Origin: Planctomycetota bacterium
GTDB lineage: Bacteria > Planctomycetota > Planctomycetia > Planctomycetales > Planctomycetaceae
Assembly: GCA_016872645.1 (NCBI GenBank)
Contig: VGZH01000024.1
Span: 1-62,913 of the forward strand
Reading direction: 5' to 3'
DNA length: 62,913 nucleotides
The position numbers were made by a program, and so were the translations under genes. The notes under the pieces were generated by a model, which saw only the letters and a program-made list of their open reading frames with translations, was not told the origin of the DNA and ran no database searches. Below are positions 1 through 62,913 of this stretch, piece after piece; position 1 is the stretch's first letter; the number at the start of each line of letters is the position of its first letter.

Positions 1-2
1 TC

Positions 3-2009
3 TATCGAGTCCGGTACAAGGACTCGCCGCGCACGCCGAAAGATTTGGACCTCACGAAAGAGACCGACGAGCAACTCATCGAACGTCTCGGAGCCAACAA
101 CGACTTCATCCGCTGGACGGCCACGCGCCTGTTGCAAGAACGCGCAGCAAAGGAAGTGCGTCCAGGGAAAGATGAAGTCGTGCGACCAAAACTAAGAGCA
201 GTCTTTTCTAAGGACAATCAAGATGCGTCAACAAATCAATTGCGACATGCTTTTTTTGCAATGATCGGATCATACAGCTCCGAATCAAGTAACTTCGATG
301 TCATTCGCGATCTAGGCGTGACCGATTTGCACCCAAAGTTTGACAAGTGCATGAGCGCCTGGTGGGTTCGATACATGCATGGGAACCGAGCTTTTGCGGA
401 ATCCTTCGCTCCATATCGGAATAAGCAGAATCTAGCAGGCACAACGTCAACCGACCCAAGCACTGTGATGCTTCAACAAATCATCGGCTTGTCAAAGCTA
501 CCGATTACTGCGACGGCAAAAATAGACGGATTCCTTTGGCATCTCTCACAGTCCAAAGATGACAAGTTGATTCCTCACATCGTCTGGCAGAACTTACATC
601 CCAATCTTGAGCAACACCCCGATGAATTTCTGAGAGCGCTTCAAGACGGCCAGTATCTCAAATCAAAACCCGTTGCCGACCTCATGCCGCGCGTCGTGGA
701 TCGGATTCTTGGCCGGCAGAAGTTTGATGCGGCTCCTGTCGCAAAACTGTTCGCCTTGTTGCGGGACGATCATCCGCAAGTCGGGCGCGAGGTGTTGGCC
801 GTGCTGGCCGCGAAGGTGCAGTCGGGAGAACTCAAGGGGGACAAGCTGGAGCAACTCAAGGCGGCGATGTCCGAGCCGCTCACGCCGTTGCTCAACAGCG
901 GAGTCAGCCATCCGCTCGGCAGCGACGCCGCACTGCTGGCCGTCTCTTGGGGCGACCAACGCGGTCTGTCGCACGTCCGCCAGTCGTTCACGACTCGGGG
1001 CCTCCAGCCGGACCTGCGATTGAAGGCGCTCAACGCGCTCATTGCAGCGCGTGATGAATCTTTGTTGGAAACGATTACGAAAGTCTTGGATGATCTCACG
1101 CAGAATCGCAAAGACGCAGAGGGACCGCAGCCTCTCCGCCCCTCCGGGCCTCTGCGTGAGAAATCAGCCTTTGCTTCTCAGCTTCTCGCCGCACTCGGAA
1201 AGCTCGACGAACCCAAAGTCGCCGATCTCGTGCTCGCGCGATACCAAAAGCTCGAACCGGAACTCCAGCCGGCGGCCATCGAACTGCTGACTCAGCGCGC
1301 GAACTGGTCAAAATCGCTGCTCTCACAAGTCGGCGAGAAAAAAATCGCGGCCGCGGCGATCAACGTGAATCAAGCGCGACGCATTCAGGCACTCAAGGAC
1401 AAAGATCTGTCGGAACTACTCAATCGCCATTGGGGCCAAGTCCGCGACTCGCGCAGCCCGGATCGGGAACGAGTCGTTGCCGAGATGAAGTCGCTGATCC
1501 GCAGTCAGACGGGCGATCCGTTCGCGGGAGAAAAAGTCTTCAAACGAGTCTGTGCCGCGTGCCACAAAATCTACGGCGAAGGCCCCGACATCGGCCCCGA
1601 CATCACCTCGAACGGCCGCAACGATTTCAACCAGCTTCTCTCCAACGTCTTCGACCCCAGCCTGGTCATCGGAGCCGGCTACCGCGTCTGCACCGTCGTC
1701 AACAAAGCCGGCCGAGTTCAAAGCGGCCTGCTCGTCGAAGACAGCCCGCAACGAGTCGTGTTGAAGCCGGCAGCAATCGCTGCAAAGCCCGCAAACACGA
1801 CGGATGCTCCGGTGGCTGTTGCCGTCGGTCAACTGCAAATCATCCCGCGCGACGACATTGAAGAGTTCAAACTCAACGAACTCTCGCTCATGCCCGAAGG
1901 CTTGGAGAAACAACTCTCGCCACAAGAGATCGTCGATCTGTTCGCGTTTCTGGTGCTCGACAAGCATCCGAAAGACAAGTCGGCGAAGCGTCTGCCGGGT
2001 GTCGACTGA
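3..2009 (+). CDS. PVC-type haem-binding/HEAT-repeat protein, 5'-truncated by the window
   Basis: The reading frame is already open at base 3 with no start, so the N-terminal part (expected to be a beta-propeller dehydrogenase domain) lies outside the window. The visible part has a helical HEAT-like middle and a C-terminal single-haem cytochrome c module with CAACH (about base 1555), followed by the GPDI and later SLMPEGLEKQLSPQEI segments typical of the planctomycete putative haem-binding domain. The same C-terminal layout recurs in the complete gene at 37623-40649, so the two are paralogues. The role is probably periplasmic oxidation of a carbohydrate or alcohol, which is inferred from the family. 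Odd point: a palindromic element is read in frame at about 1096-1170 (NRKDAEGPQPLRPSGPLREK). Confidence is high for the family, low for the substrate. Confidence 0.85.
   Translation, partial: YRVRYKDSPRTPKDLDLTKETDEQLIERLGANNDFIRWTATRLLQERAAKEVRPGKDEVVRPKLRAVFSKDNQDASTNQLRHAFFAMIGSYSSESSNFDVIRDLGVTDLHPKFDKCMSAWWVRYMHGNRAFAESFAPYRNKQNLAGTTSTDPSTVMLQQIIGLSKLPITATAKIDGFLWHLSQSKDDKLIPHIVWQNLHPNLEQHPDEFLRALQDGQYLKSKPVADLMPRVVDRILGRQKFDAAPVAKLFALLRDDHPQVGREVLAVLAAKVQSGELKGDKLEQLKAAMSEPLTPLLNSGVSHPLGSDAALLAVSWGDQRGLSHVRQSFTTRGLQPDLRLKALNALIAARDESLLETITKVLDDLTQNRKDAEGPQPLRPSGPLREKSAFASQLLAALGKLDEPKVADLVLARYQKLEPELQPAAIELLTQRANWSKSLLSQVGEKKIAAAAINVNQARRIQALKDKDLSELLNRHWGQVRDSRSPDRERVVAEMKSLIRSQTGDPFAGEKVFKRVCAACHKIYGEGPDIGPDITSNGRNDFNQLLSNVFDPSLVIGAGYRVCTVVNKAGRVQSGLLVEDSPQRVVLKPAAIAAKPANTTDAPVAVAVGQLQIIPRDDIEEFKLNELSLMPEGLEKQLSPQEIVDLFAFLVLDKHPKDKSAKRLPGVD
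1114..1157. repeat. Palindromic element read in frame inside a CDS
   Basis: Arms ACGCAGAGG (1114-1122) and CCTCTGCGT (1149-1157) are perfect inverted repeats. A second pair, CTCACGCAG near 1095 and CTGCGTGAG near 1153, encloses or overlaps them. The element resembles the intergenic repeat at 2024-2081 and is translated as a Pro/Arg-rich insert. Confidence 0.6.
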
Positions 2010-2023
2010 AGACGGTTCCTCGC

Positions 2024-2081
2024 GCAGAGGCGCAAGGCCCGCAGAGTCATCGTCGGATTCTGTGGGCTTCGCGCCTCTGCG
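2024..2081. repeat. Intergenic imperfect inverted repeat (CGCAGAGGCGC family)
   Basis: The arm beginning CGCAGAGGCGCAAGGCCCGC is matched by an arm ending GGGCTTCGCGCCTCTGCG, with a short unpaired centre. It lies 15 bases after the stop of the first gene and shares its core with the in-gene element at 1114-1157. It could act as a transcript 3' end but lacks a T tract. Confidence 0.6.
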
Positions 2082-2089
2082 TGATCCCT

Positions 2090-2677
2090 TGCCCTTGCAG
2101 CAGAATACGGAACGCTGCACGGACGCCGTTCTTTCCGTCGCAACAAGAATGTCCCGAGTTCAATCAGCGACAACGTGTAAACCTGTACGCCAGAGACGCG
2201 GGCCAAGCTCTGACTGAAGCACTTCGAACTGGCAATCGCGAACGCCCAGTAGGCCAATCGCGAATCAGTAAGCGGCATTGAGGTACGGTGTTCCTGCTGC
2301 AAGACCTCTGCGGCCAGCAGCACGCTCTGCAGGACAAAAATCAAATCGCAGATGCCGACGGATAGGTTCAGGATCGGCAGCCACGTCCGCGTTGCCGCCC
2401 GCAGCCATTGCCGCTGATCGGCGCTTGACGACGGCTAACGCCACCGCGATTTGGACAACGCGACGAACGGAACAATTACAAGAATTCAGAAGACCGCCGT
2501 CACCGCCGGAGACTTTCCGCCGCAGAGCAACAGCAGCGCGTTGTTGAGGTCCATACTTCCATGTCAGGATCCGCAGGCCCCCGCCTGATGTGCTCTCTCG
2601 GAACGAGAGCAACACGTCGAGATACCCAACACTGACTTTCCAGCCGACGAACGCCAGCGACAAGCCAGCCCAGCACA
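2090..2677 (-). pseudogene. Gene-poor stretch, possible decayed membrane-protein gene
   Basis: No intact gene is convincing here. Read on the minus strand, several frames contain hydrophobic, protein-like pieces (for example CWAGLSLAFVGWKVSVGYLD near 2670-2610 and WLPILNLSVGICDLIFVLQS near 2330-2390), but they lie in different frames broken by stops. That pattern fits a degenerated integral-membrane gene. No family was recognised and the call is tentative. Confidence 0.25.
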
Positions 2678-2721
2678 ACGCGTCAGCGAGTGATCGAACC
2701 GTGAATCACTCGCTGACGCGT
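2678..2721. repeat. Perfect 17-bp inverted repeat downstream of queA
   Basis: ACGCGTCAGCGAGTGAT (2678-2694) is followed after 10 bases by its exact reverse complement (2705-2721), and a short TATTTTA tract precedes the queA stop. The core GCGTCAGCGAG is shared with the in-gene element of glnE at 41318. It may serve as the queA transcription terminator on the minus strand. Confidence 0.75.
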
Positions 2722-2730
2722 CACGCTATT

Positions 2731-3852
2731 TTACGGCAGGATCAGCATCGCATCGCCGTAGCTGTAGAAGCGATAACGTTCGCGAATCGCCTCGGCATAG
2801 GCCGCTTGGATGTGGTCGAGACCCGCCATCGCGGAGACCAGCACGAACAACGTCGAGCGAGGCAAATGAAAATTCGTGAGCAGCGCATCGACACAACGAA
2901 ACTGATACGGCGGCCGAATGAAGATCGAAGTCGAACCGCACCACGATTTGAGTTCACCGTCGGCCGACGCCGTTTCGAGCGTCCGCACCGACGTGGTTCC
3001 AACGGCGACAACTCGTCCGCCCCGTTTGCGAGCCGCTTGAATCGTTCGCACGCTGGCTTCGCCGATCTCACACCATTCGGAGTGCATCGCGTGGCCGCCA
3101 AGCGTCGTCGTCGAGATCGGCCGGAATGTTCCCAACCCGACATGCAATGTCACGCGAGCGATGGCGATGCCGCGCGCTTGGATCTTCGCCAGCAGCGATT
3201 CCGTGAGGTGCAATCCCGCCGTCGGAGCGGCGACTGAACCGGGATGACTCGCGTAAGTGGTTTGATACCGCTGCCAGTCGTTGTCGTTCGCGATCTTGCG
3301 GTGCATGTAGGGCGGCAGCGGCATCGTGCCGAATTGCTGGAGCAACTCGACCACCTCACCAGATGGCTCTGGACGCATCAACCAAACGCCGTCCTCCTCA
3401 CGGTCGATGAGTGTCAGATGCAACGACTCCAGCTGACTGTCAGTAGGCTGACCGAGCGGGATCAGCGTCACAGCTTCGCCCGGCTTCAAATATCCGCGGG
3501 TTTGGCCAATCAGCCGCCAGTCACCGTTTTCCGCTTGTCCGAGATACAGCCCCTCCCATTTTCCGCCCGTCTTGGATCGTTGGCCAACAAGCCGGGCCGG
3601 CAGAACTCGTGTGTCGTTGAGCACGAGGCAATCGTCAGGCCGCAACAGGACATCCAAATCTCGAATGCCTCGGTGCTGAATCGCCCCCGAATGTCGGTCG
3701 AGCACCAGCAATCGTGAGGCGTCGCGCTGAGGCAATGGCTCCTTGGCAATCAATTCCTCGGGCAATTGGTAGTCGTACAACGAAACGTCGTCAAAGAGAT
3801 TGGTCTTGTCCGCTGAAGTCGGCGGCAACGGAGAAATGGACTCGCTCGACAT
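2731..3852 (-). CDS. queA: S-adenosylmethionine:tRNA ribosyltransferase-isomerase
   Basis: 373 residues. QueA transfers and isomerises the ribosyl part of SAM onto 7-aminomethyl-7-deazaguanine in tRNA, giving epoxyqueuosine at the wobble position of GUN anticodons. Recognisable segments are YDYQLPEELIAKEPLPQRDA, the LNDTRVLPARL motif, TAGLHLT, HVGLGTFRPI and the C-terminal NFHLPRSTLFVLVSA. Length is slightly above the usual 340-360 because of about 20 extra N-terminal residues, so a start nearer LYDYQLP is possible, but no better start codon with a ribosome binding site was seen. It is transcribed divergently from the glycosyltransferase 66 bases away and ends beside a strong palindrome. Confidence 0.95.
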   Translation of the reverse strand: MSSESISPLPPTSADKTNLFDDVSLYDYQLPEELIAKEPLPQRDASRLLVLDRHSGAIQHRGIRDLDVLLRPDDCLVLNDTRVLPARLVGQRSKTGGKWEGLYLGQAENGDWRLIGQTRGYLKPGEAVTLIPLGQPTDSQLESLHLTLIDREEDGVWLMRPEPSGEVVELLQQFGTMPLPPYMHRKIANDNDWQRYQTTYASHPGSVAAPTAGLHLTESLLAKIQARGIAIARVTLHVGLGTFRPISTTTLGGHAMHSEWCEIGEASVRTIQAARKRGGRVVAVGTTSVRTLETASADGELKSWCGSTSIFIRPPYQFRCVDALLTNFHLPRSTLFVLVSAMAGLDHIQAAYAEAIRERYRFYSYGDAMLILP

Positions 3853-3918
3853 GCCGTTTTGCTCGTATGGTCTGGGACGAAGTCACTCGGGGATCAGTGA
3901 CATTTCAAAGGATGCTGC

Positions 3919-5082
3919 ATGGCGGGAGAGATCGTATTGGCTGCCAACGACTCCGGCGAACGACCGCCGACACGCATTGCGTTCTGCATCACCGATCTCG
4001 ACGTCGGGGGTGCCGAGCGAATGTTCGTCGAACTGGTGACGCGGCTGGATCGCCGCCGCTGGGAGCCACGAGTTTATTGCTTGTCGAAACCGGGAGCCCT
4101 AGCTGCTCGGCTTGAGGCCACGGGAATTTCGGTGACTTGTTTCAACGCCAGCAACCTTAAAATATGGAGTGTTATTTCGCGACTGGCTTCCGAGTTGAAC
4201 AAGTTTCAACCATGGCTGTTGCAGAGTTTCTTGTATCACGCCAACCTGGCGGGACGCGTCGCGGCTCGAATGGCCGGCGTTCCGCAAGTCGTTTCCGGAA
4301 TCCGCGTCGCTGAACGACGCGGCCGATGGCGACTGTGGGTGGATTGGCTCACGCAGAGCTTTGTCGATCACAACGTTTGCGTCAGTCAGGCGGTGGCGAC
4401 GTTTTCAATTCGCCGATCCTGGCTCAAAACCGCCAAGGTGAGCGTAATTCCAAACGGAGTCGATTTCGACCGATTTGCGAACGCAACACCCATTGATCGA
4501 GTGACCTTCGGATTTTCACAAGCTGCTCCGCTCGTATTGTTCGTCGGAAGACTTGATCCACAAAAGGCCCCCTTTGTTCTACTGGAGGCGTTTGCTCGTT
4601 TGATTGACCGGCACGCCGATTGGCAATTGTTGTTTGTCGGCGACGGGCCCCTGCGCGACGACATGCAGCGTTGGATCGTGCAACGGAAGCTCGAGAGCAG
4701 CATTCGACTCGTTGGATGGCGGGCCGATGTTCCTGGATTGCTCAAGTCGGCTGATGCACTTGCGCTCCCATCTCTCTGGGAGGGGATGCCCAATATCGTG
4801 TTGGAGTCGATGGCGGCGGGGCTACCGGTTGTGGTGAGCCACGTCGAAGGGACGGACGAGCTGATTCGCGATGGGGAAACCGGGCTGCTTGTGACCCCCG
4901 GATCGGTTGAAGAATTGGAGCAAAAAATCGAGAAGGTTTTGCTCAGCGGCGAATCTTTGACGAGCCTTTCGAAATCTGCTCAACATGCTGTTTTAAAAGA
5001 CTTTACGATTGAATCGATGGTGGAGAGGTATGAGCAACTCTATGTTCGGTTGCTCGAAAAACGCTCGCCATCTGCGTCGTAA
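3919..5082 (+). CDS. Family 4 glycosyltransferase
   Basis: 387 residues, cytoplasmic GT-B fold. The N-terminal domain carries FCITDLDVGGAERMF, the usual GT4 donor-side loop. The C-terminal domain has FVGRLDPQKAP, the GDGPLRDD loop, VGWRADVPGLLKSAD and the E-x7-E motif in EGMPNIVLESMAAGLPVV. The sugar and acceptor cannot be told from sequence; surface polysaccharide or lipid-linked glycan synthesis is likely for this family. Start ATG is preceded by AAAGGA seven bases upstream. It is followed 168 bases later by mraZ, but the mraZ promoter and operator in between suggest separate control. Confidence 0.9.
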   Translation: MAGEIVLAANDSGERPPTRIAFCITDLDVGGAERMFVELVTRLDRRRWEPRVYCLSKPGALAARLEATGISVTCFNASNLKIWSVISRLASELNKFQPWLLQSFLYHANLAGRVAARMAGVPQVVSGIRVAERRGRWRLWVDWLTQSFVDHNVCVSQAVATFSIRRSWLKTAKVSVIPNGVDFDRFANATPIDRVTFGFSQAAPLVLFVGRLDPQKAPFVLLEAFARLIDRHADWQLLFVGDGPLRDDMQRWIVQRKLESSIRLVGWRADVPGLLKSADALALPSLWEGMPNIVLESMAAGLPVVVSHVEGTDELIRDGETGLLVTPGSVEELEQKIEKVLLSGESLTSLSKSAQHAVLKDFTIESMVERYEQLYVRLLEKRSPSAS

Positions 5083-5183
5083 AAAAAACTTCCCAAAAAA
5101 ACTTGAAAATCGCCAATCAGAAGGCGTGCTTGGACCTGCGTCGAGGAGGAGGTCGCGAAGTGTACTCGTGCGCAAAAAGATCA

Positions 5184-5213
5184 TTGACGATTCGATCTCC
5201 GATCAGGATATTG
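5184..5213 (+). promoter_or_regulatory. Candidate sigma-70 promoter for mraZ
   Basis: TTGACG (5184-5189) and GATATT (5208-5213) are separated by 18 bases. Transcription would start near 5220, inside the TGGGN array, which is the geometry expected for repression by MraZ. Confidence 0.4.
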
Positions 5214-5246
5214 GGGTCATGTGGTTGGTTGTGGGGAAGAGTGGTG
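5212..5246 (+). promoter_or_regulatory. MraZ operator: TGGGN repeats with 10-bp period
   Basis: TGGGG (5212), TGGTT (5222), TGGGG (5232) and TGGTG (5242) start exactly 10 bases apart, with five-base spacers. MraZ is known to bind direct TGGGN repeats separated by five bases upstream of its own gene. The array ends four bases before the mraZ start codon and so also covers the ribosome binding site. Confidence 0.7.
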
Positions 5247-5250
5247 ACTG

Positions 5251-5712
5251 ATGGCTCTCACCGGCACCTATGAACGGACTGTCGATGACAAAGGCCGAGT
5301 CGCTGTCCCGAAACAGCTTCGGGAAGCATTCACCTCACGCAATGCCACTGATGAGCAGGGAACGACTCATCTCTTTGTTGGACCTGGAAACGATCAAGCT
5401 CTGGTGCTGTACGCTCCGGAGGACTTTGACAAGTTGGCTCAACGGATGGACGCCAGTTCTTCCACGCGAGCCGAGGTCTTGAAATACGAACGGTTCTTTT
5501 TTTCACGAGCGGAGAAAGTCGAGTTGGATGGTCAGGGACGCATTCGCATCCCGGAACGGTTGGCGGCCTTCGCCAAACTGCAACGGGATGTGATGCTGCT
5601 GGGAGTGCGCGACCATGCGGAAATCTGGGACAAGACGCTCTGGACGGAGTTTGATCAGCAACATTCCGCCCGGTTCGATGAACTCGCCCAGGCCGCTTTC
5701 TCGCGAGGTTGA
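5251..5712 (+). CDS. mraZ: Transcriptional regulator MraZ
   Basis: 153 residues, the normal length. Two SpoVT/AbrB-like repeats are visible: an N-terminal GTYERTVDDKGRVAVPKQLR and a C-terminal VELDGQGRIRIPERLAAFA, each with the DxxGR core. MraZ forms a ring that binds TGGGN repeats and represses the dcw operon, itself included. The gene opens the planctomycete dcw remnant (mraZ, rsmH, LysM protein, FtsL-like, ftsI) and has a matching operator directly before its start. It is cut off from rsmH by 370 bases that include a strong terminator-like hairpin, so the coupling with rsmH may be partial. Confidence 0.95.
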   Translation: MALTGTYERTVDDKGRVAVPKQLREAFTSRNATDEQGTTHLFVGPGNDQALVLYAPEDFDKLAQRMDASSSTRAEVLKYERFFFSRAEKVELDGQGRIRIPERLAAFAKLQRDVMLLGVRDHAEIWDKTLWTEFDQQHSARFDELAQAAFSRG

Positions 5713-5880
5713 TCCAGCAACACGGCTGATGGGATCAAGCCAGTCCTGAGGACCACCAAATCGGCAATCTCACCGAATCAAGGAAGCAACTCCCTCGGCT
5801 AACCGGGCTGTGGGAAATGGGGATCACGGATGATCGCCCCGGTGCGAAGCGGGAGTGTCAGTGCGTCGATACTCTCCACG
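5713..5880 (+). ncRNA. Structured RNA candidate between mraZ and rsmH
   Basis: This gene-free stretch holds several local hairpins: GGGGATCA paired with TGATCGCCCC around CGGA (5819-5840), GGGAGTGTC with GATACTCTCC (5851-5877), and TCGG/CCGA (5761-5776). It ends at a strong intrinsic-terminator-like hairpin. It could be the 3' part of the mraZ message, an attenuator leader of rsmH, or a small RNA. I looked for 4.5S, RNase P and tmRNA signatures and did not find them. Confidence 0.35.
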
Positions 5881-5919
5881 AAAATGCCTGGCCGACAGGA
5901 TGTCGGACCAGGCGTTTTT
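5881..5919 (+). terminator. Intrinsic terminator-like hairpin in the dcw cluster
   Basis: AAAATGCCTGGCCGACA (5881-5897) pairs with TGTCGGACCAGGCGTTTTT (5901-5919) with one bulge and a three-base loop, followed by more T-rich sequence. The A and T flanks would let it work in either direction. Confidence 0.7.
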
Positions 5920-6081
5920 CGTTTTCGGCTCGCGGAATTTGCTCTTCTCACGTTTTATGAAATCGACGTACAACCCGCCCACTTGGCAAAGTGAGGCCGC
6001 AGAAACGGGGCTTTACTGAGCCGACCTGCCCCCCATCTACGCCAGGTTTCTCTGGCCAAATCCACTTTCTCGAAAACTTCC

Positions 6082-6993
6082 TTGGCTGCGATTCACGTCC
6101 CGGTTCTGTTGCGGGAAACACTGGAAGCCCTCGATCTGCATTCCGGGCTGACGGTCGTTGACGGCACGGTCGGCGGAGGTGGGCACAGCCGAAAAATCCA
6201 CGAACGCATTCAACCTGATGGAATACTGATTGGTCTCGATCGTGACCCGCTGATGTTGCAGCACTCAGCCACGATCGTGACCGGCGAACGGAGTCACCTG
6301 TGTCACGCGAACTACCGCGACCTGCCGAATGTTCTGCGCGAGTTACAACTCGAAGCGGCCGATCGCATTCTGGTGGACCTCGGCCTTGCGTCGGATCAAT
6401 TGGCCGATCGGGAGCGGGGCTTCGGATTCAGCACGTCGGGTCCGTTGGACATGCGGTTCGACGTCTCACACGGAGAGTCAGCAGCGGAATTGCTGTCACG
6501 CGCGACGGCCGAGCAACTCGCGACGATCTTTCGCGAGTTTGGCGAAGAGCGATTCAGCCGGGCGATTGCCGAGCGAATCGTGACACAGCGATCCAGTTCA
6601 CCGATTCGCAATGCGTCCGATTTGGTGGCGGCGATCGACGCGGCCTTGCCGGCTTCGATCAAGCGAGAGGCTCGCAAAGAACCGGCGACTCGAGTGTTTC
6701 AGGCGTTGCGAATCGCCGTCAATCGCGAGTTGGAGCACCTCGAAAAAGCACTCAAACACAGTTTGTACGAGTCACTGCGGCCCGGCGGGCGGCTGGTGGT
6801 GATCACGTTTCATTCGTTGGAAGACCGTTTGGTCAAGCACGCATTTCGGGATGAATCACGATGGCAATGCCTCCACAAAAAACCGGTGGCCCCCAGTTTG
6901 CAGGAAATCCGAATCAACCCACGAGCGCGGTCGGCCAAACTCCGAGCGGCGGTCAAGATCCCGCCAACAGCCGCGTCAGCGTCGCCGAAATGA
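6082..6993 (+). CDS. rsmH: 16S rRNA m4C1402 methyltransferase RsmH (MraW)
   Basis: 303 residues. RsmH N4-methylates C1402 in the 16S rRNA P site using SAM. The start is HVPVLLRETLEAL, followed by the SAM motif [32 protein letters not shown], the substrate loop GPLDMRFD, and the C-terminal VVITFHSLEDRLVK and NPRARSAKLRA. The start is taken as TTG at 6082, the first initiator-type codon before the conserved HVPVLL; no ATG or GTG lies in frame nearby. The stop overlaps the ATG of the LysM gene as ATGA, implying translational coupling. Confidence 0.95.
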   Translation: MAAIHVPVLLRETLEALDLHSGLTVVDGTVGGGGHSRKIHERIQPDGILIGLDRDPLMLQHSATIVTGERSHLCHANYRDLPNVLRELQLEAADRILVDLGLASDQLADRERGFGFSTSGPLDMRFDVSHGESAAELLSRATAEQLATIFREFGEERFSRAIAERIVTQRSSSPIRNASDLVAAIDAALPASIKREARKEPATRVFQALRIAVNRELEHLEKALKHSLYESLRPGGRLVVITFHSLEDRLVKHAFRDESRWQCLHKKPVAPSLQEIRINPRARSAKLRAAVKIPPTAASASPK

Positions 6994-8543
6994 TGCGAGC
7001 CACAAACCCGAACCCCACGGGGAATCCCATGTCCAACCAAATCCTTAATTCGAATCCCAATCTCGCTGCTCAAGCTGCAGCACAAGCGGCTCAGGCCGCA
7101 ATTCAAGCCGCAAAAGCTCAGGCGAAGAACGCTGGCACTGATGTCGGCGGTGAATCGTCCCCCACCGTGGCTGACGAGCAACTCGCGAAAGCCTGGGGCT
7201 TTTCTGGCAAGCGGCCCAAGCTCTCACGCGAAGCGGTGATCGGCTTGGTTGCGATCCTCGCGCTGCTGGGATTGTTCGGATACGTCGTCGCACGCCACCT
7301 GAAGAACCGTTCGTCGGTCGCTGAAAAAACAGACAAGGTCGATCCGGAGGTCACACCGGCGTCGACCAGTGATCTCTCCGAAAAACGGCAGAGCGTCGTG
7401 AACCAAGAGTTGGATGAACTTGACAAGAACGCTGCGAAACCGAGACGCCCGTCGTTCGACGACGACTTTGGCATTGGCGACGGGCAGAATGATCCTGATG
7501 CGAAGGTTGTCGCCAAAAAGCCCACGCTCCCCACGAACATGGACGATGAGTTGGAAGGATTCGACGAGGACACCAAGACAACCAATTTGCGAACTCAGCC
7601 CAAGGCAACAGCGTCGGTGAATGACATGCCGGATTTCGGAGACAACGATCCTCCCGCCAAATCGACGCGTGTGCCGGCAGCCACTTTGGACCTTGGCATC
7701 CAGGAAAAAAACGAGCCCGATGACTCCGCGCTGACAAAGACGACCGAACCGATTCGTCTCAAGTCGACTGCTTCGGCCGAGAAGGAATTCGAGGAACCAG
7801 TCCACGTCGGCGCGACGAACCGCGTTGCCCCGAAAGAAAACGACTTCGAACCTGTTCCACAGCGATCCCAGCGATCGACGCGAGTCGCGCAGAAGGACAT
7901 GTTCGCAGAAGCGACCGGGTTTGATGATCCGAAGGCTCAGACTTCGCCGACCACCGACTTGCCTCCAGCGCGCCAAGAACCGGCAGCCAAAAAAGAGCCA
8001 ACGGCCAAGAAGCCCTCTCGGCATCCGTTGCTTCGCGAAGGAGAGTACCTCGTTGACGAAGGGGACAACTTCTGTGTCATCAGCAAGAAGCTCTATGGCA
8101 GCGAGAAATACTACCTCGCGTTGGCCGAGCACAATCGCAGCCGCGTGGCTGATCCCTGCCGGATGCGTCCGGGCTTGATCATCGCCGCTCCGGCGAAAGA
8201 AATTCTCGAACAGCAACATGCAGCTTTGATTCCCAAGCCCAAAGCGGCGGTCGAAGCCAAGGGAGAAAAGTCCCACGCGACAAAGAAAGTCTCGGCCGCG
8301 CCACCGCCAGCAGGAATCTTCTACGACGACCAGGGAGCACCTTGGTATCGCGTCGGCAAAGGTGACACGCTCTCTGGAATTGCGCAAGCCCATCTAGGCC
8401 GTGCGTCCCGTGCGATCCAAATCGCCAACCGTAATCAGGAGCGTTTACCAGACCCGAACAATCTGCGTCCCGGCCAAGAACTGCGTTTGCCGAACGACGC
8501 CAGTCAGGTTCGCGTTGTCGATTCCGAGAAGACCTTCCGCTAG
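6990..8543 (+). CDS. Membrane-anchored protein with two C-terminal LysM domains
   Basis: 517 residues from the ATG that overlaps the rsmH stop; another possible ATG is 7029. The open frame continues 129 bases further upstream, but there it only overlaps the conserved rsmH C-terminus. Order: an Ala/Gln-rich N-terminus (AAQAAAQAAQAAIQAAK), one membrane helix (AVIGLVAILALLGLFGYVVA), a long charged low-complexity region, and two LysM domains (GEYLVDEGDNFCVISKKLYG and WYRVGKGDTLSGIAQAHLG, each ending in RPG). LysM binds N-acetylglucosamine polymers, so the protein probably ties the membrane to peptidoglycan. It sits in the dcw cluster just before the FtsL-like and ftsI genes, suggesting a cell-wall or division role peculiar to this group. 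Confidence 0.75.
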   Translation: MMRATNPNPTGNPMSNQILNSNPNLAAQAAAQAAQAAIQAAKAQAKNAGTDVGGESSPTVADEQLAKAWGFSGKRPKLSREAVIGLVAILALLGLFGYVVARHLKNRSSVAEKTDKVDPEVTPASTSDLSEKRQSVVNQELDELDKNAAKPRRPSFDDDFGIGDGQNDPDAKVVAKKPTLPTNMDDELEGFDEDTKTTNLRTQPKATASVNDMPDFGDNDPPAKSTRVPAATLDLGIQEKNEPDDSALTKTTEPIRLKSTASAEKEFEEPVHVGATNRVAPKENDFEPVPQRSQRSTRVAQKDMFAEATGFDDPKAQTSPTTDLPPARQEPAAKKEPTAKKPSRHPLLREGEYLVDEGDNFCVISKKLYGSEKYYLALAEHNRSRVADPCRMRPGLIIAAPAKEILEQQHAALIPKPKAAVEAKGEKSHATKKVSAAPPPAGIFYDDQGAPWYRVGKGDTLSGIAQAHLGRASRAIQIANRNQERLPDPNNLRPGQELRLPNDASQVRVVDSEKTFR

Positions 8544-8651
8544 CCACCGCGTGTGATAGGTTTCTGCGTGAAAACGGGCGGTGAGCCTGTTTGATGACAG
8601 AGCCGAATTCCTTGAGAGGCACAGGCCCGCCGCCGTGCCGACAAACACGCC

Positions 8652-8975
8652 ATGTATTTTCGGTTCGGAGCGGCGATCGTTCTGGTTGTCGTGGTCAGCG
8701 TCATCGGAGTGGCTTTGGAAACGCAAAGCCTTTCGTATCGCCGCGCGATCTCACGGCAGCGGTACCGCATGGATGTGCTCGTCGAGCAGTACGCACAGAT
8801 GCGGCTTCAAGCTCAACGTCTGGGAGCTCCAGCCCGCACGATCAAGTCGCTCGAAGAAAAACGAGGCGACATGAACAAGCCGGCGCGATCCGCTCAGGCC
8901 GGTCCGAGTTCTCCGTTGGCAATTCCACGCGCCACCCTGGTACTGCCACATTTGAAGGACATCTCTCCCAGATAA
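8652..8975 (+). CDS. Short bitopic protein in the ftsL position
   Basis: 107 residues: a few N-terminal residues, a single membrane helix (FGAAIVLVVVVSVIGVAL), then a helical, Arg/Gln-rich segment (RYRMDVLVEQYAQMRLQAQR) able to form a coiled coil. Size, topology and position between rsmH and ftsI match FtsL, but FtsL is too divergent to confirm by eye. The C-terminal 40 residues look unstructured. The start ATG lacks a strong ribosome binding site. FtsL normally links FtsQB to FtsWI; here it would act with the penicillin-binding protein encoded 62 bases downstream. Confidence 0.55.
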   Translation: MYFRFGAAIVLVVVVSVIGVALETQSLSYRRAISRQRYRMDVLVEQYAQMRLQAQRLGAPARTIKSLEEKRGDMNKPARSAQAGPSSPLAIPRATLVLPHLKDISPR

Positions 8976-9037
8976 CTTTGTAGGTTGGAACCAGCTCACT
9001 TCGAGCGCCGGCCCACCCTACAAAAAACGATCAATTC

Positions 9038-11170
9038 ATGAAGATAGAACACCCTCAATCCGGAGCCTCGAACGAGTCGCTCGCTTGGCGAACGCGATTG
9101 CTCGTCGTTGTGATTTGTGCGTTTTGGATTGTTCTTGGTGGCCGGCTCGTACAATTGCAGTGGTTCAGTCGTCAGCGATTTATGGAGCAGGTTGAAGACC
9201 AAAGCACTTCGTGGGAAGAAATCGCTGCTCGCCCCGGAGACATCCTCGACCGCGAAGGTCGAGTGCTGGCGGCGTCGATTGCCGCGAAGAGTTTCTTCGT
9301 CGTTCCGAGCCAGCTGACGCGACAACCGAAGCAATGGGAATTGGTACAAGCAATCGCCGAGGCGGTCGGGCAGGATGCCGATCAACTGCAAGCCAGGATC
9401 GCGACGCATGGGAAAAAGCACTTTCTGTGGGTCAGCCGGCGAATCACCGACGACGACGTGCTCGCCAAACTGTACGCCCTCGAATCACCGAAGAAAGGGC
9501 TGCAACTCTTCGGATTCCGCGATGAATTTTTGCGGCAGTACCCGCAGGGGCATTTCGCCGCGCATGTGCTCGGTGGGCGCGATTTAGATGGCGTCGGACG
9601 GGGTGGCATCGAACAGACGATGAACGCGAAGCTGGCGGGGAAGCCGGGCTATCGACGACTAATGCTCGATTCGCGACTGCGAGTCATCGAAGTTCAAAAC
9701 GATCTCAATCGAACACCGCAGCACGGACAAAGCGTGACGCTGACGCTCGACACGATCATCCAGATGCACGTCGAGGAAGAACTCGACCGCGTGATGGAGA
9801 AGTGGCGAGCCAAGCATGCAGCGGCAATCGTGCTCGATCCAAAGACTGGCGAAGTGTTGGCGATGGCGTCGCGACCGACCTACGATCCGAATGACCTGAC
9901 ACACGTCAGTATTGAAGCTTGGAAGAATCAGGCAATCGCCGCGATTTGGGAACCCGGATCAACTTTCAAGCCGATGATCGTCGGCTGGGGACTCGAACAT
10001 GGCTTCATCCGCGGTGACGAATCGTTTCATTGCGAAAATGGCCTGTACCGCATGGGCCGCCGCGAACTGCACGATCATCACAAGTACGGCGTGCTCAGCC
10101 TGACTGACGTGCTGGTGAAGTCGAGCAACATCGGCATGGCGAAGATCGGGCAAAAACTTGGCAACGGGGAGTTGTTTCAGGCGGCGGTCACGTTCGGGTT
10201 CGGGCGCCGCACCGGTATCGAGCTGCCCGGCGAGCTCTCCGGAATGTTGGCACCGCTGAAGAAGTGGACGTCGTACTCGACTGGTTCGATTCCGATGGGC
10301 CAAGAGATCGCGGTGACGCCGATTCAACTGCTGGCCGCTCATGGAGCGCTCGCGAACGGCGGCACGCTCATCAGTCCGCACTTGGTTCGAGGCGGTCGCA
10401 CCCAGCCGCTGGGTCGCCCATGGGCCGAGAAGCCCGATCGTGGCGAACGAACGGCCGACGCCAATTCGTTGCTGCAGCAGATCGCGTTTCAAACCGGAGC
10501 CGCTTCTCGGCGAGTGCGAGGCTTTGCGAGTCCCGGAGTCTCGGAGAGCAACGAAGAAGAACAATCGCCAGCTCTGCCACAAAGAGATCCAGAGGTTGGT
10601 CAACCCCGTTCGCTGAATATCGTGGCTCCCGACGACCGCGAGCTGTTGGATGATCGATTCGATCTTACGGATGATGGTCGAAGCGAGAATAGATCGTCAC
10701 TTGAGCTGCAATTGGAACCTCTTCTGGAAGAGCCAACGTTCGGTGAAGACGCTGACAGCTTGCTGTCGTCTCCAGTGGTATCGGCCACGATCAGTGAGGA
10801 TGTCTGCCGCTGGCTCCGCGAATCCGTGATGACCGAGGTCATCAAACGAGGGACGGGCAAGAAGGCACGGCTTGACGACTACACGGTCTTTGGCAAGACG
10901 GGCACGGCCCAGAAACGTGATCCGCAGACGGGCAAGTATTCCAATCAACTGCACGTCAGTTCTTTCGTTGGCGGTGCGCCGGCGGCGAATCCGCGAGTTC
11001 TGGTGCTGGTGATGGTCGACGAGCCAGCGAGTGGTGGCGAACACTTTGGCGGTGATATTGCGGCTCCTCCCGCTCGCGAGATCATTCACAAGGCGCTGCG
11101 ACAACTCGGCGTCGTACCAGAACAGAAACCGCAAAAGACAGCTGATGCCGGTTTCCGTTCTCCTCGGTAA
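9038..11170 (+). CDS. ftsI: Class B penicillin-binding protein (FtsI/PBP3-like)
   Basis: 710 residues. Cross-links peptidoglycan in the periplasm. One N-terminal membrane helix (LLVVVICAFWIVLGGRLV), a PBP-dimer domain (RPGDILDREGRVLA), then the transpeptidase with SxxK as STFK near residue 307, SxN in SSNIGM near 362 and KTG in FGKTGTAQK near 618. All three catalytic motifs are intact. Unusual: about 100 extra low-complexity residues sit between the LISPHLV segment and VVSATISEDV, making the protein longer than typical FtsI (570-620); part of this insert coincides with a palindrome (10465-10555). No PASTA domains. Last gene of the dcw remnant; no murE-ftsZ genes follow. Confidence 0.93.
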   Translation: MKIEHPQSGASNESLAWRTRLLVVVICAFWIVLGGRLVQLQWFSRQRFMEQVEDQSTSWEEIAARPGDILDREGRVLAASIAAKSFFVVPSQLTRQPKQWELVQAIAEAVGQDADQLQARIATHGKKHFLWVSRRITDDDVLAKLYALESPKKGLQLFGFRDEFLRQYPQGHFAAHVLGGRDLDGVGRGGIEQTMNAKLAGKPGYRRLMLDSRLRVIEVQNDLNRTPQHGQSVTLTLDTIIQMHVEEELDRVMEKWRAKHAAAIVLDPKTGEVLAMASRPTYDPNDLTHVSIEAWKNQAIAAIWEPGSTFKPMIVGWGLEHGFIRGDESFHCENGLYRMGRRELHDHHKYGVLSLTDVLVKSSNIGMAKIGQKLGNGELFQAAVTFGFGRRTGIELPGELSGMLAPLKKWTSYSTGSIPMGQEIAVTPIQLLAAHGALANGGTLISPHLVRGGRTQPLGRPWAEKPDRGERTADANSLLQQIAFQTGAASRRVRGFASPGVSESNEEEQSPALPQRDPEVGQPRSLNIVAPDDRELLDDRFDLTDDGRSENRSSLELQLEPLLEEPTFGEDADSLLSSPVVSATISEDVCRWLRESVMTEVIKRGTGKKARLDDYTVFGKTGTAQKRDPQTGKYSNQLHVSSFVGGAPAANPRVLVLVMVDEPASGGEHFGGDIAAPPAREIIHKALRQLGVVPEQKPQKTADAGFRSPR
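10465..10555. repeat. Inverted repeat within the ftsI insertion
   Basis: TTCGTTGCT (10465-10473) is exactly complementary to AGCAACGAA (10547-10555). Between them, read in reverse, is a CTCCGGGACTCG...GCCGAGAAGCGG sequence that resembles the stretch before moxR (13712-13763), so it looks like one copy of a dispersed element. Confidence 0.45.
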
Positions 11171-11182
11171 TTCGCGATCAAG

Positions 11183-13582
11183 TCACTTCAGCTGTTGCAG
11201 CATGAAGTACTGAATGATGTTGACCGCCAGCTTGGTGGCATCTTCCGAGACGTAGCCTTCGCAGGCGATCGCCGACTGGCGTTCGAGTGCGCAACTGATG
11301 TCGTGCTTGCTGTAGATCACGACATAGCGACCATCGATCTCGATCCCTTCAAGGGCCGGTTCGCCGGTGATCACTGTGCTGGCGATGACGCCTCGTCCGG
11401 CGGTTTGATCGGCCCCGCGACGACGCACGGTGCGCAGATCGTTACCGATCTTTGTCGAGTACAGCTCGTGTGTGATCGGAATCCGAGTCAGCGGCTTATC
11501 GGGATACAGCGCCGCCGCAAGTTCGCGGAAACTTCTGTCGAAGGGACTCGAGCTGCAACAGGCATCGGCGAACAAGACACAGCCGTTTTCGAGATATTGT
11601 CTCAGCCGATCTCGCTCAGCGCGAGACAGGTCGAACTTATGTCTCCCGTGCATGTAGGCGATGGGATAGTTGAAGAGGTTCGAATCGCTGACAGCGAGTA
11701 CACGCGGCTTGGTCGCTGCTGACAAACCTGCTGTCTCATTGAGCGCCACAAGGATGTTGCGGAGTGCATGTGGTGCGGTGTCCCAACCGCCGGTGTGTCG
11801 CAGTTGTACGATCTGTAAAAGTCCCGCTTCGATCCGGTCTCGCTGAGCGGCTTGCTCGGCGAGTTCGGCTTGTTTGAGCTTATTCGGCGGCTCGCGACCC
11901 GTGGCGTATGCGACGACATTGACGCCGATGTGCGTGGATTTCGAGACGAAGCCTTTCAGCTCGGGTCGCCGACCCGGCGGTTCGGAGATGCACCATTTTT
12001 CCCAACCACAGGCGATGTCTTCCGGTGAGTACACGATCGCCGTGCGGCAGCCGAAATCGACGCCCCACAAATTCACTTCAGCCTGGCTCAGCAAAAACTC
12101 GCTGCGGAAGATCGGATGTTCCGGTGTGAGCTTCTTCAATTCGGCCTCGCCGTTCGGGTACATCCGCTTGATCAAGTCTCGGAAGCCGTCGTCGAACCCC
12201 GCCGCGTTGCAGTTGCCGACCGCAAAGAGAAATCCGCCGGCATTGACGTACTCGCGCAGCAATTCGACTTCGGGGTCGCCGAAGGCCGGCTGGTCTTTGC
12301 CAGACAGGAACAGCACCGGTGCCTGCATCAAATCGGCGACGCCCCCCCCCTTGAGGGCTTTGTCCATTTCGACGACCTGCCACGTCACCAGCTTCGGCCA
12401 CTTCGGCATGCCACTGATCATGTCAGTGAGGTTGTGAACGTCATGGCGATGTCGATTCCAATCCTCGACGGCGACCCCTTTCGCGTTGCGTTCGGCTGAC
12501 GGTCCAAACTTCAGCTTGTTGATCAGCACCGGAGCCATCCCCTTCGACAGGAACAGCAAGGCGAAACTCGTCCCCACAATCGGTTCGGTTTCCCCAGCAC
12601 CACTGCCAACCCAGAAACCTTCCGCCTGCGACTGGCCTCGGATGAGAAACGCCGCCCCTTCGCGGAACCAATCGTGGTTGCCGAAGAACCGCAGACCGCT
12701 CAGTCGGCCGGCACGCTCCAGACCGTAGAGGTAGTACAGCACTCCGCCGATCGCGCCATTCCCGACGTTGTGGCCGACCGCAAAGTGCGATCGCAGCCAA
12801 TTCAGACCACGTTCCAACGCTTCATTACGAGCCTCGTCGCGACAGCAATCGGGCAGGCCATCCGCTCCAACATTGGAATCATCCGGCAACATCGAATCAG
12901 CCATCACCAGGGAAGCGATGCCCGCCACGCTCATCGTGCCGGAGGAGTTTCCGTCTCCGGCCTGGTAGCCCCAGCCCCCATTCGCCGATTGTGCCTTGAT
13001 CCAATGTTGTCGAGTCAACTCCCAACCTTTTCGGCTGGTCGGAATGCCTGCGAAGGCGGCCTCACGCAGTCCGAGCACGGCATATTGTGTGTTGCTGTGG
13101 TCCGAACCAGACGCACCGGGCGACAAGCGATATGACCACCAACCCGGATGCGGTCCATTCGTGTCTTGAGCGACTTCGAGCTTGTGGACGATCGCCAACA
13201 TTCGAGCGCGGTCACGTTTTTCGTCCTTCGCCGCCGCGTAGACCATCAATTGCAAGCCGGCCTCGTAGGTTGATTCCGGAGCCGATTTCGAACGCAAAAA
13301 ATCCAGCGCCTTTTGAATGGGCGGATCCTGCGGTGTCATCCCGATGTTCAACAACGCCAGTGTCGCCAGAGCCGTTGGGCCGGTCGGATACATCGCGTTG
13401 AGTCCACATTCCCAGTGACCATCGGGGCTTTGGTTGGTAAGTAAAAACTGCTTGCCCTTTTCGATGGACTTGATCACCGCTTCCGGCTTGAGGCCGTCCG
13501 CCGCGCGAAGGTGCTCACTGGCAGCAACCGCGAAAAGCGTGAATGTGAGACCCAAAAACCATCGACGAGAATAACGATTCAC
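11183..13582 (-). CDS. Tat-exported prenyltransferase/squalene-cyclase-fold and DUF4159 protein
   Basis: 799 residues, GTG start with AAGGA seven bases upstream. The N-terminus has a twin-arginine signal (SRRWFLGLTFTLFAVAAS, cleavage near AADG), so export folded through Tat is likely. Residues about 35-380 show repeats of the alpha/alpha-barrel type found in squalene cyclase and prenyltransferase families (DGHWECGLNAMYPTGPTALA, NGGWGYQAGDG). The C-terminal half has two DUF4159-like halves: PVLFLSGKDQPAF...FLFAVGNCNAAGFDDGFR, and a second with FADACCSSSPFDRSFREL. A run of nine identical bases (12342-12350) lies in the coding sequence. Function is unknown; such proteins are common in planctomycetes, often near MoxR/DUF58 genes as here. 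Confidence 0.8.
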   Translation of the reverse strand: MNRYSRRWFLGLTFTLFAVAASEHLRAADGLKPEAVIKSIEKGKQFLLTNQSPDGHWECGLNAMYPTGPTALATLALLNIGMTPQDPPIQKALDFLRSKSAPESTYEAGLQLMVYAAAKDEKRDRARMLAIVHKLEVAQDTNGPHPGWWSYRLSPGASGSDHSNTQYAVLGLREAAFAGIPTSRKGWELTRQHWIKAQSANGGWGYQAGDGNSSGTMSVAGIASLVMADSMLPDDSNVGADGLPDCCRDEARNEALERGLNWLRSHFAVGHNVGNGAIGGVLYYLYGLERAGRLSGLRFFGNHDWFREGAAFLIRGQSQAEGFWVGSGAGETEPIVGTSFALLFLSKGMAPVLINKLKFGPSAERNAKGVAVEDWNRHRHDVHNLTDMISGMPKWPKLVTWQVVEMDKALKGGGVADLMQAPVLFLSGKDQPAFGDPEVELLREYVNAGGFLFAVGNCNAAGFDDGFRDLIKRMYPNGEAELKKLTPEHPIFRSEFLLSQAEVNLWGVDFGCRTAIVYSPEDIACGWEKWCISEPPGRRPELKGFVSKSTHIGVNVVAYATGREPPNKLKQAELAEQAAQRDRIEAGLLQIVQLRHTGGWDTAPHALRNILVALNETAGLSAATKPRVLAVSDSNLFNYPIAYMHGRHKFDLSRAERDRLRQYLENGCVLFADACCSSSPFDRSFRELAAALYPDKPLTRIPITHELYSTKIGNDLRTVRRRGADQTAGRGVIASTVITGEPALEGIEIDGRYVVIYSKHDISCALERQSAIACEGYVSEDATKLAVNIIQYFMLQQLK

Positions 13583-13682
13583 GGCGTTTCCTTACGGTCA
13601 ACACGAGGGGCAGGGCACTCAGTACTCTCTCTCCCGGCTGCCTTTTACAATCCATCTCCGACCCCGACCACCTCAATCCGAG

Positions 13683-13722
13683 TCGCGGAGCGATTCGGCG
13701 ACGTCGCTGAGTCGCTCCGCGA
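13683..13722. repeat. Palindrome upstream of moxR
   Basis: TCGCGGAGCGA (13683-13693) and its exact reverse complement TCGCTCCGCGA (13712-13722) are separated by 18 bases. It lies in the gap between two divergent genes, and the open frame of moxR runs through it. Confidence 0.6.
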
Positions 13723-13747
13723 TTCCGATTCCGAAAGCGAGTTTGCC

Positions 13748-14761
<1,014 letters not shown>

Positions 14762-14831
14762 TCGTCGCTCAAATCGGAAAATCAAGCGGCGGTCGGCTCA
14801 GCCAACGCGTTGGTTGATTTGGGTGAATATT

Positions 14832-16907
14832 TTACAGTCGGCGAGCAAGATCGCTGTAGGTTTGGAACGCGGAGTCGATCTGAACGGTCTCGCGTCGCGT
14901 GACCGTCGGGCGATTCGCGGCGAAAGACGTTGCGGCTGAGTTGAGTTGGAGCGCGATGTTGCCGCTGGCGTTTTTGTAGCCGTTGACCTGGATTTGGTAT
15001 TGTGTGCCAGCAACGGCATTGATGGTTACTTCGCTGGTCAAAATGCCGCCGAAGTAGTCGGCATCATCGTTCTGGGCAACCAATCGCAGAGCGGTGACAG
15101 AGCCGCCCGTGTACACGCCGAGTGTCGTGTCGAACGAACTGCCCGACGTGCTAATCGTGAATCGGCCACTGCTCGGCGCGGTCCAGGTGAACCAGACCGA
15201 CTTGCTGCCGGAGATTTCGGCCGGGTTCGGTTCGCCGGCCTCGCTGGTGGCTGCGCGGTTGTCGCTGATCGCGGTGACGCTGCTGCCGGTGAGCTGCACT
15301 CGGTCAGCGAAATTATCGTTCGTGCGATTGGCCAAGTCATTGTCTTGAATCATGACCGTGGCCGATTCACGGGTCGCATTTACCGAGTAATTCGAGTGGC
15401 TCGCGAGTGTCAGCACGACGTTCTCGGTCCCCTCGGCGAGTGCGTCGTCCACCGGGTTGACCGAGAACGTCACCGACTTGCGTCCCGCTGGAATCGTGAT
15501 CGAGTCACCGAGCCGGACGTAGTCGCTGCCGTTCGTCGCGCTGCCGGAGACGGTGTAGTACACCGTCAGCGATGACGTGGTCGATCCGGTGCGCGTGATT
15601 TGGTACTGGCCGCGATTGACGGTTTGTCCCACGCGAGTCTCCGCAGCCACGGAGTCTGTGGCTTGCAGGCTGATCGTCGGCAGCACGCGATCGTTGTCGG
15701 CGATCGTGACGGTCGCGCTAGTGCGGCGGCTGTCGAAATTGTAGGCCGATGACGATTGCAGCGTCGCGATCACCGATTCACTCGGTTCGCTGAGGCTGTC
15801 GTCCACCGGCCCGACCGTCAGCGTGACCGACGACTGTCCCGCCGGGATCGTCACTTGAGTCGGCAAGCTCGAATAATCCGAGGCGCTGGTTGCCGAACCG
15901 CTGTAGCTCAGCGACACAACCAGTGCAGAAGTGGTCGAGCCGGTGCGACTGATCGTGTACGTCCCCGTGTTGGCCGTTTGGCTGACGGTGGTCTCGGCCG
16001 CAGCCGCGTCGGTCGCGACGATGCTCAGTGTCGGCAGCACGGTCCCGCCATCAGTTCCACTGCCGGTGACTCCGGCGATGTTCGTGATCCAATCGGCGTA
16101 AGCATCGACACGCGTGTCGAACGAGTGATCGCCAATCGAAGCATTCGGCGAGTCTCCACCGGAGGTGACTCCCGCGATGTATTTCACGCCGTTGATCGTG
16201 ACGAATGCCGGCCCGCCGCTGTCTCCCGGTGCGGTGTTGGCCTCGGTGTTGTTGTCGAAGTCCCAGTGGATCAGCGTGCGGGTCACTTGGTCGATCGGCG
16301 TCGTGCCGACGCGTTTGATGCCGAAGTCGCCGTTCGTCCCCGTCGTCCCGTTGCCGCCGCCGCCGAAGCCAACCAGAGTCAACAACTGTCCGACCTGCGG
16401 GATGCCTCGGAAGATGTCCATCGGAGTGATGCCGATCACCGGCTGGCTGAGCTTGTAAATCGCGATGTCATTGGCCGAGTCACTGCCGATGGCGTTGCGG
16501 TTGTAGTTCGGATGCACATAGACCCGTTCCGTCTGATACGAGCGCCCGCCAACCGTGAATGTCCCGGATGTGTTGCCGACTCCCTCGGCACAATGCGCCG
16601 CCGTCAACACATACTGCGGAGCGATCAGTGTTCCAGTGCAAAAATGATAGCCGCTTTCGCCAATCAGTCCGACAGCGGGATAGTCCGATGTCTGCGTTCC
16701 GTTGACGATCCGAGTTGAGATGGCCGTTTGACTGTGCTGATGCAATGCCATTGCGCCGGACTGCGACACACTGACGGCTGACATCACAGCACGTGGTTCG
16801 AACGTTTCGGCCGGAGTGAATCGCTGCGAGTAAACCAGAGCGTTTTGGCGGCGATGAATTTGACCGTTCCACATCTTCTGCCACGACGAAAACCAGATCT
16901 TCCGCAT
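14832..16907 (-). CDS. Exported trypsin-like serine protease with two Calx-beta domains
   Basis: 691 residues from the ATG at 16907; the frame extends slightly further upstream. The N-terminus carries the planctomycete motif ETFEPRAVMSA instead of a classical signal peptide. The S1 protease domain starts at RIVNGTQTSDYPAVG, with His in LTAAHC, Asp in NDIAIYKL and Ser in PGDSGGP, so the triad is complete. Two Calx-beta repeats follow (QYQITRTGSTTSSL... with VDDALAEGTENVVLTL), then a C-terminal PPC-like beta domain (SVWFTWTAPSSGRFTISTSG). It probably acts outside the cytoplasm. Two copies of a 16-bp motif shared with the ECF sigma gene precede it. Confidence 0.88.
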   Translation of the reverse strand: MRKIWFSSWQKMWNGQIHRRQNALVYSQRFTPAETFEPRAVMSAVSVSQSGAMALHQHSQTAISTRIVNGTQTSDYPAVGLIGESGYHFCTGTLIAPQYVLTAAHCAEGVGNTSGTFTVGGRSYQTERVYVHPNYNRNAIGSDSANDIAIYKLSQPVIGITPMDIFRGIPQVGQLLTLVGFGGGGNGTTGTNGDFGIKRVGTTPIDQVTRTLIHWDFDNNTEANTAPGDSGGPAFVTINGVKYIAGVTSGGDSPNASIGDHSFDTRVDAYADWITNIAGVTGSGTDGGTVLPTLSIVATDAAAAETTVSQTANTGTYTISRTGSTTSALVVSLSYSGSATSASDYSSLPTQVTIPAGQSSVTLTVGPVDDSLSEPSESVIATLQSSSAYNFDSRRTSATVTIADNDRVLPTISLQATDSVAAETRVGQTVNRGQYQITRTGSTTSSLTVYYTVSGSATNGSDYVRLGDSITIPAGRKSVTFSVNPVDDALAEGTENVVLTLASHSNYSVNATRESATVMIQDNDLANRTNDNFADRVQLTGSSVTAISDNRAATSEAGEPNPAEISGSKSVWFTWTAPSSGRFTISTSGSSFDTTLGVYTGGSVTALRLVAQNDDADYFGGILTSEVTINAVAGTQYQIQVNGYKNASGNIALQLNSAATSFAANRPTVTRRETVQIDSAFQTYSDLARRL

Positions 16908-16945
16908 GATGTGACCCTTACTGCAAGGAGGCTTGTGACGTGAGG

Positions 16946-16961
16946 CTCGCACGCGAGATCA
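16946..16961 (-). promoter_or_regulatory. Shared 16-bp upstream motif, copy 1 (protease gene)
   Basis: CTCGCACGCGAGATCA on the plus strand, 38 bases before the protease start. Differs from copy 2 at two positions. Confidence 0.45.
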
Positions 16962-17005
16962 CCTCTGGTCCGTCACTAAATCAGGTACGGAGCACACGCC
17001 AATTT

Positions 17006-17021
17006 CTTGCACGCGAAATCA
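17006..17021 (-). promoter_or_regulatory. Shared 16-bp upstream motif, copy 2 (protease gene)
   Basis: CTTGCACGCGAAATCA, 60 bases upstream of copy 1 and in the same orientation. Confidence 0.45.
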
Positions 17022-17165
17022 CGGCCGTGGAAATTTGCGGTTACCCGCCAACCGAGTTGAAAGACAGAATCAACCCGGTTTGTCACACAAAGACACGAAG
17101 TGGGCATCCAAATCGATTGAGCACATCGTCGTGCTTTTTTAAAAGCCGCTGCTGAAAGATATGTC

Positions 17166-18395
17166 TCAGAGGGCAACCGGGCGTTTGCCGTTCGGCTTCG
17201 CGCGGAGCGTCAGGGTCGAGTGTTTATCAACCGATTCGGCGACATCAGATTTCCACAAGCTCGCGGCAGACAAGCCGGCGACTCCCACCAGTGACGTCCA
17301 TTGCGAGTACGACCACGAAGCGCTCGCGTCCTGGCCGTCGGCGGGTGCCTCGTTTGAGTTTTCGGCGGCGGAAACGGGCTCACCATCAACGAGTCGCAAC
17401 TTTGAAGAACGTCCTGAACTGTTTTCCAGCACCGAGGGGAATCGGGAGAAGAACGAATCGAGTGACTGCGTCTCATTTGTTGAGACCGCAGGATTGATCG
17501 TCGGCTGAGCTACTTCGGCCAACTTGGCGACCGGAGCGTCTCGGGCCACAGTTTCGATGTCTTTGCGAGTCGCCAATTCAAATGTTGGATTGCTTCTGAC
17601 GACGGCTCGCGTTGGCAGGACTGCGGCCATCGCCGACTCTTCCGTTGTCGCTGGCGCTGCTCCTGGCAGCGTGAATGTTTGTGCGTCAAGCCGTTGCGAC
17701 CACGAGGCCACTTCCGCTTTAGCCGCTGCGATGACATCCGTTGTCTTGGTTTCGTCAGCCACAAAATCCTCGGCCGAGAGGTTATCGCTTTGAGAAATGA
17801 ATTTCGCTGACTCACTCGACGATTGCGGCGTGAAGTCCAGGAAGTCATTGCCGGACGCCCCGAAGACATCGGTGTTGCTCAAGAAATCACTAGTCAGGCA
17901 TTGGCTGTTCCTGAACGATGCAGTGTCGCTGTTGTCATCGAACATCCCGCTGTCGATCAACACGTCGATCGTTGTGTCGGGAAAGAACGTGATCGCGAGT
18001 ACGTCTTCGTAGAAAAAGTCCGGCTCGGAATTCCACAAGTCGTTGAGCAGTGTCCAAGCTATGTCAGATTCGGCGGCGCTCAACGCTTCGCCACTTGCGG
18101 CCTCTGGGGCAATATCTATCGGCAGTCCCATTTCAATTTCATCATGGCCCGGATTGGCAGATTGCGACTCTCCGTGCAGCGTGTCCGCACTCGCCGTTGG
18201 CCCGAGCGAATCAAACGTCGGATCTTCGATCAGCCAATACGCACCGACCGTCTCGACGACCAAAACGGCGGAGAGATTCCAACGCCGTTCGAGTGTCTCC
18301 AACCGCGACGCAGAACGGTGACGAGCACGCGGCCGACTGACATGACAACTAGGTCCACTTTGCCAGCAACGCCAAAAGTTTGAAAACCGACGCAT
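17166..18395 (-). CDS. Exported protein of unknown function with LERRWNLS motif
   Basis: 409 residues from ATG 18395. The N-terminus is basic and includes SRLETLERRWNLSA, the planctomycete FEPR/LERR-type motif seen in extracellular proteins of this phylum. The body is acidic, Ser/Asp-rich and without recognisable domains. Near the C-terminus is a weakly hydrophobic segment (WTSLVGVAGLSAASLW) followed by a basic tail (RAKPNGKRPVAL), which could be a sorting or membrane anchor. It lies between the exoprotease and the kinase/ECF pair, all on the minus strand, and has a copy of the 16-bp motif right before its start. It may be a surface partner or substrate of the same regulon; no function is assigned. 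Confidence 0.6.
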   Translation of the reverse strand: MRRFSNFWRCWQSGPSCHVSRPRARHRSASRLETLERRWNLSAVLVVETVGAYWLIEDPTFDSLGPTASADTLHGESQSANPGHDEIEMGLPIDIAPEAASGEALSAAESDIAWTLLNDLWNSEPDFFYEDVLAITFFPDTTIDVLIDSGMFDDNSDTASFRNSQCLTSDFLSNTDVFGASGNDFLDFTPQSSSESAKFISQSDNLSAEDFVADETKTTDVIAAAKAEVASWSQRLDAQTFTLPGAAPATTEESAMAAVLPTRAVVRSNPTFELATRKDIETVARDAPVAKLAEVAQPTINPAVSTNETQSLDSFFSRFPSVLENSSGRSSKLRLVDGEPVSAAENSNEAPADGQDASASWSYSQWTSLVGVAGLSAASLWKSDVAESVDKHSTLTLRAKPNGKRPVAL

Positions 18396-18412
18396 GTACA
18401 CCCCTTTTGTCT

Positions 18413-18428
18413 CTCGCACGCCAGATCA
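18413..18428 (-). promoter_or_regulatory. Shared 16-bp upstream motif, copy 3 (LERRWNLS protein gene)
   Basis: CTCGCACGCCAGATCA, 17 bases before the start codon, one mismatch from copy 1. Confidence 0.45.
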
Positions 18429-18534
18429 GGCCTGAGTTCAAAGTATTTCAGGCCGTCAAGGACAACCAGCGATTTCTGGAATCAGGATTCAATTTCGCAC
18501 AAACCCGAAGCATTGTGACTTTGAGTCTGTGAAA

Positions 18535-20802
18535 TCACCGGTTGCCAGACACGGCTTTGCGGAGACCCGCAAGTTCGCGGAGCTGCGACGCGAGCCACTC
18601 GCGGTTGTCCGACTGTTCGGCAGGTTCTGCGCGCAGTTTGAGATCGTTCAAGATCTCCTCGAACCGTCCCAAGCATTGATCGGACTCGTTTCGCCGGTCG
18701 AGGTGCAGTTCGACGACAGCCAGATTGCGGAACAAGAGTGCGGCGGCTTGCCCATCGGCAAACGTGATCTCGGTGGACTCGCACAATTGTTCGGCCCACG
18801 TGGTGGCCGGTTTGAGTGCCTTGTGAGCCGTTTCATATTCCTGGCGTTCGAGCAATTCGTTCGCACGCCGACCAGTTGCGGCCAACGCCGCGCGAAGTTG
18901 CTCGACGGTCGCTCGTGGCTTCGAGGCGATGCGACCCAGCGTCTCGCACTCCAATCGAGCCTGCTCACGCGATTCGTCGAGCCGGCCAAGCCGCAACAGC
19001 ACTTCGGCAAATTGACCGCGCGACTGGGCGACATCATAGAGTCCGGACGGTTCGAGGCCGAGTTGTTCGACGGAGTCCAACTGTCTGCGACAGTCGACGA
19101 TAACCGCGTCGATCTCCGAGTCATCACCGAGTTGCCGAGCGAGGTCCGCCTGTCGCACCAGCAGCCGAGCAACCTCCAGTGACCATTCACGATGGCTCGT
19201 TCGGCGCATTTCCAGTTTTCGCAGCAAGGCGATCGCGTCTTGAAGGTGACGTTTCGCATCTGCCAGTTGACCACGACTCGCACTCAGCTCGCCGAGGCGG
19301 CTATGCGCGGCGGCCAATACTTGCGACAGCGAGTCGGTCGGTTCGTCGGTGTGAATTGCATCCAGACTGCGCACCGCGGCGGTGAGTGCGTTGTGAGCAT
19401 CCGACTCGTTCACTTGAAAGACCGTCGCTTCGATGAGTCTCAGCAATTCCGAACGATGTTGTGCGGAGGCCGTTCGCCAGCGTGCCGCCTCCTGTCGAGC
19501 TGCATCCGCTTCGTACCGCCACGATTCGGAGGGTCGCAGATACCGCGTGGCATCCACGGCTCCGGCCAACAGCAAGGCTACGACGATCGCGTTCAAGATC
19601 GCGAGCTTGGGATTCCGACGACACCACCGCCACGCCCGGCCGATCACTCCTACGGGCCGCGCATGGACTGGCTCGCTGTCCAGCCAGCGTCGCAAATCCT
19701 CAGCCAGATCGGCAGCCGAGTCGTATCTCCGTGACGGCTCTTTCGACATGCCTTTCAGGCAGATCGTTTCGAGGTCTCGCGGAATGCGGTCGTTGAGACG
19801 ACGCGGCGGCACCGGCTCTTCGTGCAGAGCTTGGTGCAATACCATGCGCACAACACCCCGAAAGGGACGCTCGCCGGTCAGCATTTCGTACAACAACACG
19901 CCGACGCTGTAAACGTCGCTCCGAGCATCCGAGTCTTGTGGCCGACGGATCTGCTCAGGACTCATGTACGCTGGAGTTCCCGCGATGAAACCCTCCTGAG
20001 TCAGCGACTCGGTTGCTTCTGCCACGCGAGCCAATCCGAAATCCGCCAGTTTGATCGCGGGCAAATTCGCCGTGCCGCGCGCCGCTACCAGCAAGATGTT
20101 GGAGGGTTTGACGTCGCGATGCACGATTCCGTGACGATGAGCCACGTTCAAGCCGAGGGCAATCTGCCGAGCGATCGCCGCTGCGTCACGGGGCGATAAC
20201 ATGCGGTCCCGCTTCAATCGCGTGTCGAGCGAGTCGCCGTCTACGAATTCCATGACGATGAATGGGCAATGTTCAGGCGTCTCGCCCACTTCGAAAACCT
20301 TCACGATCCGCTCATCTTCGAGTGCCGCGACCGCGCGAGCTTCACGCTCGAACCGCGATCGCGCCGTCGGGTGACTGGCCCATTGCGGACGCAGTACTTT
20401 GATCGCCGCCCGACGGCCCAAACGGCTGTCGCGAGCGGCGAAAACCTGTCCCGTCGTCCCCACGCCGAGCTCTTGCTCGATCTGATACGCACCCAGCCAA
20501 CCGAGTGGAGCCAGTTCCGATACCGGCCCCGCGAACCGCACCGATCCCTCTTCGATCGACAGCTCCGTCATTGCCGACCAGGCTTCGAACGGTCTTTCGC
20601 GCAGCTGGTCGATCAACGCGCGCAGGCCCGGTTCGGTCGCCGTCAACGGGGAGACGCAAGGCACTTCGCAACTCGTCATCTGGTCCATCCGCCGCTGACA
20701 CTCAGCACACACCGCAACATGCGAGACGAGGGCGGATTCCTCATCGCCACTCAACTCGTCGTCCAGAAACCGCCGAAGTTGCTCCGCCGCTGGACATGTC
20801 AT
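18535..20802 (-). CDS. Ser/Thr protein kinase fused to an anti-sigma zinc finger
   Basis: 755 residues. The N-terminus has the zinc-binding anti-sigma pattern H28-x3-C32-x2-C35 (SHVAVCAECQRR). A Hanks-type kinase follows at about 107-380: glycine loop LGVGTTGQV, lysine in AAIKVLRP, catalytic HRDVKPSN, DFG and MSPEQ. One membrane helix (LAILNAIVVALLLAGAVDA) then leads to a TPR-like helical C-terminus outside the membrane. Stop and start face the ECF sigma gene 6 bases upstream, so the two are co-transcribed. The fusion suggests it holds the sigma factor and frees it on signalling, possibly by phosphorylation; that mechanism is inference. Confidence 0.9.
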   Translation of the reverse strand: MTCPAAEQLRRFLDDELSGDEESALVSHVAVCAECQRRMDQMTSCEVPCVSPLTATEPGLRALIDQLRERPFEAWSAMTELSIEEGSVRFAGPVSELAPLGWLGAYQIEQELGVGTTGQVFAARDSRLGRRAAIKVLRPQWASHPTARSRFEREARAVAALEDERIVKVFEVGETPEHCPFIVMEFVDGDSLDTRLKRDRMLSPRDAAAIARQIALGLNVAHRHGIVHRDVKPSNILLVAARGTANLPAIKLADFGLARVAEATESLTQEGFIAGTPAYMSPEQIRRPQDSDARSDVYSVGVLLYEMLTGERPFRGVVRMVLHQALHEEPVPPRRLNDRIPRDLETICLKGMSKEPSRRYDSAADLAEDLRRWLDSEPVHARPVGVIGRAWRWCRRNPKLAILNAIVVALLLAGAVDATRYLRPSESWRYEADAARQEAARWRTASAQHRSELLRLIEATVFQVNESDAHNALTAAVRSLDAIHTDEPTDSLSQVLAAAHSRLGELSASRGQLADAKRHLQDAIALLRKLEMRRTSHREWSLEVARLLVRQADLARQLGDDSEIDAVIVDCRRQLDSVEQLGLEPSGLYDVAQSRGQFAEVLLRLGRLDESREQARLECETLGRIASKPRATVEQLRAALAATGRRANELLERQEYETAHKALKPATTWAEQLCESTEITFADGQAAALLFRNLAVVELHLDRRNESDQCLGRFEEILNDLKLRAEPAEQSDNREWLASQLRELAGLRKAVSGNR

Positions 20803-20808
20803 GTTCGC

Positions 20809-21417
20809 TCAATCATCCAAGCCACCGAGTCGCTCAACTTCCTCCCGGAGGCATTTCACGACTCGAGATTTCGCGAGGTACACTTCCGCGATCGGCATCG
20901 ACAGCCGAGTCGCCACGTTGGCAGGAGGTAATCCTTCGACCGACAGGAGTCGGTACGCCTCCCAGGTATGCGGCTGCACGCGCAGTCGCACACGCTCCTC
21001 GGCCTCCCGCAGCAATGTGTGTTCGGCCTCCAATTCCAATGCGGCGGTTAGTTCGCTGACTGCCACCGGGGCTTGGATGGCCCCCAGCGCCGCTCCGATT
21101 TGCGAGTCCCCCGTCCCCCGACCTGGAGCGGACAACTCTGCGACAAAATCTCGCACGGCGTTGTTTGTGACCGTCTTCAGCCAGCCTCGAAAACTGCCAC
21201 GTTGTGGATCGTACTCGAACGATCGAATCACCTTCACCAACTTTCCAAGTACCTCCTGAGTCACATCCGCTGCATCCGATTCCTGCAACCGATGATGCCG
21301 GCACCAGCCGTAGATACGCGGCGTGTACCGCTCGACAAACTCGTTCCACGCCGCACGGTCGTTCAGCTCACGCAGTCGCATTAACAGCGTGTCGCTGGTC
21401 GAAACTTCGTCAGTCAT
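20809..21417 (-). CDS. ECF RNA polymerase sigma factor
   Basis: 202 residues from ATG 21417. Region 2 shows AWNEFVERYTPRIYGWCRHH and DAADVTQEVLGKLVKVIRSFEYD; the linker is followed by region 4 (TWEAYRLLSVEGLPPANVATRL...VYLAKSRVVKCLREEVERLG). Length and the two-region layout fit planctomycete ECF factors that are paired with kinases. A longer open frame upstream has no sigma-like sequence and was dropped. TTGACG about 65-70 bases upstream and the 16-bp motif closer to the start are candidate control sites, so autoregulation is plausible. Confidence 0.92.
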   Translation of the reverse strand: MTDEVSTSDTLLMRLRELNDRAAWNEFVERYTPRIYGWCRHHRLQESDAADVTQEVLGKLVKVIRSFEYDPQRGSFRGWLKTVTNNAVRDFVAELSAPGRGTGDSQIGAALGAIQAPVAVSELTAALELEAEHTLLREAEERVRLRVQPHTWEAYRLLSVEGLPPANVATRLSMPIAEVYLAKSRVVKCLREEVERLGGLDD

Positions 21418-21443
21418 GAGTGGTACTCGTCGAGGCCAAAAAT

Positions 21444-21460
21444 CTTGCACACAAATTTCA
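21444..21460 (-). promoter_or_regulatory. Shared upstream motif, copy 4 (ECF sigma gene)
   Basis: CTTGCACACAAATTTCA, 27 bases before the sigma start; relative to copy 2 it has one insertion and two changes, so it is the weakest copy. Confidence 0.35.
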
Positions 21461-21558
21461 CGATGTTTCCAAGGCACGTCAAAATATAGCCTCACCGTGA
21501 TGCTGAACGCAGTCAGCTGAGGATTTCCGACGCGACGCAGCTCGGATAGCCTTCCCGC

Positions 21559-22455
21559 ATGCCAAAGACGGAAGACTACCTGAAGCCCGAAGTGATCCGC
21601 ACGATTTCGCGGCTCGATCTGCGAGCGAGGTTCATCGTCGAGGGTTTTTTTGCGGGCTTGCACACCTCGCCGTTTCAGGGCTTTTCGGTCGAGTTCTCTG
21701 AACACCGCCGCTACTCGCAGGGAGACAATCCCGACGACATTGACTGGCTCGTGTACGCCAAGACCGACCGCTACTACATCAAAAAGTATCAGGCCGAGAC
21801 CAACATCACTGGTTATCTGCTGATGGACCTCTCCGCCAGCATGGCCTACACGTACCGCCAAGAGTTGTCGAAGCTGGACTACTCGATCTGCCTCGCTGCC
21901 GCGCTGGCATACTTGATGATCCACCAGCAAGACCCGGTGGGCCTCATCACGTTCGACGAGAAGCTGCGACACAGCTTGCCACCGCACAGCAAGCGGACGC
22001 AGCTCGGCAACATTCTCGCGCTACTGGCTCAATCGAAGCCCGGCGGGCAGACGGAACTTGCTTCAAACCTACGGCAAGTCGCCTCGATGGTGCGGCATCG
22101 TGGGTTGATGATGATTTTCTCGGATCTCCTCGTGGATCCGGAGCCGGTGATTCGCAGCTTGCAAATGCTGCGTCACGGCGGGCACGACGTGATCCTGTTT
22201 CACGTCCTCGACGAAGCCGAAGCGACGTTCCCGTTCGACGGCATGGTCGATCTGACTGATCCCGAGAGCGGCCAGAACCAACTCATCGATGCCGATGGCA
22301 CACGAGCCGACTACCTCGAAGCGGTCAACGAACTTTGCGGGCAGTACCGCAAGGAGTGCTTGTCGATGGGAGCCGACTACGTCCGCCTCGACACGTCGAT
22401 GCCGTTCGGGAATGCGCTGCTCGAATACCTGTCACAGCGCAAGGCGAGGTTCTGA
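21559..22455 (+). CDS. DUF58-domain protein
   Basis: 298 residues. Shows the DUF58 signature GFSVEFSEHRRYSQGDNPDDIDWLVYAKTD (read in two parts) and a von Willebrand A-like core with LLMDLSASMAY and LMMIFSDLL, giving the DxSxS metal site. No membrane helix, so it is cytoplasmic. DUF58 proteins work with MoxR ATPases; the matching MoxR is 7 kb upstream on the same strand, with protease, kinase and sigma genes between them on the opposite strand. Biochemical role is unknown. Confidence 0.88.
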   Translation: MPKTEDYLKPEVIRTISRLDLRARFIVEGFFAGLHTSPFQGFSVEFSEHRRYSQGDNPDDIDWLVYAKTDRYYIKKYQAETNITGYLLMDLSASMAYTYRQELSKLDYSICLAAALAYLMIHQQDPVGLITFDEKLRHSLPPHSKRTQLGNILALLAQSKPGGQTELASNLRQVASMVRHRGLMMIFSDLLVDPEPVIRSLQMLRHGGHDVILFHVLDEAEATFPFDGMVDLTDPESGQNQLIDADGTRADYLEAVNELCGQYRKECLSMGADYVRLDTSMPFGNALLEYLSQRKARF

Positions 22456-22519
22456 AACCATTCCACCAGCGGACTGGTACTGTGGCCGTGCCGAATTCGT
22501 CTTTGTAAAGGAATTCCTC

Positions 22520-24277
22520 ATGCTTCGCGTCACCCGCTCGTCGCTGTTCGCCATCATGCTGATGGCTGTGCTGGCCATGTCCCGCTCGTCGAATGCCGCC
22601 GACGTCGATTCGGCCAAAGTCATGCCCAGCGGTGCGATCTTCTTCGCGGAAGTCTCCGGGCTGGAGCCGTGGATTGACAAGTTGCAGAACTCGGAGTTGG
22701 TCGCGAGTCTGCCGTCGAATCCGCAGGTACAGGCGTTTTTCGATTCCCCGCAGGGACGTCAGGCGAATGCCGGCCGAATGATGATCGAGAACCAACTCGG
22801 CATGGATCTGTGGACGTTGTCCAAGACGGCGATTGGCGGCAAAGTTTCGATCGCTCTGTACCCACACGAGAGTCGCCAGCAGCCGGACTCGGTCATGGCG
22901 ATTCAATTCAACGATGTCAAAAACCGCGATCGGATTCGCGAGCGAGTCGCTCCATTGCTCACGCTGATCGAGCAGCAAATCAAGCAGACGACCGGACCGG
23001 GCAACGTGTCGGTACGCAGCATCGACGGCAAGGTCTTCATCGCCGAGCGTGACAACTGGCTGGTTGCTGCGAGCACCAGCGAACTGATGAACCAGACGCT
23101 GTCACTCCGTTCGGGCACGGTTGAAGAACGAGTGAAGTCGCTGGCCGAGGACGCTCCGTTTGTCGCGATGACCAAGCAGTTGGGTGAGAAGCATCTGCTG
23201 CGCAGCTACATCAACCTGCAGCTGATTGCCAAAGGAATGGGTGGTCGTATTGGCCCCGAGAAGCTCGACAATCCTGCGGCTTCGCTGTTGCTGGGGGGGG
23301 TGTATGAACTCGCGAACCGCAGTTCGTTCTTCGGTTCGACGGTGGACCTCGATGAGCAGCGGTTAGTGATTCGGCATGAAGTCGCGGGAAAGCCGGAATC
23401 GCTCGGTGAGAAGTTTGCGTCGCTGTTCGTCGAATCGGGCAATCCGGATGCCGGCTTTCTGCCTCCAGTGCCGGGTTTGATCGGCGGCTGGGTGCTGCAA
23501 CGAGACTTCGCTGGCTGGTACAAGCATCGCGAAGAGTTGCTCGACCCAAAGTTCCTACCTGAGTTCGACAAGTTCGAAGCGGGGCTCGCGAATCTGCTCC
23601 CCGGCAAAGACTACGGGATCGACATTCTGCCGTCGCTCGGCAGTCGACTGACGTTCCTCGCCGCGCCGCAGGAATACTCCCACTTGAACGGCAAGCCGGG
23701 TCTGCAACTTCCTGGATTCGCCTTAGTCTGGGACTTGGCCAAGCCGGACGAAGCCGAACAGACATTGAACTTGTTATTCCAAACGGTCGCGATGCTCTCG
23801 AATCTCGAAGCGGGCAAGCAGGGACGTCAGCCGTGGGTGCTGTCGTCCGAGAGTTATAAAAATATCCAAATCCAGTTCGGCAAGTATGCACAGAAGCCGA
23901 AGGGAGAACGCTTGCCGATCGTTTTTAATTTCATGCCGGCCGCTGCTCGTGTGGGAGACAAGTTTGTGATGGCTTCGTCCGTCGATCTCTGCAAGCACCT
24001 CGTCGATTACTACCTCAATCCGATCATGGTGAAGAAAGCTCCGACGCGCAACGATTTTCTGTTCGAGCTGACCGGCGAGTCGCTCGCGAACCTCTTGGAT
24101 GTGAACCGCGAAATGCTCGAAGCCCGCTCGGTCGCCCAAGAAGGGAAGACCTCCGAGCAAGCCAAGTCTGACGTCACCGGACTGCTGCAAATCGTCCGAG
24201 GCGTCCGCACACTGCGACTGACCAGCGGAGCCGAAGGGGAGGGCTATCGCGTGCAACTGGAAGCGGTATGGAAGTGA
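22520..24277 (+). CDS. Exported protein of unknown function (planctomycete type)
   Basis: 585 residues from ATG 22520, preceded by AAAGGA; the frame upstream overlaps the DUF58 gene and was excluded. A Sec signal peptide is clear (SLFAIMLMAVLAMSRSSNAA). The body begins with a segment on the pattern VMPSGAIFFAEVSGLEPWIDKL and looks like a two-domain alpha/beta protein without known catalytic motifs. Its opening recalls the pseudogene at 56040 (VVPDSVSVVMRVKAP...), perhaps the same broad family. An eight-G run (23293-23300) falls in the coding sequence. Confidence 0.7.
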   Translation: MLRVTRSSLFAIMLMAVLAMSRSSNAADVDSAKVMPSGAIFFAEVSGLEPWIDKLQNSELVASLPSNPQVQAFFDSPQGRQANAGRMMIENQLGMDLWTLSKTAIGGKVSIALYPHESRQQPDSVMAIQFNDVKNRDRIRERVAPLLTLIEQQIKQTTGPGNVSVRSIDGKVFIAERDNWLVAASTSELMNQTLSLRSGTVEERVKSLAEDAPFVAMTKQLGEKHLLRSYINLQLIAKGMGGRIGPEKLDNPAASLLLGGVYELANRSSFFGSTVDLDEQRLVIRHEVAGKPESLGEKFASLFVESGNPDAGFLPPVPGLIGGWVLQRDFAGWYKHREELLDPKFLPEFDKFEAGLANLLPGKDYGIDILPSLGSRLTFLAAPQEYSHLNGKPGLQLPGFALVWDLAKPDEAEQTLNLLFQTVAMLSNLEAGKQGRQPWVLSSESYKNIQIQFGKYAQKPKGERLPIVFNFMPAAARVGDKFVMASSVDLCKHLVDYYLNPIMVKKAPTRNDFLFELTGESLANLLDVNREMLEARSVAQEGKTSEQAKSDVTGLLQIVRGVRTLRLTSGAEGEGYRVQLEAVWK

Positions 24278-24283
24278 AAAGTT

Positions 24284-24310
24284 AAGAGTTGAGAGTTGAG
24301 AGTTGAGAGT
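24284..24310. repeat. Heptanucleotide tandem repeat
   Basis: Almost four copies of GAGAGTT just after the stop of the preceding gene; a simple slippage-type microsatellite in a non-coding gap. Confidence 0.8.
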
Positions 24311-24366
24311 GAAGGCGACATTCTCCCGACTTTAGGCTCTCCGTTCTACACCCTCAGCTTCCTCAC

Positions 24367-24801
24367 ATGACTCGCGACGACATCCAGCAACTCATCCCGC
24401 ACCGCGACCCATTCTTGTGGCTCGACGAAGTCGTCGAGCTGACCGAGTCGCGAATTCACGCTCGCAAATCGCTCTCACCCGATCTCCCGGTCTTCAGCGG
24501 GCACTATCCGAGCTTCCCGGTCTTACCTGGAGTGCTGCAACTCGAAGCCGCGATGCAGGCCGGAGCGGTCTTGATCGCCAAGACCTCCACGATGGAACCG
24601 GGCAAAGTCCCCGTCGCCACTCGCATCAACGACGTCCGCTTCCGCCGCATGGTCCGCCCAGGAGAAACGCTCGATATCGAAGTCGAACTGACCGAGCGGA
24701 TGTCGAATGCGTTCTTCCTGACCGCGAAGGTCTCGGTTGGCGGACAGGTGACCGTGCGCTTCGAGTTCGCGTGCGCAGCAGCTGACTCAGGACAAGGGTA
24801 A
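24367..24801 (+). CDS. FabZ/FabA-like hot-dog 3-hydroxyacyl-ACP dehydratase
   Basis: 144 residues, the size of FabZ. The start IQQLIPHRDPFLWLDEV and the central FSGHYPSFPVLPGVLQLEA follow FabZ, including the catalytic His in GHYP and the glutamate in QLEAAMQ. FabZ removes water from 3-hydroxyacyl-ACP in fatty acid elongation. No other fab genes are adjacent, so it could instead belong to another acyl-ACP pathway. Confidence 0.85.
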   Translation: MTRDDIQQLIPHRDPFLWLDEVVELTESRIHARKSLSPDLPVFSGHYPSFPVLPGVLQLEAAMQAGAVLIAKTSTMEPGKVPVATRINDVRFRRMVRPGETLDIEVELTERMSNAFFLTAKVSVGGQVTVRFEFACAAADSGQG

Positions 24802-24866
24802 CGCGGAATGCGCGGAAGAGGCCGCTAAAAGGCCATCCCCTTCATGTTGTCCGTGCCATTCGCGTT

Positions 24867-27212
24867 CTACTTCGCGACTTCTTCGACATCGACCAGTCCC
24901 ACGTCGATGTACTGCCCGCCGCCGGTTTGTTTGCAGTGGACGGCCAGAGTGTTCTTGCCTTCCTTCAACAGTTCGACGGCTTTCTGGTCGAGAGGCACTT
25001 CGACATATTGCGTCGTGTAACCAGTCGTCTTCGCGATCAGGACACCGTTGAGGAAGACTTCGGTGTCCTCATCGTGATGAATGCGGAGCGCGAGTTCGTG
25101 AATGGCGGAAAACGGTTTCACTTCGACTTCGCGGCGCAACCAGATGTCGTTGGTCTTCCAATTCGTCTTCACGGCGCTGCCGGGGGTCGTAGGTTCGCCG
25201 AAGCCGCCGGGGCCGGACTTCCACGACGAATCATCGAACGCCGGCTTCTGCCAACCGTCAACTGGTTTGTCGGTCGTGAAACGCCACATTTGTGCGGCTT
25301 GTTCGGAAGTCGGCACGAGCACAGTCACCTTCGGCGGCGGGCGGTACAGCTTGCGAGCGGCTTTGCCGATGACATCGCCGTCCATTTTCAACACAGCCCG
25401 GTCGTAGGTCATCAGACCATTGACTTCGACTTCGACATCGGTCGTTTGCGTGTACACGGCTGCGCTGAGGCCTTGAGCAATCATCGGCCGCAGCGTGCCG
25501 AGCATGCCGAGGTAGGCTGCCTGCAAGTCTTCCTTTGTCGTAAACGAGCGATAGCCCCAGTTGTCCTTGCCCTGCCAGGTGTGTCCCTCGAGCGGCAGGC
25601 CGAGTCCGCCGAACTCGCCCAACACGGTCGCTCGATCCGGATACAAACGTGGCAGGAACGGGCCGGGGTAGCGATGAATGTCGTAAATGTCGCCGACCGG
25701 AAAATCGTTCCCGCCCGAGGCGCAGTTCACGAGCCGATTCCGATCAAACCCCTTTGTGAAGTTCGTCACCGCGACGGTATTGGCTTGCCCCCAACCTTCG
25801 TTGAACGGCACCCACATTACGATGGAAGTAAAATTACGCAGCGAGTTGATGATGCTTCCCCACTCGCGATCGAGGTTCTTTGAAGACTCTTTCGACCGAG
25901 TCATCTCGGTGCCGTCGAACTTGCCGAAGGGATCCCACTTCGCCTCTGCGTCGCCGCTGGGTAAATCTTGCCACACGAGCAGCCCGAGTTTGTCGCAATG
26001 GTGATACCAGCGCGCAGGCTCGACCTTCACATGCTTGCGAACCATGTTGAAGCCAAGCTTTTTCGTCATCTCCAGGTCGTACTTCAGAGCCTCATCCGTC
26101 GGGGCGGTATAGAGCCCGTCCGGCCAAAAACCTTGATCGAGTGGGCCAAACTGAAACAGCGGTTTGTTATTAAGCATCAACCGCAAGAACCCTTGCTGGT
26201 CTTGGCCGAGCGAGATCTTCCGCATACCGAAATAACTCTTGACGACGTCTATCGGCGGATCGCCGCTGTTGCCGTAATCAGCCCGAACTTCAACGTCATA
26301 AAGCACCGGATTGTCGGGGCTCCAAAGCTGCGGGTCGGGAATCGAAACGATCACCGGCTTTTGATAGATGCCGCCAGCTGAACTCACGGGCTTTCCATTC
26401 AGGCTGACAGTGACCCGGATGGTCGTTCGCGTTGTCAGCATCCGCGCGTAGACGGAGACCGTTTTCGCATCGATGTCGGTCGAGATGCTGAGCGATTGAA
26501 TCTCATTTAAAGGAACCGGCTCCAACCAAACGGTTTGCCAAATACCGGTTGTCGGTGTGTACCAAATGCCGTGCGGTTTACGAACCTGTTTGCCACGCGG
26601 CTGAAAGCCGGCATCGCTCGGATCGTATACCGAAACTACGATTTCATTCGGCTTGTCGGCTTGAAGGAGCCTCGTGATGTCACACGAGAACGGGGCGTAA
26701 CCGCCGATATGGGTCTCAGCCGTCGGCCCAATGGGATCTGTCGGCATGGTTGGCTTCCCGTTGACCCAAACAGTCGTTTGCCAATCGACCGCACCGAAGT
26801 GCAAGAGGATTTTTTTGTCCGTCCAGGCGGGACTCGTCTTGCCGTCTTGCTGAGGCAAGGTGAAGGTCCGCCGATACCACAAGCGATTCTCCGGCCCGAC
26901 AAACTTCATGACGCCGGACAACGCGGACTCAACCGGAAACGGCACGAGGATCTGGCCGTCCCACTGCGTCGGCTGAACTTCGTCTTGGGGACGAATCGCA
27001 TACTCCCAAAGCCCATTGAGGTTCTGCCAATGCTCCCGCACCAGATGCGGACGCGGGTACTCGGTGTGTACCTTCTCCGGCGAAACATCCTTCGCCCACC
27101 GAGTCATCACTGGAGCCTTCTTCGGCTGCCAATCTTCCGCCGCCGAAACGCTCGCGTGGAAAACCACCACATTAACAATTACCAAGCCAACGATCACCGA
27201 GACTCTCGACAT
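24867..27212 (-). CDS. Exported glycoside hydrolase family 2 protein
   Basis: 781 residues with a Sec signal (SVIVGLVIVNVVVFHASVSA). GH2 layout: sugar-binding jelly-roll (LNGLWEYAI, WYRRTFTLP), an immunoglobulin-like domain, and a TIM barrel with the acid/base Glu in PFNEGWG and the nucleophile Glu in VLGEFGG. An extra C-terminal jelly-roll (FDDSSWKSGPGGFGEP, VFLNGVLIAKT) follows. Both catalytic glutamates are present. Beta-galactosidase, beta-glucuronidase or beta-mannosidase activity cannot be distinguished. Convergent with the FabZ-like gene. Confidence 0.88.
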   Translation of the reverse strand: MSRVSVIVGLVIVNVVVFHASVSAAEDWQPKKAPVMTRWAKDVSPEKVHTEYPRPHLVREHWQNLNGLWEYAIRPQDEVQPTQWDGQILVPFPVESALSGVMKFVGPENRLWYRRTFTLPQQDGKTSPAWTDKKILLHFGAVDWQTTVWVNGKPTMPTDPIGPTAETHIGGYAPFSCDITRLLQADKPNEIVVSVYDPSDAGFQPRGKQVRKPHGIWYTPTTGIWQTVWLEPVPLNEIQSLSISTDIDAKTVSVYARMLTTRTTIRVTVSLNGKPVSSAGGIYQKPVIVSIPDPQLWSPDNPVLYDVEVRADYGNSGDPPIDVVKSYFGMRKISLGQDQQGFLRLMLNNKPLFQFGPLDQGFWPDGLYTAPTDEALKYDLEMTKKLGFNMVRKHVKVEPARWYHHCDKLGLLVWQDLPSGDAEAKWDPFGKFDGTEMTRSKESSKNLDREWGSIINSLRNFTSIVMWVPFNEGWGQANTVAVTNFTKGFDRNRLVNCASGGNDFPVGDIYDIHRYPGPFLPRLYPDRATVLGEFGGLGLPLEGHTWQGKDNWGYRSFTTKEDLQAAYLGMLGTLRPMIAQGLSAAVYTQTTDVEVEVNGLMTYDRAVLKMDGDVIGKAARKLYRPPPKVTVLVPTSEQAAQMWRFTTDKPVDGWQKPAFDDSSWKSGPGGFGEPTTPGSAVKTNWKTNDIWLRREVEVKPFSAIHELALRIHHDEDTEVFLNGVLIAKTTGYTTQYVEVPLDQKAVELLKEGKNTLAVHCKQTGGGQYIDVGLVDVEEVAK

Positions 27213-27340
27213 GCGATGCTCCCAAGCTCAAGTTGTCCGAATGGATACTTTGAATTGATGGCGTAAGCTATCCGAGCGATCCAAAACTCGCAGCCCTCAC
27301 CGACAATCATTCTCAATGTCGGTCTGCAAGACACTTTTGA

Positions 27341-27465
27341 ACGCAAAGACGCGCGAAATAAGGTCGCATTGCGGTGTCAAAAGGAAATCCGAATGCGTGT
27401 TCAAGAACCTTTTAATGTTCGCGTCATTTTCTGGGCGAGTCATGGCGTCCTTCGCGACTTTGCGT
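27341..27465. repeat. Intergenic inverted repeat (CGCAAAGACGC family)
   Basis: ACGCAAAGACGCGCGAA (27341-27357) faces TTCGCGACTTTGCGT (27451-27465), complementary with a two-base gap, around about 93 bases of less structured sequence. It fills the gap between the GH2 gene and the AlkA-type gene. Confidence 0.55.
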
Positions 27466-27481
27466 TGAGAATGCGTGACTC

Positions 27482-28105
27482 TCAGGCTTCTTCGAGTTCT
27501 AGGCTGCGCCAAAGATACCACGAAGCCACAGTCGCGTGAGGTCGCCACAGAGCGGCGATTTCTTCGGCTTCCGCCCGCTTGGGCAACTCTGGCAAGCGGT
27601 ACAATCGCCGGATCGCCGAGCGCAGGCCGAAATCATCGGGAGCGAACACATCGGGCCGGCCGAGGCAGAAAATCAAAAACATCTGCACGGTCCAGCGGCC
27701 GATCCCTCTGACTTGAATCAGCTCTTCGATGATCTCCTCGTCGGTCAAACGGTGAAGTCGATGCAGTCGCACAGTATTGTTGACAACTTTTTCCGTGAGG
27801 TCTTGCAGATAAGACGCCTTCTGCCGCGACAATCCAATTCCGCGCAGGTCTTCAAATGACAACTGCCCGAGAGTTTCTGGCGACAGACGACTCGGAGCCA
27901 AACGAGCCTCCAGTTTTCGCAACATCGACCGTGCGACCGCCGTAGAAATCTGCTGAGCGAGGATCGAACGCACGAGCGACTGAAAGCGGCCTCGCCGGGG
28001 CAGGAGCCGAAACGGGCCAACTTTCCGAATCACCTCCGCCATCACAGGATCACTTTTGCGAAGATGGCGCAACGCGCGGGCCACGTTCTCAGGCGAAAAT
28101 CTCAT
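27482..28105 (-). CDS. AlkA-type DNA-3-methyladenine glycosylase (HhH-GPD)
   Basis: 207 residues. HhH-GPD fold: helical core with [12 protein letters not shown], the helix-hairpin-helix [15 protein letters not shown], and the catalytic aspartate in FAPDDFGLR. No iron-sulphur cysteines, so it belongs to the AlkA rather than the Nth/MutY branch; the AlkA N-terminal domain is absent. Removes alkylated bases in base excision repair. Its ATG overlaps the ffh stop by four bases (ATGA), so it is translated from the same message. Confidence 0.9.
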
Positions 28106-29586
28106 CGGCGGCGATTCTTTTTCTTGTTGTCGCGTTCGGCTTTTCGTTTCTTCTTGAGTGCCTCACGGGCGGCAATTGGATCAGCCGGACCACGGGCGCT
28201 GCGCATTTTTTGAGTCGGAGTGTCGAGCCCGGGGATCGCCATTCCCCCCTTCGAGATCTCTTGCACGGCGCGCATTCGTTCGAGGAAGCCCATGTTCGAC
28301 ATCTTGGCCATCATGCCGGACATCGCCTCGAACTGCTTGAGCAAGTTGGTGATCTCGTTCGGGGCGCTGCCGCTGCCGCGAGCGATGCGATTGCGGCGGC
28401 TGCGGTCGATCTTGTCCGGGTGATCCCGTTCCCACGGGGTCATCGAGTTGATGATCCCGTCGATGTGGCTCATGTCTTTATCGGGATCGCCGAAGCCCTG
28501 CATGGCATCGACCATGCCCCCCATGCCGGGGATCATTTTCATAACCTCCCCCATCGGGCCGAGCTTGCGGATTTGCTTCATCGACTTCTGAAAATCTTTG
28601 AGCGTGAACTTGCCCGCCGCCATCTTGGCTTGAGCGTCCGCCATTTCCTTTTCGTCGAGGTGCATCTGCGCCTTCTCGACGAGCGAGACGATGTCACCCA
28701 TGCCAAGGATACGGCCCGCCATGCGGTCAGGATGAAACGGCTCCAGCTTGTCGAGTTGCTCGCCCATGCCGATGAACTTGATCGGCACCCCCGTGACGTA
28801 CTTGACTGAGAGCGCCGCTCCACCGCGTGTATCGCCGTCAAGCTTCGTCAGAATGACGCCGTCGAGTTCCATCGCGTCGTTGAACGCCTTGGCGCTGTTG
28901 ACGGCGTCCTGACCGGTCATCGCGTCGCAGACGAGATACACCTGATGCGGCTGGCACTTGTTGTCAATCTGTTCCAGCTCTTGCATCAACTCGTCGTCGA
29001 CGTGCAGGCGGCCGGCCGTGTCGAGGATGATCACGTTGATGTCGCCGCGTCGCTTCGCCTCCTTGATGCCGTTCTGACAAACGGCCAGCGGCGTGCTCTT
29101 GCCCGGTTCCTCGGCGTGAACCGGCACGCTGATTTGATCGCCGATGACTTTGAGCTGATCGACAGCGGCGGGACGTTGCAAGTCGGCCGCGACGAGCATC
29201 GGCTTCTTGCCTTGATCTTTGAGCATCCTGGCGAGCTTGCCGCAGGTCGTCGTTTTTCCCGAACCCTGCAAGCCGCACATCATCAGGATCGTCAGGCCAT
29301 CCTTCTGAAAATGGAACGAGTGATCGACCGGCCCCATCAGGTTGATGAGCTCGTCGTTGACGATGCCGATGATCTGTTCGGAGGGCCGCACCGACTTGAG
29401 CACGGCTTCACCGACCGCCTGCTCAGTGACGGTTGTGACGAAGCTGTTCACAACTTCGTAATTGACGTCGGCTTCCAGCAACGCTTTGCGGACTTGCTGC
29501 ATGCCGTCCCGAATGTTCGCCTCGGTCAGCTTGCCGCCCAGGAACGAAAAGGCACCACGTAACCGATTGGAAATGCTCTCAAACAT
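28102..29586 (-). CDS. ffh: Signal recognition particle GTPase Ffh
   Basis: 494 residues from ATG 29586 with AGGAG ten bases upstream; the frame extends further but without Ffh-like sequence. N domain ([18 protein letters not shown]), G domain with [43 protein letters not shown] and [13 protein letters not shown], then the methionine-rich M domain ([21 protein letters not shown]) that binds SRP RNA and signal peptides. The tail is very basic ([17 protein letters not shown]). Targets ribosome-nascent chain complexes to the membrane. Confidence 0.97.
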
Positions 29587-29786
29587 GCGTGAAGAACTCC
29601 TGCCGGGGCGAAAGAAGGAGTAGAGTGTAGGAGTGCTGCGGTGGTGAAACAACCGGCCCCTCTTTGGATGACAATGCTCATCTGGCACTGACGAATGCTC
29701 GAAACTCCCCGTGCTGTTCGATAGAAAGCGCTGCATTCCGCATCAGAAGTTGAGACCGAACAATAAACGTGATCACGAGGCATCCG

Positions 29787-32036
29787 ATGTTCAATCGATG
29801 GTGGGCAGTGAGTGTGGCGGCAGCCATGTCTTGGAGTGCCACGGCCAAGAGTTTCGAAACCCCGGCGCCAGGACACTCAATGCATGGAGAGGTCTTCAAC
29901 GAGGGGCCTCGCCAAGCAGCACATTTGATGGGGGATACCGGCAACGTGAATTTCCCGATCACGTCGGCGCACCCAGAGGCACAAGCGTTCTTCAACCAGG
30001 GAATCGGTCAGTTGCACGGCTTCTGGTATTTCGAGGCCGAACGCTCGTTTCGACAAGTCGCCATGCTCGACCCGAACTGCGCGATGGCCTACTGGGGCAT
30101 GGCCTACGCCAACTTGGAAAACCGCACGCGCGGAGCCAAATTCATCGTCAAGGCGACTGAAAAAAAAGGCTCGGCCAGCCGCCGCGAGCAGCTTTTCATC
30201 GACGCGCTCGCCGAGTACTTGAAGGACGACAAACGCAAGGACGAAGAACGTCGCAAGGCCTACATCCGCGATCTCGAAAAAGTATTGCTCGAGTTTCCGG
30301 ACGACGTCGAGGCCAAGGCGTTTCTGGCTGTGTTCCTGTACCAGAGCAAAAGCAGCGTCCCGATGACCAGCAACTTCGCGCTCGACGCGCTACTGGGCGA
30401 AGTATTCCTCAAGCAGCCGATGCACCCGGCTCATCACTACCGCATTCACCTGTGGGATCATCAAAAGGCCGAGAAGGCGTTGGAATCTGCCGCTCGATGT
30501 GGACAGGCCGCACCACGAATCGCCCATATGTGGCACATGCCGGGGCACACTTACTCGGATTTGAAGCGGTGGGCTGATGGTGCGTGGCAGCAGGAAGCCT
30601 CTGGTCGCGCCGACCACGCGCACATGATGCGCGACCGAGTCTTGCCCGATCAGATTCACAACTACGCCCACAATCAGGAGTGGCTGGTTCGCAACCTGAT
30701 CAATCTTGGTCGTCAGAAGTCCGCGCTGGATCTGTCGAAGAATCTGCTCGAACTGCCACGGCATCCGAAGAACAATTCACTGACAAGGGGCAGTGGGAAA
30801 TTTGGACGCGATCGATTGTTTCAGGTCTTGGAAGGATTCGAGTTGTGGGACGACGTCGTTGGCTTTGCCGGCACGATGTACCTCGAACCGACTGATGTCA
30901 CCGCAGAACAATCCAAACGTCTGCGGTTGGTTGGTGTGGCTCACTATCATCGGGGTGAGTTCGCGCAGGTCGAAGAGTGCGTCAAGCAACTCGAGGCGAT
31001 CGCTGCGAAACTCGAGGAGAAGGCTCAGACCGAAGCCGCTGAGGAAGAGAAGAAGGCTCGCGGCGAGAACAAGAACGACGCGGATGTGGCGAAGGCCAAG
31101 GAGGAGAAACTCAAGAAAGCTCGCGAACCGATCGCGCCAGTCGAGAAGGCGACGGCGGAATTGCGCGGCGTGCAACTGTTGGCTCGGAGCGAAACCGACA
31201 AGGCCCGCGAGCAATTCGACAAGGCAGGCGACATCCCCAAACTGCGGCAGGCGAAGTATCAATTCCTCTGCGGCCAACACGACAAAAGCGTTGAATCCTT
31301 AAAAGCGGCTGTGCAATCGAGCGACGCACAAGTCACGCCGTTGGCCGTGCAGGTCGATTTGTTGAAGCGCATGAACAAGCTCGACGACGCGAAGGCGGCG
31401 TTCGCGAAGCTGCGCGATGTCGCCGCGCATGCGGATCTCGATTCGCCGCTACTCGCGCGGCTTGCGCCGTTTGCCAAGGAGCAGGGTTGGCCGGACGACT
31501 GGCGCAATCCTGTGCCGCCGCGAACCGACGTCGGCGAGCGGCCGACGCTCGATTCCATTGGCCCGTTCCGCTGGTCGCCCTCTCCCGCGATCGACTGGAG
31601 CTTGCCGGCACCCGGCGAAAAAACGATCTCGCTGAGCGAGTTTCGCGGCAAGCCGGTCGTTGTGATCTTCTACCTCGGTGCCGGCTGCCTGCACTGTGTC
31701 GAGCAATTACAGAAGTTCGCGCCGCGCATCAGCGATTTTCAGCAGGCCGGCATTTCGATCGTCGGCATCAGCACCGAAGACATTCCTTCATTGACGACCG
31801 CCGTGGCGAACTTTTCGAAGGACAAACCGTTTCCGATTCCACTCGCGGCGGATCCGGAATTCAAAATATTCAAGGCGTATCGCGCGTACGACGATTTCGA
31901 GAAACTGCCGCTGCACGGTACGTTTTTGATCGACGGAACCGGCCACGTCCGCTGGCAAGACATCAGCTTTGAACCATTTCAAGATGTAGATTTCGTGCTC
32001 AACGAGTCAAAGCGACTCCTGACGATTACTCGCTGA
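29787..32036 (+). CDS. Exported TPR protein with C-terminal redoxin domain
   Basis: 749 residues from ATG 29787 (GAGG upstream). Signal peptide WWAVSVAAAMSWSATA. The N-terminal two thirds are TPR-like helices with an unusual run of histidine motifs (HPAHHYRIH, HMWHMPGHTY, DHAHMM, DQIHNYAHN) that could bind metal. A charged coiled region (EEEKKARGENKNDADVAKAK) leads to an AhpC/TSA-type redoxin domain (GKPVVVIFYLGAGCLHCVEQL) with a CxxC pair and the downstream LHGTFLIDGTGHVRW. It probably performs thiol chemistry outside the cytoplasm. The substrate is unknown. Confidence 0.8.
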   Translation: MFNRWWAVSVAAAMSWSATAKSFETPAPGHSMHGEVFNEGPRQAAHLMGDTGNVNFPITSAHPEAQAFFNQGIGQLHGFWYFEAERSFRQVAMLDPNCAMAYWGMAYANLENRTRGAKFIVKATEKKGSASRREQLFIDALAEYLKDDKRKDEERRKAYIRDLEKVLLEFPDDVEAKAFLAVFLYQSKSSVPMTSNFALDALLGEVFLKQPMHPAHHYRIHLWDHQKAEKALESAARCGQAAPRIAHMWHMPGHTYSDLKRWADGAWQQEASGRADHAHMMRDRVLPDQIHNYAHNQEWLVRNLINLGRQKSALDLSKNLLELPRHPKNNSLTRGSGKFGRDRLFQVLEGFELWDDVVGFAGTMYLEPTDVTAEQSKRLRLVGVAHYHRGEFAQVEECVKQLEAIAAKLEEKAQTEAAEEEKKARGENKNDADVAKAKEEKLKKAREPIAPVEKATAELRGVQLLARSETDKAREQFDKAGDIPKLRQAKYQFLCGQHDKSVESLKAAVQSSDAQVTPLAVQVDLLKRMNKLDDAKAAFAKLRDVAAHADLDSPLLARLAPFAKEQGWPDDWRNPVPPRTDVGERPTLDSIGPFRWSPSPAIDWSLPAPGEKTISLSEFRGKPVVVIFYLGAGCLHCVEQLQKFAPRISDFQQAGISIVGISTEDIPSLTTAVANFSKDKPFPIPLAADPEFKIFKAYRAYDDFEKLPLHGTFLIDGTGHVRWQDISFEPFQDVDFVLNESKRLLTITR

Positions 32037-32064
32037 GCATTCCTGAATTGAATGGGAAAAAAAG

Positions 32065-32094
32065 AAAACGGCCACACGCATGTGTGGCCGTTTT
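32065..32094. terminator. Bidirectional intrinsic terminator
   Basis: AAAACGGCCACAC (32065-32077), loop GCAT, GTGTGGCCGTTTT (32082-32094): a perfect 13-bp stem with A and T flanks, between convergent genes. Confidence 0.9.
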
Positions 32095-32129
32095 CGTCTC
32101 AAGCAATTCAGTAGTCGAAGAATCGTAGG

Positions 32130-33305
32130 TTAGAAGTTGGGTTTGGGGTTGGACGGAACGGTTGTCGTCCCACCAGATCCACCAGTTCCACCAGATCCAC
32201 CCGCGACGGGAGGAGGCATACCGCCACCTAAACCATCAGACGGAGTTGTGTTCGTTACTCCCGGTGTTCCATTGTTTGTCCCACCCGTCGTTGTTCCTGG
32301 CGCTCCCCCCGGACCCCCACTCGACGAAGAAGAACCCGCGTTGGGGGGACCGTCACCCAAGGGACCCGAAGTAGAAGTCGGACTCGACCCGATTGGACTT
32401 CCGCCAGAGGTCGAAGGTGTCGAGGGACTGGCCCCGTTTCCAGAAGCTGTCCCCAATGGATTCGCGGGACCAGCGCCGGTCGCAGTTCCGGCGCCACCTA
32501 AACCGTTTGACGAGCTTGGGCCAGTTCCGGTGAGCCCTGAAACTTCTGATCCAAACGCGGCACCACCTGTGCTGCTTCCCGGGTCACCGATTCCAGGGCG
32601 TGAACTGGTCATTCCTCCAGTCATGCCCCCCGAACCGCTCATGCCTGATAGGCCGCCGATTGCCCCCCCTCCCGCAGATAACCCGGTGTTTCCGAAACCA
32701 AAGTTTGTTCCCGACATGCCGATGGCCGAATTCCCAAAGCCTCCACCACCCATCGCGTTCCCGAAGCGACCAAAACCTGAAGAGCCAGAGAACCCTCCCG
32801 AACTTCGATTTGACCGACGAGGTTGCTCTTTCCCACGGTCGTTAAAATTCCCTTTTTTCTTTTCTGAATTCGCCGAGTTGTCGCGATCCTTCGGATCGAC
32901 GGCTGGAATCAATCGGTTTAACAACTCGCGTCCCATATCGCATTCCGCGACGCTCAGTCGGTTGTCGCCGTCGGAATCAATTGCCTGCAACAACTCGCGA
33001 ACGTCATCGCGCCAAGTCAGGATATTGATTTCACGCTCGGATTTGTCATCCAAAAAGTTCTTCAAACGAGCACGCGCCTGCCGCGCCTCGCCAGCATCCA
33101 GTTTGTCGTTGCGGTTCTCGTCGAACCGCTGCATGAGTGCGCTTTTCACTTTAGATTCATCGAGCGATTCAGCGCTCAGTGATGCCGGACTGAGCAGCAG
33201 GCTCGCCCCGGCAACAAGTACCGACGAATTTAACCAGAGATGCGAACGGATTTGGCGCACGTCAGACTCCAAGATTTGCGGCGAATCACACCTGATGATT
33301 GTCAT
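32130..33305 (-). CDS. Exported EF-hand protein with long Gly/Ser-rich tail
   Basis: 391 residues. After a signal-like hydrophobic stretch (SSVLVAGASLLLSPASLSA) come two EF-hand loops, DENRNDKLDAGE and DSDGDNRLSVAE, likely to bind calcium. The remaining 240 residues are Gly/Ser/Thr/Pro-rich low complexity and end in NPKPNF. The small protein encoded 64 bases upstream ends in the nearly identical NPKSNF. Probably a secreted or surface structural protein. A proline-rich frame on the opposite strand was judged an antisense artefact. Confidence 0.7.
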   Translation of the reverse strand: MTIIRCDSPQILESDVRQIRSHLWLNSSVLVAGASLLLSPASLSAESLDESKVKSALMQRFDENRNDKLDAGEARQARARLKNFLDDKSEREINILTWRDDVRELLQAIDSDGDNRLSVAECDMGRELLNRLIPAVDPKDRDNSANSEKKKGNFNDRGKEQPRRSNRSSGGFSGSSGFGRFGNAMGGGGFGNSAIGMSGTNFGFGNTGLSAGGGAIGGLSGMSGSGGMTGGMTSSRPGIGDPGSSTGGAAFGSEVSGLTGTGPSSSNGLGGAGTATGAGPANPLGTASGNGASPSTPSTSGGSPIGSSPTSTSGPLGDGPPNAGSSSSSGGPGGAPGTTTGGTNNGTPGVTNTTPSDGLGGGMPPPVAGGSGGTGGSGGTTTVPSNPKPNF

Positions 33306-33368
33306 GGATCAAAATACACCAAACGCAAAAACCGAATTCAGATTCTCGACCAGCTTCCTCCAATGGCG

Positions 33369-33650
33369 CTAGAAATTTGACTTTGGATTTGGTGGAACAA
33401 ACGTCGGCGGAATTCCTCCCGAAGGTTTCGGACTTCCAGCCCCACCTCCTCCGGTTGTCGGAGACGCGGACGGCTTCAGGCCGCCCGTTTCACCACCTGT
33501 GGTCGGAGGCGCGGACGGCATTGGACTGCCCGCTCCACCACTGGCCGTCGGGGCTTGCAGAGCCTTCAATGTCGAAGGGCTATAAAGCAAGATGACGCCC
33601 GCAACCACTGCCGAGGAACTTAACCAAAGAAGCCACCGGAAGCGTCGCAT
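33369..33650 (-). CDS. Small exported Gly/Pro-rich protein
   Basis: 93 residues: basic start, hydrophobic helix (LLWLSSSAVVAGVILLY), then short PTTGG/SPKPSGG-like repeats and the C-terminus NPKSNF. Same strand and same tail as the EF-hand gene immediately downstream, so the two probably form a unit. No known domain. Confidence 0.55.
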   Translation of the reverse strand: MRRFRWLLWLSSSAVVAGVILLYSPSTLKALQAPTASGGAGSPMPSAPPTTGGETGGLKPSASPTTGGGGAGSPKPSGGIPPTFVPPNPKSNF

Positions 33651-33909
33651 AAAAACCTCAAGAAAGCCGTGACGAGAGTGCCGCCAGAATGCCTTTGAGA
33701 CATGCGAAAGTCAAGGTGAGCTTGCGTTAGCCGCGACGTAAGTTGAGCTTTCGTATCGCTAGCAGTTCCCTATCGTCCAAATCGGTTCGCGGCAAACCGG
33801 AGATCTATGGATTCTCGAAGAACTGGCAAGTTCTCGAGGCCGTTGGCAAGCAATAGACTTCGCAAGCGAGCGTAGGTCTGTGGAGCAGGAGTCCGCACAA
33901 GGAAGCATC

Positions 33910-36375
33910 ATGTCGACGCGACAGCCAGAGCCAATTCTCAGGGCACCCGTTGCTGACCAGGAGTCGCAAGCGACGATTGTCGAACCGACACCATCCAACG
34001 CCCAACTCGATTCGGCGGGCCATGCGGATCAATCGAAATCGTCACAGGCTCCCGATATCGGGCCACAACTGTCCGACGAAACGCAGATCGAGCCTCTGCC
34101 ACCGGCATCTCCGCACGTGACTCCGCCGCAATTCGACATTCGTCGATTTGCGACCGCACCGGTTGCCGAACAAGAAACGCTTGTTGAAACGCCGAGTGGC
34201 GCTCGCACACAAGCAACAGGCACAGTCAAGGTCGTCAAGCAGTTCGACATTCCGCAAGTGGTTGGCGACTACGAATTGTTGGCAGAACTCGGACGTGGCG
34301 GCATGGGGATCGTCTATCGAGCCCGGCAGCGCAGCGTGAACCGGATCGTCGCATTGAAAGTCATTCGCCCGGATCGCCTCGCCAGCATGTCCCTGGCGAC
34401 CAAACAAAAAATCATCGAACGCTTTCGCACGGAAGCCGAAGCCGCAGCGCGGATCAATCACGACCATCTCGTCACGGTCTATGAAGTCGGTTGTGAGGCC
34501 GGCTGTCATTTCTTCTCGATGCAGTACGTCGAGGGAAACAGTTTGTCGGACAAGACGCGCAGGAACCTCGCTGACAACCGAGAAGCGGCCGCATGGATCG
34601 AACCGGTCTGCCGTGCCGTCGATGCCGTGCATCGCAACGGCATCCTGCATCGTGACCTCAAGCCACAAAACATTCTGTTCGAGAATGCGACCGGCCGCAC
34701 TCTGCTGACCGACTTCGGTCTCGCGAAGCTGGCGGATGACGAGGACGGCATAACGCAAACCGGCGACGCGGTCGGTACGCCGTCGTACATGTCTCCCGAA
34801 CAATTCGAAGACGCCAGCAGTGTTGGCGTCGGCACCGATATCTACGGACTCGGAGCCACGTTGTACTATCTCCTTTCGGGACGTCCGCCGTTTCAAGCGT
34901 CGTCGGCGGCACTGACCATGAAGCAAGTCGTCGGTACCGAGCCTGTCCCGTTACGGCAGATCAATCCGGCGGTCGATCGGGATCTCGAAACGATCTGCAT
35001 GAAATGCTTGGACAAGTCTTCCGCACGGCGCTACGACACCGCAGCCGCTCTCGCCGACGAATTGAAACGTTACCTCGAAGGCCAGCCGATTCTCGCTCGC
35101 CCGGTCAGTATTCCGGAAAAAATGATTCGCTGGTGCCGACGCAATCCGCTGGTCGCATCGTTGATCGGAGCTACCTTCGCCGCCGTCGTATTCGGTGTCG
35201 TCGCATTGGGAGTCAGCAACGTCCGCACCGAGGCGGCTCGCCAACGGAGTGAAGAGAGTTTCCAAGAGGCGATGTCCGCCGTGAACGACCTGTTCACACG
35301 CGTCAGCGAAGAGCGCCTGCTGAACGAACCAGGCCTGCAGCCTGTCCGCCGCGATTTGCTGCAACGGGCTCGCGAATACTACGAGCGTTTCCTGCAACGC
35401 CGCTCGAATGATTCCGCTTTGAAGAACGAACTTGCGGCCACGCAATTCAAAGTGGGTTTGATCGTCGAGGAACTCGAATCGCCGGAGGCCGCACTCATTT
35501 GGTTCGCGAAGGCTCGTGATCAGCAGAAGCCTCAAGTCGGTGCGCAGCCGGACTCGGTGGAGGACGCTCGCGCTTTGAGCAACTCGCTAATGGCAATGGG
35601 CCGCGTCTCCGCGAAGCTCGGCAAGCTCGATGAGGCGAATGAGTTCTTTACCGATGCGGAAAAGCTCCGCGGGTCGCTGCTCGAAAAAACGAAAGATGTC
35701 GATGCCAAGTTTGAACTGCAGCGGCTGTTCGCCAACTGCCGGATGAACCTTGGGCTCGTCGAGCGGCAGCGGCAGAATCTCGACCAGGCACGCATGTTGT
35801 ACCTGGAGGCTCAAGATCAACGCCGTCAGGCATTGCCGACGAAGCCGAAAGACCGAGCGATGCGTCGCGACCTCGCCAAAGGATTTTACAACCTCGGAAA
35901 CCTCGCCATCGACTGCAGCGACGAAATCGCCTTGCGCGAGAACATCGACGAAGCCATCAAGCATCTCGAAGAACTGCTGGCCGAGAACCCCCGCGATCTC
36001 GACGACCAATATCTGCTCAGCCTCTGTTACCGCCTGCGAGCCGACTTGTTCGCAGCGCTCGCTCCGCGCGATCCGCAATTCGGACCGGCGGCGATTGACG
36101 ACTATTCCACCGCGGCGCGTCTCGTGCAGAAGCTCAGCGACCTGAACCCGTCCGTCACGAAGTACCTCCGGGAACTCGTCCGCCTGTCGATCAACCTGGG
36201 CCAACTCACGGCCCAGCAGAAACAAACCGAAGATGCCGTTGCCCATTTTCGGCGAGCACTCGCGTTGCTCGAACAACTCGTGAAACAGTCTCCAGACAAA
36301 CTCGATCCGCAGGACGCCGCTTTGCGACAAACGATCGAAGCCGCCCTCGCTCAGTTGCAAACGCCGAAGAGTTGA
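33910..36375 (+). CDS. Transmembrane Ser/Thr protein kinase with TPR-like sensor region
   Basis: 821 residues from ATG 33910 (AAGGA upstream; a GTG 30 bases earlier is possible). A disordered N-terminal tail of about 115 residues precedes the Hanks kinase domain: LGRGGMGIVY, lysine in VALKVIRP, HRDLKPQN, DFGLAKL, MSPEQF. One membrane helix (LVASLIGATFAAVVFGVVALG) separates it from a helical TPR-like region of about 400 residues. No sigma factor is adjacent, unlike the kinase at 18535. Ligand and substrates unknown. Confidence 0.9.
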   Translation: MSTRQPEPILRAPVADQESQATIVEPTPSNAQLDSAGHADQSKSSQAPDIGPQLSDETQIEPLPPASPHVTPPQFDIRRFATAPVAEQETLVETPSGARTQATGTVKVVKQFDIPQVVGDYELLAELGRGGMGIVYRARQRSVNRIVALKVIRPDRLASMSLATKQKIIERFRTEAEAAARINHDHLVTVYEVGCEAGCHFFSMQYVEGNSLSDKTRRNLADNREAAAWIEPVCRAVDAVHRNGILHRDLKPQNILFENATGRTLLTDFGLAKLADDEDGITQTGDAVGTPSYMSPEQFEDASSVGVGTDIYGLGATLYYLLSGRPPFQASSAALTMKQVVGTEPVPLRQINPAVDRDLETICMKCLDKSSARRYDTAAALADELKRYLEGQPILARPVSIPEKMIRWCRRNPLVASLIGATFAAVVFGVVALGVSNVRTEAARQRSEESFQEAMSAVNDLFTRVSEERLLNEPGLQPVRRDLLQRAREYYERFLQRRSNDSALKNELAATQFKVGLIVEELESPEAALIWFAKARDQQKPQVGAQPDSVEDARALSNSLMAMGRVSAKLGKLDEANEFFTDAEKLRGSLLEKTKDVDAKFELQRLFANCRMNLGLVERQRQNLDQARMLYLEAQDQRRQALPTKPKDRAMRRDLAKGFYNLGNLAIDCSDEIALRENIDEAIKHLEELLAENPRDLDDQYLLSLCYRLRADLFAALAPRDPQFGPAAIDDYSTAARLVQKLSDLNPSVTKYLRELVRLSINLGQLTAQQKQTEDAVAHFRRALALLEQLVKQSPDKLDPQDAALRQTIEAALAQLQTPKS

Positions 36376-36418
36376 GAATTCGTGGTACAGTTGAACTGTC
36401 TAGCCGAACTTCTGTTCA

Positions 36419-37585
36419 ATGCTGGGCATGATGCCGCCCGACAATCCGAATGCTGCCGCGACCACTGCCGAAGACGCAGACTTGCTCAATCTGCTGCGTC
36501 TGCATTTGGTTAACGGCATCGGGCCGAGACATTCGCAGCTTCTGCTCGATCATTTCGGATCGGCCGAAGCAGTGTTCTCTGCCAGCCTCGCACAACTCGA
36601 AGAAATGAGCGGCATTGGGCCGAAGATCGCGATGTCGATCGCCGCGTCGAAGATTGGACGCGAGGCGGAGCAAGAACTTGAAGACGCCGACAAGCTCAAT
36701 GTTCAATTGCTGCGACGCGGTTCTGCCGACTACCCGAAGGCCATCGAACGCATCTGCGATCCACCGCTGTTGCTGTACTGCAAAGGTAACTTCGAGCCGC
36801 GGGACGAACTGGCTGTCGCCATCGTCGGTTCGCGTCGCTGTACCGTCTACGGCCGGCAGCAGGCGGAGAAGTTCGCGACGGCACTGGCTCGCGCCGGAGT
36901 CACGATCGTTAGCGGACTTGCACGTGGCATCGACGCGGCGGCTCATCAAGGAGCCATCGCCGGAGGCGGACGCACGATTGCCGTGATGGGGACCGGCCTC
37001 GCTGAAATTTATCCGCCGGAGCATCGCGAACTTGCGGAACAGGTCGCCGCGCACGGGGCGTTGCTCTCCGAATTCAAGCTGCATCAGACGCCGCACGCGG
37101 GACACTTTCCGCAGCGGAACCGGATCATCAGCGGCTTGTCCGTCGCCGTCGTCGTGATCGAGGCTGGTCGTAGCAGCGGAGCGTTGCACACCGCTCGACA
37201 TGCGATGGAGCAAGGCCGCGAAGTGCTGGCCGTCCCCGGCCGCATCGACAGCCTCGCGAGCGAAGGCTGTCACGATCTGATACGCGACGGCGTCACCCTC
37301 GTCCGCCACGTTGATGACATCCTGGCCGCCATCGGCCCGCTCACGAAACCGATCTCGGTCGCGTCCGCCAGCGGCGAGACCGTCCACAGCCTCCGCGAAC
37401 TGTCGCTCAACGAGATCGAACGCGAAGTTCTCAACCTCATCGGCGCCGATCCGACGCTGCAAGACGAGATCATCGCTCGCAGCCAGATGGAACCGCCACG
37501 CGTCCTTTCAACGCTCACGGTCCTCGAAATGAAACGCCTTATCCGCCGCCAACCGGGAGGTTTTTTCATCCGCTCGCCTTGGTAG
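36419..37585 (+). CDS. dprA: DNA processing protein DprA (Smf)
   Basis: 388 residues. N-terminal helix-hairpin-helix region (LVNGIGPRHSQLLLDHFG, MSGIGPKIA), then the Rossmann-like DprA domain with AIVGSRRCTVYGRQQAE, IVSGLARGIDAAAHQGA, GTGLAEIYPPEHREL, FPQRNRIISGLS and EVLAVPGRIDS, and a C-terminal winged-helix domain. DprA loads RecA onto incoming single-stranded DNA during transformation. No other competence genes are visible here. Short gap after the kinase gene, possibly co-transcribed. Confidence 0.95.
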   Translation: MLGMMPPDNPNAAATTAEDADLLNLLRLHLVNGIGPRHSQLLLDHFGSAEAVFSASLAQLEEMSGIGPKIAMSIAASKIGREAEQELEDADKLNVQLLRRGSADYPKAIERICDPPLLLYCKGNFEPRDELAVAIVGSRRCTVYGRQQAEKFATALARAGVTIVSGLARGIDAAAHQGAIAGGGRTIAVMGTGLAEIYPPEHRELAEQVAAHGALLSEFKLHQTPHAGHFPQRNRIISGLSVAVVVIEAGRSSGALHTARHAMEQGREVLAVPGRIDSLASEGCHDLIRDGVTLVRHVDDILAAIGPLTKPISVASASGETVHSLRELSLNEIEREVLNLIGADPTLQDEIIARSQMEPPRVLSTLTVLEMKRLIRRQPGGFFIRSPW

Positions 37586-37622
37586 GATTCTCAAGACTTC
37601 TTTTGTTGCCGGAGTTACTGCC

Positions 37623-40600
37623 ATGCGAAGTTGGTTTATTGCATGTTGGCCGCTGTTCATCGTTGTTGCGTCGTTCGCAGCAGAACCTCAAACCCCCCAA
37701 GGCCCGCTCTCGCCCGAAGAGTCGCTGAAGCATTTGGTGCTCGGCGACCAGAACTTGTTCATCGAGATCGTCGCGGCCGAGCCGGAAGTCATCGACCCGG
37801 TGGCGATTCAATTCGACGAGCATGGCCGGATGTGGGTCGTCGAGATGCGCGACTATCCGACCGGGCCTCAACACGCTCCGCCGCCGCTGGGTGGGCCGGA
37901 TGCGAAACCGTTGTCGCGGATCAAGCTGCTGGAAGACAAAGACGGCGATGGACGCTACGAGACGGCTCACGTCTTCGCCGACAACTTGCTGTTCGCGACC
38001 GGCGTGCAGCCGTGGGATGGCGGAGTCATCGTCACTCATTCGGGCGAGATCGTGTATCTCAAGGACACCGATGGCGATCACAAGGCCGACGTCCGCGAAG
38101 TCTGGTTCACCGGCTTCTCGGAAACGAACACGCAGCTTCGAGCCAATCATCCGACGTTCGGCCCCGATGGTTGGATTTACGTCGCCAACGGCCTGCGCGG
38201 CGGAAACGTGATCGCGGTGAAGAAGGATTGGCCAAGTAGGTTGGGCACTCCTGCCCGACCGTCCGAATCGAAGGAAGAAAAAGACAAAGGGTCGGGCAAG
38301 AGTGCCCAAGCTACGGGCATCTCACACGATCCCGCGAACCCCGTCCCCGTCAGTCTCACCGGGCGCGACTTCAAGTTCGATCCGCTGACCGGGCGCTACG
38401 AGGCGATCTCCGGCAACGGGCAGTACGGGATGACGTTCGATGCGTGGGGGAATCGGTTCGTGTGCGACAACCGGCATCCGTGTCGGCATGTGATCTTCGA
38501 GGAGGATTTCATTCGGCGTTGTCCGCACGTCGCGTTTCCGGCGGTGGTCAATGACGTGATTCCGCCGGACGACAAGAACAAAGTCTTCCCGCTGACCTCG
38601 GCGTGGACGACGAGCAACCTGCACGCGGGGACGTTCACCGCCTCGTGCGGCGTGACGGTCTATACCGGCGACTGGCTCCCCGAAGAATTTCGCGGCAACG
38701 TCTTCGTTTGCGAACCAACCGGCAACCTCGTCCAGCGAGCCGTCCTCGAACCCGACGGCGTGACGTTCAAGTCGCGGAATCCGCATGAAAAAGATCGGCG
38801 CGAATTCCTGGCGTCGCGAGACGACTGGTTCCGGCCGGTCGATTTGCAGAACGGGCCGGACGGAGCGTTGTACGTCGTGGACATGTACCGCGCCGTGATC
38901 GAGCACCCCGAATGGGTTCCCGACGAATTGAAAAACCGCCCCGACCAATGGCTCGGCAATGATAAGGGACGCATCTATCGCATCAGGCCGAAGAGCGAGC
39001 GACGCCGCTTTGATCCGAAGTTACTTGGTGATTTGCGAAACCAGAATCGTTGGACCGTGATGACGGCCTTGCGATTGCGCCGGCACGATGTGAACTCTCC
39101 ACATCGGACGATGAGCGATCTTAGTATTTCCGAGATCGCGTATGGCTCACCACAGATGGGTGACATTCAGTGGGCGCTCTCCAGACTTCATAACTTGCCA
39201 TACGACGACGTTCGTGATCGTTCAAAATGGTTGCCGTGGGATATGCCTGATGCGAAACCTCAAGTTCGCCTCGCAGCGTTTCATGCTGCCAAGGCGATGT
39301 CCCCTGAGTTTCGGGTTGAATCATTGCGCAGCTTCGCGCGAGTCGCCGTCCTTGATGCCAAAGACCCTTGGATTCGACAAGCGTGCATCGCGGTTGCAGA
39401 GAGCGAGTCGGCATTGGTGCTGAACGAAATCTTGAGGCGATCGCACGACTCCGATGATTGGAACTGCGAGGGACTCCGCGAATTGATCGAAGGATTCTGC
39501 GCACAAGTGTCCGTTCGCGACATCGACCGAGATTTGAATTCGTCACTTCTCCAACTCTGTCAGGCTGCGAGTTCGTCCCAATTAAAGGACGGCGGAAATC
39601 GCAAAAGTGAAGTCGGGTTATCCGGGCTGCTGACATTCGCGCAAAGCTTGTCGCGTCGTGGAAAATCAATTCAATCCACTCGCGCTGCTCTGGATGAGAA
39701 GACGAAATCTCGACTCAACGAGGTCAGCGATTTGTGTGGCGCACGCATCCGAGCCGTGGAAACAACGGCAGAACTTCGCAAGTTGGCGATCCAATGGTTG
39801 CGGTACGTGGATTTCGACGGCCCTTCGGGTCACGGCAGCGAACTCTTGAAGCTCGCCGAAACACTCTCTGACCAATCGTTGCGACTCACGTCCATCGATT
39901 CATTGGCCTCGTTCCAACGTCCCGAGGTGACAAACTGGCTGCTCGACCGCTATCTCGCTGAAACTCCTGCGATTCGTCGCGCGATCCTCTCGGCGTTGAT
40001 GGCTCCGAAGGAGCGGCAGTTGGCGTTGTTGGGGGCGATTGCGGAGGGAAAGATCGCGGCGACCGAGATTGATCCGGTGCGGGCGAAGCAGTTGATGGAA
40101 GCGAAGGAAGAAGCGGTGCGCGAGAAGGCTCGGCAGGTGTTGGCCGCGGCGGTTCCGGCCAGTCGCAAGGAGGTGCTCGAAGCGTATCAGCCGGCCCTGA
40201 CGCTCAAGGCCGACCCGCAGCGCGGCCGCGAGGTGTTTCAGAAAAATTGCGTGACATGTCATCGCGTCGGAGACCTCGGCGTCAACGTCGCGCCGGACAT
40301 CTCCGACACTCGCACCAAAAAGCCGGAGCAACTCCTGCTGGACATCCTCGACCCCAACCGAGCCATCGACGCCAACTACTTCGCGTATACCGTCGTCACC
40401 AAAGATGGTCGCAGCGAATCGGGAGTCATCGCGTCCGAGTCGTCGAACTCGATCACGCTCAAGCAACCTGAAGGCAAAGTGTTGACGATCTTGCGGGGTG
40501 ATATCGACGAACTCCGCAACACCGGCCTCTCGCTGATGCCTGTCGGCATCGAGAAAAACATCAATCAACAACAGATGGCCGACCTGATCTTTTGGCTGAA

Positions 40601-40649
40601 AAACTGGCGCTACCTCGACGGTAAAGTCCCGGCGACCAGCCTGAAGTAA
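37623..40649 (+). CDS. PVC-type membrane-bound dehydrogenase with C-terminal cytochrome c
   Basis: 1008 residues with a Sec signal (SWFIACWPLFIVVASFAA) and GGAG eight bases before the ATG. An N-terminal beta-propeller (FDEHGRMWVVEMRDYPTGP, FGPDGWIYVANGLRGGNV, GPDGALYVVDMYR) is followed by HEAT-like helices and a haem module with CVTCH, then DPNRAIDANYFAYTVVTKDG and LSLMPVGIEKNI. Fits the planctomycete putative membrane-bound dehydrogenase plus haem-binding family; probably periplasmic sugar or alcohol oxidation. Full-length paralogue of the truncated gene at the left edge. Contains an in-frame palindrome (38236-38314) encoding a Ser/Lys/Glu-rich insert. Confidence 0.9.
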   Translation: MRSWFIACWPLFIVVASFAAEPQTPQGPLSPEESLKHLVLGDQNLFIEIVAAEPEVIDPVAIQFDEHGRMWVVEMRDYPTGPQHAPPPLGGPDAKPLSRIKLLEDKDGDGRYETAHVFADNLLFATGVQPWDGGVIVTHSGEIVYLKDTDGDHKADVREVWFTGFSETNTQLRANHPTFGPDGWIYVANGLRGGNVIAVKKDWPSRLGTPARPSESKEEKDKGSGKSAQATGISHDPANPVPVSLTGRDFKFDPLTGRYEAISGNGQYGMTFDAWGNRFVCDNRHPCRHVIFEEDFIRRCPHVAFPAVVNDVIPPDDKNKVFPLTSAWTTSNLHAGTFTASCGVTVYTGDWLPEEFRGNVFVCEPTGNLVQRAVLEPDGVTFKSRNPHEKDRREFLASRDDWFRPVDLQNGPDGALYVVDMYRAVIEHPEWVPDELKNRPDQWLGNDKGRIYRIRPKSERRRFDPKLLGDLRNQNRWTVMTALRLRRHDVNSPHRTMSDLSISEIAYGSPQMGDIQWALSRLHNLPYDDVRDRSKWLPWDMPDAKPQVRLAAFHAAKAMSPEFRVESLRSFARVAVLDAKDPWIRQACIAVAESESALVLNEILRRSHDSDDWNCEGLRELIEGFCAQVSVRDIDRDLNSSLLQLCQAASSSQLKDGGNRKSEVGLSGLLTFAQSLSRRGKSIQSTRAALDEKTKSRLNEVSDLCGARIRAVETTAELRKLAIQWLRYVDFDGPSGHGSELLKLAETLSDQSLRLTSIDSLASFQRPEVTNWLLDRYLAETPAIRRAILSALMAPKERQLALLGAIAEGKIAATEIDPVRAKQLMEAKEEAVREKARQVLAAAVPASRKEVLEAYQPALTLKADPQRGREVFQKNCVTCHRVGDLGVNVAPDISDTRTKKPEQLLLDILDPNRAIDANYFAYTVVTKDGRSESGVIASESSNSITLKQPEGKVLTILRGDIDELRNTGLSLMPVGIEKNINQQQMADLIFWLKNWRYLDGKVPATSLK
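38236..38314. repeat. Palindromic element inserted in frame in the dehydrogenase gene
   Basis: The arms (38236-38260 and 38290-38314) are 25 bases, complementary at 23, around a 29-base centre. The core TTGGGCACTCCTGCCCGACC also recurs in shortened form at 44403 (GGGCACTCTTGCCCG). It interrupts a conserved propeller segment between KKDWP and the VSLTGRDF strand. Confidence 0.75.
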
Positions 40650-40658
40650 TTTGTATTC

Positions 40659-40779
40659 TTGGAGTGCGGGGTGTCAGCCCCGCGTTGAAGTGTTCCGCGC
40701 GTCCAACGATCAGCCGCACCTATTTCTGAGGAAGTGACTCCATGCCGATCCAAAGCGGTGCTGACACACCGTACTCCAA
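40659..40779. repeat. Inverted repeat overlapping the glnE start
   Basis: Left arm 40659-40683 and right arm 40755-40779, 25 bases each, 22 complementary. Core CTGACACACCGTACTCC. The same element brackets the gap at 48445-48536. Here the right arm is coding sequence, giving the first residues of GlnE. Confidence 0.75.
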
Positions 40780-43700
40780 AGCTCTGACGTTTGATGATCG
40801 CTTGCGGCAGTTGTTTGATGAAGCCGAAGACGACGAGGCGCTGAGTTGTCTATCGTGGGTGTCGGCATTGCTGGCGGAGTCTCCGTCGGCGGACGCTTCT
40901 CTCGTGGGATTGGAACGCTTGGTGCGAGCGGTGCCGGATCGCCGCGAGTTGTTTTGGCAACTGCTGCATTCGCCGCGAGCCATCGAAGTGTTGCTCACGA
41001 TCTTTGCGGCCAGTCCGTATCTGACGGATCTCCTGCTGTGTGAGCCGGCGTTGCTGTCACAGTTGACGCAACCGCAGTTGCTTCGTGACTTGCGCAGCCG
41101 GCCGGAATTCTTTGACACGGCGATGCTGGCGGTGAACTCGGCGACCACCGCAAATGAACGAGCGATCGCGTTGCGAGATTTCCAGCACGGAGAGTTGCTG
41201 CGAATTGGCGTGTGCGATTTCTTGGGTCTGTTCGATCTGCGTTCGGTAACAAATCAATTGTCATTGCTCGCTGATGCGACCGTGCAAGCGGCGCTGCAGA
41301 TGATCGACCAGCTGACTCGAAGCGTCAGCGAGGGGGAGCGATCGTCAGGCAACGATCGCAATTGGTCCTCGCGAACGCTTCGGGTTACATCAGCAGCCGA
41401 GCCTGTTGGCTTCGCTGTGCTTGCGCTCGGAAAACTTGGCGGCGAGGAGTTGAACTACAGCTCGGACATCGACCTCGTCTTCGTGTGCGAAGGGGATCCT
41501 GCTCGGTTTCAGGAATTGGCGCAGCGACTTTCGAAGGTGCTGTCGGATGTGACCTCGCACGGCATTTTGTACCGCGTTGACTTGCGGCTGCGACCTTGGG
41601 GGAACGCGGGTCCGTTGGTTGTGTCCGTCGAGACGTATCTCGACTACCTGCGAATCCAAGCACAGTTGTGGGAGCGGCAGGCGCTGTTGAAAGCTCGCGT
41701 GATCGCGGGTGACTTCGCGGTCGGCCAGCGATTTCTGGAACAGGCGCTGCCGTTGATTTTCAATGCGTCAGCAGAAGATGTCAGACGCAGCGTCTGGCAG
41801 GCGAAGCAGCGGATTGAGCAAGACCTGAAGCGTAAGGGGAAAGCGGCTGGCGAAGTGAAGCTCGGTGCCGGCACCATTCGAGATATCGAGTTCGTCGTCC
41901 AATGTCTGCAACTGCAACACGGCTGCGACATGTCGAGCATACGAAGCATTAACACGCTCGACGGACTTGTGCGACTGGCCGAGAGCGGTTTTGTGCGTGC
42001 GGACGAGTACCGCGAACTGACGTCGGCGTACCTGTTGTTCCGCGTCATCGAGCACAGCCTGCAACTCAAGCACAGCCGTCAAACACACTCGCTGCCGAAC
42101 GACCCCGCCGAGTTGGAATTGCTTGCGCGGCGACTCGACTTCGCATCGGCTGAGCAACTGGAAGCCCATTTTCAACAGCATCGATCGGCAGTGCGGCGTA
42201 TCTTTGAAAAGTACGTCGGTGGCGGGAGCGATTCGCGACTGGTGAATGCCGAGTCGTCGCCAGGAGGTACTGCATCGTCGATTGCTGGTTTCGAGGCCGA
42301 GCATCGCTTGCAATCGCGACTCTGGAGTCGACTATCGGGCGACAATCCGCTCATCGTTGACTGGAGGCCGACGTCGGCAAATCTCGGGACAGTGACGATC
42401 GCTGGTTTCGATCAGTTAGGCGACCTGTCGATGATGTGCGGCCTGCTGTTCGTGAGTGGATTCGACATTGTGGAGGGTGACGTCTTCACGGAAGAACGAT
42501 CCGTTGATTCGAGCCACCCATTGCGATTCGTGAATTCGTTTGTGGTTCGACAGCGCGCCGTCCTTCCGCAGGCGAGCGGAGGAGGTCAATCCCCTGAGGT
42601 ATCCGAGGGGACGCCTCCCCTGCTCGGAGGGTTTGCACCCTCGGCTCGCCTGGACGTTGATTTGCAGCGCGAACTGCTCGATCTGCTCAATCAAGCACGG
42701 ACGGTAGGTCGCCGCGAAGCGCAAGCGAGGCTTGCGAAACGAGTCTCGGAGGCATTGTCGACCGCTCGGCCCGCTGGCCCTGTCCCTTCGCCGGTCGAGA
42801 TTGAATTCGATAACCACTCACACCCGGAGATGACGCTGATTCGCATCGCATCGGACGACACCAGCGGTTTTCTGTACGAGCTGACCAACTCGCTGACGCT
42901 GCTGGGGATCGACATTCGGCAAATGTCGATTCATACGGACAGCTCGCGCGTGCGCGACACATTGCTGGTCACGGATGACTCCGGTCGCAAGTTGCTCGAC
43001 GAGAAGCGTCAGCAAGTGCTTCGCACGGCGGTAGTGCTCATTCAGCACTTCACCGATTTACTGCCACAGTCCCCCGATCCCGAGGCCGCGCTGCTGCATT
43101 TCCAAGAACTGCTCGAGCGGGAATTGCTCGAACCGGACTGGCTGACGCGACTCACGTCACTGCAGCGGCCGGAGGTCTTGGGGGCGCTCGCGAAACTTCT
43201 GGGCGTGAGCGATCTCTTCTGGGAGGATTTTCTCCGCTTGCAGCACGCGAGCCTGTTCCCCGTCGTGACCGACATCGTGGGATTGCGAATGCAAAAGTCA
43301 CGCGACTCGTTGACGGCGGAACTCGTGACCGAACTGGCTTCTACCTCGACTTTTTCCGAAAGCTGCGACCGACTGAATGCCTTCAAAGATCGCGAGATGT
43401 TCCGGATCGACATGCGACACGTGACGGGCATCGTTCCGGACTTCATCGATTTCTCTCACGAGCTGACCGACCTTGCCGAGACCGTTATCGTGGCCGCCTG
43501 CGACTTGGCCGAGCGTGAAGTCATCGCTCGACGGGGGCGTGTCCAACGCGCATGCGATCCGACGTATTGCGTCGCCGCGCTTGGCAAGCTCGGTGGACGT
43601 GAATTGGGATTCGCCTCGGACATCGAACTGCTTTTCGTCTTCGATGGTCCCGCGCCGTCGGAATTCTGCGAGCGGCTGGTCGAGACATTTCAGCAGACGA

Positions 43701-44392
43701 TCGTCGCCAAACGAGCTGGCATCTTTCAAATTGATTTGCGGCTGCGGCCTCACGGGCGAGCGGGTAACTTGGCCGTATCGCTCGACGAGTTCACGCGGTA
43801 CTTCGACACCGACGGCCCGGCCTGGCCCTTCGAGCGACAATCACTGATCAAACTGCGTCCCATCGCCGGCAACGCAGCATTCGGCGAGACCGTGCTCCGC
43901 CGGCGCGACGAATTGTTGTTTGGTTCTGTCCGCTGGGAAGTCGCTCCGGTTCGAGCCATGCGCGAACGTCAAGTGCGACAGCACGTCCAAGCCGGCACAT
44001 TCCACGCGAAGCTCAGCCCCGGTGCGTTGGTCGATATCGAATACCTCGTGCAGCTGCTGCAACTGACGCTCGGCCAGCGGCACCCCTCGCTGCTGATCCC
44101 CAGCACGCTCGATGCGCTGGCAGAACTGTCGCGCGAGAAACTGATTCCGAGCAACGCTGCCGAACCGCTGCGCGAAGCATATCTGTTCTTTCGCCGGTTG
44201 ATTGATGCCTTGCGTATGGCTCGCGGCACGGCGGACGACCTGACGTTGCCGCCGGCCGGCTCCGAAGAGCTGACCGGCCTCGCGCGGCGGCTCCATCTCA
44301 CCGCGCAGGAACTGCTCCAACTCGCCGAAAAACACGCCGCCCACGTCCGCGCCTGGGGCTGGTCCCTCGGCTGGGCGATCTCGCCGGCGTGA
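40742..44392 (+). CDS. glnE: Bifunctional glutamine synthetase adenylyltransferase/deadenylylase with internal ACT-like domain
   Basis: 1216 residues against about 950 in E. coli. GlnE adds and removes AMP on glutamine synthetase in response to PII and glutamine. The first nucleotidyltransferase domain has GKLGGEELNYSSDIDLVF near residue 229, the second GKLGGRELGFASDIELLF near 945, where the second Asp of the D-x-D pair is Glu. Between them, about residues 693-770, is an ACT-like module (SGFLYELTNSLTLLGIDI, RDTLLVTDDSGRKL) of the GlnD type, not usual in GlnE. Two palindromic inserts (41318, 42569) add Ser/Gly-rich segments. GAGGAAG lies before the ATG. glnA is not in the window. Confidence 0.92.
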   Translation: MPIQSGADTPYSKALTFDDRLRQLFDEAEDDEALSCLSWVSALLAESPSADASLVGLERLVRAVPDRRELFWQLLHSPRAIEVLLTIFAASPYLTDLLLCEPALLSQLTQPQLLRDLRSRPEFFDTAMLAVNSATTANERAIALRDFQHGELLRIGVCDFLGLFDLRSVTNQLSLLADATVQAALQMIDQLTRSVSEGERSSGNDRNWSSRTLRVTSAAEPVGFAVLALGKLGGEELNYSSDIDLVFVCEGDPARFQELAQRLSKVLSDVTSHGILYRVDLRLRPWGNAGPLVVSVETYLDYLRIQAQLWERQALLKARVIAGDFAVGQRFLEQALPLIFNASAEDVRRSVWQAKQRIEQDLKRKGKAAGEVKLGAGTIRDIEFVVQCLQLQHGCDMSSIRSINTLDGLVRLAESGFVRADEYRELTSAYLLFRVIEHSLQLKHSRQTHSLPNDPAELELLARRLDFASAEQLEAHFQQHRSAVRRIFEKYVGGGSDSRLVNAESSPGGTASSIAGFEAEHRLQSRLWSRLSGDNPLIVDWRPTSANLGTVTIAGFDQLGDLSMMCGLLFVSGFDIVEGDVFTEERSVDSSHPLRFVNSFVVRQRAVLPQASGGGQSPEVSEGTPPLLGGFAPSARLDVDLQRELLDLLNQARTVGRREAQARLAKRVSEALSTARPAGPVPSPVEIEFDNHSHPEMTLIRIASDDTSGFLYELTNSLTLLGIDIRQMSIHTDSSRVRDTLLVTDDSGRKLLDEKRQQVLRTAVVLIQHFTDLLPQSPDPEAALLHFQELLERELLEPDWLTRLTSLQRPEVLGALAKLLGVSDLFWEDFLRLQHASLFPVVTDIVGLRMQKSRDSLTAELVTELASTSTFSESCDRLNAFKDREMFRIDMRHVTGIVPDFIDFSHELTDLAETVIVAACDLAEREVIARRGRVQRACDPTYCVAALGKLGGRELGFASDIELLFVFDGPAPSEFCERLVETFQQTIVAKRAGIFQIDLRLRPHGRAGNLAVSLDEFTRYFDTDGPAWPFERQSLIKLRPIAGNAAFGETVLRRRDELLFGSVRWEVAPVRAMRERQVRQHVQAGTFHAKLSPGALVDIEYLVQLLQLTLGQRHPSLLIPSTLDALAELSREKLIPSNAAEPLREAYLFFRRLIDALRMARGTADDLTLPPAGSEELTGLARRLHLTAQELLQLAEKHAAHVRAWGWSLGWAISPA
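41318..41382. repeat. Palindromic element in frame in glnE, copy 1
   Basis: CGAAGCGTCAGCGAGG faces CCTCGCGAACGCTTCG (14 of 16 complementary), with an inner perfect stem GCGATCGT/ACGATCGC (41338-41345, 41352-41359). Encodes RSVSEGERSSGNDRNW. Core shared with the repeat after queA. Confidence 0.7.
42569..42652. repeat. Palindromic element in frame in glnE, copy 2
   Basis: CAGGCGAGC (42569-42577) and GCTCGCCTG (42644-42652) are exact complements, with inner CCCCT/AGGGG pairing. The same CAGGCGAGCGG start occurs at 50315. Encodes a Gly/Pro-rich insert (SGGGQSPEVSEGTPPLLGG). Confidence 0.65.
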
Positions 44393-44507
44393 GCCTTCGC
44401 AGGATGGGCACTCTTGCCCGTCCGCATCGTTTAAGTAGTCATTCGAGTTGCCACCCGCCCGTCCGTTCAAGTTGACAGCAGGCCGAAGCCTGACCAATTT
44501 GGCTCGG

Positions 44508-44891
44508 ATGCACCGCGCCCATCGTCGGGAGATCACAAAAGCCCTGGCCGATGAGCGAGGTCGTCGCGCCACCATCAGGGGAATGCATCAGGCGGTGACC
44601 GTGCCGACTGCTGGCGTCGTCCGCATTGCCTATCGCGGGCTTGGGAATAACGCCTCGCCGTCGTTGGTTCGAGTGCTTCACGAGTTGAGGGAGCGCGTGA
44701 ATGTGACCGACCGCACGCGAACGAAACGCCCTGACTGGAGGGAACTGAGTGAGACTGAGTTGGACGACCTGATCGCGCAGCTCACGCGATCGGCAGGCAA
44801 CCTGGAAGCCGTCCAACTACGGATTCGCCGCCGCGGGTGTTCATCGGTCGAGGCACGCAATCTCGTGGAGCGATTGGACAGCGGGACTTGA
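44508..44891 (+). CDS. Hypothetical protein, doubtful
   Basis: 127 residues from ATG 44508; a TTG at 44448 would lengthen it. The C-terminal part (LSETELDDLIAQLTRS, RRGCSSVEARNLVERLD) looks like a real helical protein; the N-terminus is less convincing. No family recognised. An opposite-strand frame over the same bases (44439-44816) reads less like protein. The flanks 44393-44507 (which holds a short GGGCACTCTTGCCCG half-element) and 44892-45071 carry no other gene. Confidence 0.35.
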   Translation: MHRAHRREITKALADERGRRATIRGMHQAVTVPTAGVVRIAYRGLGNNASPSLVRVLHELRERVNVTDRTRTKRPDWRELSETELDDLIAQLTRSAGNLEAVQLRIRRRGCSSVEARNLVERLDSGT

Positions 44892-45071
44892 CGAACCGAA
44901 CGAGAATCGTGTGCTTGCAGCGCCGGGCGCTCACCAGAGTGATGGGTAGAGCCGCCGAGACAGCCGCTACTCATGACCGAGCATGAAATCCTGGTTCCTT
45001 GCGAAACTACGTCATTACATGCGGCCCGGCACAGGAGCTTTGCTTTTGAGTAACCGGCAACAGTGCCCGGC

Positions 45072-45521
45072 CTATTTCTGGGCCTTGGTCGCAAAAGAGA
45101 CTTGCCGGAACTGTGCCGACTGGCAGGCGTCGTACACGCGCACGACATCGCCCAGCGGGACGGATCCGGCGATGTCGAGGATCACGGGAATCTCTGGAGT
45201 GGTCTCGGCCAGAGCCAGCAACGTCTTTCGCAACGCAGGCTCGTCGGAGTACTCGCGATCGTTGAGTTCGACAACCGTGAGGGCCTCCGTACCTTCTGGT
45301 ACTCGGCGACGCAATCGCAACCAAATTTCTCCGAAGGGCCGCTCGACGATGACTGGATTGGCAGACTCGATTGCGCCCGCCGCCAGTTCCGTTGGCAAGT
45401 GTTTCTCCATCGTCTGACCGGCTGAGGCGCACACGAAGAAAATCAACAATTGAAAAATGACGTCGATCATCGGCGTCATCGATGTATTTTCAACTTCGTG
45501 GCGGTGTGTAGGAATGCGCAT
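45072..45521 (-). CDS. ExbD/TolR-family protein (1)
   Basis: 149 residues. One N-terminal membrane helix in NTSMTPMIDVIFQLLIFFV, with the proton-path aspartate of ExbD/TolR (PMIDV), then a periplasmic domain. With ExbB it uses the proton gradient to energise TonB- or Tol-type outer-membrane processes. Third gene of the exbB-exbD-exbD run; the 59-base gap before it has no terminator, so co-transcription is likely. Confidence 0.9.
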   Translation of the reverse strand: MRIPTHRHEVENTSMTPMIDVIFQLLIFFVCASAGQTMEKHLPTELAAGAIESANPVIVERPFGEIWLRLRRRVPEGTEALTVVELNDREYSDEPALRKTLLALAETTPEIPVILDIAGSVPLGDVVRVYDACQSAQFRQVSFATKAQK

Positions 45522-45580
45522 AGTCAGGAGTCATGGGTCAGGGTGTGTTGGCAAAACCCCTCGCCCCCAATCTCTAACCC

Positions 45581-46003
45581 CTATTCGTGCAACACGGCGA
45601 ACCCGAGTTTGTGGATGCCGAGTTTCGCGCAGGTCAGCATTAAGGGTTCGATTTCGCTGTAGGGAACGCGAGCATCGGCTCGCAGTCGGACTTCGATCTC
45701 GGCGGCTTTCGAGGGTGATTGAGCGGCTGCGAGGAGTTGTTGTTCGACCGCCGTTCGCTCCGTTCGTTGGTTGCCGAGCAACCAGAAACGCTCGTCCGTG
45801 ATCGTGATGACGAACCGATGGGGCGATGCCGGGGGCTGATCCTGAGCCATCGTGGCCTTTGGCAGCGTGACCTTTTCGGTCGCATCGCTGCGGACGATGT
45901 ACGTCGCCGCCAGAAAGAAAATGATGAGTTGAAACACGACATCGATCAGCGGCGTGATGTCGAAACTCAATCCAAGTTTTCGGCCTCGGGTGGGGATTCT
46001 CAT
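45581..46003 (-). CDS. ExbD/TolR-family protein (2)
   Basis: 140 residues. [20 protein letters not shown] gives the membrane helix and conserved Asp. The periplasmic part differs from that of ExbD (1), so the two may form a heteromeric peptidoglycan-binding domain. Its ATG overlaps the exbB stop by four bases (ATGA), indicating coupled translation. Confidence 0.92.
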
Positions 46004-46881
46004 GGCGAGCCTCCCCGGCCTGGAGTCGGGCGATCGCTTTTTGCAACCACTTTTGCCTGCGATGCTGCGGCCGCAGTTCCGGGATTCTCAAGCTGCATTT
46101 CGGTCGCTGGTTTGCCGCGCAGGCTGGCGGCGGCCTTCGTTCGTTCGGTGCGCGGTTCGGAGATCGCCGACCGCTTGTAATCCGCGAAGACTGCCTCGGC
46201 GGTCAATGCTCCATCCGCCACTAATTGGTCGATGCGATTCCGAAAGTGAGCGAACGCTGCCAGTGCGGGGATCGCGACGCACAAGCCTTGCAGCGTTGTG
46301 ACCAGAGCTTTGTAAATGCCCGGCGCGAGTTCGGACACTTGCGGGTTGGCTTTCTGTTCGAATTCCATGAACGCAAGGATCATCCCCCAAACTGTTCCCA
46401 GCAGTCCAAGCATCGGCGCAATCGTGCCGATCACCGACAAGTACTCGATCTTGCGGTACAGCCGAGCCGATTGCTCAACCGCGGCGTCTTCAAGCGATTT
46501 CTCGACAGCCGAGTAGCCGAGGTCAGTTTCGCGCAGTCCCGCTGCCAACACGTACGCCAGAAAGCTCGGATGAAACTGGCATTGCTGCCGAGCCTCCTCG
46601 AAATGCCGCAGTGTCAGATGGTGATGAATCGAATCGGCCAGCCCCGGAGGGATCAGAGCGTTGTGTCGGAGACTGAGCAGATGTTCGACGATCAGTGCGA
46701 CCATCACAAAGCTCAGCCCGGTGATGATGTAGCCGATCGTGCCACCCGCCTCGAACAGTTCGCTAAGACTCATCACCTTCCCCGCGACGGGACCTGCCGG
46801 CGCAGGATCAGCCGCCAACAGCGTTGATCCAGCAAACATCGCTCCCACCAGCAATCCGTGCAACACTCGTCGCCACGACAT
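46000..46881 (-). CDS. ExbB/TolQ/MotA-family proton channel subunit
   Basis: 293 residues from ATG 46881, chosen because GGAG lies six bases before it; an in-frame ATG at 46893 is possible. A leader-like first helix ([19 protein letters not shown]) precedes three core membrane helices: [40 protein letters not shown] and [19 protein letters not shown], with the family GLLGTVWGM motif. The C-terminus is basic and low in complexity. Partner of the two ExbD proteins downstream; which TonB they serve is not shown. Confidence 0.9.
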
Positions 46882-46976
46882 GAATGACTCCATTCCGACC
46901 ACGATAGTCGGGTATCTCAGCAAAACGATGCGGGAGTGTAGCCAAGCGACACGACTCGGCGAAGACGCCTGCGTTC

Positions 46977-47046
46977 CTTTGTGTCTATGTGGCTTTTTGG
47001 TGGAATGGATTTCAAGATTAAAATACTCAGCCGCGAAGGCACAAAG
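46977..47046. repeat. Intergenic inverted repeat (CTTTGTG family)
   Basis: CTTTGTGTCTATGTGGC and GCCGCGAAGGCACAAAG are complementary at 13 of 17 positions across about 36 bases. It lies between exbB and the phosphodiesterase gene. The exbB frame is open through it but it is not protein-like. Confidence 0.45.
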
Positions 47047-47053
47047 CCCGAAA

Positions 47054-48442
47054 TTACCCGCCAAACTGCAACTTCAATATCGCCGCCTTCGCCTCGTGCA
47101 TCGCCAACCGGTCGGTCTCGATCGTCTTCGACGAACTGATAAAAACCGGGGCCTCGCGAGATTCCAAACCCGGGGTTGGCAATCGCCCATGACTGCCGAG
47201 CACGATCGAAGCGTCAAGTCCGATCACATCCATGTAATACCGTAAGCCGAGCCGCTTCTGCATCAGGCGTCTCGCGATTCGCAGCTTGGGAATGCGCAAC
47301 TTCGGATCCAGAAACAGCTCGACCGGGTCGTAGCCCGGCTTGCGATGGATGTCGACCGTCCGCGCGTAATCGGGAGCCAGTGCGTCGTCGAGCCAGAAGT
47401 AATAGGTGAACCACGCTCCCGGCGCGGCGATCGCGACCAGTTCTCCGGAGCGTTCATGGTCGATGCCGAACTCAGCTTGAGCGGCGCGATCCAGGACACG
47501 TTCGATTCCCAGCGTCCTCCGCAGCAACTCGGCAACCGGCGCGACATCTTCCGCACGACGAACATAGACGTGAGCGACTTGATGATCGGCAACCGCGAAC
47601 GCGCGAGAGGCTCCGGGGTCGAGAGTCTCCCAGCCAACCTTCTCGCGACGCACGATGAGATACCCGTGCTCTCGCAACACGCGATTGATGTGAACCGATC
47701 GGCTGACGGCGGTGATCGCGTACTCGGACAAGACGACGACGTCTGATTCGCGAGACAGCGCCGCGTCGATGATCTTGCCCGCTTCGGCATCAACGGCGCG
47801 AATATCCTCTGCAATGCGAGGATCATCCGGACCGAGCCGTTGCAAGTTGTAGTCCAGGTGCGGCAGGTAGGCCAAAGTCAGCGACGGATTTTGATCCCGC
47901 ATGACCCGGACGGTCGCGTCGGCGATCCAGCGAGTGCTGGTGATGTCCGCTGCCGGTCCCCAGAACTTAAACAGCGGGAAGACGCCGAGCTGTTCTTGGA
48001 GCCGATCTTTCAACTCAGCCGGCTGGCTGTACGAGTCCATCACCTTGCGCCCGTCAGCGGGATAACTCGGGCGAGGCGTTACCGACCAATTCACGTCGGC
48101 GTACATATTGAACCACCAGAACAGTTTCGCGACCGAATAACTCGGATCGCGCTTTCGTGCTGCGTCGTACAACCGCTCGCCGCGCACAAGCTGATTCGAC
48201 TGCCGCCAGAACAGCACTTCGGAAAGGTCTCGCCAATACCAACCATTTGCCACAATCCCGTGCTCGCGCGGCAGCGTTCCGGTGAGCAACGTTGCCTGAG
48301 CAGAACAGGTCACGGCTGGCAGCACAGTCCCCATCGGGATCGCGAATCCATCCGCCGCGACCCGCGAGATGTTCGGCGTGTTCGGCCCGAGCATCTCGTG
48401 CGTGAGACCAACCACATTGATGATGACAAGCGGACGCGGCAT
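47054..48442 (-). CDS. Alkaline-phosphatase-superfamily phosphodiesterase/nucleotide pyrophosphatase
   Basis: 462 residues from ATG 48442; the open frame continues through a palindrome and was cut there. The start [18 protein letters not shown] and the nucleophile region [20 protein letters not shown] (Thr nucleophile) are typical of the NPP branch. Metal-ligand candidates include Asp and His in PHLDYNLQ, Ser/Glu in [16 protein letters not shown], and the closing GSHGR. No signal peptide. The substrate is unknown; a phosphodiester or nucleotide sugar is possible. Confidence 0.85.
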
Positions 48443-48444
48443 TT

Positions 48445-48536
48445 TTGGGGAGTGCGGTGTGTCAGCACCGATTTGGATTTGTCGTGAGTGAGTCGGACAT
48501 TCAAAGAACACGGCGCTGACACACCGTACTCCCCAA
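48445..48536. repeat. Intergenic inverted repeat (CTGACACACCG family)
   Basis: Arms 48445-48470 and 48511-48536, 26 bases with 24 complementary, fill the gap between two minus-strand genes. Same family as the repeat at the glnE start. Confidence 0.8.
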
Positions 48537-49403
48537 TTAGAACAAGGTCGTTGGCCCTTGCGAAACAACGCCGTCGTCCGGCAAGGGATCGTTGATGACA
48601 AACCACGGACTCGGTTCCTGTTGCTCGGCGGCAAAGACGCTCGCCTGCGAACCGAAGTGAGCCAAGGCGGTGCGAGCCGTCGTGGCGGCAAGATCCGCCG
48701 AGTTGCACTCGCGGCTGATGTGCAGCAAGACCAACTGCCGCAGCCGATCCGTGCCCGATTGCTTAAGAACTTCGCCAATCAACTCGCAGGCTTGTGCATT
48801 CGAGAGATGTCCCTCATCACCGAGAATGCGGTTGACGAGCCACGGCGGCCGACGGCTTTGCCTTAGCGAGTCGGGATCGTGATTGAACTCCAGCGCCAGC
48901 AATTCGACGTCGATCAAACGCTCCAAGAGGCCGCGATCCCAGCAGCCCAGGTCCGCGGCGTAGGCGAAGGCCGAAGAATTCGACTCAAAGCGAAATCCAA
49001 AAGTCGCACCCCCATCGTGCCGGACTCGAAACGGGCGGCATTTCCAGTGCTCCGAGATCGCGATCGACCGCTCACCGACGAATGCGCGGAACAATCGGCT
49101 CCGTTCGAGATCTGCGAAGTCGGGGCAACCGATCCGGAACGCGGCTGCGTGATCACGATGACAGAACACCGGCACACGCGACGTCCAGCAACGGCTCAAC
49201 GATTTCGGAGTCCAATGATCGCTGTGCCGATGTGTCATCAACACGCCTCGAATCTGCGACCAATCGGCGTCAACGATTGCCAGCCGCGCATCGAGTTCCT
49301 TTGGCTCCAATCCGAGGTCGATCAGCCAGCGTTCGCCGTCGCAATCGATCAGCGCCGAGTTTCCTGCGCTGCCGCTGGCCAAGATCGAGAGTCGTGCTGG
49401 CAT
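48537..49403 (-). CDS. Metallo-beta-lactamase-fold hydrolase (YycJ/WalJ-like)
   Basis: 288 residues from ATG 49403 (AGGA upstream). ILASGSAGNSALIDCDGERW at the start and the metal motif THRHSDHW (HxHxDH) fit the YycJ branch, followed by AYAADLGCWD and LEFNHDPD. Conserved C-terminal ILGDEGHLSNAQACELI and LLHISRECN are also of this type. Probably a two-metal exonuclease or phosphodiesterase in the cytoplasm; the substrate is not known. Confidence 0.88.
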   Translation of the reverse strand: MPARLSILASGSAGNSALIDCDGERWLIDLGLEPKELDARLAIVDADWSQIRGVLMTHRHSDHWTPKSLSRCWTSRVPVFCHRDHAAAFRIGCPDFADLERSRLFRAFVGERSIAISEHWKCRPFRVRHDGGATFGFRFESNSSAFAYAADLGCWDRGLLERLIDVELLALEFNHDPDSLRQSRRPPWLVNRILGDEGHLSNAQACELIGEVLKQSGTDRLRQLVLLHISRECNSADLAATTARTALAHFGSQASVFAAEQQEPSPWFVINDPLPDDGVVSQGPTTLF

Positions 49404-49495
49404 TGACGGGAGTTCCTGGAGCTCGACCCCTCGTGGGCCGGTCGATTTTCCATACCCATGAAACCATCCAGGCCACAAGGGCCTGGGCGACAGAG

Positions 49496-50269
49496 TCATC
49501 GCGCTGTCCAACCACCATCAACCGTGACCAGGCTGCCAGTCATGTAACTCGAGGCATCGCTGGCCAGGAAGATTGCGGCTCCTTGAATTTCTTCCATGCG
49601 GCCCCAGCGCTGGAAGGCGACCGCTCCGACAACGTTTTTCTTGGCGTCTTCGGTTTCGGCGATCGGGACGTTCATCGGCGTCAGAAACGGTCCGGGGCAG
49701 ATCGCGTTGACGGTGATGTTCCACGCGGCAAGTTCCAAGCCGAGCGTCTTCGTCATCTGCACAACCGCCCCTTTGCTGGCGGCATACGGCGAACGAAGCG
49801 CGAGACCGACGAGTCCGATCGTGCTGGCGATGTTCACGATCTTGCCGTATTTTCGCGACTTCATATGCGGCACGACGGCTCGCGCGCCGAGCCATACACC
49901 GTCGGTGTTGATGCTGTTGACCTTTCGGAACTGTTCAAGCGTCAGTTCTTCGATGGGGCCGCGAATGTTGATTCCCGCGTTGTTGACGAGAATGTCAATC
50001 TGTCCGAACTCGACGAGTGCCCGATCGACCATCGCCTTCGCAGACTCCTCGGACGACGCATCCGCCGCGATGGCGACGGCCTTGCGGCCGTAGTCGCGTT
50101 GGATTTGCACTGCGACAGCGTGTGCCTCGTCGATGTTGCGGCTCGTCAACAACAAGTTCGCGCCAGCCGACGCCAGGCCCTCGGCCATGGCTTGGCCCAA
50201 GCCTTTGGAACCGCCCGTCACGATCGCGGTCTTTCCGGTTAAATCGAATTGTTTGATGCCTGGAAGCAT
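49496..50269 (-). CDS. Short-chain dehydrogenase/reductase (1)
   Basis: 257 residues from ATG 50269. Classical SDR: cofactor motif TGGSKGLGQA, NNAG in LVNNAGINI, active Ser in NIASTIGLVG, YAASKGA as YxxxK, and the GPFLTPMN loop. The pattern resembles gluconate 5-dehydrogenase and 2-deoxy-gluconate dehydrogenase, so sugar acid metabolism is plausible. Next to a second SDR in the same orientation, separated by a palindrome. Confidence 0.9.
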   Translation of the reverse strand: MLPGIKQFDLTGKTAIVTGGSKGLGQAMAEGLASAGANLLLTSRNIDEAHAVAVQIQRDYGRKAVAIAADASSEESAKAMVDRALVEFGQIDILVNNAGINIRGPIEELTLEQFRKVNSINTDGVWLGARAVVPHMKSRKYGKIVNIASTIGLVGLALRSPYAASKGAVVQMTKTLGLELAAWNITVNAICPGPFLTPMNVPIAETEDAKKNVVGAVAFQRWGRMEEIQGAAIFLASDASSYMTGSLVTVDGGWTAR

Positions 50270-50314
50270 GAGGCGCCTTTCATGTTCGAGTGAGCCCAGT
50301 TTCATAAACACCGG

Positions 50315-50383
50315 CAGGCGAGCGGCTCCGCGTCAGTCCTGCGGGGGTGTGACTCGGAGGACTGACGCGATGCCGCTCGCCTG
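50315..50383. repeat. Intergenic inverted repeat between the SDR genes
   Basis: Arms 50315-50340 and 50358-50383, 26 bases with 24 complementary, around 17 bases. The outer CAGGCGAGCGG matches the element in glnE at 42569. Confidence 0.8.
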
Positions 50384-50390
50384 ATCTTGA

Positions 50391-51179
50391 TTAAATCGTC
50401 ATCGACAAGAAGCCGCCGTCCACGACGATGTTTTCGCCGGTCAGGAAGCTGCCGGCCTTTGGCGAAGCCATCAGCAGGATTGCTCCAGCGAGTTCTTCGG
50501 GATTGCCGAAGCGGTTCATTGGCGTGTGTCGCATGATGTTCTCGACACGATCGGGCGTGAGCACTTTGCGGTTCTGTTCGGCTGGGAAGAAGCCAGGTGA
50601 GAGGGCATTGACACGGATGCCCTTCGTCGCCCATTCGCGAGCCAAGTTCAACGTCAGGTTGAGCACCGCCGCTTTCGATGCCGAGTACGTGAAGACTCGC
50701 GACAGCGGAATGACCGAACTGAGTGACGCGATGTTGATGAATGAACCGGTACGCCCCTGATCGAGCAGAAACTTGCCGAACACCTGACACGCCAGCCGCA
50801 GTGCTCGGACGTTGATATTGAAGATGCGGTCCCATTCTTCGTCGGTGATTTCCAGAAACGGCGTCGGCGAGTTCGTGCCGGCTCCGTTGATCAGCACGTC
50901 GCAGTTCCGCCCATGCTTTTCGAGATGCGCGACGATCGACTCCAGGTCCATCCGACTTGTTGAGTCTGCTCGAAAGAACTCTGCACTGCCTCCGGATTGC
51001 TGAATCGCAACGACGCGAGCGTTGCCGTCTACTTCATCGCGGCCGACAACGAGGACGTGTGCTCCGGCCCCAGCAAGCGCGTCGCAGAACGCGCCGCCGA
51101 GCGTGCCGGTGCCACCGATGACAACTGCCGTAAGGCCGTCGAGTCCGAAGAGCGATTGAAGATATTTGGCAGACGACAT
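50391..51179 (-). CDS. Short-chain dehydrogenase/reductase (2)
   Basis: 262 residues from ATG 51179. GGTGTLGGAFCDALA is the cofactor loop (TGxxxGxG with Gly for Thr at the first position), INGAGTNSP replaces NNAG, active Ser in NIASLSSV and YSASKAA as YxxxK. Resembles D-mannonate oxidoreductase and related sugar-acid SDRs. Probably the partner of SDR (1) in one catabolic route; the substrate is inferred, not shown. Confidence 0.88.
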   Translation of the reverse strand: MSSAKYLQSLFGLDGLTAVVIGGTGTLGGAFCDALAGAGAHVLVVGRDEVDGNARVVAIQQSGGSAEFFRADSTSRMDLESIVAHLEKHGRNCDVLINGAGTNSPTPFLEITDEEWDRIFNINVRALRLACQVFGKFLLDQGRTGSFINIASLSSVIPLSRVFTYSASKAAVLNLTLNLAREWATKGIRVNALSPGFFPAEQNRKVLTPDRVENIMRHTPMNRFGNPEELAGAILLMASPKAGSFLTGENIVVDGGFLSMTI

Positions 51180-51223
51180 GATGCGACTTTCAAAAGCAGA
51201 ATTGACGGGCCAGTGCGGTTCAA

Positions 51224-52060
<837 letters not shown>

Positions 52061-52293
52061 GGTACATTCGGCTTAGAGGTTTAAAGTGGCTCGGGATGGA
52101 GAATAGGCCCCCCGGAAACCGCTCGCAACCGCTCCGGGTTAACGACCGTCCGACGGAGTGCGACGGCTTCGAGGGACGTGCGAAAACCTCTTTCGAACGC
52201 CGAGCACATTGCCGGGCACCGTCGCGTCGAGCCGATAGGACTCCGCAGGATGACGACTCAGGATGTTTGCATCACCCGCGCCCATTCACGAAC

Positions 52294-53739
52294 TCAGCAG
52301 CCAATCCGATCGAGCAGGGCCATGATCGACTCGAACTTGTTTTCGACGACGATGGGACGGTTGGCGGCGGGGGTTTGCGTGACTCCGGCTTTGCTGAGCA
52401 TCGTTGCGTATGCGTCGTCCTCGGCGGTAGCAATGGCGGAGAGGCGGGCGGGATCGACGGAGTGGTACGCAACTGTTGACGTCGGGTCTTTGAGTTGGTG
52501 GCCGGTGAGGATGCACACGACCTGGTCACTGGGGGAGATGACACCTTGCTCGCGCAGGAGTTTGGCTCCGGCGACGCCGGCGGCGCTGGCCGGTTCGCAG
52601 CCGAAGCCGCCGGCTCCGATTTGAGCTTTGGCTTCCAGGATCGCTTCGTCCGAGACTTCGCGCACGACACCGTCGCAGACCTCGAGTGCTCGCAGACACT
52701 TCAGCAGGTTGACCGGGCGGTTGATCTCGATGGCGGTTGCCAGCGTTGAGGCTCGGCGGTTGTCGGTGTCCATCTGCCCGAAGAAACCGTTGATCTTCGC
52801 CTCGTCGAGCTTGCCGCCGTTCCAGCGAATCTTGTGTTGCTCGAAGAGTTGATACAGCGTGTTTGAACCAGTCGCGTTGATCACCGCCAAGCGCGGGATG
52901 CGATGGATGAGTCCCAACTCTTTCAGTTCGAAGAACGCCTTGCCGAACGCGCTCGAGTTGCCGAGGTTCCCACCAGGCACCACGATCCAATCGGGGACTT
53001 CCCAGTTCAGAGCTTCGAGCACTCGGAACATGATCGATTTCTGGCCTTCCAACCGGAACGGGTTCACGCTGTTGCACAGATAAATCCCGCGAGCCGCACA
53101 GACGTCGCGCACTTGCTTCAGCGCGTCGTCGAAGTCGCCTTGGATTTGCAGCGTCTTGGCTCCGTAGTCGAGCGCTTGCGACAGTTTTCCGTAGGCGATC
53201 TTGCCGCTGCCGATGAAGACGATCGTCTCGAACAGCCGCGTCGTGCTGGAGTAAATCGCCAATGACGCGCTGGTGTTCCCCGTCGAGGCACACGCCGCGA
53301 CTTTTGCTCCAACCATGTGCGCGTGCGTCGAGGCGGCCGTCATGCCGTTGTCTTTGAAACTGCCCGACGGATTCAGCCCTTCGTACTGCAACAGCAGTTT
53401 GCCGGTTTGGAAGCCGGCGTATTTTCCGACTCCGGCGGATGATTGCAGGATGGTCTGACCTTCGCCGATGGTCACGATCTGCTCGTCACGAGCGAACGGC
53501 AGCAGTTCACGAAACCGCCACACTCCGCTGAAGTCGAGCGGATTCCGGCGGCTCGACCACCGCGATTCAAACTGCTTGAGCGACCCCGGCAACGGCACTC
53601 GGTTCCAGTCGTAAGCGATGTCGAGCAGATGCCCGCACTTCGAACAATCTACGAGCGTCTCGCTGACCGAGTACGTCGCTCGGCAGGCAGGGTTCATGCA
53701 GACCTGGTAGGCGAGGTCAGAATGTGTTGAACTGGAAAT
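52294..53739 (-). CDS. thrC: Threonine synthase, possible ATT start
   Basis: 481 residues if it begins at ATT 53739. Threonine synthase turns O-phosphohomoserine into threonine with PLP. An N-terminal zinc-finger-like set C-x4-C...C-x2-C ([22 protein letters not shown]) is followed by the PLP lysine in [22 protein letters not shown] and the phosphate loop [14 protein letters not shown]. The first Cys lies before the only nearby ATG (53697), so the start must be upstream, where no ATG, GTG or TTG exists until TTG 53832. ATT 53739 has GGGAG seven bases before it. The open frame further up crosses the divergent tRNA promoter. Confidence 0.9.
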
Positions 53740-53931
53740 GATCGTGCTCCCAGGGGATCGCTCATAACCGACGGACGAGATTCGGGTGTGAACCGCTTCG
53801 TGACGGAGCGGTAACGGTACTGAAATAGCCAATTCGTCGCCGAAACAAAAGACCGTCGCCGTTAAAGCCGATCGTCGTACATCCGTCAGAGCGACTGCTG
53901 AGACATGCGCGTTGTTTCGCCAGTCAATCTC

Positions 53932-53960
53932 TTGGCGGCTCTCGGCCTCCTGCGTAATAT
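53932..53960 (+). promoter_or_regulatory. Sigma-70 promoter of tRNA-Gln
   Basis: TTGGCG (53932-53937), 17 bases, TAATAT (53955-53960), about 20 bases before the tRNA. Confidence 0.7.
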
Positions 53961-53980
53961 CCCGCCCCGCACCGAAATCC

Positions 53981-54051
53981 TGCCTGGTGGTGTAACGGTA
54001 GCACGAGTGACTCTGGATCACTTAGTCCAGGTTCAAATCCTGGCCGGGCAA
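53981..54051 (+). tRNA. tRNA-Gln (anticodon CTG)
   Basis: 71 bases, CCA not encoded. Acceptor TGCCTGG/CCGGGCA with the U1-A72 pair usual for tRNA-Gln, D stem GTGT/GCAC, anticodon stem AGTGA/TCACT around CTCTGGA with anticodon CTG at 54013-54015, T stem CCAGG/CCTGG with TTCAAAT, discriminator A. It is a single-gene unit with its own promoter and terminator, divergent from threonine synthase. Confidence 0.95.
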
Positions 54052-54055
54052 TTTG

Positions 54056-54094
54056 AAAACGCTCGCTGTCCGAAAAGGATAGCGAGCGTTTTTG
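54056..54094 (+). terminator. Intrinsic terminator of tRNA-Gln
   Basis: AAAACGCTCGCTGTCC pairs with GGATAGCGAGCGTTTTT around GAAAA (one G-T pair), followed by T-rich sequence; five bases after the tRNA. Confidence 0.9.
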
Positions 54095-54198
54095 TTTTCG
54101 GTGCCAAGATCGGCAACTGGCAGGCCGCTTGACGCCAGGCTGGGGAGCGAGGCGATGGCCGTCAAGAAGCTGGTGTTATCTGCTGGGAGATCGAAGAT

Positions 54199-55860
54199 CT
54201 ATTCGCTGGGCTTCTCACTCAGTTGCTTTAGCTCGTCGGTTCGTTCTCGAAGGACTTTCACTTGAGTCTCCAAGGAGTCGCGCACGATGCGCAACTTATC
54301 GACGATCTTCTTGCCGTTGTTCTGAATCGTTTCTCCCCAGGTCTTCATTTCGTCGAAATCTTTGAATCGTTTCTCGACTTCTAGAATCGCGGCGTCGATG
54401 GCGGTGAAGTCGGCGGATTGGGCTTCTTGCTGGTTGTGAACGCGGACGCACAACGCTCGGGCCAGCGATACCCCCGCGCGTAGAAAAAGGTCGGACGTGG
54501 GATCGTCAACATCCCAAACCACGAACACATCGTGGCCGTAGCGAGCGAGCGGTTCGAAGCCTTCGCTTGCAGTCCGTCGAGAGAAGACGAAGAGTCCGAT
54601 TTGAGCTTCGCGGTTCTTACGGGCGGTTTCGATTTCCTCACGGGCCTCGGCCAAGTCGTAGCCGGCTTTTTCCTTGGCTTCGATGACAACCTTAGCTCCG
54701 GGGGCAGCGCTGTCGGGACCAAGCTCCACCAAGCAATCGCCGACTTTGCAATTCTTGATCAAACCCGTGGAATTGCCGGTGTGACTGGAGATGTCGCCAA
54801 CTCGCTGAGACGCTTGCTGAATCTGTTGAAAGACCGCGTCCTCGAAGGCCAGCCCGTGCCGCGTGGAGCGATCGGCCTCCTCGCGCCGAGCGACCATCGT
54901 GTTCAATGCGAGCTTCACTTCGTCCTGAAACTTTTGGTTGGTTTCACGATTTTCCGTCAACATGGTCAGCAACTCGCCCTTGAGCCGTGCCAGCGCGGAG
55001 TTCTTATCATCCAGCGACAGGTGGCCGTCGATGGCGGTGTTCGTGTCCACTAGAAGCTTTTTTAGCCGCGAAAGAGCCGAAGTTTCCGCGTCCAATGAGA
55101 ACTCGCTGGTGATTGTTTTCTGAGCTTGTTCAACATTGCGAACGAGTCGACTCAACGCGGAGTTTTCCTCATCCAGGGAAAATTCTTTGACCACCTCGTC
55201 AAGCTTGTCGCTTAGGTGTTTCGACAGGTTGCCTTGGCGATCGCCCAGTTCGGACATGAATCGAGAAAGTGCTCCCTCCTTATTGTCGAGGGAGAATTGG
55301 CTGAGCACATGCTCACGCTGCGATGTCAATTGGCCTTCCAGTGTCTCGCGCAGCGCGCCCAACAAGCCTTTCGATTGGTCGGGGCCGAGCTGCTTCATCA
55401 GCGGGCTGTCCTCGCCGAAGTGATTGGTCAGCGTCTTGCAGAGTTCGGAATCCGAGTTTCCGATCTGCCGACGGAGGAGTTGTTCGAGATCGCCGTCTTT
55501 CTTGACGAGCCGTTCGACACGCTCAGGAAAACGCCCGCTTTGAGGATCGAAATACTCCTTGAGCACGGATGCCAGCCGTTCTTGCATCGACTGCGAATGA
55601 TTGACCAGACGGTCTTGCAGGCCTTCAAGGAGTCGCTCGCTTTCGCGGCGCACGGCCTCGATGTCGATCTGTCCGCGAGCCTGTCGCATCGCGAGCACAC
55701 CGATCCGCAACGCATTGACCGCGAACTCGTCACGCGGTTCTCCTTCGGGATGTTGCGACAGCTCCGCGATGACTCCAGGATCATGCACGACCAATTCGAG
55801 AGCCATTGAATATGGCAGTTCAGACGCGGCAACGGCGGCATCAGGGGCATTGGCGATCAT
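54199..55860 (-). CDS. Coiled-coil protein with SALSRL repeats and a PD-(D/E)XK-like domain
   Basis: 553 residues, GGGAG before the ATG. N-terminal helical part, then four tandem units of about 25-45 residues on the pattern F/L-SLD-x3-SALSRL (SQFSLDNKEGALSRF, KEFSLDEENSALSRL, SEFSLDAETSALSRL, GHLSLDDKNSALARL), likely a long coiled coil. The C-terminal 200 residues hold an alpha/beta domain (GDCLVELGP...KVVIEAKEK, then IGLFVFSR) with the D...E-x-K spacing of PD-(D/E)XK nucleases. The layout is like RmuC (coiled coil plus nuclease fold) but not clearly the same family. No membrane segment. Function unknown. Confidence 0.75.
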   Translation of the reverse strand: MIANAPDAAVAASELPYSMALELVVHDPGVIAELSQHPEGEPRDEFAVNALRIGVLAMRQARGQIDIEAVRRESERLLEGLQDRLVNHSQSMQERLASVLKEYFDPQSGRFPERVERLVKKDGDLEQLLRRQIGNSDSELCKTLTNHFGEDSPLMKQLGPDQSKGLLGALRETLEGQLTSQREHVLSQFSLDNKEGALSRFMSELGDRQGNLSKHLSDKLDEVVKEFSLDEENSALSRLVRNVEQAQKTITSEFSLDAETSALSRLKKLLVDTNTAIDGHLSLDDKNSALARLKGELLTMLTENRETNQKFQDEVKLALNTMVARREEADRSTRHGLAFEDAVFQQIQQASQRVGDISSHTGNSTGLIKNCKVGDCLVELGPDSAAPGAKVVIEAKEKAGYDLAEAREEIETARKNREAQIGLFVFSRRTASEGFEPLARYGHDVFVVWDVDDPTSDLFLRAGVSLARALCVRVHNQQEAQSADFTAIDAAILEVEKRFKDFDEMKTWGETIQNNGKKIVDKLRIVRDSLETQVKVLRERTDELKQLSEKPSE

Positions 55861-56039
55861 CGACTTCTCCCAAGTAAAACCACGTCAAAGTGCGAAGATG
55901 TTCTGATGTCTTCTGAAGTGCGTCAAGCATCTGCCGTGTGAGGCGAGTTGCTCGCGTTGCCGTTGCCGCTTGTCAACAATCCGTCCGGAGCGACCAATTG
56001 GCCCTTCAACGCTCAGCTTTCCCCTCAAGGAATTCCATC

Positions 56040-56609
56040 ATGCGACGTCGGCTGGCTCTGCGCGGACTTTGGCTTGCTTTGGGCACATGCCGTTGGTTGT
56101 TTGTCTCGAACGCGTGAGCGGTTGAGCCTGCGGATGTGGTGCCGGATTCGGTGAGCGTCGTGATGCGGGTGAAGGCTCCGCAAGCCGCGTTCGGAAAACT
56201 TGGCGACTTCGCGGAAGTCGTGCAGCCAGGAGTGGGCGCGGTGGTGAAAGGCAATCTCGCGATGCTGGGATTGGTGATTTCCAATCCAACACTCGCGGGA
56301 GTCGACGTTGAGAAAGATTGGTGGGCGATCGTCTTTGCCGAGCCTCGGCAGCAGCCGGTGCTGGTCTTTGATTGCATGAGCGGCAAAGGGTTGGGGCTGT
56401 AGTCGAAGGTCGATGCGTCGACGAAGAACTTGTTTGGATCTTCAGGTTTGTCGGTGTTCATTCATCTGCGGCAGCTCACGAAGGCGTTTGAAAGTGAATT
56501 GCAGCGGGCCTGCGATGCGAGCGGTGTCCGCGCACATTTCGAAATCACGATCGCTCAGGCTCAAGGGATCGCGAAGATGTTCCAAACGATGATCGCGTGT
56601 CGCCTTTAG
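56040..56609 (+). pseudogene. Degraded exported-protein gene with two in-frame stops
   Basis: A single frame runs from ATG 56040 (AAGGA before it) to TAG 56607-56609 but is interrupted by TGA at 56115 and TAG at 56400. The first 25 codons resemble a signal peptide (RLALRGLWLALGTCRWLFV); the middle (DSVSVVMRVKAPQAAFGKLG, GVDVEKDWWAIVFAEPRQQP) and end (AFESELQRACDASGVRAHFE) are protein-like. The piece is shorter than an intact gene of this style would be, so internal loss is likely too. Possibly distantly related to the protein at 22520. Confidence 0.7.
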
Positions 56610-56678
56610 TTCAGTCGTCCAAGCCTGATCTCAATCTTGGCAAGTGCGCGTCGATCGGGTCAGCCTGTAAAGGCTGAT

Positions 56679-57407
56679 CTACTTGATCTCGCGGATGCGA
56701 ACGTTCTTGAACTCGGCCCACATTGGTTTTCCGGCGTGCAGTTGCAGAGCCAGAATCCCTTCGGACAACGCACGCTCGGGATGGTTGTCGGTGAAGTCGA
56801 GGATCAGCGTGTTGTTGAGGTAATGCTGGATGTGTTTTCCCTTGGCGATGATCACCACATCGTTCCAGTCGTCGAGCTTGAAGAGTTTTTCATAACCAGC
56901 CTGATCGATCAGGTCGGACTTGATGAGCTTCTTGCCATCCGTTTCCCAAGTCGCTTGCTCGCCGACGAGACAAATCCGTCCGCGACTTCCCCCTTCGTCG
57001 TAGATGAAGCCGGCGACGCTGGGCAATTTCGTTTCGTTGCGAAGTTCGTGCTGATAGCCGCGCACGACCCATTGATTACCGACCTTACCTTCGGTGATGT
57101 GTTTCGAGCGATATTGAATGCCGGAGTTGTTCGTCGCGTTGCAACGGAACGAAAGCCGCAGCTCAAAATCCTTCGTCGTGCCGTCCTTCCAGATGATGAA
57201 GGTATTTCCCTTGGCCGGATTCGCTTCGGTCGTTTCGCCGTGGATGACACCATCCTTGACGCTCCAAAGTCGAGTGTCGCCGTCCCAGCCCGTGAGGTCT
57301 TTGCCGTTGAACAGTGGCTTCATTCCGGCCACTTCCGGCGGAGCATCGGCCGCGATTGCACAGACAGGAATCATGAGAGCGGTCAGCAGCACCAAGTTGC
57401 GAATCAT
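56679..57407 (-). CDS. Exported DUF1080 protein (3-keto-disaccharide hydrolase family)
   Basis: 242 residues from ATG 57407 (GGAG eight bases upstream). Sec signal NLVLLTALMIPVCAIAA. DUF1080 lectin-like jelly-roll: PLFNGKDLTGWDGD at the start, SVKDGVIHGE, then FELRLSFRCNATNNSGIQYR and QYRSKHITEG with the usual buried charged residues, closing with LQLHAGKPMWAEFKNVRIREI. Very common in planctomycetes, active outside the cytoplasm on oxidised sugars; the substrate is inferred. Confidence 0.9.
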   Translation of the reverse strand: MIRNLVLLTALMIPVCAIAADAPPEVAGMKPLFNGKDLTGWDGDTRLWSVKDGVIHGETTEANPAKGNTFIIWKDGTTKDFELRLSFRCNATNNSGIQYRSKHITEGKVGNQWVVRGYQHELRNETKLPSVAGFIYDEGGSRGRICLVGEQATWETDGKKLIKSDLIDQAGYEKLFKLDDWNDVVIIAKGKHIQHYLNNTLILDFTDNHPERALSEGILALQLHAGKPMWAEFKNVRIREIK

Positions 57408-57606
57408 GTTTTTCTCCGGAGATGTTGGACGGCGGGAGTTGGCACAGCGATCATGTGCGGGGGGCGATCTTAGCCAAATCACCAATCAAAATCGAAACGT
57501 AGCCGTTGATGTTATCAGGGAGGGGCAGAATGAATTCGCTCATCCGACGGACATCGAGACGTGGACGATGCCTACCTGCTCGAAGCTCAATTCCTGCGGA
57601 AGCACT

Positions 57607-59076
57607 TCAAAAGTTTGGGACGGTGATTTCGCGGCGAGATTGGCCGAAGTATTCGCGGATGAATTCCATTCGGTCTCCTTCGTGGCGGATCAATCGGACG
57701 AGAGCGAGCAATTTCTCTTGATCGCGTCTCAGCTTGAGTGTGAGGCGCTCGTGGTCGAGTAGCTCATCCGGTAACGACGACAGTACTTCAATCTGCAGAC
57801 GTTCGTCGTCCCAAGTTCCCTCAATCACACCGTAGCGGTCGAGCATTCCGAGCACGGTCTCCAGCCGATGGTCGTGCTTTTGTTTGGCGTGCAGTTGCTC
57901 ACGCAGCCAGTCGAGACCGAATGCCGTCGCACGTTCGTAATCGTGAGCGACAAGGTCATAGACGCGGTGATAAAAGTCGGAGTCCGGGTTGCTCCATCGA
58001 ATGAATTCCATCTGCGTCGTGAGGTCTGCTTCGTCGTACAGCAGCAGGCAATCGGAGGGGAGCCCGTCTCGGCCGGCGCGGCCAATCTCTTGATACCACG
58101 CCTCCATCGAACCAGGAATCTCGGCGTGCAGCACGAACCGAATGTCTTCCTTGTCGATTCCCATGCCGAACGCGGGCGTCGCGAGCACCAGCGGGCAATG
58201 CCCCTGCATGAACTCGTTCTGGATGCGGCGGCGGTCATTCCGTTCAAGGTCTCCGTGATAGCAGACATGTGGGACTCGCCGCTGCCGCAACAGTTCACTG
58301 AATCGTTCGAGTGTGCGGATCAGTGTGAAGTAGACGATGCCGCTGCCGGTCGACGTCGCGTACCAATCACGCACCGCGACGATCTGTTCGAGCTTCTCCT
58401 CGTCACCCCAAACCACTTGGACGTTGAGCCGCAAGTTGGGACGGTCGATCCCTTCGTGGAAGAGTTCGATCTCATCGGGATGCAGGCCAAGTTGCCGCAC
58501 GATGTCCGCTTGCACGTCAGGCGTGGCGGTGGCAGTCAATGCGATCGTCGTGGGATTGCCGAGCCGCTTGCGAATCTCGATCAACCGCGAGTAGTCCGGA
58601 CGAAAATCGTGGCCCCACTCGCTGATGCAATGGGCTTCATCGACCGCCAGCAAACGCACACTGCGGCGATCGATGACGTCGAGAAACTCCCGCTTCCGAA
58701 ACCGCTCCGGCGTGACGTACAGCAGCCGATACTGGCCAGCGGCAACTTCCGAGTAGCGCCGCTCACGTTCCTCGCGCGAGAGGGACGAGTTGATATACGT
58801 TGCTTCGATGCCTCTGGAACGCAGCGCGTCGACTTGATCTTTCATCAGCGCGATCAGTGGCGACAAGACCAACGTCACTGTCGGAGAATCTTCGTTGTCA
58901 GGCATCAGCGCGGGAATTTGGTAGCACAGCGATTTGCCGGCTCCGGTCGGCATGATGACCAGGGAATGTCCGCCAGAGAGGACTCGGTCGATAATCGCAG
59001 CCTGCGATCCGCGGAAGCCCTCGAAGCCAAAGAGTTGATGCAAAACGTGAATTGGTTTCATCTGCGACGATGTCAC
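57607..59076 (-). CDS. RecQ-family DNA helicase, short, without zinc cysteines
   Basis: 489 residues from GTG 59076 (AGGAG six bases before; ATG 59061 is an alternative). Helicase core complete: Walker A MPTGAGKSLCYQ, DEAH in AVDEAHCISEWGHDFRPDY, TATATP, and QEIGRAGRDG. The RecQ C-terminal region is odd: where the zinc-binding pattern CRRxxxLxYFGE starts, this has DRMEFIREYFGQ, and the protein stops ten residues later, so all four zinc cysteines and the HRDC domain are missing. A ribbon-like YGVIEGTWDDERLQI segment lies before it. Unwinds DNA 3' to 5' in repair and replication restart. Confidence 0.85.
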   Translation of the reverse strand: MTSSQMKPIHVLHQLFGFEGFRGSQAAIIDRVLSGGHSLVIMPTGAGKSLCYQIPALMPDNEDSPTVTLVLSPLIALMKDQVDALRSRGIEATYINSSLSREERERRYSEVAAGQYRLLYVTPERFRKREFLDVIDRRSVRLLAVDEAHCISEWGHDFRPDYSRLIEIRKRLGNPTTIALTATATPDVQADIVRQLGLHPDEIELFHEGIDRPNLRLNVQVVWGDEEKLEQIVAVRDWYATSTGSGIVYFTLIRTLERFSELLRQRRVPHVCYHGDLERNDRRRIQNEFMQGHCPLVLATPAFGMGIDKEDIRFVLHAEIPGSMEAWYQEIGRAGRDGLPSDCLLLYDEADLTTQMEFIRWSNPDSDFYHRVYDLVAHDYERATAFGLDWLREQLHAKQKHDHRLETVLGMLDRYGVIEGTWDDERLQIEVLSSLPDELLDHERLTLKLRRDQEKLLALVRLIRHEGDRMEFIREYFGQSRREITVPNF

Positions 59077-60060
59077 AAAATCTCTCCTGCAACGCAAGCG
59101 GTCCCGCGAAAACCGCCACGCAGTGATTTCGGCTTCAACAGGAGGATTTCCGAGAAAACATGAATTCCAGAAACGCCAGTAGTATTCGAAGAATTTGGCG
59201 GCGACCAACCACGAGTTGGAAACCTGGCGGTTGTAGCCATCACGCATTTCGATAAGCGGATAGAATCCCAGACGACTTCATGCGCGCCCTTCAAAAGCAA
59301 AAGGTACCTGCACGCATCGATGGATGAACAGCGACGACGTCGACACCCTGCTAATGCAATTCTCTTCCGAACCGGGAAGGATTCTTGAGACGATGTTCGG
59401 CGTTTTACTTTATTGAATACAAATTCAGCGGCCACAGTTATGGCTACTTTCTCGTTCCCCGGCACTCCGCCCGCAATTGAGAATGTCAAGAAATCGCTGT
59501 GCCGTGCGCAGACGAATCTGACAAATGTGTGAAGACAACTCTTGTTAAGGTGTCGCCGTTCGAATCAGAGAACAACAAGAGCGAAACCGATTAGTCCAAT
59601 TTGAAATCTATAAATCTCTGCGGTCAGGCCACATCAACGCAAGGACAGAACAGTGACAGAAGGGTCGTGAGGCCAGATATGCAGATTCGATGTCTGCAAT
59701 GTCAGATTCCTGTCGACGTTATCAATGCTCAATCAACTCCACCGATCGGAATACGCACGCTCGTGACGTGAAACGTAATCCTGGTGTCCCCATGAAACGA
59801 GCTATTTAAGACCGTCAATCCTGATGATCCGGGGTGGAATCGAGGCTGCCAAGATGGTTCGGACTTCGTAATCCTCCTCTGCTTGGCAATCACGGTCGGT
59901 GGTAAAGTTGGCCAAATTTCAGTTCGCTCGATTTTGTTGTTGGACGGCAGTTTTGTTCGAGGGGTTTACTGAATTGATTCAGTTGACGACGCAGAAGTCA
60001 CCGTCGCAGAGAACGACTTAGCGATGCAGCCCCGAAGTTGTCCACCGGATTCCATTGGCT
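59077..60060. other. Gene-free region of about 1 kb
   Basis: No convincing intact gene in either direction. Lower GC than its surroundings, many stops in all frames, and no clear repeat arms or hairpin terminators. Holds one short cysteine-containing frame listed separately. Confidence 0.5.
59679..59771 (+). pseudogene. Short zinc-ribbon-like fragment
   Basis: Thirty residues beginning MQIRCLQCQIPVDVI, close to the zinc-ribbon opening of many planctomycete kinases and exported proteins (xRCPxCxxPVDV). The second Cys pair is missing before the stop. Probably a remnant. Confidence 0.25.
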
Positions 60061-60882
60061 TTAATCGCGCAGTCCTGACTCTTGCATCAGTCGAGCGGTA
60101 GCGATGTACGCCTCGCGGACCCAATCTTCGATGCGGTCGGGGTCCGGCGAGTATTCCAGTTCGATCGAAACCGCGCCGTTGATGCCGAGCGATTTGATCT
60201 CGCGGAGGTACGGCAGAAAATCGACGACACCTCGGCCGGGGGGCAGGTCGCCATGTCTCTGCCCATCGCAATCTGAAATGTGGACGTGAATCGCCTTGCC
60301 CCTCAGCCGCCGTAGTTCTTCCGGTGCGACTTTTGCAAGACACAAGTGGGAGACATCGATGTTGGCTTGGAGGGCAGGGTGGTTCACATCGTCGATGAAT
60401 TGGACCATGCGATCGACGTTGTTGAGCAGCGACAGGGCGAACGGTTCGAGTTCGAGCGCAATCTGCACACCGAGTTCATCTGCGTGCTCGGCCAGGATTC
60501 GGCAGGTGCGGACGCCGGTGGCCCATTGCTCGGCGGGCGGGATGACTTCTTGATTCCAGATGTACTCGCCCAGCACCAGCAGCACATTTTTGGCTTCGAG
60601 TTCGTAGGCGAAATCGAGGTACTGCTTCACGCGGTCGATATGAAACCGCTGCACGCTGGGATTGAAGTCGATCAATCCGACGGCGACGCAACAGATCGAA
60701 ACAATCGGCAGACCGGCTTTGTCCGCTTCGCGGCGGATGAGCTTTCGTTCGCGGACGTCGATGTCGAGCGGATCGGCGAAGATGTCGATCGTGTCGAAGC
60801 CAAGTTCCTTCGTCTTGCGAATGCCCCAGACCGTTTCGCGACCGGCTTGAGCCCAGGCGGAATTAATCAGGCCAAGTTTCAT
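60061..60882 (-). CDS. TIM-barrel sugar phosphate isomerase/epimerase-like protein
   Basis: 273 residues from ATG 60882 (GGAGG upstream); the frame extends further but is not protein-like there. Xylose-isomerase-like barrel: KLGLINSAWAQAGRE, LGFDTIDIFADPLDIDV, ALELEPFALSLL with a metal Glu, NIDVSHLCLAKV (Asp-His), VHISDCDGQRHGDLPPGRG (His-Asp), and SIELEYSPDPD (Glu). The set of acidic and His residues fits one divalent metal. The sugar substrate is unknown. Divergent from the LarA-like gene. Confidence 0.88.
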   Translation of the reverse strand: MKLGLINSAWAQAGRETVWGIRKTKELGFDTIDIFADPLDIDVRERKLIRREADKAGLPIVSICCVAVGLIDFNPSVQRFHIDRVKQYLDFAYELEAKNVLLVLGEYIWNQEVIPPAEQWATGVRTCRILAEHADELGVQIALELEPFALSLLNNVDRMVQFIDDVNHPALQANIDVSHLCLAKVAPEELRRLRGKAIHVHISDCDGQRHGDLPPGRGVVDFLPYLREIKSLGINGAVSIELEYSPDPDRIEDWVREAYIATARLMQESGLRD

Positions 60883-61070
60883 GGCGATGCCCTCCAAAAT
60901 AAGCCAAATCCCGCTCGACTTTACTCCCCTTGCGCGAGCTGAGAAAGCGAAGCGGGAGTGAACCGTTGCGTCGTGGTTGCGGCGGCGGAGTGTCGGGTCT
61001 ATCGTCCGATCGACAAAGAAATGCAATCAGACGCCAGCGGTTGAAGAAACTGACCGGCGACAAGGATTCG

Positions 61071-62309
61071 GTGCTCATGGTCGCGCCTCACGCAACGACG
61101 CAATGTCTCAGATACGGCGATGGTCAGCAGTTTGAAGTCGAATTGGATTCGAGTCGGCTCGCTGGCCGAAATCACCCGCCAGAGCCCGCCACCAACTTCA
61201 CCGGCGATCTGCGGAAGCAGTTGGCGGAACCGGTCGACTTTCCACCGCTTGAGTTGGCGGTCGTGCCGGGCGATCGTGTGGTGATCGCTCTGGATCGTCA
61301 CACTGTCGGAGCGGCCGAGATCATCGCGGCTGTGTGGTCGGTGTTTGAAAAACGATCGATCAGGCCGGCCGACGTGACGATTCTGCAGCCGGCCAGCTGG
61401 AAGCTCGGCCAATTGCCGGACCCGCGGGTTGCCTTGCCGAAGTCGGTTCGTGACGCGGTGCGCTGGACGATTCACGACGCGACCGACAAGAAACGAGAGA
61501 GCTTTTTGGCGAACTCGGCAAACGGTGAACGAATCTATTTGGATCGCGAAGTTGTCGACGCGGACTTTGTGTTGCCGATCGGCACAGTGTGCTTCGATCC
61601 GCTGCTGGGCTTTCGCAGCGCGGGGAGCGCGATCTTTCCGGGCCTGTCGAACATCGACTCGATGGCCAAGGCTCGCGGGCAGGATCACACCGAACTGCGT
61701 CCTGAAGATGACCGGCCACTGCGGCAACTCCAAGATGAGGTTGCTTGGTTGTTGGGAGTTCAGTTCGGAATTCATGTTCTGCCGGGAAGCGGCGGACAGC
61801 CCGCCGGTGTGATCTGTGGTGCCATGGAGCCGACGACAACGGCGGCGCGAAACTGGCTCAAGCAAAATTGGTTTGTCGAGCAACCACAGCGGAGTGAGAT
61901 CGTCGTCGCGGCACTCGATGCTGACGCGAGCGGCACGACTTGGGAACAACTTGGTGTGGCGTTGCAAACCACTCGGAACCTGGTGCAGCGCGGCGGCAAG
62001 ATCGTGTTGTTGACGAATCTTGTGTCCGAGCCGACGGAGGGATTTCGATTTCTTCAACAATGTGAATCGCCGCGTGAGGCACTCAAACCGCTGCGATTGG
62101 AGAGTCCGCCCGATCTGATCCCAGCCAGCCGACTCGCATCCGCCGTCGATTGGGCAACGGTGTATCTGATCAGCGGGTTGAAGCCCGATATCGTGGAAAG
62201 CCTCTACATGACGCCGCTCGCGCCCACCGAGGCCGCGAGATTGCTGGGCCGCGAGGGCTCATGCGTATTGCTGGAATCGGCTCAGCACACATTTGGCTAT
62301 GTGCCGTAA
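61071..62309 (+). CDS. LarA-like (DUF2088) protein
   Basis: 412 residues from GTG 61071 (AAGGA five bases before; ATG 61077 possible). The N-terminal half fits LarA: QCLRYGDGQQFEVEL, LAVVPGDRVVIALDRHT and an alternating alpha/beta domain. LarA is a lactate racemase with a nickel-pincer cofactor. Several LarA features are altered: the sD-x-TRP loop reads ALDRHTVG, and the AxGxHR-type histidine motif is replaced by QPASWK. So it is a divergent member, perhaps with a different substrate or no Ni-pincer chemistry. Confidence 0.65.
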   Translation: MLMVAPHATTQCLRYGDGQQFEVELDSSRLAGRNHPPEPATNFTGDLRKQLAEPVDFPPLELAVVPGDRVVIALDRHTVGAAEIIAAVWSVFEKRSIRPADVTILQPASWKLGQLPDPRVALPKSVRDAVRWTIHDATDKKRESFLANSANGERIYLDREVVDADFVLPIGTVCFDPLLGFRSAGSAIFPGLSNIDSMAKARGQDHTELRPEDDRPLRQLQDEVAWLLGVQFGIHVLPGSGGQPAGVICGAMEPTTTAARNWLKQNWFVEQPQRSEIVVAALDADASGTTWEQLGVALQTTRNLVQRGGKIVLLTNLVSEPTEGFRFLQQCESPREALKPLRLESPPDLIPASRLASAVDWATVYLISGLKPDIVESLYMTPLAPTEAARLLGREGSCVLLESAQHTFGYVP

Positions 62310-62504
62310 ACCGTCGATCGCTCCCCCAATCACGGTCATCATTAAAAAGCAGATCGAAGAATGATTCTTCATCGGTTCTGGTTGTGGACTCGTTGAAACT
62401 CATGCCGACGTCGATCAGCGTCGACCATCGAGAACAGGAACTTAGTCGGCCCTTGACCGATGAGTACGAAACCGCAATTTCCTTGCCTGGGATGTGTCTG
62501 TTGT

Positions 62505-62720
62505 TCACAACGGTCTGCGGCGGAATGTCTGCGACTGCAAACACGGGAAAGTCACATCGCCCACCGCCATTTCCAGCACCGCGATTGTCATCAGCAGGAC
62601 TAACTCGGCTGAGCTGACGAAGCCCTGTTCGTCGGCAGTCAACTTTGAAAAAGTCGGCAACAGGTTGTTGTTCCCCTGAAAATCTGAGAGAGCAAACGTC
62701 GTTGGAGTTTGCGAGTCCAC
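62505..62720 (-). CDS. Small Flp-pilin-like membrane protein, probably truncated
   Basis: 71 residues. DEQGFVSSAELVLLMTIAVL matches the N-terminal helix of small planctomycete pilin-like proteins that carry E-x-G-x-V-x-SAELVL. After the helix the frame turns into an unrelated Arg-rich tail, whereas a neighbouring frame (62170-62544) is open beyond this point, so a frameshift is possible. The remainder, 62310-62504 and 62721-62913, shows no other gene. Confidence 0.35.
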   Translation of the reverse strand: MDSQTPTTFALSDFQGNNNLLPTFSKLTADEQGFVSSAELVLLMTIAVLEMAVGDVTFPCLQSQTFRRRPL

Positions 62721-62913
62721 AGGTCAGGCTCGAACGCGAAGACCAGTCTGGGGAAGTCCAGCGGCGATGGCTGAAGACTAACCGGGAGCAAATCGACCCC
62801 AGTGAGAGAGTGACGGATCAAAAAGCAGCCAGCGCGCCGAAGCACTCGACACGTCGCGACGCACGTCCGGTGTGCGGAGCGCGATTACGCTCAAACGCCG
62901 AGTAAAACGCGGG

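Follow-up and report, generated by a model that had tools for sequence, protein, structure and literature searches.

REPINs, as described in Pseudomonas by Bertels and Rainey (2011, PMC3116915), are units of two inverted REPs, and the Pseudomonas analysis presented there is framed on extragenic space. Di Nocera et al. (2013, PMC3733652) have described GTAG/CGTC REPs and dimers located wholly within ORFs, where they encode 20-30 residues. According to the sections of that study dealing with such copies, intragenic REPs reach their highest numbers in Opitutus terrae and Rickettsia conorii, a single gene can carry two insertions, and recB of two Xanthomonas species includes different REPs at approximately the same site. 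The same sections place GTAG families in Planctomycetes (R. baltica is among the species with several), speculate that REPs within DNA-repair genes changed their activity, and describe the Rickettsia palindromic elements (RPEs), palindromic inserts that lie in frame in proteins. The TIRYT group of transposases (TnpA subclass 2.1) carries a Bac_DnaA_C domain and is flanked by GGGG-type repeats, in the account of this subclass given in PMC6006769.

We have analysed a 62,913-nucleotide stretch of planctomycete DNA (the window), a sample of its own genome, and relatives from the same genus. As in the published cases, REPs lie within ORFs and different REPs are found at one site. Unlike those cases, as far as the sections on intragenic REPs describe them, many families are present in one genus, in-gene palindromes are dense (16 within 200 kb in one relative) and addresses are common across families. 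The relative stretches number 20, ten from G003 (contig starts) and ten from G007; five of the latter are on contigs listed with REP matches and the density in G007 is therefore possibly overestimated. In contrast to the extragenic frame adopted for Pseudomonas, a sizeable share of the units of two inverted REPs is in genes. This density and the fixed addresses with changing occupants appear to be new: among the literature matches listed, drawn from openly available papers, nothing beyond PMC3733652 concerned in-frame REPINs in planctomycetes. If the pattern is genome-wide, the genus would represent a natural insertion scan of the loops in MurG, GlnE, HrpA and other proteins that accept foreign peptides, tested more than once, and would make REPIN spread, mutual replacement and the frequency with which mobile DNA turns into protein open to test.

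Palindromes in the window and their recurrence

The first-pass annotation of the window proposed at least eleven long imperfect inverted repeats, about half of them between genes and the others within a haem protein, ftsI, a dehydrogenase and, twice, glnE. This was confirmed in part, the palindrome in ftsI being an exception (see below). Inverted repeats are present at 1094-1161, 2020-2084, 2678-2721, 13675-13730, 38236-38314, 42569-42652, 48445-48536 and 50315-50383, together with an additional pair at 40659-40779 spanning the glnE start and a weaker repeat (score 10) at 41318-41382 within glnE. Eight inverted repeats in the window reach a score of at least 14, against none in a Markov-1 shuffle. 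The corresponding figures for the own-genome sample are 78 and none (849 kb including the window, in 40 stretches, of which C20, C25, C36, C64, C110 and C144 were picked for their hits). Codon-permuted genes contained 0 and 1 such repeats compared with 12 and 27 in the real genes, the 0 and the 12 being those of the called genes of the own genome.

Five of the window palindromes are located in conserved ORFs or straddle the start of one, and where they are internal the reading frame is intact, as had been claimed. The first (1094-1161) occupies approximately residues 350-373 of a cytochrome-c/HEAT gene (ORF 45-2009, forward strand). The element at 38236-38314, a REPIN composed of GTAGGTTGGGCACTCCTGCCCGACC, a spacer and the inverse copy, corresponds to residues 205-230 of a 1008-residue protein with DUF7133 and cytochrome c (37623-40649, forward strand). 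The glnE gene (40742-44392, forward strand; 1216 residues) carries a weak REP pair of the type CGAAGCGTCAGCGAGGG... at 41318-41382 (site 1) and the pair CAGGCGAGCGG...CTCGCCTG at 42569-42652 (site 2, residues 610-637). The TTGGAGTGCGGTGTGTCAGCACCGC-type pair at 40659-40779 lies in the gap that separates the DUF7133 gene from glnE, and its 3' arm overlaps the first glnE codons. What had been taken as a low-complexity loop in the inserts is the spacer separating two REPs. Some of the in-gene palindromes of the own genome are plain hairpins.

The intergenic examples include a CGCAGAGGC-type palindrome directly 3' of ORF 45-2009 (2020-2084), a GCGTCAGCGAG-type REP pair adjoining the Queuosine_synth ORF 2731-3852 on the reverse strand (2678-2721), a TTGGAGTGCGGTGTGTCAGCACCGC-type REPIN whose end adjoins the stop of the reverse-strand ORF 48537-49511 (48445-48536) and a CAGGCGAGCGG-type REPIN (50315-50383). 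A gapless imperfect palindrome at 13675-13730 lies upstream of a MoxR-type ATPase gene (called start 13748). Hairpins at 32064-32095 and 54056-54092 were read as plain terminators and set aside.

Recurrence of the arms was counted in the own sample and in three shuffles, using 16-mers with two mismatches. The CTGACACACCGTACTCC type, counted with the TTGGAGTGCGGTGTGTCAGCACCGC-type arm of 48445-48536, gave 40 (0, 0 and 0 in the shuffles) and TTGGGCACTC...GCCCGACC gave 15 (0, 0 and 0). The GCGTCAGCGAGG type gave 31 (6, 8 and 5) with the arm of 2678-2721 and 37 (8, 8 and 9) with that of 41318-41382, and the CAGGCGAGCGG core gave 6 (1, 2 and 2). The arms of 38236-38314 match six other places in the own genome. 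The arm of 1094-1161 recurs only twice (0, 0 and 0), which makes its family membership weak. Four of the five cores originally named recur; neither the CGCAGAGGC-type arm at 2020 (2 compared with 4, 6 and 3) nor the palindrome at 13675 (4 compared with 6, 3 and 7) recurs above chance in this sample. Their membership of a repeated family is not supported, and the palindrome at 13675 is for this reason classed as doubtful. The 16-mer procedure was judged by arithmetic to be too permissive and was replaced with exact 14-mers. By this measure in-gene palindromes recur in G003 (13/16 compared with 248/1300 random places) and G007 (8/11 compared with 146/1060), while those of the own genome (5/11) do no better than random places in its genes (655/1560).

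REP anatomy and associated transposases

Apart from the palindromes at 2020 and 13675, the elements have many genome copies, and the typical unit consists of two REPs in inverse orientation with a short spacer between them. A hairpin REP with an unpaired GTAG-like head can be read in the 38236-38314 element and in the flanks of four loci (L030, L117, L252 and L254); the heads of the CAGGCGAGCGG, GCGTCAGCGAGG and TTGGAGTGCGG types differ from this.

An initial motif scan found a RAYT ORF in 8 of 30 loci. All seven RAYT proteins exceed the PF01797 cut-off. With NF047646 (REP-associated tyrosine transposase), the own C144 protein and that of L254 are above the cut-off, and the other five of the seven match below it. 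REPs flank the RAYT genes, and for two relatives the link with an in-gene element is exact: a REP at the G007 RAYT (L254) is identical over 31/31 nucleotides in G007 glnE (L083), and one at the G003 RAYT (L252) over 25/25 in the G003 DUF7133 gene (L061). At L117 a complete RAYT gene, accompanied by REPs of its own, occupies the gap between the DUF7133 gene and glnE. A query with the 3' REP and 3' flank of the L083 glnE insert, for which up to 40 candidates were scored per genome, found at least 68 places in G007, 75 in G002, 60 in G006 and 58 in G005, but 6 in the own genome, 6 in G011 and 1 in G001.

In L244 a Y1 domain is fused with a DnaA C-terminal domain, and long GGGGTCGGG repeats are present on its flanks, in agreement with the published description of TnpA subclass 2.1 (PMC6006769). 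A difference from that description is that 16 nucleotides of the L244 repeat match an insert lying in frame in the G010 DUF7133 gene; similar repeats were seen by eye in glnE.

In the own assembly, GTAGGGTCGGC is the sole REP seen with a RAYT. At E <= 0.001 the own genome gave one Y1 match and G011 none, though both carry several families, and this search did not find transposases for most own families in the own genome.

The palindromes are, we consider, probably for the most part REPINs moved by RAYT-type Y1 transposases, heavy traffic having repeatedly filled a few tolerant loops. As inverse pairs of REP hairpins around a spacer, they would be non-autonomous and would be moved as single strands by their cognate transposases, the GGGGTCGGG type being assigned to the related TIRYT group. 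Many families would be, or would have been, active in the genus, with the majority of copies landing between genes. Copies in coding sequence would persist only if they keep the frame, contain no stop and place their 20-30 encoded residues in a tolerant loop; since such loops are few, heavy traffic would refill them with different families in different species, as old copies decay or are lost. The entry of mobile palindromic elements into ORFs in frame is borne out by cognate transposases and by orthologues free of the insert in relatives. The likeness drawn with RPEs is correct as to outcome, in-frame insertion into conserved ORFs; the present elements are best read as REPINs of RAYT/TIRYT transposases, belonging to many families instead of the single family of planctomycetes initially suggested. 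We know of no mover common to them and RPEs.

Occupants of the same sites in relatives

Six sites in five host genes, selected because they are occupied in the own genome, were followed across the genus. A palindrome is present at the same address in 38 of 61 relative-sites, whereas the coding background, 328,197 bp in length, contains 33 repeats of this kind. Occupants scoring below 12 were counted as empty (for example, MurG of L224, L228 and L229, and glnE site 2 of L082). The 61 exclude the cytochrome-c site, three DUF7133 sequences (L054, on the same contig as L080, G008; L062, from another genus; L064, a fragment), HrpA of L303 (frame short of the site) and glnE site 1 of G003 (contig end). 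The hits included no HrpA from G002, no synthase from G011 and no N-terminal part of the DUF7133 protein from G006.

By our reading, 30 of the 38 occupants belong to a family other than that of the own genome, four of these being near relatives of it. Different families have common addresses in all six host genes followed. At glnE site 1, L085-L087 have no insert and L082, L083 and L089 have other families; at site 2, four other families were read within the genus, and no comparable insert was seen by eye in seven sequences from other genera. The cytochrome-c gene carries GTGAGCGGCACGGCGCTAGCC inserts at the same place in G007 and G005 and none in G001 and G008, both of which lack inserts at several sites. 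Some occupants are not REPs (for example, AAATCTCAAATC direct repeats and GTGGTCCGTGG runs). The MurG model has a pLDDT of 29-38 over residues 181-210, which are the insert, and the loops used may be close to neutral.

Independent insertion would account for these patterns, but a first element could instead mark the address, later families being inserted by transposase into or beside an old REP, which is lost, or converting it through outer bases common to both. We regard such in-place replacement as possible though unlikely. Two related families in the DUF7133 gene can be read as entering at one point and having the same outer GTAGGTTGGG...CCCAACCTAC but different inner stems, a third, GTGG-headed family there ends at the same 3' junction, and in the synthase gene both outer junctions are common to GTGG- and GTAG-headed families. 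Fitch changes per site are also approximately as many as with shuffled labels, and the labels do not agree with the species tree, a comparison of low power. However, the labels are few and were assigned by eye, the junctions of other families in the same murG loop are displaced by several bases, and conversion would find no homology in unrelated stems. A more speculative extension, which we rate as rather doubtful, is that occupied loops are 'REPIN slots', cassette sites at which transposase-driven swaps to the REP family active in a lineage would renew a peptide of 20-30 residues.

In the IS200/IS605 group, Y1 transposases act on short targets. Related enzymes recognizing the same short motif would hit orthologous sites repeatedly, and GTRG-headed elements can be read with identical outer junctions at two sites. 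This is improbable, since the same loops are occupied by unlike families (GGGGTCGGG, CCCTCTCCC and CGTCAGCGAGG types). That inserted peptides or RNA hairpins are kept for their benefit to the host protein or mRNA might explain why many species keep the sites occupied, but is very unlikely: the peptides vary with family and frame, some relatives have no insert, and PMC3733652, in its discussion of such effects, describes them as difficult to evaluate and disfavours constraint. Ordinary hypervariable linkers with palindromes arising by chance or local slippage are hardly credible, for, although linkers do vary and some have direct repeats, the codon permutations and the match of arms to genome-wide REPs and RAYT flanks speak against this, and RAYT-REP identity contradicts it for the elements showing that identity.

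The ftsI gene

The in-frame palindrome claimed in ftsI was rejected on three grounds. A scan of the gene (window 9182-11170) at a score of at least 9 found just two weak repeats, both of score 10 (10424-10511 and 11119-11161); the stretch 10470-10620 folds as DNA worse than its shuffles (z +1.39); and the protein around the 10424-10511 repeat aligns with nine relatives with no own-only insert. The own glnE site 1 also scores no more than 10, yet was retained on account of arms matching a recurrent family and of differences in the relatives at this place. The ftsI gene of one relative (L354, G006) carries a repeat of score 22 at a different place.

Inverted repeats in the window and in its genome

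An inverted-repeat scan of the window returned 25 examples. The first-pass annotation had described at least eleven long palindromes in about four families, some of them in frame inside genes; eight of the 25 match this description. Two more were added later: a pair spanning the start of glnE and a weaker repeat within the gene. The window is one contig (C24) of a 5.76 Mb genome in 213 contigs. With a stricter scan (scoring +1/-2, score of at least 14) it contains 8 repeats and an 849,148 bp sample of the genome contains 78, against 0 in a Markov-1 shuffle. Genes in the sample, called with a home-made codon-bias caller, cover 87% of it. The repeats show a strong preference for extragenic DNA, with an in-frame minority: 53 lie between genes, 14 overlap a gene end and 11 fall wholly inside a called gene, although by their appearance not all of these 11 are REP-like. 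Gene-by-gene scans identified 12 repeats in this genome and 27 in two others of the same genus (G003 and G007 together); codon permutation reduced these to 0 and 1.

Four of the five cores originally named recur in the sample above the level of three shuffles, the weakest being CAGGCGAGCGG (6 compared with 1, 2 and 2), while CGCAGAGGC does not recur. The 78 repeats also include further families, several of which combine a short hairpin with a GTAG head (GTAGGTTGGGCACTC..., GTAGGTCAGCC..., CGTAGGGTCGGC...), together with TTGGAGTGCGGTGTGTCAGCACCGC and (AA)CCCGACGCGTCAGCGAGGG families. At 38236-38314 the element shows the complete REPIN layout (two REP hairpins in inverse orientation around a spacer). 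Two other hairpins with A/T flanks, at 54056-54092 (directly after tRNA-Gln, 53981-54051) and at 32064-32095 (after the ORF at 29880-32036), look like ordinary intrinsic terminators and not like REPs.

REP-associated transposases and in-gene inserts

The proposal that REPIN/RAYT elements lie in frame inside genes is well supported, both by identity between in-gene inserts and the REPs beside REP-associated Y1 transposases (RAYTs) and by aligned homologues that have no insert. In G007 the REP beside the RAYT and a glnE insert of the same genome share 31 nt without a mismatch. In G003 the RAYT-side REP is identical over 25 nt to an insert in the DUF7133 gene (37623-40649, + strand, in the window), both in that genome and in three more. 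Nine RAYT-side repeats were compared with in-gene inserts: three have no in-gene match of at least 14 nt and four have just one or two short matches (14-16 nt).

The genome under study has a single Y1 match, on contig C144, flanked on both sides by GTAGGGTCGGCTCCCGCCGAC and its partner. Together with the 11 same-genus genomes used for comparison (G001-G011), the number of matches ranges from 0 to 16, with at least one in 11 of the 12 genomes; the strongest are probably plain IS200-like candidates. A flank scan of 23 loci revealed repeats on both sides in 15 (some being longer duplicated stretches and not REPs), an ORF without a flanking repeat in three and no ORF by motif in five. The protein on C144 and the G007 RAYT (L254) exceed the curated NF047646 cut-off for REP-associated tyrosine transposases; five others fall below it, yet this model is their best match. 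In G002, a Y1 transposase (L244, 1113-2285) is fused to a DnaA C-terminal domain, as in a subclass described in PMC6006769. Long GGGGTCGGGTCTACG repeats lie on either side of it, and 16 nt of these match the insert that the G010 DUF7133 gene carries in frame. A complete RAYT with its own REP pairs lies between the DUF7133 gene and glnE of one relative (L117, 1900-3000), and the same gap in the window carries a REP pair of a different family.

The proportion of repeats within genes is 11/78 (849 kb) in this genome, 16/65 (200 kb) in G003 and 11/53 (168 kb, a biased choice of stretches) in G007, compared with 0/15 and 1/22 (200 kb each) in G012 and G018, from other genera of the same family (G003 and G007 against G012 and G018, Fisher P = 0.003). 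With Y1 matches numbering 1, 13 and 16 in the first three, this is in keeping with a dose relation on three points only.

Occupants of shared sites

Alignment of glnE (40742-44392, + strand) with 18 relatives identified two sites with varied occupants. Site 1 carries the CGTCAGCGAGG type in this genome, G011 and G002, GGGGTCGGGAGT in G007 and G010, the GGCGAGCGG type in G005 and no insert in five genomes (the G003 sequence does not reach the site). Site 2 carries CAGGCGAGCGG here, with a remnant in G004, GTAGGGTGGGTCGAG in G007, G002 and G009, GTGGGGCAGG or GTGGGGCACG in G006 and G003, GGGGTCGGGAGTC in G010 and another in G005 and G011; the alignment shows no clear insert in G001 and G008. Seven glnE sequences from other genera have, by eye, no comparable insert, one (L099) having a longer loop at site 2. 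The MurG loop preceding TLLILGGSQGA holds four families (by reading) across this genome and 10 of the 11 relatives, and is empty in G008. HrpA, a DUF116/polyprenyl synthase protein, DUF7133 and the cytochrome-c gene show a like pattern, with certain relatives empty or carrying direct repeats.

Six sites, chosen because they are occupied in this genome, were scored as occupied in a relative when they held an inverted repeat scoring at least 12. Occupancy was 38/61 (5/10, 7/11, 7/11, 6/9, 5/10 and 8/10), compared with one or two expected, by our arithmetic, from the coding background (33 such repeats in the genes of G003 and G007, 328,197 bp in all). Elsewhere, the same orthologues contain 33 further repeats in 136,113 bp, some of them at the second and third sites of glnE and in additional loops of HrpA. 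Because of how the sites were picked, part of the occupancy is due to shared descent. This does not account for differing families at shared sites: by reading, 30 of the 38 occupants belong to a family other than that of the studied genome, four of these being near relatives of its own at the DUF7133 site. On a tree from five proteins, Fitch-type counts require 6 family-label changes for murG, 5 and 8 for glnE sites 1 and 2, 6 for hrpA and 6 for the synthase, about as many as with shuffled labels (P for as few or fewer 0.43, 0.41, 0.62, 1.0 and 0.15, respectively); families were assigned by eye, the DUF7133 site was left out and 10-12 tips give little power. A few tolerant loops have likely been filled repeatedly, with replacement of one element by another in place as a possible alternative.

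Probable tolerant loops and earlier reports

In a MurG model (8 sequences, mean pLDDT 66), residues 181-210 have a pLDDT of 29-38, equally low only in the first ten residues, and when the protein is aligned with solved chain 3s2u its longest gap falls in this region. These results weakly suggest a floppy loop.

In-frame REPs are of a known kind, since PMC3733652 already describes them inside genes and argues for tolerant loops; it also reports GTAG families from Planctomycetes and, in recB of Xanthomonas, a single case at a shared site. Nothing closer appeared among the literature matches listed. The present analysis adds their density and the changing occupants at fixed addresses.

Some loops (HrpA orthologues L299, L304 and L037; cytochrome-c gene L338, L341 and L345) contain direct repeats resembling AAATCTCAAATC, or runs of GTGGTCCGTGG; these simple-repeat families occupy the same addresses as REPINs. 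The glnE protein has a mid-protein ACT-like domain (residues 687-762, PF24931). One glnE match assigned to G005 (L110, contig C341) shares its coordinates, and almost its score, with the G007 match (L083, C112), and G005 carries another glnE on C473; cross-binning of MAGs is likely.
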